Source: Cantharellus purpuraceus
Lineage: Eukaryota; Basidiomycota; Agaricomycetes; Cantharellales; Hydnaceae
Direction: 5' to 3'
Length of the DNA: 64,000 nucleotides
Assembly: GCA_025174535.1 (NCBI GenBank)
Contig: JALBUN010000014.1
Location: forward strand, 372,001 to 436,000
Shown here piece after piece: positions 1 to 64,000 of the stretch (positions within the stretch are counted from its first letter, which is position 1; each line of letters opens with the position of its first letter). Both the position numbers and the translations under genes were made by a program. A model generated the notes under the pieces. The model was given only the letters and a program-made list of their open reading frames with translations. It searched no databases and was not told where the DNA came from.

Positions 1-2412
1 GTTCAATGGTTGCCCGTCGCCCTGCTGAAGCCAGGCAGATAGATACGGGGTGCGTACAGCCAGAGGAACTGCGGGCGGATTTAGAGGTTCGGCCGTCCAT
101 GTGACCGCAGCATTAGCTAGGGAGGTAGCTAGAGGCGCGATCAGAACAACAATACGTGATAACATCGCAAACACCAAGTCAATCGGAACAAGGAATGGGG
201 CGGGTGTGGCCCTCCGAATCAATGGACTTTTAAGTCATGAAAATATGACTTTCCCCATAGATACGAGTGACTCATGGCCATGCGCACGGGGCCATATTAA
301 ACGTGGTCAGCTGAGACTTGGAAAGAATCTTCTTTTTTGAAGATAGTGCAGCCAGCAAGAATAAAGCCGAGTCCAGTGCGTGTTCGGAGAATTTGGATGC
401 ATCAAGCGTCACGCGACTCTATAAAGGTTTGTAGTCATGACAGGTGGAGCGTGGTCTTCCTTAGCAACGGCACCTAAGACCTTTCGCTTCGGATACAATA
501 TATTGGAGAGCCCAACGATACTAGTTTTTCCAGCCATGAATGCTTTAGTGCTGTTGAATCAGTGATAAGATAATTATAAGTCACTTGATCCACGTCGGAG
601 TTACAAAAAACTGCATTCCGTCCGGAGGTGGTTCGCAGAACATTAATGCGGACCGCGGCTGGGTCCTTTTGACCCGGGTGCACCTCACTCCCTCCCACAC
701 CCCTGGCCTGTAGTCGCTAGTAGGTTAGTGACGACTAACTAGAAGAACAGTTAACAAAACGACCATGCAGTCACCAAGCCAGCAACACACGGGCCAGGCC
801 TACTGGTACCCTGACGCCCGCTCCAGGTTCACCAAGTTCTATCAAGGACGGTTCCCCCGACAGGGCAACTTGCATCGAAGAGCTACAGAACACCAGGCTT
901 GGAGTCAACCTGGGCGGACTGACCACCGTGCCCGGATTGGAAGTTATGTAAGGTCGCCTCTGTGATTAACCTGCATAGCAATGAGCGCAGGCTTGTTGGA
1001 GAAGAGAAAGGGAAGACGGAATGGCCAGCTGTTAGCTTATTGATGCCATGGTACCCAGCCTTTAATACGTCAAGTATCGGCAGTGGTTGCCGTATTCTCG
1101 ATTTTTTTGTAGCAACAACGCAGTTACTAAGCACATGCTAATCATTCGGTACGCTACCTACGTCGATCCCCACATGAAACTTTATGTACTCTGCGCCTAC
1201 AGGCTGCATGCCTCTCCGTCCACCTGACAGGATCATTCACTATGAAAAAATATGAATCAGGTGTCATTATTGGATGACTGCCTGGATTCCACGAAATCCA
1301 GATATTAAATATGGGGTGTGCACAGCTAGAGAGAGGGCACGCAAGTGCTCGAGGCGTAGGTCCAGCTCTTCCTGTCAACTAAAAATTCAGCATGCCCTGG
1401 GGCGAGTAACAAGGTAAACCATCGTCGCACTCGCAAATGCGTTGACAAGCAGAGCCAAGAGGAGATACACTCATAGTCTCTAGAACAAGGCGATGTCCCT
1501 GAGCGCGGTAGCTGGGTTAAGAAAACGAGAGCAGTGCCAGGATCAGCGCGCGTTGAATATTATATTGTACAGTTGCGAGCAGGGAGTCTCTGACTAGAGT
1601 GGTTTGGGCAGCTTGAGATCAATGAATCTAGCCGTACACACCAGTATCACATTGAACCGTGCATGGAAGTCTCCCAGCATGAGCATCACAGCGCGGTGTT
1701 TAATGCTGCCAGAAAAGAAGGGGTGGTTTTGATTTATTTCAATAATTGCCCTACTAATTAGGATGACAGGTACCTCCTGATTTGCGTGGGTGAACGTTGA
1801 ACCAATGCGGTGGCGAATTGCTTGATTGTTTTGCCAAGTGCCTCGAACACAGTGCAATTCAACAATGTTGTCAACCCTGGGGCTGAAGCTTGAAGGCCTG
1901 ATATATCGCGATCGAGCCAACAGAGATTTCAAGTCAAGGCGACAACAGACGTCTGAGGATGAAGATCATGATGAGAATGCTGTGCTATCTGAGATGGGCC
2001 ATGATACCACAGGCAAAGTGGAACAAATTATGATTTGAGGCGAGTTGCTTTGTGACTGGCAACGTGTTTGTTGAACAAGACGTCTTGACTGACAACTTTG
2101 AAATGTGCTGTAGCGAGCGCTTTTCCGGCCGTCACCGTCACCAGACAAGTCACCAGCCGGATCCAGCTAGGCACCGTACATGCAAGATTCTCGTGTAACG
2201 GTGAACATCATGATCACGGTCCTGTTGATCATCAGTATCAACGGACAACCAAGCTACTCTTTGCTCAAAGCTTGTTTTGTTCATATGGCGATCAGTATCT
2301 TTGAACATAGATATATATACGTCAGCGTTCCTACAACCTAAAATAAAGCTCTGTATGTTGATGATGATGATGAACCATGCCATTACCGATAATGACGGAC
2401 CAGGTCACTGTG
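1..2412. other. No recognisable gene
   Basis: About 2.4 kb with only short open frames (112 codons at most, at 1594-1932 minus) and no recognisable domain, tRNA or repeat. Base composition is ordinary for the gene-rich half of the window. A multi-exon gene with short exons could be hidden here, but I could not assemble one. Confidence 0.4.
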
Positions 2413-3594
2413 CTAAGGACCGTTCAGGATCGACATCTTGCCACTCTTCGCAAGCTGTCCCTTTACTAACTTCAAAGAGTTGGACCAGCGTCGTCTCATC
2501 CACTCAGTAAAGTTCTCTCCTCGTGGTACGGCTGAGACCTCCACATCCCCATCTTTTATCGCCAAGGCAGGAAAATCCAATGTGTTCTCGACATATTGTG
2601 CATCATCCAAGGCTGATCTGTCCTTGCGACCCTCCCTTTCACCCTCGCCCTCGCCTTCACCTTCGCGTTCCTGTTCCTCACGAACCTCCCCAAGTGTCGA
2701 GCGTAGAGACAAAGCCTTCAAACTTCGCGATCGTCGCCGTTTTCTAACAATCACCGGGCCCGTGCCGGACGGCATCCCGGGATGACCAGACTCAGCAGAG
2801 TTATGAATGGAATTCATACTCCCATGTTCACTACGCCCTGCGCTTGAGTATGATGTGGTGGGGTCCCTGCGATATAGTTGTCTCCTTAGCGGGGAGGTAG
2901 AGGCAAGTCCGCCATCAGTAGGGCCGGGAGTATAGGGGGCTGCGGGTGCGGTCTGCGGTCTCCGTTTAGACGCCTTCACAGGCATGACAACACCTTTGAC
3001 ATGTGAGCGCGAAAAAGGTGGTGGTGCAGTTCTCGTGAGCCAGTTACGCGTTGAATCTGGGGAGGTATTGGGTCTAAATGAGGCAGCAGACGCGGGGCAT
3101 TGGGGTGGGGTTGATATGGAGATTGATGTATGGACGTGTGCGGGCAGAGGTGGTTGCGGTTGAAGTTTGATGTGGGAATGAGTCTGAGGATGCGACCCCG
3201 AGGGTATGGCGGGTGACAAGGGGGGGGAAGGAGTTATGGAATGAGAAGTAGCAGAAGAGACCGAGGATTTGTGAGAAAATTCGGACGTGGAGCGGGAGGG
3301 AGACGGTGTGCGCGACATCGATATGCTGCGCAGACTAGATGGGGGGGAGGGATGGAGGGTGGAGATGCGAGACGGGGTTGCTCCCCTGCGCGTCTTTTCA
3401 GAATCTACATAGTCTTCCTCTGTGTTGTCACTAACGGAAGGCCTAGAGATGGCAATAGCCGGACCTGCAAGTGGTGACGAGCGTAAAGGGTAACTCGAAG
3501 TGCGCGAGACATAGCGAGGCCGTGGTGCCTCTAGCACCATGCGAGGTGAGGGATAGACAGGCTGTGGCACAAAAGGTAGCGGGTCAACGCTCAT
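2413..3594 (-). CDS. Ser/Pro-rich low-complexity protein, copy A of a tandem paralogue pair
   Basis: Single open frame of 393 codons starting at an ATG (3594) that follows a CTCTCCAG acceptor-like sequence, so an upstream exon is possible. The protein is rich in Ser, Pro, Thr and Arg and is predicted mostly disordered. About residues 180-210 hold a block reading RNWLTRTAPPPFSR followed by VVMPVKA. The same block occurs in the next gene on the same strand (4657-5577), and both proteins end in a short basic, Trp-containing tail (EWMRRRW here, RRKWPWDSF there). The stretch near residue 310 is Glu/Gly/Arg repeats. I do not recognise a named domain, and nothing suggests an enzyme. The pair is best read as a duplicated, fast-evolving fungal family whose conserved core is the NWLT-APPPFSR motif. 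Confidence 0.6.
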   Translation of the reverse strand: MSVDPLPFVPQPVYPSPRMVLEAPRPRYVSRTSSYPLRSSPLAGPAIAISRPSVSDNTEEDYVDSEKTRRGATPSRISTLHPSPPSSLRSISMSRTPSPSRSTSEFSHKSSVSSATSHSITPSPPLSPAIPSGSHPQTHSHIKLQPQPPLPAHVHTSISISTPPQCPASAASFRPNTSPDSTRNWLTRTAPPPFSRSHVKGVVMPVKASKRRPQTAPAAPYTPGPTDGGLASTSPLRRQLYRRDPTTSYSSAGRSEHGSMNSIHNSAESGHPGMPSGTGPVIVRKRRRSRSLKALSLRSTLGEVREEQEREGEGEGEGEREGRKDRSALDDAQYVENTLDFPALAIKDGDVEVSAVPRGENFTEWMRRRWSNSLKLVKGQLAKSGKMSILNGP

Positions 3595-4656
3595 CTGGAG
3601 AGGTCAACCAAGGCGTGAAGAACGATAGCGTACGCTTGGGAGCGATATTTGTAACGAGCCGGCCATTTTGTTCAGATACAAGGCAATGGAAACTGCCAAG
3701 ACCCTTTCAGGCACAACAATGCGTTCGGATACGGGGCACTGAGTAATCGTTTCAATTGGCGAAGGGTACGATAGAACCTCCGTGACGAGACAGTGTGAAC
3801 CCTTACAGTATAGATGCACGCCTTCGGAGCGTGGTAGGGCCTAGAAACTGATTGATATATGAAGGCAGTGCAATATGAGCTGCCAGAGATCTGACGCCTT
3901 TGCGCTACTTATAGGGCGCTACTATTCAAGTGGCCCGTAGCAGAACACACGGCGGTGGGCACAAGGGTCCACAGGTATGGGTAAGGAAGACGGAAGACTG
4001 TCATAATAGAGACATGGAGTGCAAAGCATTGGAAGGCCTTCGGGATGGAAGTAGGTAACCAGTTGTTTGAGTGGGCTGTGACTGTGGTTAAAGATGGTCA
4101 ACTTGAGTCTCTGTAGCAGATCCGTGACGTTTGTGACGGTGCCCTAAGGTCACGCATCTTTCTTTCCCCATTGCAGCATTAGGACTGCTACAACGATGCA
4201 AGGCTCCCCAAACGACATCTTACATGCTATGCTGCATTACCAATGTCGCCAGCTGTCATAGTTAATAGCTTTTGATACTGGAACGCCTAGCCATCATATC
4301 TTGTTCGTTCGCGCAAGACACCTGTGATGCCTCTGCGCTTTCCACAACCAATTTAGCTGCGGCAAGGTGCTGGCATGATTCGCTTTCTTGATCAGGATTG
4401 ACATGGCCGGATGCCGGTGAAAGTATATATTCCGTTTCTGCATAAACGCTGTCCTCGCTAGCACGTAACGCGGTTCGGTAGGTTATACAACCTGGTCACC
4501 GGCTCTGTCCTCCGTGGCAGCGATTGCCATCTTCCATCCTCTTTTCTTATCGCGTCGTAATCTGACATGAGCATACTTCTCAACTCCAGTGAAGATCCCT
4601 ATTCAGAAGTCCTGGTGAGGTAGCTATACAGAACAGTCCCATAAGACATACGCCTG
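3595..4656. other. Spacer between the two paralogues
   Basis: About 1.06 kb without a convincing gene. A 71-codon minus frame (3604-3819) lies just upstream of copy A and could be a 5' exon, but it shows no domain. Confidence 0.4.
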
Positions 4657-5577
4657 CTACACCGTCCCCTTCTTCCCTAGTCTCTTATCCACTATTCTCA
4701 GAAAGCTATCCCATGGCCACTTGCGTCTCAACCTCCTACCATCTACGCAGTCACCTTCGCCGACAGCAACCGATCTGAGTTCCCCATCGCCCGTGATGCC
4801 TTCGCGTGACCCTCTGCCGTCATTCTCATGCGCGTTTCCGTTATTTCTCCTCTCCCGGAGGCCAGGACGTCGACGCGAGGAATTAACGCTCAGTCCCCTG
4901 CTCAGCGTTACCCAACCGAGTGTGCGTTCCTCAGCAAGCCGGATGTAGGACTCTTTATCTTCTTCGGACCGCTGCATCCTCATACTCGTACGCGACTGCA
5001 AGTGCGATTCTGCGCGCCGATGACGGCCATACGCACTCCGTCTTCCCTCCTCTTCCTGCGCCCTTGACGTACTCTGTGTACGCCCAATTTGTCTTGGAAC
5101 CTCTTTCAGCGACCTCGCAGCCTTGACAGGCATGACCACTTCTGTCACCCCTTTCCGCGAGAATGGCGGTGGTGCTGTCGTGGTCAGCCAGTTCCGTGTC
5201 AGATCTGCAGACGTATCTGGCAAATGGGTCCTGCGTGGTGCATGCTCCACATCAGGCGCTTGGTGAGCAGCGTCTGCTTCAAACGTGCAGGATAGCGCAG
5301 GTGCAGATGCGATTGTGCTCGAGTGAACGGAAACTGTGGATGACCTCGATCTCGGTCTGAAGGATGCTGTGTTTGTGTCCACAGTATCGATGCTAATGCT
5401 GCTGGGCATGGCTTTGGACAGCATGTTGTCTTGGCGAACAGGCCGCATAATAACAACGATTAATGTGTGGCTGACAGGTAGGCACGCGGACACTGCGTGT
5501 TCGGGTTTGCACCAGAACAAGGATAAAGAGCAAATAGCACTGATGTAAAGGACTTGTGTGTCCGCACGCTTTTTCAT
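4657..5577 (-). CDS. Low-complexity protein, copy B of the tandem paralogue pair
   Basis: Open frame of 306 codons. The first ATG (5577) gives a basic start followed by a hydrophobic stretch (about residues 9-23) like a signal sequence or anchor. A second ATG at 5448 (residue 44) would remove it and make the start resemble copy A, so the start is undecided. The conserved core RNWLTTTAPPPFSR followed by VVMPVKA lies at about residues 128-155. It is flanked by Ser-rich sequence before and by Arg/Glu-rich, probably disordered sequence after. The tail (RRKWPWDSF...KRLGKKG) aligns loosely with the tail of copy A. Orientation and core identity show a tandem duplication followed by strong divergence outside the core. 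Function unknown. Confidence 0.6.
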   Translation of the reverse strand: MKKRADTQVLYISAICSLSLFWCKPEHAVSACLPVSHTLIVVIMRPVRQDNMLSKAMPSSISIDTVDTNTASFRPRSRSSTVSVHSSTIASAPALSCTFEADAAHQAPDVEHAPRRTHLPDTSADLTRNWLTTTAPPPFSRKGVTEVVMPVKAARSLKEVPRQIGRTQSTSRAQEEEGRRSAYGRHRRAESHLQSRTSMRMQRSEEDKESYIRLAEERTLGWVTLSRGLSVNSSRRRPGLRERRNNGNAHENDGRGSREGITGDGELRSVAVGEGDCVDGRRLRRKWPWDSFLRIVDKRLGKKGTV

Positions 5578-5816
5578 CTAGGGCAGTATGTCTTTCCGCC
5601 TTGGTGTCTCGGCAGGAACATCCATAGGGAAGTCCGTGAATCGTCTCGGTTGTGCTCCTGTTACTTTAGGAGGTCATAGTTATGTATCGTGACTTGACCT
5701 GCTGATTGGGGTCTCAGGGGTACACGCAGCTCGTCTGAGGTGTCTGAAAATACAGTACATAACAACTGTCAAAGTGGCAGCTATGCATAGCAAATGGTCA
5801 ATCACAAACGTCCACA
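5578..5816. promoter_or_regulatory. Spacer: copy B upstream region and DUS3 3' flank
   Basis: 239 bp between the first ATG of copy B and the DUS3 stop codon. No distinctive element was seen. Confidence 0.3.
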
Positions 5817-8405
5817 TTAACCCTGCGCTTCTTCATCACCATGCGCATTGCTTCTGTGCTTCGGAGTGAAAACAAAACGCTCTGGCGCTGGACCCAAGAA
5901 CATTTCCGAGATCTTTACCCACGTCCTGCTGTCACCACTAGCTAACATTGATTCTGCGCTCGTAGAATAATCAGCTTCGGGGTTTCAAAAGCATAGAGCG
6001 GACACACCCAGTTCATCGCGGCCACGATATGAAGGAGGGCGGTCATTTAATCTCCCGGGAAGCCTCTCCAGAAGGCCAATGGGAATGTATCGGTATTGGA
6101 AAGATAATGCTTCACATAGGTACCGTCGGGTGGTATTCACACCGGCAGTATCTGAACCGAAATGGCTGACGAACAAAATTGAAATTTTCACGGCGCTCGA
6201 CGTGGCAAACGATAACGTACTTCAAGCCGAATTCTGCATACTACCGTGGCATCGCAGATTAACGGGCGGCATTAGAAGCTAGGAAAGATGCACGAACTTG
6301 TCTGATCAGATCCAGGCGCTCCCTGGAGCTAATGTCCCACTCTCTCCGCTCTTTGATTTCCGTGAAAATCCACGGTTTAATCAATGCACCCCGGGCAACC
6401 ATCACGCCGTCCACACCAGTCGATTCGACGGCATTCCAGTAACTCTCGGAGGAATAACAATCTCCACCGCCGAAAATGGGAATCGTAGGCACTGAATAGA
6501 GGATATGATGTCTTGTCACATCATTAGCATGAGTATCCGGCTTACAATCATCATCCTGCGTCGACACTCTGAGTGCCTCTACACATTGTTTAATGTAGTC
6601 CCAATCCGCAAGTTTAGTATACCGTTGTTGGCGAGTACGGCCGTGGATCTATCACACTGAATTGAGCAACATGGCTACAGTATCATGTGGCGCGAGTTTG
6701 CTCACGGTGATTGCACCAGCTCCCCATTCCGGGCCGACACGTGGCATGAGTTTATGGGCTGTATTTCGACCATCCTTGACACCCGTCCGAACCTTCAGTG
6801 TCAGAGGGATCTCTCCTAGAGCTCTGTTCATCCCGATGAGGATTTTGCCAAGTCTAACATGTTGATCCAGCACTGTTATTATGAATGACGTCGGTTGATC
6901 ATGTCTTCAGCTCATAAGAGGGTAGAAGCCACTTACGTGCAGACCCAGCACCATTCCTGAACACCAAGTCAATAGGACATCCGCAGTTCAAGTCAACAAA
7001 GTCCAGACTGCCTGCAAATTCTTTGGCCATGATCTCAGCAGTAGGTACGAGTGTCGCTGGTTTGTTTCCTGCAAGTTGGATTCCGAATGTACGTTCAGAA
7101 GGATGTCGTCGGACTAGGGACCATTCTTCTTTGGATGCTGTCAAAAAGGAGGTAGCAAAACCCATTTCACCGCATGTGATATCGGCACCGAATGTGGTAC
7201 ACAAACGTCGGAATGGCTAGACAGGGCATCGTTATCATCCCGCAGACAACGGTGGAAAGTTCTTAAATAATCACAAGATTTCCAACAGTAGTCAATGGGG
7301 CAAGATCTGTTTAGTACCGGCATCAGGACACCATTTTCATGGAGGCAAGGTCAATACACACATGTTTTACCCTTCCAATGCAAACGTTTCTTCTCGATGG
7401 GACGCAGGGGGACATCAGGAGTATCTTCTTGAGATTCGTCGAATTCCGTGACGACAACAATTCTCTTCCCTTCTTCGTCATAGGCCTCGCTAGCCTCTTC
7501 TTGCTTAGATTTTTGCTGCTGCAACACGTTGAGATACTCGGCAGCCACCGGTGTCGGATACTGATGTCAAATTGAGTCCTTGCATGTGAATTCGTAGAGT
7601 ATACGCACTTGTTTTGTACGAACTTGCTTCAGGATATCAGGTCTCAGAGAGTTCAGCTCCGAAACTGTGTTACGAAGCTCGTCTTCGCGGTTTTGGTCCT
7701 GTACTACTTCTATCCCGGGGTCATTATCAATTTTTCGGGCGTGCCCTCCCAAGAAGCGACACTTTAAGCCCTGACGACAATTGCCGCTTTCTTTAAATAC
7801 GGGACACGCTGTCGTGAAGTCCACCGAGGCAAAATCTGGGTCAGTTTCACCAGCATCTGGCAGCGTAACGAATGGAGGAGTAGTCAACAAGTCCCCCGAG
7901 GATGGAAACTTGATGTCTCTCGGTTTTCTCGACAAGTAGCTCTTCACGTCGTGTGTAAACCGACATCTATTCCGGAAGCCAAAGATCAGCGCTGTACGGG
8001 ATCTGATCGATACATTCACCGACTTTTCACCAAATTGGCAGTCAAGGCCCAATGCAAGCTTCCAACAGAGCACTTCTTCGTCCGTGACTTTACCAAACTT
8101 TCTGCCCTTGTTTGCCCCTCGATTCTTCTTCTTTTCTTCTTTCACCAACTTTTTCCTCTGAGCTCCCGAAAGCCTTTGTTTTTTTGTTGGTGGTTCATCT
8201 TCGTCACCAGAGCCACGATCACGCTCTGGGCTATTCTGAACTACCTCGGTAGTACCTTCTGCGGAATCGTCGTCTGGTAGAACTGTAGGTGGAACAGAAA
8301 TAATAAACCTGATTCAAGTTGAGCATCCAAGCTCTTCAGAGAGAGACGGGGATATATTTACTCGGGTTTAACAGGTGCGACACCTGAACGAAGGGGACTT
8401 GTCAT
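5817..8405 (-). CDS. DUS3: tRNA-dihydrouridine(47) synthase [NAD(P)+], Dus3
   Basis: Twelve exons (8405-8362, 8308-8024, 7966-7609, 7560-7362, 7306-7275, 7216-6937, 6872-6706, 6648-6546, 6491-6298, 6240-6221, 6165-6008, 5953-5817) give an in-frame protein of 658 aa. Dus3 reduces uridine 47 of tRNA to dihydrouridine using FMN and NAD(P)H. The N-terminal third holds a basic linker ([12 protein letters not shown]) and two CCCH zinc fingers: C-x8-C-x5-C-x3-H ending CRFTHD (an intron interrupts it) and [10 protein letters not shown]...CRFLGGH. The TIM-barrel domain shows [19 protein letters not shown], the catalytic-Cys motif [21 protein letters not shown] and IFGGGD. The C-terminal helical domain shows [10 protein letters not shown] and [14 protein letters not shown]. 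Zinc fingers plus this barrel distinguish Dus3 from Dus1, 2 and 4. Neighbours lie on the same strand but are not an operon. Confidence 0.95.
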
Positions 8406-8629
8406 GGACGCTCTGAATTGCGGAGTCGGAAATTCAACGCGACCAATCAGTGAACAACATTATAAGTTGAAGATGCTGTTACAACCAGCATCGTAGGCCC
8501 TGTGTCATCCCCAGTGGTATTAGAGACTAAACTTCGGGTTGGGGGAATCTTAGCTAAATTACGATCAGGCGATGCTCTTACACGATCACGTGCATATCAC
8601 GTGCGGTGACGGGTGTCCAGAATGTAACT
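8406..8629. promoter_or_regulatory. DUS3 promoter and RRP9 3' flank
   Basis: 224 bp between the RRP9 stop codon and the DUS3 start, both on the minus strand. It contains the palindromic stretch ATCACGTG at about 8585, a CACGTG E-box of the kind bound by fungal bHLH factors. A regulatory role is inference. Confidence 0.3.
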
Positions 8630-10783
8630 TTATCCAGTAGCCTTTCGTGTCCATAACGAAACTATCAGCGCCGAGTTCACAACCCCATCTCCGCTCAACT
8701 TAATCCACCGCCCCAGACGCGGTTCTTGGGCCACAGCAGCCACAACCAACACGCCACTGTGAGATTTTGGTATACGACCGTTGGGAGAATCATGCGGTTC
8801 AATTCCATTCGTTTTGACTGCATCTTTGTTAGCATTTGCAGGTCCGTTTGTAGGCGCAGGCCATTCCTCATCACAGGCCCAACCCTTTGGCGTGGCGATG
8901 AGTTGAAGCGAATTGATCAAGCCCGGGGTATCTATGAAGCCAATAGGGGAAAACGACCGCAGCGAGTTGTCTAATTTCCAAAACCGAATGCGTCCATCCC
9001 AAGACCCTGAAAGAAAGGGTCTATGTAAGCAGATACAGCGAAGAACCAGTTGGCTTTACGCACCGGATGCAAACAAATCTGCGTATCGCAAGCACGCCAG
9101 ACTCATTATCCATCTTGGGCGGCGCAACTTGCCCTCAGTGGACGATTCAATTTCTTCGAGCCCATGAGCCGTGGGGCAAGTGAAGATGGGTTTCTTCTTG
9201 TTTATAGACCACAGTGCAATAGACCTGGAGACCTGATTTAGAGCTGAACACGGAAAGGTAGAATGTGTCTCACTTACCCACTATCGCCACCACTCAAGAA
9301 CGTTTGCTCATCAACCATGGCAACACAATCCACACTCCCTTCCACCCATTTCTCCTTTTCCTTCCCTTTGCCCTTCCGGATCTTAGTGTCCGCCTCCACA
9401 TCTTGGTCTTCATCTAAAACACCTTCCAGAACATCCCTGGCTTTCGAGGAGCCTCCACCCCGGAACACAAGTTGTGTCTCGTCTGCAATCTTCCAAAACC
9501 GGACCGTTCTATCTCGGCCTCCACAGCTCACTGTTGTATCCCCTTTCAGGCTGTCAAGACCCGAGACAGAGTCTTGGTGGCCAAAGAGCGTCTCGACGTA
9601 ACCCATGACACCCGGTGAAAGATCAAACAACCTCAACGTGCGATCAGAAGACGCTGAATATAGGGTATTAGTGGACTTTCGGAAAGACAGTGCCTGAGGT
9701 CAAAGCGGGTCAGTCAATCTCCGTGATACCAGGTAACAAAACACACCGATATTGTGTCCTTGTGACCAGTAAATCCTTTTACCCATACCAAGCCTTCGGC
9801 CTTTTTGTCATTGCTGGGAGTGTCACTGTTTATACTGACATCCCAAACACCAACCCTTCGATCTTTACCGCCGCTGGCTAGATACTTTCCATCTCCACTC
9901 AATGCCAACGCCAGCACCTCATCACTGTGTCCATTCAGCTCGCCAGCTGGCGCCTTTCCCTTTCCCTTCCCGCCACTGCTTCTGGGTCCAAAACCCTGAG
10001 GTCGTAGTTTGGGAGCGTAGGAGAGCCGTTTTCCTGTCGCAACGTCGTTACATGACACACCGCCCTCCTTGCCTGCCATATAAAGCCTGGATGCATCATG
10101 GGAAAGAACAGCGGACGTCACTGCCATACGATGGCCTTTTATGCGGAGACGTGAGGGTGGAGGATCGTCAAAAACGATCTATGAACCAGGCTCAACTTTA
10201 AAGATATAAACATCAAGATAACAAGAGACGTACCGAGTCTGCAATAAAAATATGGAGTTTGCCAGCATTTTCCAGCTACCGAGTGTTAGAGCCAGGCTGT
10301 TAAACTTGTTCAACATGAGGACTTACAACATCCTCCTTCAACCGGGCAGAGATAATTTCTCGGTCAATTTCGGCAGCATCATACTCCCCCTCCCCTAAGC
10401 ACAGAAACCGCCATCAACCTTACCGTGAACATGAGCACATGAAGACACGTACCCCGCGCCAAGCCCTCCTTCATACTATCCAAATAAATCCTCGCTAGTC
10501 GCAGTCTCTTTTCCGCGGGAGTCTCGTTGGCATATTCCTCTCTATCACTCTCCGCCGAGTCCACATCCGACGCCCGCAAGTCCAGATCGTCAATGTCCGT
10601 ATGTGTGGCATCCGAGTCGAGTTCTTCATCCCGTCGCGGTTTTTTGCGCTGCTGGACAGGTGTCTTTGCGGCGGCTCCTTTTCCGCCCTTTACTCGGGTA
10701 GTCGTCTTTTGTGAGGAGGCAGCGCCTGCCTGGTTGTGTCGTTTCCGTTTTTTACTTGTCGAGGCGAAGAAGGCGTCAGGCAT
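8630..10783 (-). CDS. RRP9: U3 snoRNP WD40 protein Rrp9/U3-55K
   Basis: Seven exons (10783-10453, 10394-10327, 10275-10234, 10178-9747, 9693-9278, 9224-9064, 9006-8630) give 608 aa in frame. Rrp9 binds the box B/C motif of U3 snoRNA in the SSU processome and is needed for early 18S rRNA cleavages in the nucleolus. The protein starts MPDAFFASTSKKRKRH, a basic nuclear signal. An acidic region (DIDDLDLRASDVDSAESD) and the family segment ETPAEKRLRLARIYLDSMKE follow. The WD40 propeller shows GHSDEVLALALSGDGKYLAS, GGKDRRVGVWDV, GHKDTIS, SSDRTLRLFDL, GGRDRTVRFWKI, SIALWSINKKKPIF, WDGRIRFWKL and the terminal EPRLGRWIKLSGDG. Two insertions (Lys/Gly-rich in blades 1-2, EDQDVEADTK in a middle blade) lengthen it compared with yeast. 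The start at 10783 was preferred because the upstream in-frame extension lacks family features. Confidence 0.94.
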
Positions 10784-10922
10784 GTCGCAAAGGACACGAT
10801 CGAGCGAAATGGATTTTTTGACGGCTAAGCGCCTGCAAAGACCAATAATACTTCCGCGAGCACATTTTCTTGTGGTCCATATACATGACACCGATACAAC
10901 AAGAATTAATAATTTTACTAGG
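10784..10922. promoter_or_regulatory. RRP9 promoter and exonuclease 3' flank
   Basis: 139 bp between the exonuclease stop and the RRP9 ATG, both minus strand. AT-rich compared with the flanking exons. Confidence 0.3.
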
Positions 10923-12548
10923 TTATTGCTTTTCTAGCCCACGGTCGGTATTCTCCAAACTGCCGATCCACCAGCGATGTCGTCGCCACGAACCAGAATC
11001 CAACATTGCAAGTTCTTTCAACCGCTCTCTTGAAAATGCAAGGGTGTCATCCGCCTTCAAGGCTTCCACAACATAGGTTCTGCGAAGCAGCACCGGATCA
11101 GTCAGGTCGCAACGCATGAACCTCGCCTTACATGACCGTGCTTTGTGCCAGCGGATTGTCCGCAGAACGGAGCGCAGAGCATATATCAGGAAGAGCTAGC
11201 CGTTGCTCGTGCCATAATTTATACGCCCGGAGAAGCTGGCCTTGGACAGGTCGCTTTGGCTTGTGCTGATCCATCTCCTGGCGCTGCTCCAGCGAGGTGA
11301 CTGGGACGACACCATAACGCGCATAGCGGGGAGCCGAAGCTTTCCCAGACGGCCCAGGCAAAAGTTGGCGGGACTCTGCACTCGTCGTGGCGGGTGGAAC
11401 ACCTTTCTCATCCATAGGTGAATCGGATACATAGGTCATACCCATCGTGGGTTGACCGGTGGGGCTTGGAGTAGCCACTGGCTGAAGCACCATATCCTTC
11501 TCCCGAGCCATCCGCATCAGTTCATTATATACGCACAAAGCAGAGTGCGCGTCATTCGCCGCATCTGTCGTGGACACACAAGTCAAGCGAATCGATCTGA
11601 CTGGTGTGATGAAGACTGACATTGTAGTTGCTTCTCGCTGAGCTTGGCTTCCCAGTTGGAGGTCTGTACGCCTCCTTTGGTTAGGGTGCAACGGGTATAA
11701 AGTTCTACGATCCGCTTCAGACTTATCATTCGCCGTGTAGGCACCCGTGTAGGGTCAACCAGGTGAGCCAGGTTGGTTAGCTCCAATAGTCCGCGTGAAA
11801 CGACGCCATAATCACGATAGAGTTTGTGTCCGTCACCTGATTCAATTGTACGTTGAGCATTTGGGGACGGGAGTGTGACGTACCGAGTATATTTACGCCC
11901 ATTTTGACGATATTCTTGTCCTCCACTACTGCCTGTGAACACTCAGCATACCCTCGACAGGGAATTAGCTACTATTACCTTGACTTTATCAGGAAAACCT
12001 AAAGAAACATAGGTGATAACACGCAGACCGGCAGAGTCCACTACACACCTTTCATGGCACTGAGTTGGATAATGAGAATGGTCTGGAGGTCGCACAGTTG
12101 CAGAATGGCCGTCTTGCGTTCACCCGCTCCCTTGCCAAAGACGACACGCCACTCCAGGTCGAATCCCAGGGGCCTACGCACGCAAGTAAGCACCGTGGAA
12201 CAGCCGGCACACGACACCGCACCCTTTCAACGTGGCGACCTGCTCGTCGGCCTCTGCCTCATCGCGAATGTACACGCAAACGGACGTCGGCGTGTGTGAC
12301 TTGTGGCTGTACAGCGGGAGGCTCCGCTCCTCGTCGGCCTGGGGTGGCACTGGCACCACGCGCGCCGGTGTGGACGTGTTCTGCACCGGGAGCAACGGCT
12401 TGTGCGACGGGGTGTTCAGGGGGGGCACAGCGAGGGCATGACGGCCCGCCTCTGGGGCACCGGTCTTGTCGTCGTGCAGCCTGGCAAGCTCTGCGTCAAA
12501 CGAGGACAAGACATGCGAGTGAAACGACGACGACGACGAGGGCATCAT
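10923..12548 (-). CDS. WRN/RNase D-type 3'-5' exonuclease domain protein
   Basis: Seven exons (12548-12223, 12173-12049, 11998-11979, 11932-11884, 11836-11621, 11564-11132, 11079-10923) give 441 aa in frame. The DnaQ-like fold is shown by the ordered motifs Exo I GFDLEW (Asp and Glu metal ligands), Exo II GDGHKLYRDYG, and Exo III YAANDAHSAL with its Tyr-x3-Asp. Between them lie ILQLCDLQTILIIQL, VGVNILG-type sequence and the segment SNWEAKLSEKQLQ typical of Werner-syndrome-like exonucleases. There is no helicase domain. The N-terminal 110 residues are low-complexity Ser/Pro. After the nuclease, a Pro/Ser linker leads to a helical C-terminus (LLRAYKLWHEQRLALPDIC, TYVVEALKADDTLAFSRERLKELA) that may bind nucleic acid. 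Start ATG ATG at 12548; an in-frame ATG at 12620 is the alternative. Probably acts in DNA repair or RNA end trimming. Confidence 0.85.
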
Positions 12549-12713
12549 GGTGCGTGTCGGCGAGCCCCTCGTGTGACGGTGCGCGGCGGCGAGAGGGTCT
12601 CGTATGGTGAACCTGGACATGGGAACGACGCGCGAATGACAGCGAGCGGGTGGAAACGTGACGCGGCACGTGACACACGGCCAAAAGAGCTCAGCGTTAA
12701 CCGTCATCTCAAC
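12549..12713. promoter_or_regulatory. Divergent promoter of exonuclease and copper-fist genes
   Basis: 165 bp separate two divergent ATGs (12548 minus, 12714 plus). The sequence is GC-rich with several CGTG/CACG words and no clear TATA. The shared spacing implies a bidirectional promoter. Co-regulation is inference. Confidence 0.5.
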
Positions 12714-14251
12714 ATGGTGTTCGTCGACGGTCACAAGTATGCATGGTGCGTGTGCCCGTGTGCAGTAGAGACGCTGCTCATCGTCGCGGAGCAGCAAGAC
12801 GTGCATAAAGGGCCACCGCTCGTCGTCTTGCTCGCACACCGACCGACCCCTCTTTGAAATCAAGAAAAAGGGAAGACCCGTCACCCAGTGCGAACACTGT
12901 CGACAACTCAGAAAGACGCGGCAAGTCCACATTAGATGCAGCTGCGGCGGCAGCGCTGAGGATGTGCCAAAGGAGACTCGCGGTAAAGGTGCAGTACACA
13001 GTAGTCGTCGTGGGGTAGATCTGACATGTGTGCAGGCAAGCGCAAGATACCCACCTCGGCCGCCTTCCCAGACGGTCTCAGTGGACACCGCTCGACTCGG
13101 AAGCCCCCCAAAGGTGAGCCACTCGCCGTTGCCGTCGGCATGCTCAGAGCTTGGCAAAGGTCCCTCGAATGGCTGCGGCTGCAAATCAACGGGTCATTGC
13201 TCTTGCGCCACCCCCGTCACCAAGAAACCCACCCCCCTGTCCTCGTCCTCGTCCGCCGCCTCCTCTGCCCCCGTCACCCCGCCCCCCCTCGCATCCTGCT
13301 GCAGCGGAAAAGCCAAGTCCACCCACGCCGACGTCGGCACCGCCACCTACGCCACGCCCCTCTTCGCCGACCTCGCCCATGCCCCCCCACGCACCCACGC
13401 CTCCACCTCACACGACATGTACTACGCCCCCCCCGTCTCCACGCCCCCCACGATGGCATTCTCCTGGCCCCCCGGATCCAGCGTCGGAAAATGCAGCTGC
13501 GGCGCCACATGCGCCTGTCCAGGTACGCCCGCACACCTCACGTGCACTCGTCCTCACACGCGCTTCCCCCACAGGATGCATTGACCACGCCGATCCGGCG
13601 ACGGCGCTGCTGTCCTCCGAGTCGTGTCCCTACGCATGCACGGCGTGTAACAACTGCAATGGATTCGGGTTCGCCCCGCTGCCGACGCATGGAGACGACC
13701 CTGCGGCGGGGGCACTCACGAGCAGCCCGCTGGACGCGTGGGTGCATGCGGGCCCTAGCTTGGCGCCTGCGTCTGCAGGGACCTCGACGCCGTCGGACTG
13801 CTGTGGCGGCGCGTGCCAGTGCTCGATGCAGTACCTCTCGTGCCAGTGCACGCTGGACTGCTGCGGGTGCTGCTTTGGGTGCTCGTGCTCGGACTCTGAG
13901 GAGGGTGGTGCCGGGGGGAGTGGGGGAGTGGGCGGGGGGGCTCAGGAGGAGGAGGAGGAGGGGCGGGGCAGGTTGGGGTTTGCGGTGAGTGGGGAGCGGA
14001 GGGGTTGTTGTGTGGAGCTTGATGGGGGAGGTGGTGACAAGGGGAAGGGTAGGGATGAAGATCATGGTAGGGGGCATGATCACGGTAGGAGTGATGGCAA
14101 GGGTAAGGACGTTGATGCGGATGAGGGGGATGATGGGCCGCGGAGGAAGAGGCGCGAAGGGGAGGATCGAGCGCAGGGGGCTGATGCAGGCGCAGGAGCT
14201 GGTGCAGGTGCAGGAGCAGGAACAGATGCGCTACAGGAACGGATGCAATAG
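12714..14251 (+). CDS. Copper-fist transcription factor (Mac1/Cuf1/Ace1 family)
   Basis: Five exons (12714-12745, 12795-12982, 13036-13113, 13160-13522, 13575-14251) give 445 aa. The N-terminal copper fist is complete: MVFVDGHKYACKTCIKGHR, then SSSCSHTDRPLF, with zinc ligands Cys11, Cys14, Cys23 and His25. It continues with the minor-groove KKGRP hook (residues 35-39), QCEHCRQLRKTRQ and CSC. A KRKIPTSAAFP segment follows, as in related fungal factors. Several Cys clusters (NGCGCKSTGHCSC, CSCGATCACPGC, CPYACTACNNC, DCCGGACQCSMQYLSCQC, CCGCCFGCSC) are the copper-sensing type seen in copper-responsive members. The tail is Gly/Glu/Asp- and His-rich (GRGHDHGRSDGKG) and ends in an Ala/Gly repeat. 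The family binds Cu(I) and switches copper-uptake or metallothionein-type genes. Whether it responds to high or low copper cannot be told from sequence. Confidence 0.93.
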
Positions 14252-14498
14252 CAGGAACGGATGCGGACCACCACGCCCGGTGTACCCAATCAAGACCCAC
14301 GAGGCGCCTGGCTTTTGGATCATAGTTTCACGCGAGGGGTGTGCGAGGGGTGAGGGTAGATGTACGTCTGGGGTGGACCGTGCGAGGGTGTGTGCAGGTC
14401 CACGCCAGTGTCTGGTGTGCTCACACGTACGTTTCGCAGTGTTGCAGCTGTATTCTATTTCTATTTGCTTTCTGTACAGAGTAGTGATCCACGACAGC
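14252..14498. terminator. Convergent 3' region
   Basis: 247 bp between the convergent stops of the copper-fist gene and ALT. The poly-A signals of both must lie here or overlap. The T-rich stretch TTCTATTTCTATTTGC (about 14454) suits a plus-strand 3' end. Confidence 0.35.
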
Positions 14499-16023
14499 TC
14501 AATCACGGTACTTGTCCATAAACTCGCGATGGAAGCCCTCCAACGCGCCGACATACTCGTCGACGCCCTCGCAGAGACACGTCAGACGATAATGCAGCTC
14601 GCCCTCGCGCTGGCCAAAGCCAGAGCCGGGGACGGTGCATATGCCGGTGCGATCGAGCAAGGCCAGTGCGTAGAACGCATCGGGCTCACGGCCCTGCTCG
14701 CGAGCGGCGGCACACGCGCGCGGGGGGAGGCGTATGCGGGGGAAGAGGTAGAGCGCGCCGGGGGAGTCGACGCAGGACACGCCCTCGAGCTGGTTGAGAC
14801 GCTGGGCCATGAGGCGGGTGCGGGTGCGGAGGGCGGCGTGGATGGCGTCCGTCTCGCGGCGCCAGAGGGGGTAGGAGGGCGTGCCGGGCTGCGGGGGACG
14901 GACGAGACAGTCGACGCCGATCTGGCCGGCGAGCGGGGGACAGAGGGTGACGCTGCGCATCTTGTACAGGAGGGCGTGGATGTCGGGGGAGAGGTTGGTG
15001 GCCTCAAAGTAGCCGCCGCGACGGCCGCACTCGCCGGTGACGCCCTTGGAGATGGAGTGGAAGGAGACGAGGGCGACGGGGGAGCGGGCGGCGGCGACGA
15101 CCTTTTTGAAGGAGGTGAAGGGGTGTGCGGCGCGGTCGTGGAGGTTGTCCTGGTAGACCTCGTCGGCGAGGAGGACGAGCGAGTGCTGCTCGGCCAGCTG
15201 GACGAGACGGAGCATGGTGGGCTCGTCGAGGACGGAGCCGGTGGGGTTGCCGGGGTTGATGACGACGAGGGCGCGCGGCTGGGTGCCCTGCTGGCGGGCG
15301 GCGTGGAGGGCGCGCTCGACGTCGTCGGGCGCGGTGGACCAGCCGTCGGCCTCGTCGAGAAAGTAGGGGACGGGGACGCCCGCGTGCTGGGCGAGGGCGG
15401 CGGTGTAGAGGGGGTACTGGGGGATGGGGATGAGGATGCCGGCGGCGGGGGAGCTGACGAGCATGCCGATGAGCAGGGAGACGCCCTCGGACGCGCCTGC
15501 GGTGAGGAAGATGTTCTGCGGGTCGGCGGGGAAGCCGTCGCGCGCTGGGCAGGCGCCGTGAGCGCAGGGGGCGCGGGTGCGATGCGGGGGACTGACCTTG
15601 GATGAACTCGGCGACGTGCTGGCGGATGAGGGGCACGCCCTGGCTGTGGGAGTAGGCGCCGACGGAGCCAATGTCGCGCACGAGCTCGGCGGCGCGGGCG
15701 CGGACGTCGGCGGGGAAGAGGGCGGGGGCGGCGTCGGCGTCGAGGAGCGGGGGGTACTCTGTGAGGGCGGCGACCTGGCGGGGGAAGGTGAGGGGCGGCT
15801 GGTCGAGGCCCTTGGCCTGGGGGTTGCCAATGTTTGCGCCGACGACGGTGCGGAAGGGGAGGCCGTGGCCGGGGCGGAGGAGCCGCTGGCGGTACTCCTC
15901 CGCGCGGAGGGCGAGCTCGCCGCGGACGGCGTACTCGACGCGGAGGAGGGCGGGGTTGACGTCGGCGAGGGTGAGCGGGGCCATGCGAGGACGACGGCTG
16001 TGGAAGAGACGGCGGACAGCCAT
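14499..16023 (-). CDS. Alanine aminotransferase (PLP fold type I)
   Basis: Two exons (16023-15597 and 15544-14499, 52-nt intron) give 490 aa. It interconverts alanine and 2-oxoglutarate with pyruvate and glutamate. Family marks in order: [32 protein letters not shown], the block [51 protein letters not shown], and the PLP-lysine region [21 protein letters not shown] (Schiff-base Lys in SKG). ALYLFPRI and PGSGFGQ near the C-terminus are typical of the ALT clade rather than of aspartate aminotransferases. The N-terminus [14 protein letters not shown] is Arg-rich without acidic residues, like a mitochondrial presequence. An internal Met at residue 14 would give a cytosolic form. The gene is divergent from the desaturase and extremely GC-rich, which creates long antisense frames without meaning. 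Confidence 0.93.
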
Positions 16024-16177
16024 GCGGACGAATGCGGACGGCCCGGTGTCACAGCGTCACACGGCCCAGGGCCCCGCGGAGGGGGCGCCAGCCACGTTTC
16101 TGACGCGCTTCTGGGCCGGGTTCGCACGGGTGCAGACTTAAAGGCAGCGATGATCACACCAGAGAGCATACACGGCC
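16024..16177. promoter_or_regulatory. Divergent promoter of ALT and delta-12 desaturase
   Basis: 154 bp between the ATGs of ALT (16023, minus) and the desaturase (16178, plus). GC-rich, no canonical TATA box. A shared bidirectional promoter is inferred from spacing. Confidence 0.45.
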
Positions 16178-18026
16178 ATGGACGCTCGCCCAGACTATGC
16201 TCCCATGCAGTGGTCCCTCAAGGACATCCGCAACGCCATCCCCCCCCGCCTCTTTGTCCGCAGCACGCCCCGCGCCTGTCTCTACACCCTCCGCGACGTC
16301 GCCCTCGCCCTCGCCCTCGTCGCCGCCGCCGCCCACATCGACCCCGCGCTCCGCTCGCCCCACGCACGCGCCCTCCCCGCCGCGGCCGCCCCGCTCCTGC
16401 GCGCCGCCGCGTGGTCTCTGTAGTACGTCCCCGCCCGTCCGCTGCCACCCGTGCTCACCGCGCGCCCAGCTGGTGGTTCCAGGGCCTGACCTTCACCGGG
16501 CTCTGGGTCATTGGCCACGAGGTGCGTGCCCGTCCCCACACCGCCCCCGCCCGCCTGACCCGCGCGCAGTGCGGCCACGGCGCGTTCTCCGCGTCGCGCA
16601 CCGTCTGCGACGTGCTCGGCTTTGTGCTCCACACCGCGCTCTGGACGCCCTACTTTAGCTGGCGCATCTCCCACCACCGCCACCACAGCAACCACGCCTC
16701 CATGGAAAAAGACGAAGTGTGCGTCCCCCGCGCACCCGTCCGCCCTGCAGCGCGCTGATCCTGCCCCGCAGATACGTCCCCAAGACCCGCTCCGACCTCG
16801 GCATACCCCAGCAGGGCAAGCATGCCATCGACTACGAGGCGTACTTTGGCGACACCCCCCTCTACACCCTCTTCCTGCTCGTCCGCCAGCAGCTCCTCGC
16901 CTTTCCCGCCTACCTGCTCTTCAACGTCTCCGGCCAGAAGTCGTACCCCCCGTGGACCAGCCACCTTGACCGTACGTCGCCCCTGCCCCCAACCCCCTTC
17001 CCGCGTCTGACGCGTGTCCCGCAGCCACCTCTGTCCTCTTCAACCCCAGCCAGCGCACCGCCGTCCTCCTCTCCAACCTCGGCCTCGTCCTCATGGCCTG
17101 GCTCCTCACCCGTGCCTGCTCCGTCTTTGGCACCGCCAACGTCGTCAAGTACTACGGCGTCCCCTGGCTCGCCGTCACCCACTGGGTACGCCCCCCCATA
17201 TCACCCCCGTCCTGCCTCCTCTGACGCCCCCACAGTTCATCATGATCACCTACCTCCACCACACCGACCCCCAGCTCCCCCACTTTCGCAAGGGCGCGTG
17301 GTCCTTCCAGCGTGGCGCCGCCTGCACCGTCGATCGCGACTTTCTCGGCTGGCAGGGACGCTTCTTTTTGCACGATGTGGCGCATTATCATGTCATCCAT
17401 CACTTTTTTCCCCAGATGCCGTTTTGTAAGTGGTGGTCGCCGTGTGCCATGTGCCCATGTCTGACGACCCTTTGCATCAGATCACGGCGCCGAGGCGACA
17501 GAGTACCTTCGCGCCCTGATCGGCGACCATTACGCCTACTCGGACGCGCCCGTGTTCAAGACCCTGTGGGAGAATTACAATTCTTGTCAGTTTGTCGAGG
17601 ACGAGGGTGAGTCTGGGGACCATCTGTTGTTCGCCGGGTGTGTTCGGGCTTCTTGGGCAGGATCTGGGCTCGCCACCGCCACCCTGTTCCTGATCTCCCT
17701 GCTGTCCTTTGACCCTGACTTGCCCTCGGCCTGCGCTTCCCAGAGCCCACGCTGATCCAGCGTCTGGCATCTTTCTTGTCCTATTCCTATCGTTTTGCGT
17801 TTGCTTTCTCCGCGGTTCTTACGATCCTGACCCCACAGGCGACGTGGTGTTTTATAAGAACAAGCAGGGACGCGCTGTCAGAAGGCCTGCCGCTGCTTAT
17901 CGGCCTCGCACGAACGCGGACGCGGACATGGACACGGCCAAGACGACTGCCACCACCACGACAGCAGCGTCGTTGGAAGCGCCAGCGGCGGCTACTGCTC
18001 CAGCATCCATGGAGGAGAGGGTGTGA
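16178..18026 (+). CDS. FAD2: Oleate delta-12 fatty-acid desaturase
   Basis: Eight exons (16178-16422, 16470-16521, 16570-16718, 16772-16971, 17025-17185, 17236-17425, 17481-17606, 17839-18026) give 436 aa. Enzymes of this family convert oleoyl to linoleoyl chains in the ER membrane. All three di-iron histidine boxes are present: HECGH (residues 98-102, split by intron 2 after HE), HHRHH (134-138) and HVIHH in [27 protein letters not shown]-like LFNPSQR and the membrane segments around each box match the FAD2 layout. The N-terminus [12 protein letters not shown] is family-typical. The C-terminal tail is Thr/Ala-rich. The last intron is 232 nt, much longer than the other six (about 46-55 nt). 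A delta-15 activity cannot be excluded by sequence alone. Confidence 0.93.
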
Positions 18027-18946
18027 GGGAGATGTTTTCAACGTCGTCGTCGTCGTCATTGCAAAAGGCAAAAACGAACGATGATGATCCTGCTGCTCCC
18101 CATTACACGGCGCGGCTCGGCTCTTCCTCTGTTCCATCATGTACTCTGCTTATACACTACCTATATCCATCCACCCAGCCAGCTGTTTCGTATTCCTTTT
18201 GTTTGGAATTGTTTTTTGTGTAGGACGATGGGACGGTTTTCATTTTCTTGTTTTCTTGCGATTTGACACACCACCCCCTTCCCCATCAATAACCACATGC
18301 ACATATCTTTTATTCGCCCCCCCACCAGATATAGGAGAGTACATTTGAGAGTATACTTTGGAGGCACCTTTTTTGTCATACCACCTACATACCTAGGCAT
18401 CTGCATACCTGCCGCCTCGTCCATACCTTCGCACTACCACCAACTGCAATCTAGAAAGAACAACGGTTTAACGTACGCAAATGCCAAGAGATCTCTGCGC
18501 CGCAACTACATAGGGTAAGCTTGCCACCCGAACCTGCTGATCTTCCAGAGACCCCACTGAAGCGAGCACAGCCTCCAAACCCAAAATCTCCCCTTTCATC
18601 TATTCATTTCTCTCTCGACTCGTCTTACCAGGACCCCGCCGTCCGCCCCATTCGCGAGGCGATCCCCGCCGTTTAATGTGCCGTTAATAATAGCGAAATG
18701 TCTATTTCATTCATTTCTATTTCATTCATTTCTTGGCTCTTTCGAGCTGAACAAAGGTCCACCACGACACGTTTTTTCCAGGACCCTGCCCACAGCATGT
18801 TCGGGTCAAACATATGCCCTATATATGCTGCGGGCATTTTCGGTATTTTTCTTTACGTCCTGCCGGCCTGCTGAAATGATTGATTTTAAAAAACGGACCG
18901 AGTCTCGGGGGCGGCTCACAGTCATTCATTCCATTCAGTCGATCTG

Positions 18947-18995
<49 letters not shown>

Positions 18996-20169
18996 CCCCG
19001 ACTGTGGCTTTGGCTTGGCTTTAGCTTTTGGCGGTTGCCTGGCCCTGGCCCCTTGTCTCTCGCTCGGTGGTGCCGGTTGATAACAAGGTTTCTTGACTAG
19101 GTTCAACACGTTTTCCCTGTCCTTCGTTTAGGGTCAAAATACTCTGATCTCCATCAACCCGTACCTGTAAGGTATGTGAAAACAAACTCCCCAGTAACGG
19201 AGCACGGATATATCATGTCGTGTGACGAAAAGTAAGTGGTTGTTCTGATGGGAGGCGTCCAGTAGAGCCTGGGACCGAGGATTAGGCGGCGTCCGAAGAG
19301 ACATTCATTTATATATATATGGAAATCAGGGCCCACAGATCTGGGCGAGTGGTGATGCCATTTTGTGATCCATTTCCATTCAGAAAGAAATACCCAAATA
19401 AAAAAGAAAAAAACAACAGCGAAGAATACCGGTGACCCATTTCAAATGATGACGTCATTGGGCGAATCGGAGTTGAATTGGCCGTCCCAGAGATTTACAA
19501 GATTACCGAGGAGGCATAAAGGGAGCCACGTGGCTATAGCCTCAGGTCCCATTTTCAGAGTATCGAGAATAACGTGATGTTCCCGGGGGAAGGGCGTAAT
19601 GCACGCACAACACTCTCCCCGTCGCAGCGCCCACTCTGCGTGAAATCCATCAGAAAGTCACAGTGATCAACAAAAGATGCACTTACGGCAGAAGGACAGG
19701 AAAACCAAGGCGTCTTTGCGGAGTTTTGTCGAAGCCAGATCACGGAACGGATGACGGAGATGAATATGTGAATGTTTCGAACCCCATCGAACCTTCTTTT
19801 CCCCCTGAATAGCAGACACGTGCGTTGGTGCCAATAGGTATACAGACAGAATAGGCTCTCTCGATAGATAATTATATGTGCTTATCAACAAACGCGCTAC
19901 TCCCTCCCGCGATGCGCCATGGGGCCTGACCTCATCTCATCATTCATCAGCTTCACACGATTCAAGCAGATTTTCATCGCAGATTCGCGAGCTGGGACGT
20001 GGGCGCGCGCATGAATTATAACTTTCTTCTCAAGTGGATGATGCTCCGCTCCACTCTCACGAGCCGGCGCACCAGTACAAATTCGTATCGAGATCAGCGC
20101 AAATGTTAGTATCAGGGAAATGTCTTACACGTCATAACGGAAAAGGAATGACCAGGTGAGGAGAAAATG
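18027..20169. other. Intergenic, no gene recognised
   Basis: About 2.1 kb downstream of the desaturase. It holds its 3' UTR, a direct repeat of CTATTTCATTCATTT near 18705-18735, and a hexanucleotide microsatellite (listed separately). Frames of up to 140 codons here arise from the microsatellite and low complexity. Confidence 0.5.
18944..18996. repeat. (CTGGCT)n microsatellite
   Basis: About nine tandem copies of a CTGGCT hexamer. It would read as Gly-Ser repeats on plus and Pro-Glu repeats on minus, but neither frame continues into a convincing protein. Confidence 0.9.
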
Positions 20170-20249
20170 TACGCACACGGGGAATCGAACCCCGGCCGCT
20201 TGCTACCGCCTTGTGGAAGGCAAGCATGATACCATTTCACCATATGCGT
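20170..20249 (-). tRNA. tRNA-Gly(UCC) with a 9-nt intron
   Basis: The minus strand folds as a tRNA. The 7-bp acceptor stem is ACGCATA with TGTGCGT plus discriminator A. The D arm is GTGA-AATGGTA-TCAT. The anticodon stem CTTGC pairs with GCAAG, the variable loop is CGGC, and the T arm is CGGGG-TTCGATT-CCCCG. The anticodon stem only pairs if about 9 nt (near CAAGGCGGT) are removed after position 37, leaving the loop CTTCCAA with anticodon TCC. That is the canonical site for nuclear tRNA introns. A TTTT tract follows the 3' end (Pol III stop). There is no encoded CCA. The intron boundaries could shift by a base. Confidence 0.85.
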
Positions 20250-22011
20250 CTAGCGGGCAGGCTCGGCATCTGTCCACCATGATCAACTGCGTCTCCATGT
20301 TCTCAACAAGTTCCGATAGCAGCTTTCCTTCGGGCCTTGTACACAGCCCAGATAACGATATGCAAGTATACAACTCACTACATTGGGGCGCGTGCCACAA
20401 GATCTCGCCAGAGACAAGCGCGTACGTGTGACGCGTGTGCTACTGACAAGTCCTGCAGATACATACATACCGATTCGGGTTGACGTTGATGCCTACAGAG
20501 CGATCTATATCTGTGTTTTGAATGCATGTGCAACAGTTGAGATCCGGGAGTGGTGGCGAACGATCGCCAGCGGCTCGGGAGTCCACCGTCCCTGGTTCGT
20601 GGCATGCACCCACAGAATCTGACATCTGGCTTAAAAAAGAATGAAGGGGGGCGGTGCATGCACGGGCGTGGGTGGGATGACCAGGAGCGCCTCATGAATA
20701 GCGGTCATTGGGCGATAGCACGCAAGGCCATTGGACTCTAGAACTCAAATGCATTCATAGTCTCGAAAATAAGAGTATGACAAAAGCTGCTGCCAGGTGG
20801 CAAGATCAGGGATTTGGCGGAAAGAAGTTCTATAGACGATGCAACCGTTATGAATTCAGTACTTTGTAGCCAACCACTAGAAACTTACCTCCAGTTCCCC
20901 TTGTCTTTTATCAACACACTGTCTGTGCTATGCAGAAGAGTGTTCATGTACGTTTGGTGCAAACCCTTGCCAGTGTGGCAAATCTGACTTGCTTTGAGTG
21001 CTAGGACCTGAACGGACATTTATTTACTCCCCTATCATATAACACACCTGATGAGATGAACGTTCGAGGCCTTATTGCACGCATCAGTGATGAATACCAA
21101 TATAGTAAGCCAGGCGTCTTTGGAAAGACGTGGCTAGGTATACCCATTCGTCTTAGACTGTTCTCTATTTAGAATCTGCACGAGGAATGGCGTGGTGGCA
21201 TTTCTATTTGATGGCTTTGGCGGCTCCTTATAAATCCATCACACAGTGCAAAATGGCAGAAAGATCATGTAGGTCGGTGTTTGTTATTGGTACCACTCAC
21301 GTATGACACGCACCGTGCATTTCAATGGTCAGGTCCTTCCCAAGCAAGCTTAAGGTGTACAAACAAGGGTTACGTCACATACCGTGTCATGTAGCCCATA
21401 GACGTCCACAATGCTGTAATTTGGAGTAGCCTCTTTTGGGACCACCGCAACCGGGTCACTGATGTCACACTTCCGGCCGGATGTCACCTGCACCAACGCT
21501 CCTTTCGTAAAGCTTCGTTCACATTCTTAAAGGAATATTTTGATTTGTTTTTATACCTTGGCGACGAGCACAAAGCCGCCCGCGCATCCCAACCACCATT
21601 TTACCTCCACCATCTGCATCACCTCATCGATTTGTCAGATTTCTGTGTTTGTTCCCAGGACCACAGCTTAAGAGTATTCTGGTTGACCGATCATTCAGTG
21701 GCATAGCGGTAACATTTCTGAGGACGGATATCGAGTAAGTTCACACTCCCACCATATGTCACATCTCTATTTTGCAAAACAACACACTCACGCACACAAT
21801 TTCGCGTACCAAAACGCGAACAGAATTCTGCACCACACAACAAACGCTGCCTTTCTTGTCCCAGTGATTGGGATCTCTTCTGTTGGGAAGCATTGGCTAT
21901 AGTAGGCAAGTTCATGCATTTGCCACAAGGCCCCGGTACGGAACATTCAATATCGCCCACCCCGTCTCTCAGATATTTCACAACGAACAAGAAATAAGGA
22001 CCACATACCAC
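20250..22011. other. Intergenic, no gene recognised
   Basis: About 1.8 kb between the tRNA and the hydrolase ATG. Only short frames. The last 150 bp are the hydrolase 5' region. Confidence 0.5.
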
Positions 22012-23549
22012 ATGACACTCTGCTTCGAAACCCACACATTCGACTGGCGACCTGACTACCCCCTTGTCGTCTCCGCAAAGCGATATTGGGACCCCTCGTC
22101 CGAGGCGGTACAGAGGGAGGTGGAAATGGGCGGCAGCGGCATTACGTGTGTCCTAGCGCACGGCACCGGATTCCACGGCGAGCAATGGGAGCCTACCTTG
22201 CGCCATCTCTTCTCGCTCTCAAAACGTGCCGGGCTCCCTATACGCGAGGCGTGGTCCGTAGACTGCCCCAATCATGGTGATGCTGCCATCATCAACGAGT
22301 CCGTCCTAAGACGTGGAGGATATGATCATGTTTGTAAGCGGCTTCTTTCTCTGTTCCTGGATACGGTATGCGAAGATGCGTGAAGCATACACTTCCATCA
22401 CCACCAAAGCATCTCTTCTTTACTGACTCATCGTTATATATGTAGTCTCGTGGGGGGAATATGTATACGTACTATATTTGTTCCTGACCCAAAACAAGAC
22501 AATCAAGTTCGCCGACCGGAGGGTTGTAGGCATCGGCCATTCAATGGGCGCTGTATCTCTGTTCGTATCATCATCATTCTCCCCCTAGGCCACATGTCAT
22601 GCCAAATGCCGTTGCGCACATCACGCTCACTCTCAGCCACCCCACCTCCCAGATCCCTTACACAAACATACCCCTACCCTCCCAAATTCGAAAAGCTCAT
22701 ACTATGCGAGCCAATGGTAGCCCCTACCGACGTGTCCAAGGGGGACCCCATGCTGAAAGTCACGATCGGTCTCGTCACCGGGACAGAAAGACGCAGGGAC
22801 GTGTGGCGCAGTGTCGAAGAGGCCTCCAGGATGAATCAATCTCGACGGGCGTTTGCGGTGTGGGATAAGGAAGTGTTTGACCTTTATATGGTAGGGAGCT
22901 GTGCACACTCGGTCTTCCCCATAGAATTTTGATTCATCGGTATCGACGTTGACGTTGACGGTTTAGAAATACGGATTGACAAGTCTTCCGACGGAAACGT
23001 ACCCCGATAAAGAAGGTGTGACGCTTAAATGTTCCAAAATTCAAGAAGCGGTTCGTAGTCCCAAATTTATTTGCTTTCTACTTGTGTCCATTCTTAAACG
23101 ATCTTCTAGGCCTGCTATCGTGACTCGACGACTTCGAGGCGATTATATGATTTCCTGCCGGCGCTCTGCGCGAGGTTACCTGTTCATGTCATTTGGGGTA
23201 GCATAGACGACCATCTGTATGTGATCTTATACGCTGTGATTTTACGCTCTGATATCTGACCTATTATAGAGTCCCAGAAGTCAAAAGAAGGGTAACCGAT
23301 GCGACACGTGGACGCAAAATGGCATCAGTGGCGCGTGTCGAGGGAGCAGGGCATTTAGTAAGTTGTCCAGTTCATTTCTTGGAAATGTGTCTATAAGACA
23401 AAGGTTGTGGGCTGATGTGAAACCTTCAATAGATTGTACAAATGGCGCCAAAAGGACTCGCATCGGCAATCTTTGCAGCACTGGCAGACGAGGCCGCTCC
23501 ACCGCCCACACTTACGTCTACATTCGACACTCCTCGATGTAAACTCTGA
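22012..23549 (+). CDS. Alpha/beta hydrolase with C-terminal PTS1 (CKL)
   Basis: Seven exons (22012-22333, 22446-22560, 22653-22890, 22967-23050, 23110-23216, 23270-23357, 23433-23549) give 356 aa. The alpha/beta-hydrolase-1 fold shows VLAHGTGFHGEQWEP (oxyanion-hole region), WSVDCPNHGDAA, the nucleophile elbow GHSMGA, the acid in WGSIDDHL and the His in EGAGHLIVQMAPKG. The overall order resembles the fungal Lpx1-type peroxisomal lipase/hydrolase group. The protein ends ...TPRCKL, which fits the [S/A/C]-[K/R/H]-[L/M] peroxisomal targeting consensus, so import into peroxisomes is likely. The substrate is unknown; an ester or acyl derivative is the family expectation. The ATG at 22012 was chosen because the upstream in-frame sequence has no conserved features. 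Confidence 0.85.
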
Positions 23550-25258
23550 CGATCATGGAGCTTTATCGCTCAGAATCACCGCTTCGTTTAATCTGGAATC
23601 GCAAAACATCGGATCTAATGGTTTATAGGTCCCTTCGCATGGAACTGCCTTTCCTTCGAGTCTCATGGGTTGCCCCCCCGCTTTGAACCGTAAAAGGCAG
23701 CTCTTTTTTATGATTTGGATCTTGTGTATCTGTATATGTGTGTATGGGTAGATGGCGGGCCCTAGGCCCCTGGATTCTGTGACTTCGGAAGGGTAGGCAC
23801 GGACTTGTTAATGTCCCTTCCCTTGCTTTTCACGCACGCATTCTCTCTCTCGCTCTGCTTCATCCACAGTCATACCATTATGTCTTTATCAGCGAATACC
23901 CTCTTATCAACAGCAGACCCCTTAGCGGTACCATGGCACCCAATCTCATCCTCACTCTCAACGTCATAATGCCTAATATACGTTATGAAAACACTATCCT
24001 GCTTAAGAACATGGTTTGCGACGTCTGGCGTGGACTTCTGAGTGCGTGCGTCGGAGGGCATGACGAGAGGGGTGAATAGACGAGGGAGAGTAGAGAGGCT
24101 GCAGGCTGATGGAGAGTGTGTCAATGAGGCGAAGCCGTTTCTGCGGGGGAACCCTTGTGGTGTCAAGTATCACCCCAATGTGAGTGTATGCAGAGGCACC
24201 TTTAAAGACCAAGCTGAGGTCGAAATGTGAAATGTGAGTCACTTGTATTTTTTGTTGGATTGAATATTATCAATCCTACAGAGTCCAATGAAATAAGGAA
24301 TAGTCTGACTTCGTCGATTTCGGGGCAGAGAATGATTGGGAACAGGGTACGTCTCTCTCGAGGTTTATCATTAGGCATTTCACCGCGAGAATAGAATTAG
24401 TTTAATAAATCGATCCATGGACTGGAGACGCTGGCATTATCAACAGGACCAGCATAACTCTGCTTCCACCCGTTCTACCACATCAAAGCACAGTGTTGAT
24501 AAACGCGCTTGCAGTGATGAGAACCCTTCCTATTCTATAAACATCATTCAAATCCTTGTTAGCCCAGTTCGTTGTATGGATAAGTATATAGCCTACACGA
24601 TAGATTCCATAGTACCATTGTGTGACTCAGAGTCAGGGAAGATGCCACCGGACATGCACTATGGACGTCCGCTACCAGAGTCGGTTCTGTAGGGGTGCCA
24701 TCAGTATGAATTGTTTTGTGTTTACCTTTATTCTTTTCTATACTTGACCCCATCCTTTACATATCACACTCTTCAGCTCATTGGGAGGCTGGCAACATGA
24801 TCCTGTGCCGTATCGAAATTCCCTTTTTTTCCCAATTTTTCACCGTCATTGGCCTCACTGTGCGTCAAACAAAACATCCAGGTGATTGGAGAAATTCGAG
24901 TTTTCTGAAAGGCAGATATTAAAATCTTGTCTTTCCTCTCCTTTGGATAGTCACCGCATGGTGCGCTATCCAGAAGACTGCCATAATATTATAGGAACGC
25001 TAGCGAGGCAGCAGTGGTGGAAAGCATCCATTTAAATGGCACCGCCAAGGGTGGAAGGGGAGGAGATAACTGAATAAACCATCGGTATCAGATGTCGAAA
25101 ACGAATGATATTGTTTTCTATGGAGAGTGGCTTTGATACAGTGTCGAAAATCCGTTTGTTAGAAGAACAGCTAACACGTAAAGACCACATTCGAGCAGTC
25201 ATGAAGGGCGACTTCCTTTGTCTATCACAGCTATTTCTCGTAGATTTTAGCATCGACA
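23550..25258. other. Intergenic, no gene recognised
   Basis: About 1.7 kb. Short minus frames at 23870-24242 (up to 98 codons) overlap one another and show no domain. Nothing else recognised. Confidence 0.45.
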
Positions 25259-25759
25259 TCACAAGGATTGCTGAGTGGCAGGCGTATGGTCCTGGCCGTC
25301 GACATCATAGTTCGCCATCGCTGCCTTCTGAAAGGCCTCACGCTCCAGCTGGCTCAAATAAGATGCCAGAAACGCTTGAGAAAAATAGTATCCTGATAGA
25401 GCACCTGCCACTGTGAAAGTGAGGAAGCACGTTACATTGCTGATCTCTGCAAGCCATCAGTCTCAGATTCTTCACTCACATAGCCCAGAGGCGAGGGTGA
25501 TTTTGCGGTCAAATTTCAGAGCACGTTTTCCAAAAATGGCTAGCAAACAACATGCCTCAGGCCGTAAATGACATGCGCGTCATGTAGAAAATTGCATACC
25601 TGCAAGGAGTCCCCCTGTTGCACCAGCAAATATTCCGTCTCGACGAGCATGCTAATGCGCAAGGCTCAAAACCAGAGAGACACTGAATTAAGAAGATCAT
25701 ATTTCTACCCTATTGCACTTGTCATATTCCTCTATGCTTGGTTTCCAAGGTCGAGCCAT
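25259..25759 (-). CDS. Small two-helix membrane protein (104 aa), three introns
   Basis: Assembled from four short exons (25759-25709, 25651-25600, 25539-25480, 25410-25259), each bounded by GT...AG introns of 57-69 nt. The lengths 51+52+60+152 sum to exactly 105 codons. It begins MARPWKPSIEEYDKCNRHAR, then RRDGIFAGATGGLLAAIFG and a basic loop (KRALKFDRK). A second hydrophobic helix follows (ITLASGLLAGALSGYYFSQ), then a polar tail. The Cys/Arg-containing start and two Gly/Ala-rich helices resemble small mitochondrial inner-membrane proteins such as OCIA-domain proteins, but I cannot assign a family. The ATG lies 56 bp beyond the zuotin stop on the same strand. Confidence 0.7.
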
Positions 25760-25814
25760 ATTGAAAGCGTCACTAAGAGAATTGCATAGGCGTCTACGTA
25801 TTATCCAGATATGA

Positions 25815-27314
25815 CTAAGCACCCCCTCCCTCTTCAGCTGCCCGTTGAGCACGTCGGGCCTTCTTCGCAGCATTTGCAGCCGCCGCCTTTGCCTTCTTTG
25901 CCTCAGCCTTTTCCACCTGCAAATATCCTTAGCATCAATGTGGCATGAGTCATGTCTTTCCTAACTCACTTTCTCTGCCTCTTCCTTGGCCTTGGCCTCC
26001 TCTTCTTTCCGCTTCGCTTCCTCCTGCCCCACCCGCGAGGGTGTATTCGCGCCAGACCCTGCACCCTCCTTGCTGCGCTTCTTCGCCTCCCGTGCCTCCT
26101 TTTCCTCCTGTTTAATACGCTTGATACGAGGATCAAACTTCAGGGTCACATCGACAAGTCCTCGTAGACGAGCAGTATCCTCCTTCTTCCGTCGCGCTCT
26201 CTCGGACTTGTTTTTCTTCTCTGTATATCGCTTATCGTCACGGCTGTCCTCCTATATCAGCTAATATATGAAAATAGATAGAGACAAGCGAACCTGTCGC
26301 TTCCCTCGTTGACCTCCTTGTCCAAGTACTCAAAGCTTCGCCACGAATTGAAGTTGTACCAAAAGTCGTAGAATCCCTCAACCGCATCCCTTGGGTCATC
26401 AATACCACCCAGCATCGGTACCGGCTGCTCGCGTGAGAACCGTGCCTCTCGTTCGAAAATAGGTCCTAGCTCAGCGAAAAATTTGGCAAAATCCCATTCC
26501 TTCTTTGGTATCGGTACAGACTCTTCCAGATCCAAGTAGTAGGGATCTACACTATCAAATTGACGTCTTTTTTCCGGATGCGAAAGGACTTCCATCGCTG
26601 AATGGTCGCATCATGCGTTGGTAAAAGTATAGACGTTTGGAGTTTGAGAGGAGAGCTAACCCTTTTGTATGCACTTAAAGAAGGCATCGTCGTTTGCATC
26701 ACCAGACCCCGCCTTCTTATCAGGATGATGCTTCAATACCTTCTTCCGATCTAAGCATGCATTAGTGCAACAGCCTCTTGCATGTATAAATTTACTCACG
26801 AGCAATTTTGATTTGGTCTTGCGTCGCCTTATATCTCAAATGCGACAACCCAAGCACCTTATATTGGTCTTGTTTCTAGTCCAGTATAGCCTCATTTCAA
26901 AATGACATTGCAGCACTCGAGAAGAAAGGGAACGGCACCTTCCACTCCTTCGGGTCTAATAGTAGCAAGTCTACTGTCTCTTCTTCATCACCGACGCCGA
27001 GATCGTCTGCCCCATTTTTGTCGTCGCCATTGAGGCTATTCTCCGCTCTCCGGCACGCTTCCTCTGCTTGAGCAATGTCGTCCTCGTCAAACGTTCTCTT
27101 ATGCACTATACGTCGCACGTATGCTTGGTATGCAGCGCCTGTGGGAAGAAGCTTGCGTTTTATCGGAGCTTTTTGTGAAGATCAATTCCATGAGCTACAA
27201 ATGAAAAGCACGAAGTTGATACAAACCTGATGACGAGGAGGCGCTGGACTCGTGAGGCTTCCATTCTGCGGGTAAAGATATAGAGATTGCTGGCAGCTCC
27301 ACGACGGACGCCAT
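25815..27314 (-). CDS. ZUO1: Zuotin-type ribosome-associated J-protein
   Basis: Multi-exon gene from ATG 27314 to stop 25815. Zuotin pairs with the Hsp70 Ssz1 as the ribosome-associated complex and stimulates Ssb at the tunnel exit. The N-terminus is MASVVELPAISISLPAEW, then AYVRRIVHKRTFDEDD and an acidic stretch. The segment KEWK...QDQYKVLGLSHLRYKATQ leads into a J domain with the HPD motif (VLKHHPDKKAGS) and CIQK...AMEVLSHPEKRRQFDSVDP. The zuotin homology domain follows (EWDFAKFFAELGPIFEREAR, GFYDFWYNFNSWRSFEYLD), then KFDPRIKRIKQEEKEAREAK and a charged ribosome-binding helix rich in Lys, Glu and Ala. It stops after ARRAQRAAEEGGGA, without the C-terminal four-helix bundle of yeast Zuo1. Exon joins in the J domain were not all checked base by base. 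Confidence 0.9.
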
Positions 27315-27403
27315 CGAGATGAAAGTAGACTCTTACAGAAAAAGTAAAATTTCAAGCTCCGACAAAATCTGGCACTTATTAGGGCAATTACTTTAGTTTT
27401 ATT
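27315..27403. promoter_or_regulatory. Zuotin promoter / QTRT2 3' flank
   Basis: 89 bp between the QTRT2 stop and the zuotin ATG, both minus strand. A/T-rich, no specific motif. Confidence 0.3.
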
Positions 27404-28723
27404 CTAGAGGTCTGCGGTAATATTATCGATAGGTGTGTCCATTACGTCTCCAAGTGTTTTTGCTCGCTCACGCTCCCGCGCTAGTCGTCCCTTGCCCCGT
27501 GCGAGATCAACCTCTGCCCAACTTGCTTTTGCCTCATCCAGAACCTGGAGGCGTTCATCATATGCACGCTCGAAACGCGTAACCTCTATGGCAAATAGCG
27601 AGAGGTTGTCCCTATTTGACCATGTTTGATCAGCTTTCACCTCGTTGATGTGAGATTCGGTGCCATTCAAGCCGAGGCCTCGCTCCTGTTCAAGTACAGC
27701 TCTCACCCCAGACATGAATGCATCCATGACCGTGAGGTTGTGCATGACCAATAGTGCGTGAGCCGACATCTCATGCGTGTGCAGCAGATGATGCATGTAT
27801 GCACGGGTGTATGACGATGCCGGTTCTTTTGTTGCGCTTCCAGTATCATCGACTGTGCTGTATCCGAGGGGTTGATTCGACCACGTCGGGGAACATGCAG
27901 CACACGAGCAGAATCCATATTGTACAGAAGGGCCTCCGTTCTGCCATGACACACTAGTATCATGTCCTCTTTGTGAGAATTCCAGCTCTTCCAAGTAGGA
28001 ATCGGCCAAGCTCGTAAATTCATGGGCAAATCGTTCCTCGTAGAGGCTGTGGCCGATTTGACGTTTTTGGGTTTTCCTACTGACTGCTTGCTGCTGATGC
28101 TCGTATAATGGAACAGGGAAGCGGAAATCTAGCGCCACACCCCAGGTGGCGGCCTGCTGCGCCCAATAAGTATCAAAGAGATCGACGCCAGCGTCACGAA
28201 TGAGCTTTAGCATTTCATGGGGGGAGCATGCAGTATTCACAATACGGGGCTTCGTAACAGGGAGGTCTTCAAGAGATGCCCTTATTAGCGGTGCGAAAAC
28301 ATCTGAAAACGAAGAGGGATGGGAAAGATGATTGGATTCCATAAGTTTCGCCTGTTCCGCTCGGAGAGCTGTCCGTAACGGAACAAGGTCGAAAACATAT
28401 CCAGATACTCCCTCATCAAGGGTCTTAAGCTGCAAAAGATCTTTCTCTTTTGACTCAAGAGGGTGAAGGAGTGCTGCAGCGAACGCAGAGCGAGCTGCTG
28501 GCTTTATATCGCCGACCATGTGGACAAAGACATTGAATCGTGGAACTAGGGAAGGCGAAAGGCTTTGGAAGGCAGAGGCGGTGGCATGAGGATTCTGGAT
28601 TCCACGAGTCGAGGAAAGTTTGAGTGGGGTAAGGATGGTCGACAACCATTGAGTTGAGCGCTCGATACTTTTGCTTATGCGCTTTTGTGAGTATGGGGGT
28701 GAGGTAAATGGAACGTCTGACAT
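27404..28723 (-). CDS. QTRT2: Queuine tRNA-ribosyltransferase accessory subunit 2
   Basis: Intronless frame of 439 codons from ATG 28723. In eukaryotes QTRT1 (catalytic) and QTRT2 form the heterodimer that swaps guanine 34 for queuine in tRNAs with GUN anticodons. Visible TGT-fold marks are the N-terminal strand region, CSPHEMLKLIRDAGVDLFDT, LDFRFPVPLYEHQ, and the zinc site FCSCAACSPT (C-x-C-x2-C) with the downstream His in YTRAYMHHLLHTHEMSAH. The block LLVMHNLTVMDAFM is the usual TGT C-terminal helix. Long insertions and lack of the catalytic-subunit core identify the accessory rather than the catalytic subunit. The C-terminus is an added Arg/Glu-rich helix. Lack of introns stands out next to its intron-rich neighbours. 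Confidence 0.85.
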   Translation of the reverse strand: MSDVPFTSPPYSQKRISKSIERSTQWLSTILTPLKLSSTRGIQNPHATASAFQSLSPSLVPRFNVFVHMVGDIKPAARSAFAAALLHPLESKEKDLLQLKTLDEGVSGYVFDLVPLRTALRAEQAKLMESNHLSHPSSFSDVFAPLIRASLEDLPVTKPRIVNTACSPHEMLKLIRDAGVDLFDTYWAQQAATWGVALDFRFPVPLYEHQQQAVSRKTQKRQIGHSLYEERFAHEFTSLADSYLEELEFSQRGHDTSVSWQNGGPSVQYGFCSCAACSPTWSNQPLGYSTVDDTGSATKEPASSYTRAYMHHLLHTHEMSAHALLVMHNLTVMDAFMSGVRAVLEQERGLGLNGTESHINEVKADQTWSNRDNLSLFAIEVTRFERAYDERLQVLDEAKASWAEVDLARGKGRLARERERAKTLGDVMDTPIDNITADL

Positions 28724-28857
28724 GGCAATAACGATGTCTGGAAAAGTATCTGTGACATACGAACGATACGCTGTACATGTGACCTATAATTTGTGTGGTT
28801 TACAAAAAGCATGTAAAAGAGCAGCGTGAGAGCCGTCCAGATTAACATTAAATACAA

Positions 28858-29530
28858 TCACTCGCTCACCCTGCGAGCACCCCGTGACGACTGTGCAGCA
28901 ATGAATGACTTTCCGTTTGGCGGCATTTCGTGCCCATAAGCCGCATCTCGGAGAGATAACGACAGTACATGGTGAGAGGGTGAAAATCCCAAAAATGTGT
29001 GCAAGGGATAGCTGGAATTCTGTTGCGTTGGTATGGGCGGATCTATCTGTAAGCTACAAATGCGGTCACGAAGACGCTGCGTATCGCTAAGAATGGTTTT
29101 CTTTCAAAACTCCACGTACAATGACTCAAAAGGTACATGCACCCAATTGACACATGATGTACGTTTGACATTGTCACGACTTAGATGTTGGATGACACCT
29201 CGAGTTGTCGAAATCATCAAACCTGGCGTTAACAGTTCGATGTTGATGGTACCATTATCCTGTGCACCGTGACCATGATCGGGGCGCGTGAGAGTGAGTT
29301 GTCCTAGTCTTGGAAGGAATTTATAAAGGGGTGAGCTTTTCAGTCGAAATGAGAGATTGGGAATAGGGTTCAAGGGACTCGTTGCTGTAGACATTTGAGT
29401 GACCCTAACGACTCGACCCGTCACGCGTGACGTTGCTTGACGCGTCTCATGTGTCTCAACAGTTAGCTCTAATTGCATCCCTGTTCCATGACTTTCCACC
29501 GTGCCGAATCTTTGTGAACAACATGTAGGA
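28858..29530 (-). CDS. Possible unassigned gene
   Basis: Two open minus-strand segments could be exons. One runs about 29538-29140 and includes MQLELTVETHETRQATSRV and NGTINIELLTPGLM. The other, about 29070-28858, reads DTQRLRDRICSLQIDPPIP and ends at TGA 28858-28860. A second frame in the same segment is also open, so the splice and frame are unresolved. No domain recognised. A plus-strand gene cannot be ruled out. Confidence 0.3.
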
Positions 29531-29538
29531 GGGAACAA

Positions 29539-31008
29539 TCGAAGTTAGAAGTTCCTCGATACTGTCACAGTGATAGAAGATTTAAAAATACAAGGGTGAC
29601 TTGAATATGCTGAATATCAGTGCATCCAAGACTACGCTCACCAGAATCCTGACGCAGAGTCCCCCCTCATCAGCGCCGGAAATGGAACTTGAGGACGAAC
29701 GAACACTACTTATTCGATTACAACATTCAGGAAGTGAGCACCCCTTCATCTCGGCTAGTTCATATCGTAATCTGTATTTATATTATTGCTAAAGTCAACG
29801 CTGCGTCATTTGGGGTGATGTTCTCGCGAGAGGCCATCTGGATTACATTATAAGGGCAGCAGAAGAACCACGACGGCAATGAGTCGGACGAGTCGGTTTT
29901 CTATCCTGTATGCACCGCAATTTTGTGTTACTAATTTCCATACCTGTTCGGATTCCGTATAATCCCGCGGTGAATCACCCCGTGATGTCAGTAGGCTTCG
30001 CCGTTAAGTTTATTATTGAGGGCCAGCGAATGCCAATAGAAATCGAACCTCCTTCAGCGCTAGCTATGACCTCCCGTATGCGCGTAATGTTTGACCTCGT
30101 TAGCCGACTCGGTGTGATTGGACCTATGAACACTACATTAAAAAGGCTACAGGATATTTCTAAAGAGGTGGAGAGCATGTTATACCTCGAAGGGCCACAT
30201 TAGTGGGAGCGGTCAGTCTGTGGCCAACCCGGGATCAGTAATAGTCTTTTCATGCAAGCCGAAGTGCTGGACGCCAGAAATCGCTTCTGAAGATTCTCAT
30301 GAGGCGATGAAAAAGATTATTGAGATGGTTAAATCGTACCTCTAGTGGTGTCTTAGTAGTTCCCGGCTTATCCTTTTATGTCGTCCCACTTGCAATCTTC
30401 CATAGTTGAGATAGCTTTATCAGATACGGTAATACGAACTGAACAGCGATACTAGTACCAACAACTTCATCCGGGTGTGAAAATAGATCGATGGAATTCT
30501 GACACAGTACCTAGTATTATATATCCGAGGAACTTTACCAAACAGGATGCGCATACGTACAGGTGCATTCAGCCTTGAAATGAATCCGTGACTTGAGTAC
30601 CCATGAAGCCGACAAATTTGTTTACCATCGTTAGACGCTGCCAGCATAGCTCAACTCAGCAAGTACAAGACGTTCGTTTCAGCTGCCTTGTCAAATTGCG
30701 ATACTCGCATGGTCATGACAGCACATGATAACTGCCATCCCGTATTAGTGTAAAGATCCCCATGTAGATGCCAATGTCAGCTTCCGTCTCGTCGCGAGTG
30801 CCTCTATAAACATGTCTATCAATGCGTTAAGCTCCAACAAGCAACCTGGCCCGCGGAGATGCACCAGAATCTATAGAAAGCAAGAGGTTTCGGCATTCAG
30901 GCACTTGAGTACGGAAGAGCCATGGTAGAGGTGGCTGAAAAAAACCTGGATATGACACTATCAACTGTCATAACTGACAACAGCGAGACAGATAGCCACC
31001 ATATTCCA
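29539..31008. other. Unassigned stretch
   Basis: Plus-strand frames at 29601-29870 and 29910-30203 (97 codons) have ordinary amino-acid composition but no recognised domain. The plus fragment at 29601 can be joined by a GT-AG intron to a short segment ending at TAA near 29850. From 30204 to 31008 I see nothing. Confidence 0.35.
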
Positions 31009-31789
31009 TCATCTCCGTGAGCCAAAGCCTCCACTGAGCGCCACGATGAAAAACATGAGGCCCAACACCTGTCCGATCCTTACTGCAACCGGCTCTTTCC
31101 TCAAGCGGTCCTCCCTTGTCTCAAACGGTGTCCGACGCCCCGTTGCCCTCCGAACATGGGGAGATGAAAATGGGTCTCGTCCCGTAGGTTGCTGCTCATG
31201 AGGTCTCGATCGATGGGCATCTCCAAAAGGATAATGTGTAAATGGTGGAGGTGGTTGGTGGGACGTGCGTGCACGAGCGCGGCGGGCATTCTCCCAAGCA
31301 TAGCTGGCACCTCGCCAACGAGTCTCATAAATGGAGAAAGGGTCATGGTAATGAGGATACGTTTGTGACGGCCATTCGGGTGCAGGTTTACTTGTCATTT
31401 GAGCATCCAATTCGCGATCATACGAACGTCTACGTGATTTCAGCTCTGCGAACATCTTTACCATTGAGGTATGTTTCCCACCTTCGTCTATCGTCCCCTA
31501 AAATAGAATATGCCTCGTTCACAGCCTGAAACTTCTCTTTTGCACTTTTGTCGTTAACATTCACATCAGGATGGTACTTCTTGCTCAGCTGGCATGACCA
31601 CGGAAACTAATTAGTCAATCATGTATCACAGAGTCTCCTGACCTTGTAAAAGCTTGCTTTTATAGCGACCTTTGAAGCCGATCTAGGAACACCCAACGTT
31701 TCATAGTGACCATATCGCACACTGGTGGTAGACAATAGGCGGAATACACGGCAAGACTGAGCTCTCACTCCCAGACGTGGTCCCAGCAT
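31009..31789 (-). CDS. Mitochondrial-type class C J-protein with C-terminal membrane helix
   Basis: Three exons (31789-31643, 31588-31482, 31429-31009) give 224 aa. The N-terminus MLGPRLGVRAQSCRVFRLL followed by STTSVRYG is a typical mitochondrial presequence. The J domain follows at once: HYETLGVPRSASKVAIKASF, then LSKKYHPDVN (HPD), AKEKFQAVNEAYSILGDD and RRRRSYDREL. The middle is Pro/Arg/His-rich and low complexity. A hydrophobic segment near the end (IGQVLGLMFFIVALSGGFG) could be a membrane anchor, with SRR at the C-terminus. J-proteins of this layout recruit mitochondrial Hsp70 to the inner membrane; the client is unknown. There are no DnaJ zinc or C-terminal substrate domains, hence class C. 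Confidence 0.85.
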
Positions 31790-31971
31790 AAGTAGTGCAA
31801 GAGTCAGTCATCACGTGACTAATTGACCGTACTGGGTCGAATAAAGCTTGGTCGAACAACGCGTTGGTCGGCTTCTCTGGAGAAGGCATGTGATTAAGTG
31901 GTTCAACGTGTTGCACCACGCTAGCCATTCATCCACATGACCACTAGCCTCTCCCACACGGCCATCGTGCA

Positions 31972-32389
31972 TTGACCATCTTCGTTCATAATACATATAT
32001 CAAGTTCCTTTATTTATTCTCTCGTTCTGTTCCCTTCTTTACATCTGGCGCTCGAAATCAAAAACTTCCGATCGCTCATCTTTCACACATAGCAAAGTTT
32101 ATGTCCACTTTGGGGTGTACTCAAGCTGCTACTCCCTCTGGTAGAGCTGCATTGCCCTCCCATCTTCCTTCATCAAACATCAGGACACGCTCCTCCACAC
32201 AAACCACCTCTCTTCATCCTGTTGCTTCTCCCCCAACAAGCATTACCACAGTCCCTACCCTTCAACCCCTTGTTACAGCTCCTTCTGCCTCCTTGAACCC
32301 ACCCTTGACTGATCCACCCACTGAATCTACATCCAACATTCCCTCCAACCAAAACATGAACCCTACACAGGCCCCCAACATTCACCAAC
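31972..32389 (+). mobile_element. Possible gag start of an LTR element, truncated
   Basis: Open frame containing MSTLGCTQAATPSGRAALPS and a long Ser/Thr/Pro region, cut off exactly where LTR-E begins (32390). Just upstream, TTTACATCTGGCGCTCG (about 32038-32054) looks like an LTR end plus a primer-binding site. Reading it as a 5' gag fragment is inference; a non-element gene fragment is possible. Confidence 0.35.
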
Positions 32390-32658
32390 TGTAAGGTTGG
32401 GCTTAGTTCACACCAACACAGGACTCAACCAAGATATATTGTTTGTGCTATGTGCAACAGTGGTGTGGTAAAATCTAAGTTACTCTAACTACACATGGAC
32501 CCACACATATACTTGGGTCCACTTGATTATATAATAACTGTACATATGCACCCATAGGGTGCATATATCTATCAAGAGAACAGCATTCCCTTTAGGAATG
32601 CTGTATATACAAGTATATATTATATATTATTCTATAGTAAGTACCTAGGGTACTTACA
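32390..32658 (-). mobile_element. LTR-E copy 1 (269 bp)
   Basis: TGTAAGGTTGG...CTTACA on plus. The right end is the near-palindrome GTAAGTACCTAGGGTACTTAC. It matches 46920-47186 in order and ends. A polypurine tract (plus CCCTCCCCTTTTT, 32659-32671) directly follows, so this is the 3' LTR of a minus-strand element. It also contains the hairpin CAGCATTCC-CTTTA-GGAATGCTG (32581-32603). Confidence 0.75.
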
Positions 32659-32671
32659 CCCTCCCCTTTTT
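32659..32671 (-). promoter_or_regulatory. Polypurine tract of the LTR-E element
   Basis: AAAAAGGGGAGGG on the minus strand directly abutting LTR-E copy 1. It gives the orientation of the hairpin-rich element. Confidence 0.6.
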
Positions 32672-33514
32672 GAATGAGGCATTCACCACTCAATTGTACA
32701 GCTCCTTATGGAGCTGTTCAGATGAATCAGTGTCCATATGATCATCTTGATCATATGGCTCTGGAGGGGGACAGCTTTCAGTCATCCCTGTCATTGTGTC
32801 AGGGTTCAAATAAGTCATATTCTATTTTTAGTATTTTCTCTTGACACCTCTATCAGCACAGCCTGTCAGGGTGCGTCTCCCCTATTTCATTGCCCCTATC
32901 ACTTCCCCTATCTTTCCTCCCCTATCTTGGTTCTCCTATCCATCTCCATCATTTAGTATAAAGACTTGCCTTGGTGCAGTGTGATCCCTCAGCTTGATCT
33001 CTGAGGATATCCGCTGTACCAGGTAAGTCCCATGTATTTATCAGAAACAGCTGTATAGACTGAGGATATCCGCTGTACCAGCTGGCATTATTTCTTATCG
33101 GCTCTCACTTATTGAGTATCTTGTTGTTGTGGCCTCGTCATCAGCGTTGCCCTCACACATTGTCATAGTATCCTCATCCACTTGAATGGATGAGGAGGAG
33201 GCAGCCACTAATGCAGTGTCTTGATCAAGGTCACGATCAAGCTGGTCATGACCTAAACACTTGGCAAGGGGGCATTTGGCAGCTTTCTGGGCTGCTCAAG
33301 AGGCTCCTAGAGCCTCTTGTTTTTGCTTACCAATCCTGGTGGGTTGGTTAAATGCCCTCCCAGAGGTGATGTGATTTGCAAACACCTCTAGTATGACAGC
33401 ATGATTGAGGGTGATACTGCCCAAGCTAGAGTGTGAGCTCCAGTTTGGTATGTTCTTTGTGAGGACAATCCCCCCAATTATACACTCCTGAAATAGAAGC
33501 ACAGAATGTGTCAC

Positions 33515-34030
33515 TGTTATGCACTAGGTCCAATTGGGGGTCAGAGCTTGGGTCAGAGTCGAGTGGGGGATCAGGGTGTGTTGTGGGGGTTGGAATGGAC
33601 TTGGCTTCAGCTTATATGCTGCACCCTCACTAATACCTGTGTCCAAAATTTTGGAGACAGAGTACGACTTAGACAGTTTGAATTGGGCTTAGGAGCTAGG
33701 TGTGATTCAATATTTGAACTGGGGAATGAAGTCCCCAGTCAGGCAACTTAAATACATATTTGAAATCTAATAATAGTTACTCTGGTGATGGGTCTCCAAG
33801 GCCAACAGCCTTATGTGAATATGTCTGAGTCCAATGGGGACAGATGTCCAGGTTCCTATGGTGATGCTGATGCATTAATTGGAATTAGAGGCGGATGAGC
33901 GAGATTGACAGTGACAATTGGACAGACTAAATGGAGATGTGATGGTTTCCAAATGGACTATAGATTTCATGTGCATGGGGATCTGAGTGGATTGGATGGG
34001 GATCTGGGCATTAAGAATGTAGCCATAACA
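33515..34030 (-). mobile_element. LTR-D solo copy 1, CpG-decayed
   Basis: TGTTATGCAC...CATAACA on plus, flanked by GTCAC on both sides (33510-33514 and 34031-34035), a perfect 5-bp target duplication. Compared with the copy at 37811-38311, many CG dinucleotides are TG or CA here. Inserted in the hairpin-rich element. Confidence 0.85.
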
Positions 34031-34177
34031 GTCACCACTAGTGGGTGAAAACTTATGGCCACTGGTTAATAATTCCCAGTGGCCAGGAGTCTGGAACAAG
34101 GCCCAGAGGTTCTTGCTGAATGCAGAAGAACCTTTTTTAGGAGTGGCCTTCTGGAGCCACATCCAAATGTCTATGAC

Positions 34178-34734
34178 ACTTGTTCAGAAATACAACAAAC
34201 ATATATATACAACCTATTTTCCTCAACTTTTACACAACACACTTAGATTAAAACTTATTTTCATATTTCAACAATTCTCAAATTTTACACAATATACTAG
34301 ATTAAAACATATTTTGATATTTTGGTATAATTCTCAAAAATAATTCTTTTTTTTCCCCATTTAGTGGTGGCAACTCTTGAGGGAACATCCAAATATTATT
34401 GATTCTTTCTTATACAATACTTGTAACATAATTTGAACTATCTTTAATCCCCACCTGGTATTTGTATATCTAAATAACCTATATAATACCAATTATATTA
34501 ATACATACATTACTGTTATATTCATATAAACAGTTATGTTCATCTCAACTGAATGTCTTATCTTTTAAAGTTTATTAAAATATAGAATATATGTTTAGAT
34601 TTATGAAAATTTCACACATCTGAAATCTTTTAAGATATCCAAATTGTAACTCCCTGGCTTTATGTATCATTGAAATTCTGATGTATATCTCATATACATC
34701 AGAATAGTGTATAATGACATGATTCCGAACAAGC
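34178..34734. mobile_element. Non-autonomous DNA transposon copy 1 (hAT-like)
   Basis: About 557 bp, AT-rich, no coding capacity. Termini are ACTTGTTCAGAA and, on the other end, TTCCGAACAAGC (12-bp imperfect inverted repeat). Flanks TCTATGAC and TCTATGTC match at 7 of 8 bases, the duplication length expected for hAT elements. A second copy lies inverted at 43078-43636, and a lone end (TTCTGAACAAGCG) lies near 40660. Confidence 0.7.
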
Positions 34735-35027
34735 GTCTATGTCATAGAGGTCCATGGTGCCATCTGACTCCTGTTAGATGGCTGGGGGCCCCCTATGGGG
34801 GTTCACTTGTCACCCCTGTATGAGGGCAAGTTTATCTAGGCATAGTTGGTAGAGTAATGATGAGGCTCATGTTGTTGGCACAAGCCAGCAGAGTCATTCT
34901 TTTAATGACTCTGTGCATTGGTACTGTTCATTCAGCAAATGGGGTAGCCAGTGCCTTTTTATGCAATGATACGAACTCAGCAGAGTCCATATTGCATATA
35001 TTGAACCAGTCTGCCCTAATGGGGATG

Positions 35028-36433
35028 TGTTTTGGAACCCGCAAAATTATGGTGTTAGGGCAAACTCTAAATCACCACAATTCCATGAATGAACAGCTGA
35101 GAAGAATATCAAATCCTACTGCAGCACAACTCCAGAAACAATTTAACATTTGTACTTTGGTTACAATCTGTTGTAATGGTCAATGCAGATGATACGCAGG
35201 AAGGTAATACATTTCTTAGCAGTAGGGAATGAATAAGACTTCCAGAGTCTAGAGTTCACGGACGCTTAGGGGTCCAGATATTCCAAAAAGAGGGGAATGC
35301 ACTTAGAGGCTAGAGGAAGTAGGTGGATGAATCCGACTGTCCAACCAGTGACACTCTGAAGTGGGTAACAGCAATGTGTGAAGTAGTCTAGCAACTGCTT
35401 CACACAAGTTCAAGATCCTAATGCTCTGCAAAGGCAGTACACACTAGTAACTTAAACAAAGAGCACTAATGGCAGGACTATCGACAGACAATCTCACCCT
35501 GTAGATTCGTAGTCACGCGAGGTAGATACTACACTCACGCCCAAAGCAGGACAATCACTACTTCGAGTGCAATCGAATACAGTTACACAACTGTAAGTGA
35601 CCCTTGAACTGGACAATCAACAGTTACTGAGATATAGAGGATGACACTGTATGTCACTCTAGTCACACTGATGTGCAAATGATGGGGTAGAAATGGTTAT
35701 TTATTCAGAGGCAGAATGGGCTCCTTTTATATTGTATTTACAGGAGCTGACTAATACTACTGGAAACTTCTACCTATTAATAGATGGAAACTACTGGAAG
35801 CTAGTGGAATATGTGAGAAGGGGGTGGAAGTTTCCTAGCCAATGAGCTGCTTGGATTTGCTCTGACTCATGGCATGAGTCATGGATGGAGTCATAGTGTG
35901 ACTCAGAGCAGGAGTCATAGTATGAGTAATCACAGGAGTCATTGCATGAGTCACCATTACTCAAATAACTTGGTCAATACTTCATTTCCCAGGCTGATCA
36001 GCACAGCTATGGGTAGGCACAGCTTCTATTGAACTCTCCACTGAAAATGGTGTCAGGAGGAGCAGTGGTTGCAAAGATATTGAGGATTTACTGGCAGTGG
36101 TGACCAGATTGAGTTGGAGATTGAAATGAGTCATGTGATTGAAAATGAGTCAGTTGTCTGGGTGACTCCGGCTGACTTTAAAGCTGCTGACATCTGCGAA
36201 GGTTTGTGGGTCCATGTGGGTCCCAAAACTTTGCCCAGCAGAACAATAAGTTTGTAGACTCATTTCTGCATGGAAAATTCCCAAAAAAAATATGAAAAAA
36301 TAGAGAATATTTGAATGGCGCTGAATCAAGAGAAAGCAGCACATATATGCTGATATTTTGAGGCCATGAAGCGAAATTGTACAGTTTCACGACTTTAAAC
36401 AAGATCTTTTAAGGGAAAACCAGTTCCCATACA
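35028..36433 (-). mobile_element. LTR-A copy 1
   Basis: Plus-strand ends TGTTTTGGAACCC...TTCCCATACA, i.e. reverse orientation of TGTATGGG...AAAACA. It carries a shortened TGACTC array (about 35865-35955). It joins LTR-B at 36434 with the same junction as copy 4, forming the left arm of the 2.3-kb inverted duplication. Confidence 0.85.
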
Positions 36434-37341
36434 CTAGCAACTGCTTCACACAAGCTTCTAATGCTCTGCAAAGGCAGTACACACTAGTAACTTAAACAAA
36501 GAGCACTAATGGCAGGACTATTGACAGACAATCTCACCCTGTAGATTTATAGTCACATGAGGCAGATACTACACTCACGCCCAAAGCAGGAATATCACTA
36601 CCTTGAGTGCAATCAAGTACAGTTACACAACTGTAAAAGATCCTTGAACTGGTAATCAACAGTTACTGAGATATAGAGGATGACACTGTATGTCACTCTA
36701 GTCACACTGGTGTGCAGAAGATGGATAGAATATGTTATTATTTCAGAGGTAGGATGACCTCCTTATATATTGTATTTACAGGGGCTGACCAATGGTTCTG
36801 GAATATTCTACCTATTAATAACTACTGGAAGGTTGTGGAAGGTGGAAGAAAGGGGTAGAATATTCCAAGGCAATCATCTGATCTGATCCCTGAATTAGGC
36901 ACTGATCAAGCAAAAAGGAGGGTATTCACCCTGTTTTCTGCACTGGTTTGCATAGCCATGGATAGCCACATCTCAGGTGATGATCTCCATGGAAAATTGT
37001 GCCCTGAGAGGCTGTGGTTGTCAAGTGAGAGATTATTTATTGATCAGAGACATCTGAGCTTGAATTCAGGCCAAATGCCTGGTCCAAGGGTGGAGTGCTG
37101 ACTGTGTGAAGGTTTGTGGGTGCCTATGGGTCCACAACTGTAGCAGAGCAGAATAAGAGCATTCTGGGCCAAGTTCTGCATGGAATATTCCTGAAAAAAT
37201 ATGGAAAAATAGAGAACATTTGAATAAGTCCATTTCAAGTACAAGCACCATGTATATGCTGATATTTAGGAATGGAAAAGTGAAATAGAGCACATTGGTG
37301 CTGCATAAATAGAATTTGATAGGGAAAAGGTGGTTCCCATA
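36434..37341 (-). mobile_element. LTR-B copy 1
   Basis: Shares the downstream part of LTR-A (tract CAGAGCATTAG through the CAGTAACTGTTGATT region) but has a different upstream part, with TATATAAGG instead of TATAAAAGG. The end is mutated (CCCATATAGA). One LTR-A-proximal end is missing, cut at GCAGTTGCTAG. Gag sequence resumes right after it. Confidence 0.75.
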
Positions 37342-37810
37342 TAGACTCTGCATTACAGAGTCAAATTTATTTGATGCATGATGGTGTGTCAGTATGTGTA
37401 GGAACCTACACTGCAATCCAAGGATTGCAGTTTCCAGGGTCCAGTCTTGGACTGCCCTATCTCTACATTTCTGTAGAACCATTCCTGGGCCTCACCTTTA
37501 AGGCAAGTGCCTAAGTACATTAGTTGAAACTTTGTTCTTGATGGCCCAAGAAGATTATTCATCTTCAGCCATCATAGCATTCCTGCTACAAAGATCTCAA
37601 ATTCTTGGAGATCTGCACCTCCTGAGTATTGTTCAGGAGGGGATACCTTGATGCTAGCCTTGGCAAGTACAGACTTCTCTGGGTCTGTATCTTTATTATT
37701 GACTATGGCTACTTGTACTGTGCAAGTAATGCCATTGATAGGATTAATTGTATCCAATTGATCTGGGATACCTTGGCCTTCTAGGGTCAATGGTGCAGAT
37801 TGCTCCCTGT
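37342..37810 (-). pseudogene. Gag fragment, interrupted
   Basis: Minus-strand reading gives a capsid-like segment: SPPEQYSGGADLQEFEIFVA, LGTCLKGEAQEWFYRNVE-type sequence and DRAVQDWTLETAILGLQCRF. It matches the better-kept gag at 59795-60240. It is cut by LTR-B on one side (37341) and by an LTR-D solo on the other (37811), and carries frame breaks. Gag would package the element RNA. It contains several perfect hairpins, e.g. CCTCCTGA-GTATTGT-TCAGGAGG near 37620. Confidence 0.7.
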
Positions 37811-38311
37811 TGTTACGCACTAGGTCCGATTGGGGTCAGAGATTGGGTCGGAGTCGGAGCACGTCGTGGGGTCGGAACGGACTTGGCTTCAGCTTATGTG
37901 CTGCGCCCTCACTAATACCTGTGTCCGAGATTTCGGAGACGGAGTACGACTTACAGAGTTAGGATCGGACTTAGGAGCTAGGCGTGATTCGATCTTCGAA
38001 CTGGGGAATGGAGTCCCCAGTTGGCAACTTAAATACATATTTGAAATCTAATAATAATTACTCCGGTGATGGGTCTCCAAGGCCGACAGCCTTACATGAG
38101 TATGTCCGAGTCTGATGGGGACGGATGTCCAGGTTCCTATGGTGATGCTGATGCATCAATCGGAACTGGAGACGGATGGGCGGAATCGGCGGTGACAATC
38201 AGACAGGAAAATGGAGACGTAGCGGTTTCCAAATGGAGTATAGATTTCATATGTGCGGGGATCTGAGGGGATTGGACGGGGATCTGGGCGTTAATGAATA
38301 TAGTCATAACA
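37811..38311 (-). mobile_element. LTR-D solo copy 2 (501 bp), CpG-retaining
   Basis: TGTTACGCAC...CATAACA with target duplication CCTGT on both sides (37806-37810, 38312-38316). It keeps many CpGs lost in copy 1. Removing it rejoins the two arms of a hairpin, TGCTCCC and GGGAGCA, in the host element, which supports the insertion reading. Confidence 0.85.
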
Positions 38312-38373
38312 CCTGTGATGGGGAGCATCCTCTTGAGGTACCCATTGGGTATCTTACTATTCATGGCAGGTGT

Positions 38374-38960
38374 CTTGTTAAAGGCTGATACTAGGGGTTC
38401 AATGGAGTAACTGGAGTTCAGATGCTAGTGAGAAAAGGGAGGGGACTTTATTGTTCCAGTTCAACTGGAGACAGAGTGGGGGCAATAACTATTGAGTCAG
38501 ATTGAGTGGACTTGGCTTCAACTTGTGTGTTGTGTCCCCTTGGATCATCAGTCTAATATTTTGGAGTTCAGAGTATAGAGTTGGATCAGGGATCCAGAGT
38601 TTGACTTGTCAAGAGGGTACTTGTCAAGAAGCTAGCAACCAAGAAGTTGATGGGGGAAATCTTAGTCAATATATGAACTACTGTAATAGACAGAGAGTAG
38701 CCCATATAAGTATGTGAAGAATTGAATGATAAACTAAAAGCAATAGGACAATAAGGTGGATGTGGAATACAACACAGAAAGGAGTTTGGAGTTTGGACTC
38801 AAGTCCAAACTAATACTAAGCAATATAAACAACAAAGGTTTGTTGTAACCCATAAGAGAAAGGCTTCTTATATGGAGAACAATAATGGAGTTCGGGGTTA
38901 ATGGAGGTGGAGTAGAAGGAAATGGAGATGGTGTCCGGTTTTGGTTTGCTTATGGAATAG
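38374..38960 (-). mobile_element. LTR-C copy, degenerate
   Basis: Reverse-orientation relative of the 601-bp LTR at 54517-55117. It shares the order TGTTAAAGGCTGATAC..., CAGTTCAACTGGAGACAG, GGACTTGGCTTCAACTTG, CTTGTCAAGAAGCTAGCAAC and TTTGTTGTAACCCATAAG. The far end is not recognisable, so it is truncated or diverged. Confidence 0.65.
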
Positions 38961-40789
38961 ATCCTATAAGCCTGTGCACAACAGTCCTAGCAAACAGACA
39001 GTGTATAATGCAGTCATTCAGCATGCCAAAGAACTGTCAAGCCGAGGGGTAGTACTGGGTGATCGGCAAGTGTAATAGTACACTGTGTCTGGTGAGGGTG
39101 AATGAAGAGGGTGCTGTTGAGCCAATTTATAGTGCTCTGTGATTGGAGGATAATGGGGAGCAAAAAGGATGGTCAAGATGGTAGATCATGCTCTGGGACT
39201 TTCTGGCAAGATGGTTGATCATGCTCTGTGACTGGAGGACGATAGGGAGCCTGGTTGAGAGGTACATAAAAGCTAGTTTCAGGAGATGTGACCTCTCGGT
39301 GGTGGAGGGAAATCTGATCGTTGAACCAAGGTACTTTACCTCAGTGTAGAGCTAATGGATTGTGATGTAGAGCGTAGAGTGTAGACTTAGAGCATGGACT
39401 TTGACTTTAGAGCATTGGCTGAATACTTGTTGATTGATTCCAAAGGCAAAAACTAGCACCCTTTTATATACAAATCCCCAGGGCACAATGACACAATATG
39501 AGGAGCAAATGATGCGATATGATGCAAGAAATGCTGATCAAGCCAGCTGATGAAGTGTGTGAAGTTGAACTACTAATAGGGAAATCATGGAGAAATGAAG
39601 CAACAGATAGGAGTAAATAGGAGGTGATGAGTAATAAAAGAACCAAAAATAGAACAAGGATGAGTAAGTTGTGTATGAATGAATTAAAGATGAAACAGGG
39701 GTGAGTCATATAAAAGAACAATAGAAATGTCCACCAATACCATCTTCCCTACAGCTCCAAAGGTAAGTTGACCCTGAGTCACATGAGGACTTCAGTCAGC
39801 ATCCACAACAAATACTCCTTATTGTCTTAGTGATCCGTCTCCATATGGTATCCCGTTCCAAGGGTATTTGGTCCCTTTGCCTGACACGATATAACCTGAG
39901 TCAGATTGAAGTGGGAGGATAGGTCAGCAATGGTGACTGAAACTCTACCTCATGTTCAACTCTTCTATCCATGTTACAATATAGAGGTGAAATGCTGAGG
40001 AATGTATATGGTTCAATGGAATCGTGAAAGAATATGAGATCACCAATGGCATAAGAGAGACATGGTGGGGATCTTGGACATTGAAAGAGTTTTGGAAGTA
40101 TTTTGACACATGGAGGTGGCTTAACATGCCCATGGAGCTTGGCATATTTTTGATAGTCCTCTGTGTCCAGAGACCAGTGTGATGTATTATTAGAAGAGAT
40201 GTTGGAGAGAAGAATAGGATTGGAAGCCATGTGAATGATGATGAAAGGATTGGTGTGAATAGAAGGCTGATAATGATCGATTGTTTTGGAACCGTGAACT
40301 TCAACCTAAACTGTGGTGTTAATCACAATCTAAGTTTAGCCTGAGGATGTATGACCTTTCAAGGCTAGCAATAAGCTTGAAACTATTTTAACAGAGAACC
40401 CAATTAAGAAATTATACTCCGGTGAACAATCACAATCAATGTTGCCACAGGAAGTGAAGCAATAGAGATTTATGCTTGTCACGTGTAGTTCACGCTTTAC
40501 TGCTGATGCAATGTAAAGTCAAAGATTGACAGGTGTTCAAGGGTTCAGATACTTCAAAGGGGGAAGTAACCTAGTGCCTTAGTACTGCAGGTTGAGTGTA
40601 TTAAAGCTAACAATAATCCCTTCAATGTAAAAAGATAGATATGCACTTGAACACTTCCTTCTGAACAAGCGTATTCACTGTATGTGTTTATCCGTGATAG
40701 AATCAACAGTCAAGGGATATTAATCTCGTCTCAAAGAGGTGAGTTAATAGACTGCGTTGTTGATTTATTGAAATGCCCACAATTGAACC
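38961..40789. other. AT-rich repeat-like DNA, unassigned
   Basis: No recognisable gene or LTR boundaries. Minus frames at 39464-39721 and 39901-40304 (109-119 codons) are open but hydrophobic or low-complexity and overlap each other. A small-DNA-element end lies near 40660. A stretch starting TGTTTTGGAACCG (40282) resembles the LTR-A end but does not extend. Confidence 0.35.
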
Positions 40790-41003
40790 AACCAATCAAT
40801 AGCAAAGTACGTGTTAACCTGACTAACCTCAGAGTCTCAATTAAACGTGCAGTATTCTTGACCAATCAATAGCCTAGTACGTATTAACCTGACTAACCTC
40901 AGAGTCTCAATTAAATGTGCAAGATTCTTGATTATAACCAATAGCCCGATACGTGATAATTTGACTAACCTCAGAGTCTCAATTACACATGTAAGGTTCT
41001 TGA
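40790..41003. repeat. Three-copy tandem repeat, period about 70-72 bp
   Basis: Three successive units contain CTAACCTCAGAGTCTCAATTA followed by a variable GTGCA/ATGTA and TTCTTGA. Units begin near 40790, 40861 and 40931 and differ by scattered substitutions. Confidence 0.85.
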
Positions 41004-41559
41004 TCAATGAATAACAATTAATACACTTCAAGTTACTGCTCCAAGTGGGCTTGTAGTGTGTTAATTACTAATCAGTTACTCCGTATTAACCTCTTCTCCG
41101 AGTTTGATTAATATTAGAGCCTGCTGCGCTTGTAATATAATAACTTCTGGCTTCTCCGAGAGTCAATCAAAGTTAAGAGTAGCTGATATAAGCGTGATGC
41201 TTATGTGATGATTACTCAATGCTTGAGTAGACACTGCTGTGTGTGTATGTGGTAAAAAGATCTTATTTATTGCACTGCTTGTATGGGAACTGGTTTTCCC
41301 TTAAAAAAGATCTTGTTTAAAGTCCCGAAACTGTACAATTTCGCTTCATGGCCTTAAAATATCAGCATATATCTGCTGCTTTCTCTTGATTCAGGGCCAT
41401 TCAAATATTCTCTATTTTTTCATATTTTTTTTGGGAATTTTCCATGCAGAAATGAGTCTACAAACTTATTGTTCTGCTGGGCAAAGTTTTGGGACCCACA
41501 TGGACCCACAAACCTTCGCAGATGTCAGCAGCCCCAAAGTCAGCCGGAGTCACCCGGAC

Positions 41560-41905
41560 AACTGACTCATTTTCAATCACATGACTCATTTCAATCTCCA
41601 ACTCAATCTGGTCACCACTGCCAGTAAATGCTCAATATCTTCCCAACCACTGCACCTCCTGACTCCATTTTTGGTGGAGAGTTCAATAGAAGCCATGCCT
41701 ACCCATAGCTGTGCTAATCAGCCTGGGAAACGAAGTATTGACCGAGTTATTTGAGTAATGGTGACTCATGCAATGACTCCTGCCATGACTCATGCTATGA
41801 CTCCTTCCATGACTCATACCATGACTCCTGTGATTACTCATACTATGACTCCTGCTCTGAGTCACACTATGACTCCATCCATGACTCATGCCATGAGTCA
41901 GAGCA
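41560..41905 (+). promoter_or_regulatory. TGACTC motif array in LTR-A U3
   Basis: About fourteen TGACTC hexamers (both strands counted) within 345 bp. About eight of them are TGACTCA, including several perfect ATGACTCAT palindromes. ATGACTCAT is the consensus of Gcn4/Cpc1-class and AP-1 bZIP factors. The array lies about 130 bp upstream of the TATA box. The same array occurs in copies 3 and 5 and, shortened, in copies 1 and 4. Activity as an amino-acid-starvation enhancer is inference. Confidence 0.7.
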
Positions 41906-42031
41906 AATCCAAGCAGCTCATTGGCTAGGAAACTTCCACCCCCTTCTCATATATTCCACTAGCTTCCAGTAGTTTCCATCTATTAATAGGTAGAAGTTTC
42001 CAGTAGTATTAGTCAGCTCCTGTAAATACAA

Positions 42032-42040
42032 TATAAAAGG
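42032..42040 (+). promoter_or_regulatory. LTR-A TATA box
   Basis: TATAAAAGG in the LTR-A U3, downstream of the bZIP-type array. The equivalent site is on the minus strand at 44914-44922 in copy 3. LTR-B has TATATAAGG at the same place. Confidence 0.6.
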
Positions 42041-43077
42041 AGCCCATTCTGCCTCTGAATAAATAACCATTTTCTACCCCATCATTTGCACATCAGTGTG
42101 ACTAGAGTGACATACAGTGTCATCCTCTATATCTCAGTAACTGTTGATTGTCCAGTTCAAGGGTCACTTACAGTTGTGTAACTGTATTCGATTGCACTCG
42201 AAGTAGTGATTGTCCTGCTTTGGGCGTGAGTGTAGTATCTACCTCGCGTGACTACGAATCTACAGGGTGAGATTGTCTGTCGATAGTCCTGCCATTAGTG
42301 CTCTTGTTTAAGTTACTAGTGTGTACTGCCTTTGCAGAGCATTAGAATCTTGAACTCGTGTGAAGCAGTTGCCAGACTACTTCACACATTGCTGTTACCC
42401 ACTTCAGAGTGTCACTGGTTGGACGGTTGGATTCATCCACCTACTTCCTCTAGCCTCTAAGTGCATTCCCCTCTTTTTGGAATATCTGGACCCCTAAGCG
42501 TCCGTGAACTCTAGACTCTGGAAGTCTTATTCATTCCCTACTGCTAAGAAATGTATTACCTTCCTGCGTATCGTCTGCATTGACCATTACAATGGATTGT
42601 AACCAAAGTACAAATGTTAAATTGTTTCTGGAGTTGTGCTGCAGTAGGATTTGATATTCTTCTCAGCTGTTCATTCACGGAATTGTGGTGATTTAGAGTT
42701 TGCCCTAACACCATAATTTTGCGGGTTCCAAAACACTGCTGTTGCAGCCCTTTTTATATACATGGACTATCTAGCTTATGTAACTAATCAGAGAACATTC
42801 CTGGTGCTTAGGGAAGCCCCTGGAAGGAAAGAGAAGGCTGGGGAACCTTGTGGAAGGTCCAGGAAGGTGTCAGAACCTTCTGTGGCCACTTTTGGCTGAA
42901 GTGCATGAACTCTGATGATTATGTAATGCGCGCGTCGTTCGCTCACGTGTGAGTGCTCGTCGGAGTTGAATGACAGATTATATCAGCAACCGACCCCTTG
43001 TGTACACTTGTGGGCTCAAAGACACAAAAATGTGGAATATAAGTACATTCAATAGAACATTTGAAATACCTTTAGAT

Positions 43078-43636
43078 GCTTGTTCGGAATCATGTCAGTA
43101 TACAATATTCTGATGGATAGGAGATATACATCAGGATTTCAATGATACATAAAGCCAGGGAGTTACAATTTGGATATCTTAAAAGATTTTGGATGTGTGA
43201 AATTTTCATAAATCTAAACATATATTCTATATTTTAATAAACTTTAAAAGATGAGATATTTGGTTGAGATGAACATTATCATTTACATGGATATAATAGG
43301 AATGTATGTATTAATATAATTGGTATTATATAGGGTATTTAGATATACAAATACCAGGTGGGGATTAAAGATAGTTCAAATTATGTTACAAGTATTGTAT
43401 AAGAAAGAATCAATGATATTTGGATGTTCCCTCAAGAGAGTTGCCACCACTAAATGGGGAAAAAACAGTTATTTTTGAGAATTATGCCAAAATATCACAA
43501 TATGTTTTAATCTAGTATATTGTGTAAAATTTGAGAATCACATTGAAATATGAAAATAAGTTTTAATCTAAGTGTATTGTGTAAAATTTGAGGAAAATAG
43601 GTTGTATATACATATTTGTTGTATTTCTGAACAAGC
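43078..43636. mobile_element. Non-autonomous DNA transposon copy 2
   Basis: 559 bp, inverted relative to 34178-34734 and alignable along its length (e.g. GGATTAAAGATAGTTCAAAT and TAGTTGCC-type tracts). Termini are GCTTGTTCGGAA and TTCTGAACAAGC. The 8-bp flanks do not match. The terminal repeat may extend to AGATGCTTGTTC. Confidence 0.7.
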
Positions 43637-44181
43637 ATCTTAAACTACTAAATAATAATCCTTATTTGAAGTAGTTTAGAACTGCATATACCCCAACATT
43701 GATGGTGATGAAACACAAGTTATGATTGATGGCCTGAAGTAGAGACTGAGGTGGAAAGGGAGTTGCAGCGCTATTTAAAGGCTTGATACAAAAGACGCTG
43801 GTGGAGTTTGACTGTCAAAGTGGTTTGATATACATCCTCGATGTGTCCTGGCTCGTCACCAGAGATTGGACTTGGTGTTACAGGATGTAACATGTCTCCT
43901 GAGAGACCTGCTGCTCATATGTGCTGATAACTATTCAGCATGCTTCACAACTATCAATTCAGGTCAACAGCTGTGTTAAGCTCTTTTGATCTAGATTGGG
44001 GAGTTTCCTCCCCAACCTGTATCAGTAATCCTTGCCTTACAGGGATTATTGGATTTATGATTCCCTCCAATGGGGGAATCTCATTTCTTCTATCCAACTG
44101 ATTACTCAGTTGGATTCTCTCACTCCAGGGGGTCCTAGACTCTCTGGATTCATTCTTGTTGGGAATCTGATTGTCAGTGAT

Positions 44182-46156
44182 TGTTATGACTATATTCATT
44201 AATGCCCAGATCCCCGTCTGTTTTGGAACCCGCAAAATTATGGTGTTAGGGCAAACTCTAAATCACCACAATTCCGTGAATGAACAGCTGAGAAGAATAT
44301 CAAATCCTACTGCAGCACAACTCCAGAAACAATTTAACATTTGTACTTTGGTTACAATCCATTGTAATGGTCAATGCAGACGATACGCAGGAAGGTAATA
44401 CATTTCTTAGCAGTAGGGAATGAATAAGACTTCCAGAGTCTAGAGTTCACGGACGCTTAGGGGTCCAGATATTCCAAAAAGAGGGGAATGCACTTAGAGG
44501 CTAGAGGAAGTAGGTGGATGAATCCAACCGTCCAACCAGTGACACTCTGAAGTGGGTAACAGCAATGTGTGAAGTAGTCTGGCAACTGCTTCACACGAGT
44601 TCAAGATTCTAATGCTCTGCAAAGGCAGTACACACTAGTAACTTAAACAAGAGCACTAATGGCAGGACTATCGACAGACAATCTCACCCTGTAGATTCGT
44701 AGTCACGCGAGGTAGATACTACACTCACGCCCAAAGCAGGACAATCACTACTTCGAGTGCAATCGAATACAGTTACACAACTGTAAGTGACCCTTGAACT
44801 GGACAATCAACAGTTACTGAGATATAGAGGATGACACTGTATGTCACTCTAGTCACACTGATGTGCAAATGATGGGGTAGAAAATGGTTATTTATTCAGA
44901 GGCAGAATGGGCTCCTTTTATATTGTATTTACAGGAGCTGACTAATACTACTGGAAACTTCTACCTATTAATAGATGGAAACTACTGGAAGCTAGTGGAA
45001 TATATGAGAAGGGGGTGGAAGTTTCCTAGCCAATGAGCTGCTTGGATTTGCTCTGACTCATGGCATGAGTCATGGATGGAGTCATAGTGTGACTCAGAGC
45101 AGGAGTCATAGTATGAGTAATCACAGGAGTCATGGTATGAGTCATGGAAGGAGTCATAGCATGAGTCATGGCAGGAGTCATTGCATGAGTCACCATTACT
45201 CAAATAACTCGGTCAATACTTCGTTTCCCAGGCTGATTAGCACAGCTATGGGTAGGCACGGCTTCTATTGAACTCTCCACCAAAAATGGAGTCAGGAGGT
45301 GCAGTGGTTGGGAAGATATTGAGCATTTACTGGCAGTGGTGACCAGATTGAGTTGGAGATTGAAATGAGTCATGTGATTGAAAATGAGTCAGTTGTCCGG
45401 GTGACTCCGGCTGACTTTGGGGCTGCTGACATCTGTGAAGGTTTGTGGGTCCATGTGGGTCCCAAAACTTTGCCCAGCAGAACAATAAGTTTGTAGACTC
45501 ATTTCTGCATGGAAAATTCCCAAAAAAAATATGAAAAAATAGAGAATATTTGAATGGCCCTGAATCAAGAGAAAGCAGCAGATATATGCTGATATTTTAA
45601 GGCCATGAAGCGAAATTGTACAGTTTCGGGACTTTAAACAAGATCTTTTTTAAGGGAAAACCAGTTCCCATACACCATCTGATCCACTCAGATCCCCACG
45701 CATATGAAATCTATACTCCATTTGGGAACTGTCACGTCTCCATTATCTGTCCGATTGTCACCACTGAATCTCGCCCATCTGTGTCCGGTTCTGATTGATG
45801 CATCAGCATCACCATAGGAACCCGGACATCCATCCCCATTGGACTCGGACATACTCATGTAAGGCCGTCAGCCTTGGAGACCCATCACCGGAGTAATTAT
45901 TATTAGATTTCAAATATGTATTTAAGTTGCCAACTGGGGACTTCATTCCCCAGTTCGAATATCAAATCACACCTAGTTCCTAAGTCCGATCCTAACTCTC
46001 TAAGTCATACTCCATCTCTGAAATCTCGGACACCGGTATTAGTGAGGGCGCAGCACATAAGCTGAAGCCAAGTCTGTTCCAACCCCCATGACATACCCGA
46101 CTCCTTCTCTGACTCCAACCCAATCTCCAACCCTGATTCGGACCTAGTGCATAACA
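44182..46156 (+). mobile_element. LTR-D solo copy 3, split by LTR-A
   Basis: TGTTATGAC...GTGCATAACA with GTGAT duplicated at 44177-44181 and 46157-46161. The body is interrupted by LTR-A copy 3 (44219-45674). The right-hand target sequence is part of a perfect hairpin (46157-46175) of the host element. Confidence 0.88.
44219..45674 (-). mobile_element. LTR-A solo copy 3 (1456 bp), nested in LTR-D
   Basis: Reverse-orientation LTR-A, the same length as copy 2 and almost identical to it and to copy 5. Flanks are CCGTC (44214-44218) and CCATC (45675-45679). The single difference is CG to CA, so the 5-bp duplication has lost one CpG since insertion. Confidence 0.9.
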
Positions 46157-46425
46157 GTGATGCAATTTGCATCACTCAGAGCTTTCTTGAAGTGATTGTA
46201 GCATTGTTCCTAGCTCTGTAATTTGCTGCCCCATAGTGGCAGCAGCATGTTCTGCTACAGCAGCCATCTTGACTGCCTGAGACTAGTGTTGCTAATGCTC
46301 TTCATCTCATGCTGATTATGTATGAGTTGCTCAGCCAGTCTTGCAATTGACCAGTGGGTTTCATGCTGCTCCATACTGCATGACACCCTAGTAGAGGCAA
46401 TGCTACCTTTACTTGTGCTCATTTC

Positions 46426-46731
46426 TTACACACGTTCCTTTCCTCTAGGAACATTGGAGGCAGTTACCAACTGTCTCCTTCTTTCTTCTCTTATTAGAGA
46501 ACCACTTGATGAGGGGTTCTTGTTCAACAGATGATCTATTGTCTGATCATCTGTGCAGTCTTGTGACTGTGATGACTCTCTCCTAGAGTCTTCCTTATGA
46601 GAAGTCCCTACAACTCCTCTAGGGTCTAGCTCCTCTTCATGGGAGCTTCTACTGCTGGCTGCACACCACCATTCATTGTTTATGATGTCCTGGGCACTGC
46701 CAGCATGACTCATTCTGCTTTGAGTCATCAT
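46426..46731 (-). pseudogene. Possible gag N-terminal region of the hairpin-rich element
   Basis: Open minus frame of about 101 codons containing SQDCTDDQTIDHLLNKN and LIREERRRQLVTASNVPRGK, hydrophilic and Ser/Arg-rich like the start of an LTR-element gag. It lies just inside the right LTR-E in the expected orientation. No zinc knuckle is visible. Assignment rests on position and on the shared hairpin texture. Confidence 0.35.
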
Positions 46732-46919
46732 TATGATGACTCTTTCTCTTCTACTTCTGTAGGCTAACTGAGTTAGTCTACTAGTTGCTCACTTATGTGA
46801 GTGACTGGGAAGATTGGTATATGTCTGTACACCAGCAACAGCTGGTTTTCTAGTACTGGCTAGAAAACTTCAATAATGAGGAAGAATCTATTGATTCTTC
46901 CTTTGGAAGTTCAAAAAAG

Positions 46920-47186
46920 TGTAAGATTGGTGACTTAGTTCACACAAACATGAAACTCAACCAAGTCTTATTGGTTGTACTACATGCTGTACAGTGTGGT
47001 GTTTATGTCTAAGTTTTCTACATGTGGACCCACATGTATACTTGGGTCCACTGATTGTATAATAACATATATATATGCACCCCATGGGCACATATACTGT
47101 ACTACCAAGAGAACAGCATTCCTTAAGGGCTGTATATACATGCACATATATCTTTATACAGTAAGTAAGTACCTAGGGTACTTACA
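46920..47186 (-). mobile_element. LTR-E copy 2 (267 bp)
   Basis: TGTAAGATTGG...CTTACA, same orientation as copy 1, with the same palindromic end (GTACCTAGGGTAC) and the shared GGACCCACATGTATACTTGGG block. It would be the 5' LTR of the minus-strand hairpin-rich element. Confidence 0.75.
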
Positions 47187-47196
47187 TTATTACATG

Positions 47197-47334
47197 ATCT
47201 GTGGACCCAAGTATATGTGTGGGTCCACATGTAGAGAGCAGACTTTTAGATACACACACTGTATATCACATTGCCCAACCAATATACTTGGTTGAGTTCT
47301 GTGCTGGTGTGAACTAAGTCAAAAGACTTTACAC
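47197..47334 (+). mobile_element. LTR-E fragment, inverted
   Basis: About 138 bp that read as the reverse complement of the first half of LTR-E (GGACCCAAGTATATG, TTGGTTGAGTTC, GTGTGAACTAAGTC) and sit immediately next to copy 2. Together they form an inverted pair. Confidence 0.65.
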
Positions 47335-47336
47335 TT

Positions 47337-47941
47337 CTTGACAAGTCAACTCTGGATCTTTGATCCAACTCTGTACCTCCAAACTCCAAGCTATTGGACT
47401 GATGATCCAAGGGGGTGCAACACATAAGTTGAAGCCAAGTCCACTTGATCTGACTCAATAGTTCTAGAACCTCTCTGTCTCTGGTTGAACTGGAAACAGT
47501 AAAGTCTTCTTATTCATCCTAGCACCCAACTCCAGTTACATCTATTTTGAACCCTGTTTCAGCACTTAACACAGAGATGGAGATGGCTCAAGTAGGTGAT
47601 AGACTTAGGACTTAGATGTGATTTGATGTTTAGACTGGGAGATGAGGTCCCCAGTAGTCCAACTTAAATACATATCTGAAATCTAATAATAATGACTCTG
47701 GTAATGGGTTCTCCAAGGTTGATGGCCTGCAGGGATAGATGTCCAAGTCCAATGGTGATTGGTGTGAGTTCCTATAAGGATGCTGACACATTTGGGAAGT
47801 TTGAGGAACAGATGGGTGGAAACAGCAGGGATGGAGAATGATGATCAGATGGATGTCAGAGATGTGATGGTTTCTCATAAGAAATATAGATTTCATATGC
47901 ATGGAGATCTGACAGAGATCTGGTGGTGAATAAGGTCATAA
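47337..47941. mobile_element. LTR-C and LTR-D fragments
   Basis: 47337-47570 is a plus-oriented LTR-C relative ending CACTTAACA. 47583-47941 is a minus-oriented LTR-D relative (GGACTTAGATGTGATTTGAT, ends GTCATAACA) with heavy CpG loss. No clear duplications at the flanks. Confidence 0.6.
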
Positions 47942-48890
47942 CAAAAAGACAAGTCAAAGTGAATATGCCAAGCCAAGTTGATTATTCAAAATGAGGACTA
48001 GAGTACATTATTTTGAGTACCATTTCTGATGAAGGGTTGAGGGCATAAGGATGTGTGGAGTTTGGGATAAGGACACTGATTCAAATCTGAATTCCAAATG
48101 TGGACTTCCAAATGGATTTGATTTTTCTAATGAGGGTTGACAGGTGACAGGAAATAGAGTAGCCAATAAGCTATTGGATAAGGATTTTGTTGTCAGAGGT
48201 TTTGGAGGTTGGAAAGGAAGTACATCAGAAGGATATCAAAATATGGCAGAAATATGACTTGTAACAGTGGCCCATACATGAAAGTGAGGTGGGAGATGAT
48301 CTACAGACAAGATGGAAGAATCCCATCAGTGATAAGTAAAGAGTTGTCCAAGGTCAGTCCTCAATAATCACCTGCAGGAGTAGATTGCATGCATGAATTC
48401 AATCCATGGAGGCACGTGGAAGTGGTTTGGAACATAGCTATGGGAATCAACATATACACAGCTCCCAGGAAGGTAGTATCTCCCTGTGAAACAATAAGCT
48501 CTAGGTGCTATTGTACCTGGGCATTGGAAGGTGTAGGAGCTTGTGCATTGGACAGGCTACACTACCTTCTTGGGCACCATAAACATGATGGATGAGAGGG
48601 TGAGGTGTGAGACAGCTGCAAACACCAATTGGCATGAAGATTCTGTGTAGCAATATGACTCATTTGTCCCAGATAGCCTGTGGAAGTAAGATACATGGAT
48701 CATTCTGCTAATTCAATCCATGCAGGCAAAATGTGTGAAGACAATCTGCTGAAGATCTACAGATATTATGAAGGGTTGGACCTAGTCCTTGAAGTGTAGG
48801 AAGAATATGCAACAGAAGCTAGTATACACCACAGATTGTCAACCACTTGTCAAACATAAGATAAAAGAAATCCTACCTCAGTCTTGTGAA
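47942..48890. other. CpG-poor repeat-like DNA, unassigned
   Basis: Composition matches the decayed elements to the left (very few CG dinucleotides) and changes to CpG-containing DNA at about 48890. No LTR ends or coding region recognised. Confidence 0.4.
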
Positions 48891-50155
48891 AACGAGAGTA
48901 CTAAACTACACAAGAAAACTTATACACGTTCAGTAACACGCCCCTATCCGCGGCGTCGGTCAACGAACCTCCGTAGTCTGTGGACCGTAGTGGATCCCAA
49001 GGGACACCTCGTTCTGCTCAACACGAAGTGCGTAGATGTTGCATATGCATTGGAAGGGTTGCGCCAGCGTCGCAGGCTCCATAGAGCTGATGCAAGGAGG
49101 CGATGCAGGTGGGAGAACCCCTGCAGATCAACCATGGGGCGGATGCCATATGGAGAGCGTATCCCTTAGGATACTTCTTCATGAACGGCATGCCGAAGTG
49201 GCTTGCATGCCACGACCCTTGTCCAAACAGACACACTAGATTCGAGGTTCCCTGGACTCTGCGCGCGAACGTCAGTATACCCAGTATTGTTGTGTGTGGG
49301 TAACTCACAAGAGAATTTTTCTCACAAGCGTCCCTGTCGAATACCACGGAGAAGTCTCTCATCCTGGGTAGTTGTGTCGTAGACAAATGGAGCACGGCCC
49401 ACCAGTGCACAGCGTACATGGAGTCGTCATGCAGAGGGCATCTGGACACTGTTTAGTGTGGTTATCGCGTCGGGTCGTATGCCTGAAGTCAATGATTTGA
49501 CCGTTGTGTGGGGATATGCTGGAATACGACGGCTCGGTCACGACATAGACTAAGGCATTATCCAGTCATATCTAGCGTCCATATTCTTGTCGTTTTCTCC
49601 ACCTGGGAGACCTTGGTGCGTCACATCACCATGTTAGTCACTGCCGCCTCCGTGGCTCACAGTGGTAGCGTTCCCGTAGACTAACTTGTAGGGCAATACT
49701 GCGCACTCATAGTAATGGGTCGAGTCCATGTGTTATTTCGCCGGAAGAGTTGCTTCAAGTGATTAACTGGTTCAGGTAATCAATGCCTGCCACGCTACTT
49801 CCGATGTTGGTTTGGGTAGCGCACAGCCAGTCAACCTGGAGTCTGGAACGTGCGGGTCGTGTCAAACCAAGCTAGAGATAGACGTCAAAATAGGCAAAAC
49901 AGGGAGTTCATCCAAAGAAAGATTCATACCTTTTAGAGGACACGAGCGCTTTCGATTGCAATTTCCAGCGTTCAAGGTCACGGCAAAGATAGTGTAATCA
50001 TCTCCAATCGCTCCAAAGTATTTCAGTGCCGTCCCGAAGACAACTTTATCCATCGGTCCTGTGCTTGTCACCTCGAATCGAGCCAGACCCTCGATCCAGG
50101 ACTGACGGCTACATTGCTTGCAGACCGTGCTAGCGTTCGAGTGTGAGTGTGACAC
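48891..50155. other. CpG-containing DNA, possible gene fragments
   Basis: Minus frames at 49018-49449 (143 codons, e.g. LVCLFGQGSWHASHFGMPFM) and 49862-50155 (e.g. DKVVFGTALKYFGAIGDDYT) are open and may be exons, but I could not join them or recognise a family. The second could be a 3' extension of the gene at 50156-50777. Confidence 0.3.
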
Positions 50156-50777
50156 TCAATAATATTGATCAAGCCTTGTCGTCTGGCTGCCGTCGTATCC
50201 AACAATCGTCACCCGCATTCTGGTGGCAACTTCCCGCAGAAATTCATTGATTTACACGTACTTGCCCCATAAGGGTCGATACATGAAATCAGGGAGACAA
50301 TACCGGTATGCTGTACGTCATATGTCTTTACTCCCCAGATTGATACATCTGAGACCTGTTGTGAGTAAATGCCAATTATCCAGATACAGCGAAAATATAC
50401 CTCGATGAGGGATCGGTGTCTCTCAAGTCCACTTTCGGAGCGCATCCATCAATGGAAAGAAGGCGATCAAGCCTACCTTGTCTGATCTTTCTAGGCATAT
50501 GAAATATGATTCACGCCGAAAGGATTGAGCGGTGACTTGGGGGTAAGTGCGTCAGTTAAAGCTCACACTTCTCTCCCGATGTCCACTTACAGAACCCATT
50601 TGGTATCGGAAAGTGCACAGTCAGGTCCATCTTGACTGATCTCTAAGGACAGAATGCCCATGATTCGAACTGAATGGGATTGAGCACTTGCCTTGCGAGT
50701 AGATGCCGAAGGTGAAACTTACATTTGTCAACTGGATCAAACCCCTTTAACGGTTCCCCTGCGGTCTCTGTACACAT
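50156..50777 (-). CDS. Small multi-exon gene of unknown function
   Basis: ATG 50777 starts MCTETAGEPLKGFDPVDK. A GTAAGT...CCATTCAG intron joins FRIMGILSLEISQDGPDCA followed by LSDTKWVL, which ends at a GTAAGT donor. A later segment reads SDVSIWGVKTYDVQHTG followed by IVSLISCIDPYGA, and a further intron leads to IATRMRVTIVGYDGSQTTRL ending DQYY at TGA (50156-50158). The middle join (about 50410-50560) could not be fixed in frame. The alternating hydrophobic segments look like a small beta-rich protein. No family recognised, and no signal peptide. Confidence 0.45.
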
Positions 50778-51387
50778 GGAATTCTTATAGGCTTAGAGGT
50801 GTAGCGTGAGAGTTGTCGATTGACTCGTTGGACGTTGATGGGATAGGAATGGTGTGAACGACAGCACGCTGAGGAAGCCATTCCAAACACGTGGATGCCT
50901 CGTAGCCCATCCTTCCCAGTCCTCTATGAAAAGTGTATAAGTGAGAGTGTTTCCAAATAGCTTTAAGAGATTGAGCACTTGTGTCGGCTAGGGGAAGGAG
51001 GAGATTGAGGTGGAAGCTTGAGACTTGGGGTGGATCTTCTCAGAAAGAAGAGCATACATATCGAGGGGTTTCCCCCTCACATCATCCTGGAACCAGGATG
51101 TCATGCAATCCAGCAAGTGTGAGTTGTCATGCATCGTGGCTCAAACTTGAACACACAAGCTCAGACTCAAGCGCCTACATATCGCGCAATTTATTCTGCT
51201 ACCCTTCTTACTTTACATCTGCTTGAAAAACTTGTTCATCTCTTCCGCAAAGGTATGTACGCCTGACACACTACCAAAATGTATGCCTCACGTTCATACG
51301 ACATAGATCTTCAAGTTACTCCAGATAGGGGTCATACCAGCAGCCCTCACGGAATGACGACCCCTCAAGGAATGACAACCCCAGGAA
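50778..51387. other. Intergenic, no gene recognised
   Basis: An open stretch MGYEASTCLEWLPQRAVVHT (minus, about 50910-50785) lies just upstream of the small gene and may be another exon or a short upstream ORF. Otherwise nothing. Confidence 0.35.
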
Positions 51388-52170
51388 ATCATGCCGCAAT
51401 TCTCTAGCTCCACTAGTTCTTCTGTTCCACGGCTTCACGCTTGGCAACGCTGGCATATTATTCCTTGACGCTTGCCTTGCCCCCTCCAGCCGTCAGCCAA
51501 GAGGAGAGCGGTCACGCACTCGGTTGGCCAGTACGTCCCCTTCACGGACCGCCTCCTCCCCCAGTGATTCCTTGCCATGGTATGTGTAGGCGAAAGCTTG
51601 CCTCTATGCTAGTGGTGCCCTCGCCTAAATGAAGTCGCCACGCATATTCGAGTACGATTACCTAGACAAGGCAAGAAGCTATCAGGTGTCCCTCGGAACA
51701 ACCAGTACAAGGTGAGTGGAGGTCGAACGGTCTACTTCCATGCTTAAGTCTAACATTCATGCCGCAATTCGCTAGCTCTTCTGTTCCACGGCTTCACGCC
51801 CGGCAACACTGGCCTATTCCTTGACGTTTGCCTTTCCCCCTCCGGCCGTCAGCCAAGAGCAGAACGGTCAAAGTGCTAATCGTACTCGGTTGGTCAGTAC
51901 GTCCCCTTCACTGACCGCTTCCTCTGACTTTTGTTCCAGTAGTGAAACCTATGCCGGTTCACCTCCAGCGATTCCTTGCTGCTGTCGTATCAGATGTATG
52001 CAAGAGCTTGCCTCAGTGCTAGTGGCGCCCTCGCCTAAATGAAGTGAGAAGTCGCCACGCACGCTCGAGTATGATCACCCAGACAAAGCAAGAAGCTATC
52101 AGGTGTCCCTCGAAAACAGCCCGTACATGGTGAGTGGAGATCGAACGGTCTGTTTCCATGCTTCAGTCTA
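51388..52170. repeat. Tandem duplication, about 0.37 and 0.42 kb units
   Basis: Two direct copies start CATGCCGCAATTC (about 51390 and 51756) and share TCTTCTGTTCCACGGCTTCA, CCGTCAGCCAAGAG, CTCGGTTGG-CAGTACGTCCCC, GTGGTGCCCTCGCCTAAATG and CAAGAAGCTATCAGGTGTCC. Copy 2 has insertions of about 50 bp. In both, the plus frame that ends ...VPSPK* at the same place stays open (PPPAVSQE shared), so an exon may have been duplicated. No function recognised. Confidence 0.85.
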
Positions 52171-52459
52171 ACATTCATATAACAGGGAGATCGCTTGTTT
52201 TCATTGATAAATAGAAATACAACATCCATATCACTATATCGAACTCGATTTCCGGAAGCCGCTTTGCCAGCATGTCTTATACATCAAACCAAAATACATG
52301 TCCAGCACGAGGAATATCTGGCCGAGAAAGGATAAAAAGCACCTGCACGTGCATAGAATAAGGCCGCGGCGTCGATTGGTCTTTGCTATCAATATATAAT
52401 TTTTGAGAAGTGCTGTGCAGGTTTTCGGTGAAGCTGCAGAGGGGTGTTATCGACAGCTG

Positions 52460-53880
52460 GTACGGGGAAAGAAACTTCTGCTTACCGAGCCAGTTGTCCT
52501 GACGCACCAGGCGCGCGTCTCAAGTTCTTTTGACAGAACACCGCTCAAAGAACACGCGCTATCGGCTTGTTTGAGAAGTCCTGGTCCAACGACCTGCATT
52601 CCAAGCCAAAAGGGGATACTTACCCGCGGCTGGTGTACGTACGAGTGCGCTCCTGGAACGAAGGATAACTCGGATGGTGGTCTTTGAGGATCACAGCACC
52701 GACATCAGGTCCCGCCTGCCGCAAGTAGTTGAACAATCAGGAGAGGAAATGATGAGCGAATACTTACATCCACAAGAGCGGCGGCCAGATTAACGAAGAC
52801 CCTCTCGCCTCCTGACACTTGGACTATCTGGACATTGGTATTGGTGCGAGCCTCTCTAAGCACTCCTGCAATCTGTCTCAAACGCTCATCAGCCTTGCAG
52901 TCGCCAAAGTCGGGCAGCGGGGAGAACTTGCCGGAGGATCGAGGCCTGGTCAATCGTTAGTTGGGCTCAATCTCATAGCATAAAGAATTACACATACGCA
53001 AGGCCTCTCGCACATATCCTATCAACAAGCTCTCCGTTTCTTCACTACACAATATCCCCGCTGTCATCGTCCAGTTCACCATGGTTGCTACGAACCATTC
53101 TGTGAAGGGTATCCTCGATTTCTTGCTTGCCGGCTTCGTGGGCATGCTGACCGGAAAACTGTCCAACAGCTCCTCGAATGCTAGAGAACTGCATCCCGCC
53201 AGTCAGGTAGCTGTATCAAACAGTGACACGAGCACCCACGACAGAATTGGTCTCCTTCAATTTTTCTGTAACATCGCTCAGGAGGCTTTTTGCCGCCTTC
53301 TCAGAATGGTCCTTCAAAACCACGCATTCACAGGTTCAGTGTTAAAATAAATATATCTGAAACACGATCATGGGTGAGCTCCATGGAACATGGCGTAGAT
53401 GAAGCATAAAGCACGTGAACAAGATGGCAAGGTAACCGTATAGTTGCTGTTCGGATATTTGCCATCAGGGTTTTCACTCGTTCGCAGTGGTAAGGCGACC
53501 TAATCGTGAGGTCAGTCCCCGTAGCCGTAAAGACTTGGCCAAATGGCACATACAACTCGTGATGTCAATTAATAAAGAGGCACGATGTTGATGACCTCAC
53601 GGACAATATCAACTGTCTTCGTCGTCGCACCTACAACTGCATACAATTTGTCCGCAATAAGTTCCCACGTCATTTCATAATAGTACTGTGCATGATCCGA
53701 ATTGGCCCCCGGCGTAAAGAGCAGACTCTGAATCTAGTAACCGAAAGGAGTCGTCACGTCAGATGTGACATCCGATCCTACTGCTATTCACACATACCAT
53801 GCCATGGCACGAGTTCGGTTGTGCTTGCTGTCACTGGCACCCAGATAGAATCCATGGCCATCAGTAAGAGTTGCAGAGAG
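52460..53880 (-). pseudogene. Truncated fatty-acid dioxygenase (Ppo / linoleate diol synthase-like)
   Basis: Minus-strand exon pieces read in order: FYLGASDSKHNRTRAMAW, then AQYYYEMTWELIADKLY and TTKTVDIVREVINIVPLY. These are C-terminal features of the heme-dioxygenase domain. They continue with KAAKSLLSDVTEKLKETNSV, then MTAGILCSEETESLLIGY, VREALRLDPP, GVLREARTNTNVQIVQ and SGGERVFVNLAAALVD, and finally PFWLGMQVVGPGLLKQ. The last pieces match the P450-like domain, but the heme-thiolate Cys of that motif is absent. Ppo enzymes oxygenate linoleate to psi-factor-type oxylipins that control sporulation. The N-terminal half is missing: homology stops abruptly at about 53880. After RLDPP the frame seems broken, and a stop follows VPLY. 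A divergent active gene with unusual splicing is less likely. Confidence 0.6.
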
Positions 53881-53927
53881 TAAGTTATACAAAAACTTGT
53901 GACAACACAGAGGAGCTAGTATACAAC

Positions 53928-54056
53928 TCAGCGCAAGTGACAAAAGCGCTATATATTCATAGCTACCTAGTATACAACTGAAAACTATCAGGATACATAA
54001 CACACAACTGAATAGACCTACTCACCTCAGCGCAAGTGACAAAAGCGCTGAGGTGA
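53928..54056. repeat. Direct repeat and 12-bp-stem hairpin
   Basis: CTCAGCGCAAGTGACAAAAG followed by CGCT occurs at about 53927-53950 and again within 54022-54056. In the second copy it is flanked so that TCACCTCAGCGC pairs with GCGCTGAGGTGA around an 11-nt loop. It lies right at the break of the Ppo-like remnant. Confidence 0.8.
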
Positions 54057-54299
54057 AACAAGTACACCTGCGAAAATATATCCTACCTACAACTTTTAAA
54101 GCTCAGTGGAACAACAGCACGAGCCATTCATACATATAGTGATACATGCCAAAACATGATGCATTGCACGTCCATAATTGACATGTGGCTTGAAAATCCA
54201 ACATAAGTACCTTGTATGGCAGAATGAATACTGTTGGATTTGTGACAATCTCCTTCACAAATTAGAAGCCATTGATAGAAATGATTGGAAGTAGAGTGT

Positions 54300-55400
54300 G
54301 GGGTTTGGACCAATTGTATTTTTTTATCATGCTTGGCTCTTTTTTCATGGTTTCACACATACAGCTAGGGACAACTAGAGGGAAATGAGCATAGATGGAG
54401 AGCCATGCATAGCCACATCTTAGATTGTAATCTTCATAAAAAATGGGGTTCTGAGAGGCTGGGGTTGTCAAGTTATAGAATATTTATTGATCAGAGACAT
54501 CTGAGCTTGAATCTGGTGTTACATCCTGTAACACCAAGTCTGATCTCTGGATCTTCATCTCCTTCATCTCCATTCTCTGTCAACTCCACCTCCATCAACC
54601 CTGAACTCCTTTATTGTTCTCCTTATAAGTAGTTTCTTCTTATGGGTTACAACAAACCTTCTTCTTTTATATTGCTTAGTTCAGTTTGGACTTGGGTCTG
54701 AACTCCAAACTCCTTTCTGTGTTGTACTCCATATCCGTCCTATTGTCTTATCGCTTTAGTTTCATCATTCAATTCTCCACATACTTATACAGGCTACTCT
54801 CTGTCTATTACAGTAGTTCATATATTGGCCGGATTTGCCCCATCAACTTCTTGGTTGCTAGCATCTTGACAAGTACCTTCTTGACAAGTCAACTCTGGAT
54901 CCTTGATCCAACTCCATACTCTGAACTCCAAAATATTGGACTGATGATCTGAGGGGGCGCAACACACAAGTTGAAGCCAAGTCCACTTGATCCAACTCAA
55001 TAGTTATTGTCCCATTCTGTCTCCAGTTGAACTGGAACAGTAAAGTCCCCTCCCCTCCTTCACTAGCAGCCAATCTCTGGTTATTCCATTGAGCCCTGAG
55101 TTTTCCAGCCCTTAACATCTGGGCTGAATGCCCAGTTCTGAGCTGGAGTGCTGACTGTGTGAAGGTTTGTGGGCATCAGAGGGTCCACAACTGTAGCACA
55201 GCAGAATCAGCATGTTCTGGGGGTGAAGTTCTGCATGGAAAATTCCTGAAAAAAAATAGGGAAAAATAAAGAATATTTGAATAAGTCCACTCCAGGCAAA
55301 AGCACAATGTATATGCTGATATTTAGGACTGGAAAAGTGAAATAAAGCACATTGGTGCTGCATAAATAGAATTTGATAGGGAAAAGGTGATTCCCATACA
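54300..55400 (-). mobile_element. LTR-B copy 3, split by LTR-C
   Basis: Minus-oriented LTR-B: the end TTCCCATACA is at 55400. The sequence runs to 55123, is interrupted by LTR-C, and resumes below 54512 (TTATTGATCAGAGACATCTG, GAGAGGCTGGGGTTGTCAAG). The outer end near 54300 is uncertain. Confidence 0.65.
54517..55117 (+). mobile_element. LTR-C solo (601 bp)
   Basis: TGTTACATCCTGTAACA...CCCTTAACA with TCTGG duplicated at 54512-54516 and 55118-55122. The start is itself a small palindrome (TGTTACA-TCC-TGTAACA). Degenerate relatives lie at 38374-38960 and 47337-47570, and a fragment of its start lies near 43874. Confidence 0.9.
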
Positions 55401-55485
55401 AGATGAAGTTCCCTATTGGAGGGAACTATAGATCCAGTAGCCCCTGTATAGCAAGGACTACCAATACAGATTGAAGAGGAGGCTC

Positions 55486-56395
55486 TGTATGGGAACCACC
55501 TTTTCCCTATCAAATTCTATTTATGCAGCACCAATGTGCTCTATTTCACTTTTCCATTCCTAAATATCAGCATATACATGGTGCTTGTACTTGAAATGGA
55601 CTTATTCAAATGTTCTCTATTTTTCCATATTTTTTCAGGAATATTCCATGCAGAACTTGGCCCAGAATGCTCTTATTCTGCTCTGCTACAGTTGTGGACC
55701 CATAGGCACCCACAAACCTTCACACAGTCAGCACTCCACCCTTGGACCAGGCATTTGGCCTGAATTCAAGCTCAGATGTCTCTGATCAATAAATAATCTC
55801 TCACTTGACAACCACAGCCTCTCAGGGCACAATTTTCCATGGAGATCATCACCTGAGATGTGGCTATCCATGGCTATGCAAACCAGTGCAGAAAACAGGG
55901 TGAATACCCTCCTTTTTGCTTGATCAGTGCCTAATTCAGGGATCAGATCAGATGATTGCCTTGGAATATTCTACCCCTTTCTTCCACCTTCCACAACCTT
56001 CCAGTAGTTATTAATAGGTAGAATATTCCAGAACCATTGGTCAGCCCCTGTAAATACAATATATAAGGAGGTCATTCTACCTCTGAAATAATAACATATT
56101 CTATCCATCTTCTGCACACCAGTGTGACTAGAGTGACATACAGTGTCATCCTCTATATCTCAGTAACTGTTGATTACCAGTTCAAGGATCTTTTACAGTT
56201 GTGTAACTGTACTTGATTGCACTCAAGGTAGTGATATTCCTGCTTTGGGCGTGAGTGTAGTATCTGCCTCATGTGACTATAAATCTACAGGGTGAGATTG
56301 TCTGTCAATAGTCCTGCCATTAGTGCTCTTTGTTTAAGTTACTAGTGTGTACTGCCTTTGCAGAGCATTAGAAGCTTGTGTGAAGCAGTTGCTAG
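55486..56395 (+). mobile_element. LTR-B copy 2
   Basis: TGTATGGGAACCACC... to GCAGTTGCTAG, mirror image of 36434-37341. It stands head-to-head with LTR-B copy 3 across 85 bp, so about 280 bp on each side could form a large cruciform. Confidence 0.75.
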
Positions 56396-57753
56396 TGTAT
56401 GGGAACTGGTTTTCCCTTAAAAGATCTTGTTTAAAGTCATGAAACTGTACAATTTCGCTTCATGGCCTCAATATATCAGCATATATGTGCTGCTTTCTCT
56501 TGATTCAGCGCCATTCAAATATTCTCTATTTTTTCATATTTCTTTGGGAATTTTCCATGCAGAAATGAGTCTACAAACTTATTGTTCTGCTGGGCAAAGT
56601 TTTGGGACCCACATGGACCCACAAACCTTCGCAGATGTCAGCAGCTTTAAAGTCAGCCGGAGTCACCCGGACAACTGACTCATTTTCAATCACATGACTC
56701 ATTTCAATCTCCAACTCAATCTGGTCACCACTGCCAGTAAATCCTCAATATCTTTGCAACCACTGCTCCTCCTGACACCATTTTCAGTGGAGAGTTCAAT
56801 AGAAGCTGTGCCTACCCATAGCTGTGCTGATCAGCCTGGGAAATGAAGTATTGACCAAGTTATTTGAGTAATGGTGACTCATGCAATGACTCCTGTGATT
56901 ACTCATACTATGACTCCTGCTCTGAGTCACACTATGACTCCATCCATGACTCATGCCATGAGTCAGAGCAAATCCAAGCAGCTCATTGGCTAGGAAACTT
57001 CCACCCCCTTCTCACATATTCCACTAGCTTCCAGTAGTTTCCATCTATTAATAGGTAGAAGTTTCCAGTAGTATTAGTCAGCTCCTGTAAATACAATATA
57101 AAAGGAGGCCATTCTGCCTCTGAAAATAATAACCATTTCTACCCCATCATTTGCACATCAGTGTGACGAGAGTGACATACAGTGTCTCCTCTATATCTCA
57201 GTAACTGTTGATTGCACTCAAAGTAGTGATTGTCCTGCTTTGGGCATGAGTGTAGTATCTACCTCACGTGACTACGAATCTACAGGGAGATTGTCTGTCA
57301 ATAGTCCTGCCATTAGTGCTCTTTGTTTAAGTAACTAGTGTGTACTGCCTTTGCAGAGCATTAGAAACTTGAACTCATGTGAAGCAGTTGCTAGACTACT
57401 TCACACATTGCTGTTACCCACTTCAGAGTGTCACTGGTTGTAGGTCGGATTCATCCACCTACTTCCTCTAGCCTCTAAGTGCATTCCCCTCTTTTTGGAA
57501 TATCTGGACCCCTAAGCGTCCGTGAACTCTAGACTCTGGAAGTCTTATTCATTCCCTACTGCTAAGAAATGTATTACCTTCCTGCATATCGTCTGCATTG
57601 ACCATTACAATGGATTGTAACCAAAGTACAAACATTAAATTGTTTCTGGAGTTGTGCTGCAGTAGGATTTGATATTCTTCTCAGCTGTTCATTCACGGAA
57701 TTGTGGTGATTTAGAGTTTTCCCTAACACCATAATTTTGCAGGTTCCAAAACA
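56396..57753 (+). mobile_element. LTR-A copy 4
   Basis: TGTATGGGAACTGG...GGTTCCAAAACA, 1358 bp, with the shortened TGACTC array (about 56870-56970). Flanks GCTAG and ATGAC do not match. It is joined to LTR-B with the same junction as copy 1, so it belongs to the inverted duplication rather than being an independent insertion. Confidence 0.85.
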
Positions 57754-59133
57754 ATGACATTCATTTGTCATAAATCTCAAGTTAAACAGGTGAAAATTCA
57801 CTTCTCTGTAAAAAGTTTTTCCTTTATGATATCACATATTACAATTCTCTGTATCATTTATTTCTTCATTGGTTTCATCATCATTTATGACTCATTTTCC
57901 ATGTGATTATTAAAATGTATATTATGTGTATAGCTACATACCATAATCACATTGGATTCACTGATTTTAATCCCTTCCAAGCTGCAAACAAACAGCTTGT
58001 GTCAATTTTCTGTCATTCCTGGAATAACTCCTAAACTACTTATTAGATCTCAAATATTTTGCATATCCCATTAGAATATTTCACCATCTAGTTCTATTCC
58101 AAATTATGAACGATTTGGACCATTGGGTCCATTTCTATTAAGCAAATACTTTCTTGAAGTGTTGCTGTTCCCTATTTCTGCTTAAATATTTTGCAGAATG
58201 TCCAGTTCTTAACTGAATCACCTGAAATTCGGTGACAACATCATACTCTAATATATATAACATACAACTGCTCATACATCATCCTCCACACCCCAATCAT
58301 ACTCCTATTTGATTTCTACCCAACATTCACCCCCTGCCTTACACATATCACACTCCTCCTTATTTTTTCCTAATACCCTCAACTGAGGGATCTGATCAGC
58401 TGTGCATATGGTTGACCCCTCATGAGACAATGCTATTTGCCTTGTGCTCTCAGTTGGATCCTCCATCGGGGGATCCTTTACTGAATATAGTCCTTCTTTT
58501 GGGAAGGACTGTGTTGTGGGTAGCTCATGCTTAGAGTTACCCCCTTGGCATCATCTACTCATGCCACTACTCTGTTTTCGCAGGGAGTTTGTACCCCATG
58601 ATGGGGTATGAGGAGCATCTATATCATGCTCTTCATTAGTGAGGACTTCTTCAGTTCCTATCATGATTCAACCTGGGCCATTAAAGTCCAGGTATATTCC
58701 TAACTTTCATAGGAATGGAGTACCATAGTTTATGGTACTCCTGCTCCCAATACATGCTAGCTGCAGCATGATGGGTTGCTCCAGTGTGAAGGTTTTCATA
58801 CCTGTCACGCATGTGAATTCAGGGGATATCATTATCCCCTCACTCCCACTGTCTAATAGACAGTGAGCCAGAGTCCCACCAATCCCCTAGTATCCAGAGA
58901 TTGTTTATCATTGATGCATGGCCTATCAGGTCATGCTGTCGACTTCTGTCAGCTCCTATGATTATACATAGGTTCAGCCAATTTGTCAATGCTGACAGCA
59001 GCTATGTGCAGCTGTTGTGATTCCCTCCTTGTTGGGAATCCTTTCACATTACAGAAATGCACTGCATAGACATGTTTTGGTGGGACTCAATCATTGCATT
59101 AAATCCATATCACATTGGAGCAATACATTGGCA
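57754..59133 (-). mobile_element. Hairpin-rich retroelement interior
   Basis: About 1.4 kb, the second half of which (58400-59130) is packed with perfect short inverted repeats: AGTCCTTC-TTTTGG-GAAGGACT (58489-58510), GAGTACCATA-GTT-TATGGTACTC (58718-58740), AGGGGATA-TCAT-TATCCCCT (58821-58840) and CACTGTCT-AAT-AGACAGTG (58848-58866). It lies downstream of gag on the minus strand, where protease or RT would be expected, but no such ORF is open. Confidence 0.6.
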
Positions 59134-60240
59134 TCACCTCCTCTTCAGGAGCATCATCTGATTGTCCCATTCATAGGGGGAGATTTCTTTATTCCATTCA
59201 TCAGCTATATCTATAGTTGGCATTTCCTCCTCTAGATGGTCCTTGGGATCATCCATTGCTTCTTCATGTTCTCCCTCTGTCAGGGAGAACCCATCTACAT
59301 TGTCCTCTACTATGTGTGAGGGCATGTCCTTTTGGACTGCTGCTGACCTTACATTGCCCTTTAATTTGGGGCAGCTAGGTTGCATGTGTCCTGTCTGGCC
59401 ACATTCATAGCACACAATGTTAATAGTAACATTGTTTGTTACTGCTGTTCACATGTGTTGGTGGTTTTGATTGATAATTACCCTTAAGGGGGTAATTGTT
59501 GGTATTGAGCCTGGAGCCACCACTACAGGGTTCTGGCCTTGGTGCACTCACTTATCATGGGTGCATATTGGGAGCCATGTACACACGTCCATTGGGCATG
59601 GGTCAGCTTCCTGCATTTGTCATACCAGTAGTTCTATTGACTACTAGTCTATGAGTCATGGGGGACACATTAGTCATGTTATCTGGATGTCTCATACCAT
59701 AATGGTATTGCATCACTTCCTCTATCATTTGAGCAGTCTTGTATAACTGCTCGATGCTGCTAAATTTAGCATTGAAGCCCTTCTTGAGGACTTCTTATCT
59801 CAAAGGTTCATGTATTGCAGTCATGAACCTCTTCCTGAATGTGTACACATCTGGCAGCATTATCATGCAGCCCATGTACTTATCTAGATCATTCATTAAT
59901 TCATGAATGGTTCTTTGACTCTGCATTACAGAGTCAAACTTATTTGACATGTGATGATGCATCAGTGTATGTAGGAATCTACATTGCAACCCTTGGATTG
60001 CAGTTTCCAGGGTCCAGTCTTGGACTGCCCTGTCATAGTGTTCTACATTTCTGTAGAACCATTCCTGGGCCTTGCCTTTAAGGCAAGTGTCTAAGTACAA
60101 CAGTTGAAACTTTGTACTTGATGGCCCAAGAAGATTATTCATCTTCAGCCATCATAGCATTCCTGCTACAAAGATCTCAAATTCTTTGAGATCTGCACCT
60201 CTGAGTATTGCTCAGGGGGCAATACTTTTATGCCAGCTTT
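59134..60240 (-). pseudogene. Gag with CCHC zinc knuckle, Ty3/gypsy-like
   Basis: The capsid-like part (60240-59795) reads MNNLLGPSSTKFQLLYLDTC, KAQEWFYRNVEHYDRAVQDW and NKFDSVMQSQRTIHELMNDL, then DVYTFRKRFMTAIHEPLR. After a frame break, a zinc knuckle CYECGQTGHMQPSCP (C-x2-C-x4-H-x4-C) follows near 59412, with an acidic tail. Retrotransposon gag assembles the particle and binds RNA. The N-terminus is cut by the LTR-A at 60241 and the frame is interrupted between capsid and knuckle. The coding sequence contains perfect hairpins (e.g. 59924-59948, 60040-60059, 60172-60194). Confidence 0.8.
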
Positions 60241-61692
60241 TGTTTTGGAACCCGCAAAATTATGGTGTTAGGGCAAACTCTAAATCACCACAATTCCGTG
60301 AATGAACAGCTGAGAAGAATATCAAATCCTACTGCAGCACAACTCCAGAAACAATTTAACATTTGTACTTTGGTTACAATCCATTGTAATGGTCAATGCA
60401 GACGATACGCAGGAAGGTAATACATTTCTTAGCAGTAGGGAATGAATAAGACTTCCAGAGTCTAGAGTTCACGGACGCTTAGGGGTCCAGATATTCCAAA
60501 AAGAGGGGAATGCACTTAGAGGCTAGAGGAAGTAGGTGGATGAATCCAACCGTCCAACCAGTGACACTCTGAAGTGGGTAACAGCAATGTGTGAAGTAGT
60601 CTGGCAACTGCTTCACACGAGTTCAAGATTCTAATGCTCTGCAAAGGCAGTACACACTAGTAACTTAAACAAGAGCACTAATGGCAGGACTATCGACAGA
60701 CAATCTCACCCTGTAGATTCGTAGTCACACGAGGTAGATACTACACTCACGCCCAAAGCAGGACAATCACTACTTCGAGTGCAATCGAATACAGTTACAC
60801 AACTGTAAGTGACCCTTGAACTGGACAATCAACAGTTACTGAGATATAGAGGATGACACTGTATGTCACTCTAGTCACACTGATGTGCAAATGATGGGGT
60901 AGAAAATGGTTATTTATTCAGAGGCAGAATGGGCTCCTTTTATATTGTATTTACAGGAGCTGACTAATACTACTGGAAACTTCTACCTATTAATAGATGG
61001 AAACTACTGGAAGCTAGTGGAATATATGAGAAGGGGGTGGAAGTTTCCTAGCCAATGAGCTGCTTGGATTTGCTCTGACTCATGGCATGAGTCATGGATG
61101 GAGTCATAGTGTGACTCAGAGCAGGAGTCATAGTATGAGTAATCACAGGAGTCATGGTATGAGTCATGGAAGGAGTCATAGCATGAGTCATGGCAGGAGT
61201 CATTGCATGAGTCACCATTACTCAAATAACTCGGTCAATACTTCGTTTCCCAGGCTGATTAGCACAGCTATGGGTAGGCACGGCTTCTATTGAACTCTCC
61301 ACCAAAAATGGAGTCAGGAGGTGCAGTGGTTGGGAAGATATTGAGCATTTACTGGCAGTGGTGACCAGATTGAGTTGGAGATTGAAATGAGTCATGTGAT
61401 TGAAAATGAGTCAGTTGTCCGGGTGACTCCGGCTGACTTTGGGGCTGCTGACATCTGCGAAGGTTTGTGGGTCCATGTGGGTCCCAAAACTTTGCCCAGC
61501 AGAACAATAAGTTTGTAGACTCATTTCTGCATGGAAAATTCCCAAAAAAAATATGAAAAATAGAGAATATTTGAATGGCCCTGAATCAAGAAAGCAGCAG
61601 ATATATGCTGATATTTTAAGGCCATGAAGCGAAATTGTACAGTTTTGGGACTTTAAACAAGATCTTTTTAAGGGAAAACCAGTTCCCATACA
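60241..61692 (-). mobile_element. LTR-A copy 5: 3' LTR of the chromovirus
   Basis: Reverse-orientation LTR-A (about 1452 bp), nearly identical to copies 2 and 3. A 13-nt polypurine tract abuts its upstream end (61693-61705), and element coding sequence continues beyond, so this is a genuine 3' LTR rather than a solo. The left flank is gag of another element (host target, GCTTT). The matching duplication should lie beyond the window, left of the 5' LTR. Confidence 0.88.
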
Positions 61693-61705
61693 TCCTCTCC
61701 TCTAC
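61693..61705 (-). promoter_or_regulatory. Polypurine tract
   Basis: GTAGAGGAGAGGA on the minus strand, directly upstream of LTR TGTATGGG. This is the usual plus-strand primer position of an LTR retrotransposon. Confidence 0.75.
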
Positions 61706-61923
61706 TATTCCAGCCTCATTGGCGCCGCCTGAGTTACTAGCCGCATATGGGTCTACAACATGCGGGTTGAGGGGCAGAGGAAGGAAGGGTAGGCCTTTTT
61801 GACACGCGGGTCACAGGTGGAGGAAGAGTTAGATACATGTATGGAAGGAGTAGGCGTGTTAGGAGGAGTGAAGACATGAACAGTCTCTGGGTGATAGGAA
61901 TCAACATATCCGCAAGCGAGTGC

Positions 61924-62712
61924 TCAGTGCATATCAAGGAGCTGTCTCACCGTCGGTTTCCACAACACCAACTGCTTCTTATTGGCTTCCCCACCATCTC
62001 GGTCTGGTTCGACAGGAGAAGAGCTGCGTGGTCTTTTGGTAGACTCGCAGTCAGAGTGAATTTGAAAAGAGTGAGTGATGGGGAGAGGTACACTGGAGCG
62101 CCCAGAGGACCAGGAATTGACTTCGGTGTGAGCAGAAAAGAGATCCTCCGGATCGCAGTTATGATTGTCGAAGGGATAAGAAGGGATAGGAGAAGGGGGC
62201 CACTTCCAGGTGCATCCTGGTACTTGAGTGGAGTTGAGTTTAGCGCGACAGATCCATGCAGATAGACGGCGAGATTGTTCCTGCCAACTTTCAATTTGGC
62301 CGCGAATGATTTCGGTCCTCCCCGGGAGAGACAGGTGATTGTAAGTGAGTTGGAGTGTAGAAGGGAAAGAGGGAGGGATCATATTGATCTCGAGCAGTTT
62401 TTCGGAAGGGACAAATAGAGGCAGGGACTCCAGGGCCATTTCTCCATTCCAATTGTGAGCGGCGGCTAGGATGTAGCGCCCTTTCATTTTTAGTGTTTCC
62501 CAGTAGCAGCTAGCTAAATCGCTGCGAAGAATACCATATTCGTTAGAGGGATTGCCGAAATAGATAAAGTCGAACCGGCCAGGTTTGTAGTAGTCAAAGT
62601 TGGTGGTATACTGATGTTCATAGTTGGGAAAGAAGACTGGCTCCTGGACGTATGAGTCCCCTTTCCTACGCAGAGCGAAGTCGAGAGGGGAGATTTCAGG
62701 ATAGATAGCCAT
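61924..62712 (-). CDS. Extra ORF between pol and 3' LTR of the chromovirus
   Basis: 262 codons from ATG 62712, starting 172 bp after the pol stop and ending 219 bp before the polypurine tract. It begins MAIYPEISPLDFALRRKGDS and continues with YYKPGRFDFIYFGNPSNEYG, SDLASCYWETLKMKGRYILA, LPLFVPSEKLLEINMIPPSF, LSLPGRTEIIRGQIESWQEQ and a Ser/Pro-rich tail ending in basic KRPRSSS (a possible nuclear signal). There is no signal peptide or membrane helix, so it does not look like an envelope protein. The frame is intact with even composition, which suggests a conserved accessory protein. I do not recognise a family. Confidence 0.65.
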   Translation of the reverse strand: MAIYPEISPLDFALRRKGDSYVQEPVFFPNYEHQYTTNFDYYKPGRFDFIYFGNPSNEYGILRSDLASCYWETLKMKGRYILAAAHNWNGEMALESLPLFVPSEKLLEINMIPPSFPSTLQLTYNHLSLPGRTEIIRGQIESWQEQSRRLSAWICRAKLNSTQVPGCTWKWPPSPIPSYPFDNHNCDPEDLFSAHTEVNSWSSGRSSVPLPITHSFQIHSDCESTKRPRSSSPVEPDRDGGEANKKQLVLWKPTVRQLLDMH

Positions 62713-62883
62713 GTTGGTAGTAAAAAGATGGAAGGTAGTTGGGCAAAATTTTTGTATGAATAACGTGGTTTCAAGATAGACAGTGATATAGTTAGATAGA
62801 AGAGAGTATGGAAAGAAATGGAAAGGACTAGAAAGTGAAAGCCAGCCTTAGAGACTGCTAGTAGAAGTAGGATTAGGCATATA
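62713..62883 (-). other. Spacer between pol and the extra ORF
   Basis: 171 bp, AT-rich. It may carry a promoter, splice acceptor or re-initiation signal for the downstream ORF; none can be identified. Confidence 0.3.
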
Positions 62884-64000
62884 CTAGTAAGACTTACTCC
62901 AGGGTTGGGTATCCCATCGGCGGAGTACGTCGGGAGCGTTCTTGAGGTAACAACGAGGGAGCCATTCATCATAGGAGGAGTCATATCCCATGAATTGTGT
63001 GAGCAATTCCTGGGTTCGCCAGCCATGTCGAACCTTGCGCCAGCATTCGCCGACAATGGATTTGACTTCATATTCGGGTAACTCAGTGAAGTCAGCACGG
63101 TTCAAGCTCCTGGTAGGCCGCTTGCCAAAGAGAGGGTTGGAGAGAGAGTATGGCTCAAGGTGAGCAACATTGAGGACTGGATGGATTCCATAGGACGCGG
63201 GCATGCGCAACCGGTACGTAGCTGGCCCTAATTTTTGAAGGATTTCAAATGGACCGTCATACTTCATGAGAAGCTTCTTACCTCGGCCCAAAGTAGAGCG
63301 TAAGAGATTGAGAGAATGGGGGTTAAGGAGGACGAGGTCACCTGCCTCGAACTCAATGGCTAGGTGCCCAGCGTTGTAGCTTTGTTGCTGGGCAACCTGC
63401 ACAAATTGCAGGGACTGCCTGGCTTGTGATCGGTAAGCCTCAAATTCATCTAGAAAATGATTGGCATTCGTACTTTCAACCTCAGGAGCAAGTAGGGCCG
63501 ATCTAGCGCGATCGGGAAGTTTGGCGGCAAACTTGGCTGGATTTGTTGAAAGCGGTCGCGCTACACTGTCAGGGGCAGGATGTAGGTAAGAAGAAGGTGT
63601 GCGTGGATGATAACCGTAGAGTAGAAGCGTGGGGGCTAGACCAGTAGCCAAGTGGGGGGTGTTATTGTAAGAGAATGCAAAAGGAGTGGTGAGAGCCGCC
63701 CAGTCATCGCGCGTGGGGCTTACATAAGAGCGCAGCGCGGTTTCCAGCGTCTGATTCAAAATCTCTGTCTGCCCATCAGCTTGAGGATGATAGGCAGTAG
63801 TTAAGGCTCTTTTCATGTTTAGCTGTTTGCATAACTCTTTCCAAAAAGTGCTAGTCCATCTAGAATCCCTATCAGATATGATTTGCTTAGGGATTCCATA
63901 TTTGGACAGTACATGTTCAAAAAATAACCGAGCTGTACCCTCCTCATTAATGGTACTTTGAGTAGGGATAAAGATTCCATATTTTGTGAGTTTATCCACT
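62884..64000 (-). CDS. Ty3/gypsy integrase with chromodomain (partial pol)
   Basis: An open frame of 371 codons runs off the right edge, so the N-terminal part of pol (protease, RT, RNase H, integrase start) is outside the window. Visible integrase core: VDKLTKYGIFIPTQST, IISDRDSRWTSTFWKELCKQ (second catalytic Asp), YHPQADGQTEILNQTLE (catalytic Glu) and FAFSYNNTPHLATGLAPT. The GPATYRLRMP region follows, with FEAGDLVLLN, HPVLNVAHLEPY, and a C-terminal chromodomain (EYEVKSIVGECWRKVRHGWR, SYDEWLPRCYLKNAPDVL). The chromodomain marks a chromovirus and probably steers insertion to heterochromatin. The frame is uninterrupted, so the element may be recent. Confidence 0.93.
   Translation of the reverse strand, partial: VDKLTKYGIFIPTQSTINEEGTARLFFEHVLSKYGIPKQIISDRDSRWTSTFWKELCKQLNMKRALTTAYHPQADGQTEILNQTLETALRSYVSPTRDDWAALTTPFAFSYNNTPHLATGLAPTLLLYGYHPRTPSSYLHPAPDSVARPLSTNPAKFAAKLPDRARSALLAPEVESTNANHFLDEFEAYRSQARQSLQFVQVAQQQSYNAGHLAIEFEAGDLVLLNPHSLNLLRSTLGRGKKLLMKYDGPFEILQKLGPATYRLRMPASYGIHPVLNVAHLEPYSLSNPLFGKRPTRSLNRADFTELPEYEVKSIVGECWRKVRHGWRTQELLTQFMGYDSSYDEWLPRCYLKNAPDVLRRWDTQPWSKSY

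Follow-up and report, generated by a model that had tools for sequence, protein, structure and literature searches.

Short perfect hairpins tile a Ty3/Gypsy retrotransposon family of Cantharellus purpuraceus: extent, ancestry and candidate origins

Why would a stretch of fungal repeats fold back on itself every few tens of bases? The window, a stretch of 64,000 nucleotides from one contig of Cantharellus purpuraceus, had been described in an initial annotation as unusually dense in perfect stem-loops between positions 32,659 and 60,240, and counting confirmed this. In that interval, perfect stems of 8 bp or more with loops of 1-13 nt number 54, against 6.00 in 20 dinucleotide shuffles (sd 2.21, maximum 12); positions 1-32000, under the same control, held one such stem against 5.80. 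Seven of the eight hairpins originally quoted are present exactly as given, and some stems are in fact longer (46156-46176, 58717-58741 and 44092-44115). The interval 59924-59948 was imprecise: the bases there form two hairpins, 59914-59938 with a 10-bp stem and 59933-59948 with a 6-bp stem, the latter identified by eye.

The 27.6 kb had also been taken for the interior of one element. They derive instead from at least two copies on the minus strand, whose pieces are separated by other sequences. One copy contributes a 3' LTR at 32402-32659, itself hairpin-rich (8 stems of 6 bp or longer where shuffles give 1.5; blastn identity 78-81% to L041-L043 and L048), and the adjoining 3' end of the interior at 32660-32797, which matches L043 and L048 and carries an 11-bp stem at 32734-32758. 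Further minus-strand pieces comprise 3' interior sequence at 33150-33488 with the hairpin 33171-33196 (76-78% to L042 and L048, 86% to L043 over 111 bp), interior sequence at 34753-35024 with the hairpin 34889-34913 (79-81% to L042, L043 and L048), a gag piece at 37344-37811 with the hairpin 37410-37431 (85-87% to L041-L043 and L048), 5' interior sequence at 43979-44171 with the hairpin 44092-44115 (82-83% to L042 and L048), and the 5' untranslated region with 5' interior at 46155-46919 (81-84% to L042, L043 and L048). The 5' LTR at 46920-47188, recognised by blastn to family loci and by LTR comparison, has 6 stems of 6 bp or longer where shuffles give 1.7. As it shares only 76% identity with the LTR at 32402-32659, it is either very old or derived from another copy. 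The second copy, also on the minus strand, spans gag and the downstream region at 58378-60240 (82-86% to family loci) and stops at 60240 against another repeat; its hairpins include 58717-58741, 59268-59290, 59414-59435, 59914-59938, 60040-60059 and 60172-60194. Its gag zinc knuckle of the CCHC type lies at 59365-59415 on the minus strand (PF00098, E 4e-5, above the cut-off; coordinates worked by hand from residues 276-292).

In the seven stretches that map to the family (4,565 bp), stems of 8 bp or more number 37, against 1.02 in 100 shuffles (sd 0.95, maximum 5). The remainder of 32.0-61.6 kb (25,035 bp) holds 22, eight of which are copies of two palindromes, and in the nested repeat copies (7,246 bp) each of the five stems is one identical 19-nt palindrome.

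The hairpin-rich family is a Ty3/Gypsy LTR retrotransposon. In L043 the domain order is Ty3 capsid, CCHC, aspartic protease, RVT_1, RT_RNaseH, Integrase_H2C2, rve and SH3_Tf2-1, with RVT_1, RT_RNaseH, Integrase_H2C2 and SH3_Tf2-1 above the profile cut-off and Ty3 capsid, CCHC, aspartic protease and rve below it; CCHC passes the cut-off in the window copy and in L042. The LTRs of L042 (683-952 and 8163-8432) are 93% identical, and both have TG...CA ends. The profile search of L043 gave no Chromo match, and the single Chromo match in L042 (nt ~135-296) lies upstream of the 5' LTR and outside the element. Dozens of CpG-decayed copies are present in the 40-Mb genome; a search of this genome with the DNA of 57800-60240 gave 69 matches from 40 scored candidates. 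The copies are old and nested.

How far does the texture extend? In 30 loci of 3.9-5.4 kb (L009-L038), each copy carries 13-34 stems of at least 8 bp, with shuffle means of 0.5-1.4. LTR, leader, gag and pol are all tiled. The initial annotation had placed the texture in the retroelement interior, where it is indeed found, and it also extends to the family's own LTRs, five of the six LTR sequences tested showing the excess. From the leader through gag to RT (positions 500-5500 of L043, a part well covered by copies), there are 11-18 stem groups per 500 bp. One hairpin occurs per roughly 40 nt; its stem is 7-10 bp long and its loop about 1-11 nt. The hairpins measure about 23 nt and mostly do not overlap: 2.7% of bases lie in two hairpins at once, against 11.1% under random placement.

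Other Ty3 RT loci of the genome show a mild excess at most. Two RT relatives, L053 and L054 (RT identity 34-36%), have 4 stems of at least 7 bp against 2.2 and 16 of at least 6 bp against 8.8 (L053), and 3 against 2.0 and 14 against 8.0 (L054); eight further RT loci together reach 37 at the 7-bp threshold, against 18.8. The search of genome contigs for relatives with DNA returned one, L055, a 35% relative in the MAG of a lichen cyanobacterium, where the excess is weak (9 stems of 7 bp or longer, shuffles 3.6, sd 2.2); it was found at a single place in that MAG, and viral contigs yielded no relative with DNA. The hairpin potential of the proteins is raised only slightly, the value for L052 possibly being out of frame. 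In the open-access literature, judged by titles and abstract openings and partly among the best-ranked matches, no description of such an element was found.

These comparisons bear on the simplest account, that chance, base composition or tandem repeats produced the stems. A few palindromes recur in the window and account for some of its stems, and the stem count of L039 is inflated by a 17-bp tandem array. This account is nevertheless hardly credible, being contradicted by the dinucleotide shuffles, by synonymous shuffles and by the little excess in L053 and L054, which have equal GC. Compared with synonymous shuffles, pol has 29 stems against 2.98 (sd 1.65) and gag 10 against 1.07 (sd 1.01). 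The hairpins of the coding parts rest mostly on synonymous freedom, and few if any homologue-like residues have been given up for them. Residues in the two arms match the 120 listed homologues at 0.63 and 0.62, against 0.65 in linkers, in columns that are equally conserved; in highly conserved columns, the match rate is slightly lower in 3' arms (0.84, n 32) than it is in linkers (0.91, n 97).

The age of the hairpins can be read from the decay of the copies. Stems are kept by position, the same stem positions being common to many of the 30 gag rows. In the gag region, the two arms of a stem have decayed at CpG independently of each other, with 103 of 212 cases concordant against a permutation mean of 107.9 (sd 7.0; the near-identical row L029 left out). 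The hairpins are ancestral and older than the insertions, and their arms lose CpG independently afterwards. It is therefore very improbable that a process acting on host DNA, such as palindrome correction or gene conversion between arms, made the texture after insertion: individual loop inversions in single copies would suit such an origin, but it is contradicted for the gag region by the independent decay and disfavoured by the shared stem positions.

Co-variation of stem pairs among relatives had been proposed as a check. Variation among gag rows and subfamilies is nearly all CpG decay. No compensated pairs were found in six comparisons between subfamilies (118-151 non-CpG pairs each), and among 29 gag rows (30 less one near-duplicate), 3 of 251 non-CpG pairs occur as two Watson-Crick types. 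As there is almost no covariation beyond CpG decay, this test gives structure no support. Arms were also compared with other sites for divergence. As defining arms mainly in one group biases this comparison, both directions were used. Broken pairs numbered 22 (35.5 expected) between L010 and the main group, 19 (30.6 expected) between W and the main group and, more weakly, 22 between L010 and W (about 29 expected, worked by hand), in three tests that are based on a halving argument and share groups. Relative to other sites, the arms have evolved at about 0.6-0.75 of the rate.

Two readings now compete, as the initial annotation had anticipated when it proposed either an RNA architecture under selection or a mutational process confined to this family. 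The restriction to one family holds in that the texture is strong only here among the loci examined, and it is ancestral to the copies; the choice between the two is only partly possible. We lean, tentatively, towards past selection for local RNA hairpins over a habit of template switching, since stem density is alike in leader, gag and RT, the amino-acid cost is little, the arms evolve more slowly and loops ending in A are restricted to the sense strand (74 of 141, against 568 of 1718 chance loops, p 5e-6).

The mutational reading, which we consider possible but doubtful, holds that replication, most likely reverse transcription, repeatedly switched template at short range and perfected quasi-palindromes without any function, while purifying selection on the proteins retained those hairpins that altered no important residue. 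It would account for Watson-Crick stems without G-U preference and for the sharp geometry, in which the excess is confined to loops shorter than about 12-15 nt and stems seldom exceed 10-11 bp. PMC8794818 describes template-switch mutations in RNA genes as separate events, and a few footprints of this kind were detected. In L035 (the place of L049), a 7-nt loop is exactly inverted and the right arm is extended by a copy of the left flank. Among 269 stem/loop-length classes, six inverted loops of 3-5 nt were found; four are 3-nt loops that can also be read as plain complements, and one 5-nt loop is nearly accounted for by CpG decay. A count of more than 50 inverted loops, with none reversed or complemented, was rejected as strong evidence: of 52 classified pairs, 37 came from copies in opposite orientation, 8 were unclear and 7 had the same orientation. 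Only events seen inside alignments are relied on.

Ongoing copying, however, should move changes from arm to arm, and no arm-to-arm conversion was seen in the subfamily comparisons, where compensated pairs are zero, or in the CpG concordance in gag. Hairpins also cover conserved protein positions as often as linkers do, at little amino-acid cost, and A-ended loops on one strand are unpredicted. Near the loop, the C-G orientation is in excess (173 C against 83 G; chance 1295 against 1434), which is opposite to the asymmetry derived for intrastrand switching in PMC8794818 (G-C, U-A), though the bias is reversed at stem positions 7-8 from the loop. Stability does not explain this orientation, as swapping the arms costs no predicted stability (53 against 52, p 0.46).

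Strand and stability bear on a further reading, that the hairpins were selected as DNA, in single-stranded cDNA or cruciforms, to serve, for instance, strand transfer, integration or chromatin. G-U and A-C are equally rare, in keeping with this: broken pairs summed over the subfamily comparisons give 27 G-U and 30 A-C, gag rows 191 and 181, and invariant internal mismatches one each, so that no preference for G-U over A-C is seen in any of the three. Both strands also fold equally well, with no difference between sense and antisense in the fold z-scores of 120-nt windows (means of -2.5 to -3.0 in four family loci; -0.2 and 0.0 in host controls). Against it stand the A-ended loops restricted to the sense strand and the rarity of G-U directly outside sense-strand stems (8 of 172, against 108 of 1032, p 0.017). 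The surplus of A-C over G-U beside stems partly reflects A-rich unpaired bases. No stage of the Ty3 cycle is known to us to depend on hairpins throughout the cDNA, and we regard selection on DNA as quite improbable.

Hairpin by hairpin, the sense strand is more stable than the antisense in 79 cases against 44, which differs from chance hairpins only at p 0.06. Compared with chance stems of equal length, those of 7 and 8 bp have higher stability (p 0.015 and 0.038), and 9-bp stems show no gain (p 0.19). The energy spread is 3.59, against 4.18 for length-matched random stems. Shuffling the pairs of real stems lowers their stability, but chance hairpins show the effect at about half its size. Stable tetraloops are no feature, with 3 GNRA and no UNCG among 21 four-base loops.

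If selection on RNA is taken as the working reading, the RNA genome of the family (LTR, leader, gag and pol) would be a string of mostly non-overlapping local hairpins, and we infer that the RNA of the active element was selected to fold in this way nearly everywhere. Template switching at hairpins may have aided their perfecting. RNA that pairs rapidly with itself over 20-30 nt would offer few single-stranded targets to small RNAs, antisense transcripts or R-loops, and would form no helix long enough for Dicer-type enzymes; the falling number of stems above 10 bp would fit such evasion of dsRNA sensing. The full proposal, that nearly the entire RNA was rewritten through synonymous sites into about 170-200 short perfect hairpins of at most about 10-11 bp, which would shield the element structurally from small-RNA or antisense silencing in its fungal host, is unlikely.

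The texture suggests a second layer of information over the genes, be it RNA shape or a copying habit. If selected, it would be an extreme RNA architecture overlaid on a protein-coding genome across LTR, leader, gag and pol. It would then offer a natural setting for studying what genome-wide hairpins do for a retroelement in RNAi, packaging, R-loops and translation. A mutational origin would make the family a record of replication writing palindromes into its own genome, with the proteins kept by purifying selection. Small-RNA annotation based on hairpins could misfire on such repeats. The many copies make the question testable once active relatives in other fungi are looked at.

The genome-scale ordered RNA structure (GORS) of RNA viruses is structure along the whole coding RNA, carried by synonymous sites. 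The present family resembles it in having genome-wide structure over coding RNA, on synonymous sites, with folding energy below that of shuffles. In the compensatory preservation by which GORS is recognised the two part, as almost no non-CpG covariation was found among the copies compared. Here, moreover, the stems are short, perfect and local, their density and perfection exceed those of GORS as we know it, and the carrier is a retrotransposon rather than a plus-strand RNA virus. With template switching and quasi-palindrome correction (PMC8794818), the family shares perfect stems and, in single copies, loop inversion and stem extension; it differs in that most of an element of about 9 kb is affected, the arms are unconverted and the near-loop pair asymmetry is opposite. 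Its closest counterparts in organisation are the Agaricomycetes Ty3/Gypsy elements with a Tf2-1-like SH3 domain (genera named among the 120 homologues listed include Trametes, Pleurotus, Sparassis, Peniophora and Pisolithus; the proteins P0001-P0020 have 53-69% identity), with which it shares LTRs, Gag CCHC, a protease-like domain, RT, RNase H, integrase and SH3_Tf2-1, and from which it differs in a nucleotide sequence tiled by perfect hairpins.

The hairpin texture of this Ty3/Gypsy family is real and strong. The initial annotation had claimed dense, perfect short stem-loops at 32659-60240; the hairpins it quoted are present in the window sequence, and the region contains 54 stems of at least 8 bp with loops of 1-13 nt, far above the 6.0 (sd 2.2) found in 20 dinucleotide shuffles. 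By the same count, positions 1-32000 hold 1 stem versus 5.8 shuffled. Seven window stretches mapping to one element family (4,565 bp) carry 37 stems versus 1.0 shuffled.

This texture is a property of the element family. In the 30 loci recovered by the gag DNA search of the window's own genome, stems of 8 bp or longer number 13-34 per locus, with shuffle means of 0.5-1.4. In six loci totalling 36.9 kb, the excess was confined to short loops: 67 stems versus 3.2 shuffled for loops of 0-3 nt, 135 versus 2.1 for 4-7 nt, 51 versus 2.1 for 8-11 nt, 11 versus 2.1 for 12-15 nt, 5 versus 1.8 for 16-19 nt, and approximately background beyond 19 nt. Stem number in six loci drops past 10 bp (109, 76, 54, 13 and 2 stems at 8, 9, 10, 11 and 12 bp). 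The best-covered 4.2 kb comprises 104 hairpins with a mean spacing of 40 nt and a mean span of 23 nt; 54% of bases lie within a hairpin, compared with 43% under random placement, and 2.7% lie in two, compared with 11.1%. In the near-complete copy L043, 11-18 stem groups per 500 bp were found from leader through RT (500-5500, good copy coverage), and 0-12 past 5500, where copy coverage is only 1-7. Five of six LTR sequences exceeded nearly all shuffles in stem number; the 5' LTR of the copy L042 showed no clear excess (3 versus 1.6, a fifth of shuffles reaching 3). Folding z-scores in 120-nt windows averaged -2.5 to -3.0, with host controls at about 0. In a further locus, L039, a 17-bp tandem repeat array at 5228-5696 (shifts of 17) inflates the stem counts.

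Copies at 77 and 68% RT identity retain the texture: their stems of 7 bp or longer number 33 and 20, versus 2.0 each in shuffles. In the next RT families of this genome (34-36% identity) and in eight further RT loci, any excess is mild: L053 and L054 have 4 versus 2.2 and 3 versus 2.0 stems of at least 7 bp, and 16 versus 8.8 and 14 versus 8.0 of at least 6 bp; the eight loci sum to 37 versus 18.8. Relatives' DNA at 40-70% RT identity was sought in the contig collections scanned and none was found.

The hairpins are ancestral and are decaying at present. Within 1.6 kb, 44 stem positions were found again in at least 5 of 30 gag rows. Variation among gag copies is nearly all CpG decay: across the aligned rows (L010-L038 plus the window copy), CpG observed/expected is 0.00-0.33 and TG+CA is up 1.4-1.7 fold, and 93 of the 113 adjacent column pairs with TG and CA both above 10% retain CG in some row. 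Strong CpG loss with raised TG/CA is the signature of cytosine methylation decay. Stops within RT copies are mostly TGA. The two arms lost CpG independently (103 concordant and 109 discordant, permutation mean 107.9, over 10 testable steps with CpG present in both arms); host DNA processes thus do not maintain stem perfection.

In coding parts, the hairpins rest on synonymous freedom. Codon shuffling within amino acids reduced pol stems from 29 to 2.98 (sd 1.65; mean 3.04 in a separate run) and gag stems from 10 to 1.07 (sd 1.01). The register mostly places third codon positions opposite first or second ones (24/29 in pol, 8/10 in gag), as in the shuffles. Over 470 codons and 33 hairpins, the match to the homologue majority was 0.63 and 0.62 in the arms versus 0.65 in linkers, and column conservation was equal (0.69 and 0.68 versus 0.71). 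In highly conserved columns, the match was 0.94 in 5' arms and 0.84 in 3' arms (n=32 each), and 0.91 in linkers (n=97).

Selection for local RNA hairpins is our first choice among the readings, held tentatively. The active lineage bears moderate traces of selection. The diverged copy L010 and the main group differ by 22 broken arm pairs where 35.5 were predicted from the rate at other sites (p 0.01), the window copy and the main group by 19 where 30.6 were predicted (p 0.017), and L010 and the window copy by 22 where about 29 were predicted by hand; these three comparisons have groups in common. Covariation between arms did not appear, with 0 compensated pairs in six comparisons, in which broken pairs also showed no preference for G-U over A-C (27 versus 30). 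A terminal A is found in 74/141 loops, versus 568/1718 loops of hairpins arising by chance when the element is shuffled. This feature is confined to the sense strand (an initial T is found in 29/141 loops versus 376/1718). The three pairs nearest the loop favor C over G on the 5' side (173 versus 83; chance 1295 versus 1434). As this bias is the same on both strands, is reversed in longer stems at the end away from the loop and gives no gain in predicted stability upon exchange of arms (53 versus 52), we regard it as unexplained and do not cite it in favor of stability. Both the arm-exchange control and the weaker third divergence comparison (L010 with the window copy) weaken the case for RNA selection and raise that for selection on DNA hairpins instead, which we still regard as improbable.

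Second after RNA selection, though rather unlikely, the hairpins could stem from a copying habit of the element's replication. One copy carries an exact inversion of a 7-nt loop, together with a right arm extended by duplicated left-flank sequence; another has an inverted 4-nt loop, and 3-nt loops are inverted at three stems. Template switching accounts for such inverted-loop and arm-extension footprints, according to PMC8794818. These signs are present but few: among loop cells of the gag alignment, 1/507 was inverted, 0/364 reversed and 0/567 complemented. The pair asymmetry derived for one form of switching in PMC8794818 is opposite to the loop-proximal bias observed here.

The window also contains a segment at 12001-18000 with a GC content of 0.64-0.69, versus 0.38-0.52 in the remaining 2-kb steps, and an abrupt GC skew shift from +0.31 to -0.23. 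A minus-strand ORF at 14499-16169 matches aminotransferase class I/II (PF00155, E 5e-30), and a plus-strand ORF at 15577-16758 matches fatty acid desaturase slightly below the cut-off. Copies of a nested repeat family lie at about 35028-36433, 41280-42735, 44219-45674, 56177-57753 and 60241-61591, each with the palindrome TGACTCATGSCATGAGTCA (35863-35881, 41882-41900, 45054-45072, 56947-56965 and 61076-61094). More irregular GAGTCAT repeats adjoin it, and the cluster could be a binding-site array within an LTR.

At least two copies of the hairpin-rich family lie in the window. The LTR pieces of one, interrupted by other sequences (32402-32659 and 46920-47188), are only 76% identical and therefore perhaps come from different copies; the second is the gag-bearing fragment at 58378-60240. 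The gag strand is the window's minus strand, with CCHC above and Ty3 capsid below the cut-off. In its own genome (40.15 Mb, 50 contigs), the DNA query 57800-60240 gave at least 69 matches from 40 scored of 403 candidates, at identities of 76-100%, most 80-91%; the 3' part of the element gave at least 52 from 40 scored of 230, and the RT protein, with 111 of 1386 candidates scored, at least 128, of which the lowest-ranking ones listed are other families at about 35% identity. A Rhizonema sp. MAG contig (cyanobacterial, JAQYWP010000673.1) encodes a Ty3-like RT that shares 35% identity with the query homologues, probably as contamination from the lichen's fungal partner.

As far as our searches show, the hairpin property is without description for such a Ty3/Gypsy family in the open-access literature searched. 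Apart from it, the family is ordinary. The named homologues, among 120 listed of 479, belong to Trametes, Pleurotus, Sparassis, Peniophora, Pisolithus and similar fungi, and the host is probably an agaricomycete. In L043, capsid-like, CCHC and protease-like matches, all below the cut-off, are followed in order by RT, by RNase H, by the integrase zinc-binding domain and by SH3_Tf2-1, all above it. The L042 LTRs (270 bp, 93% identical) start with TG and end with CA.
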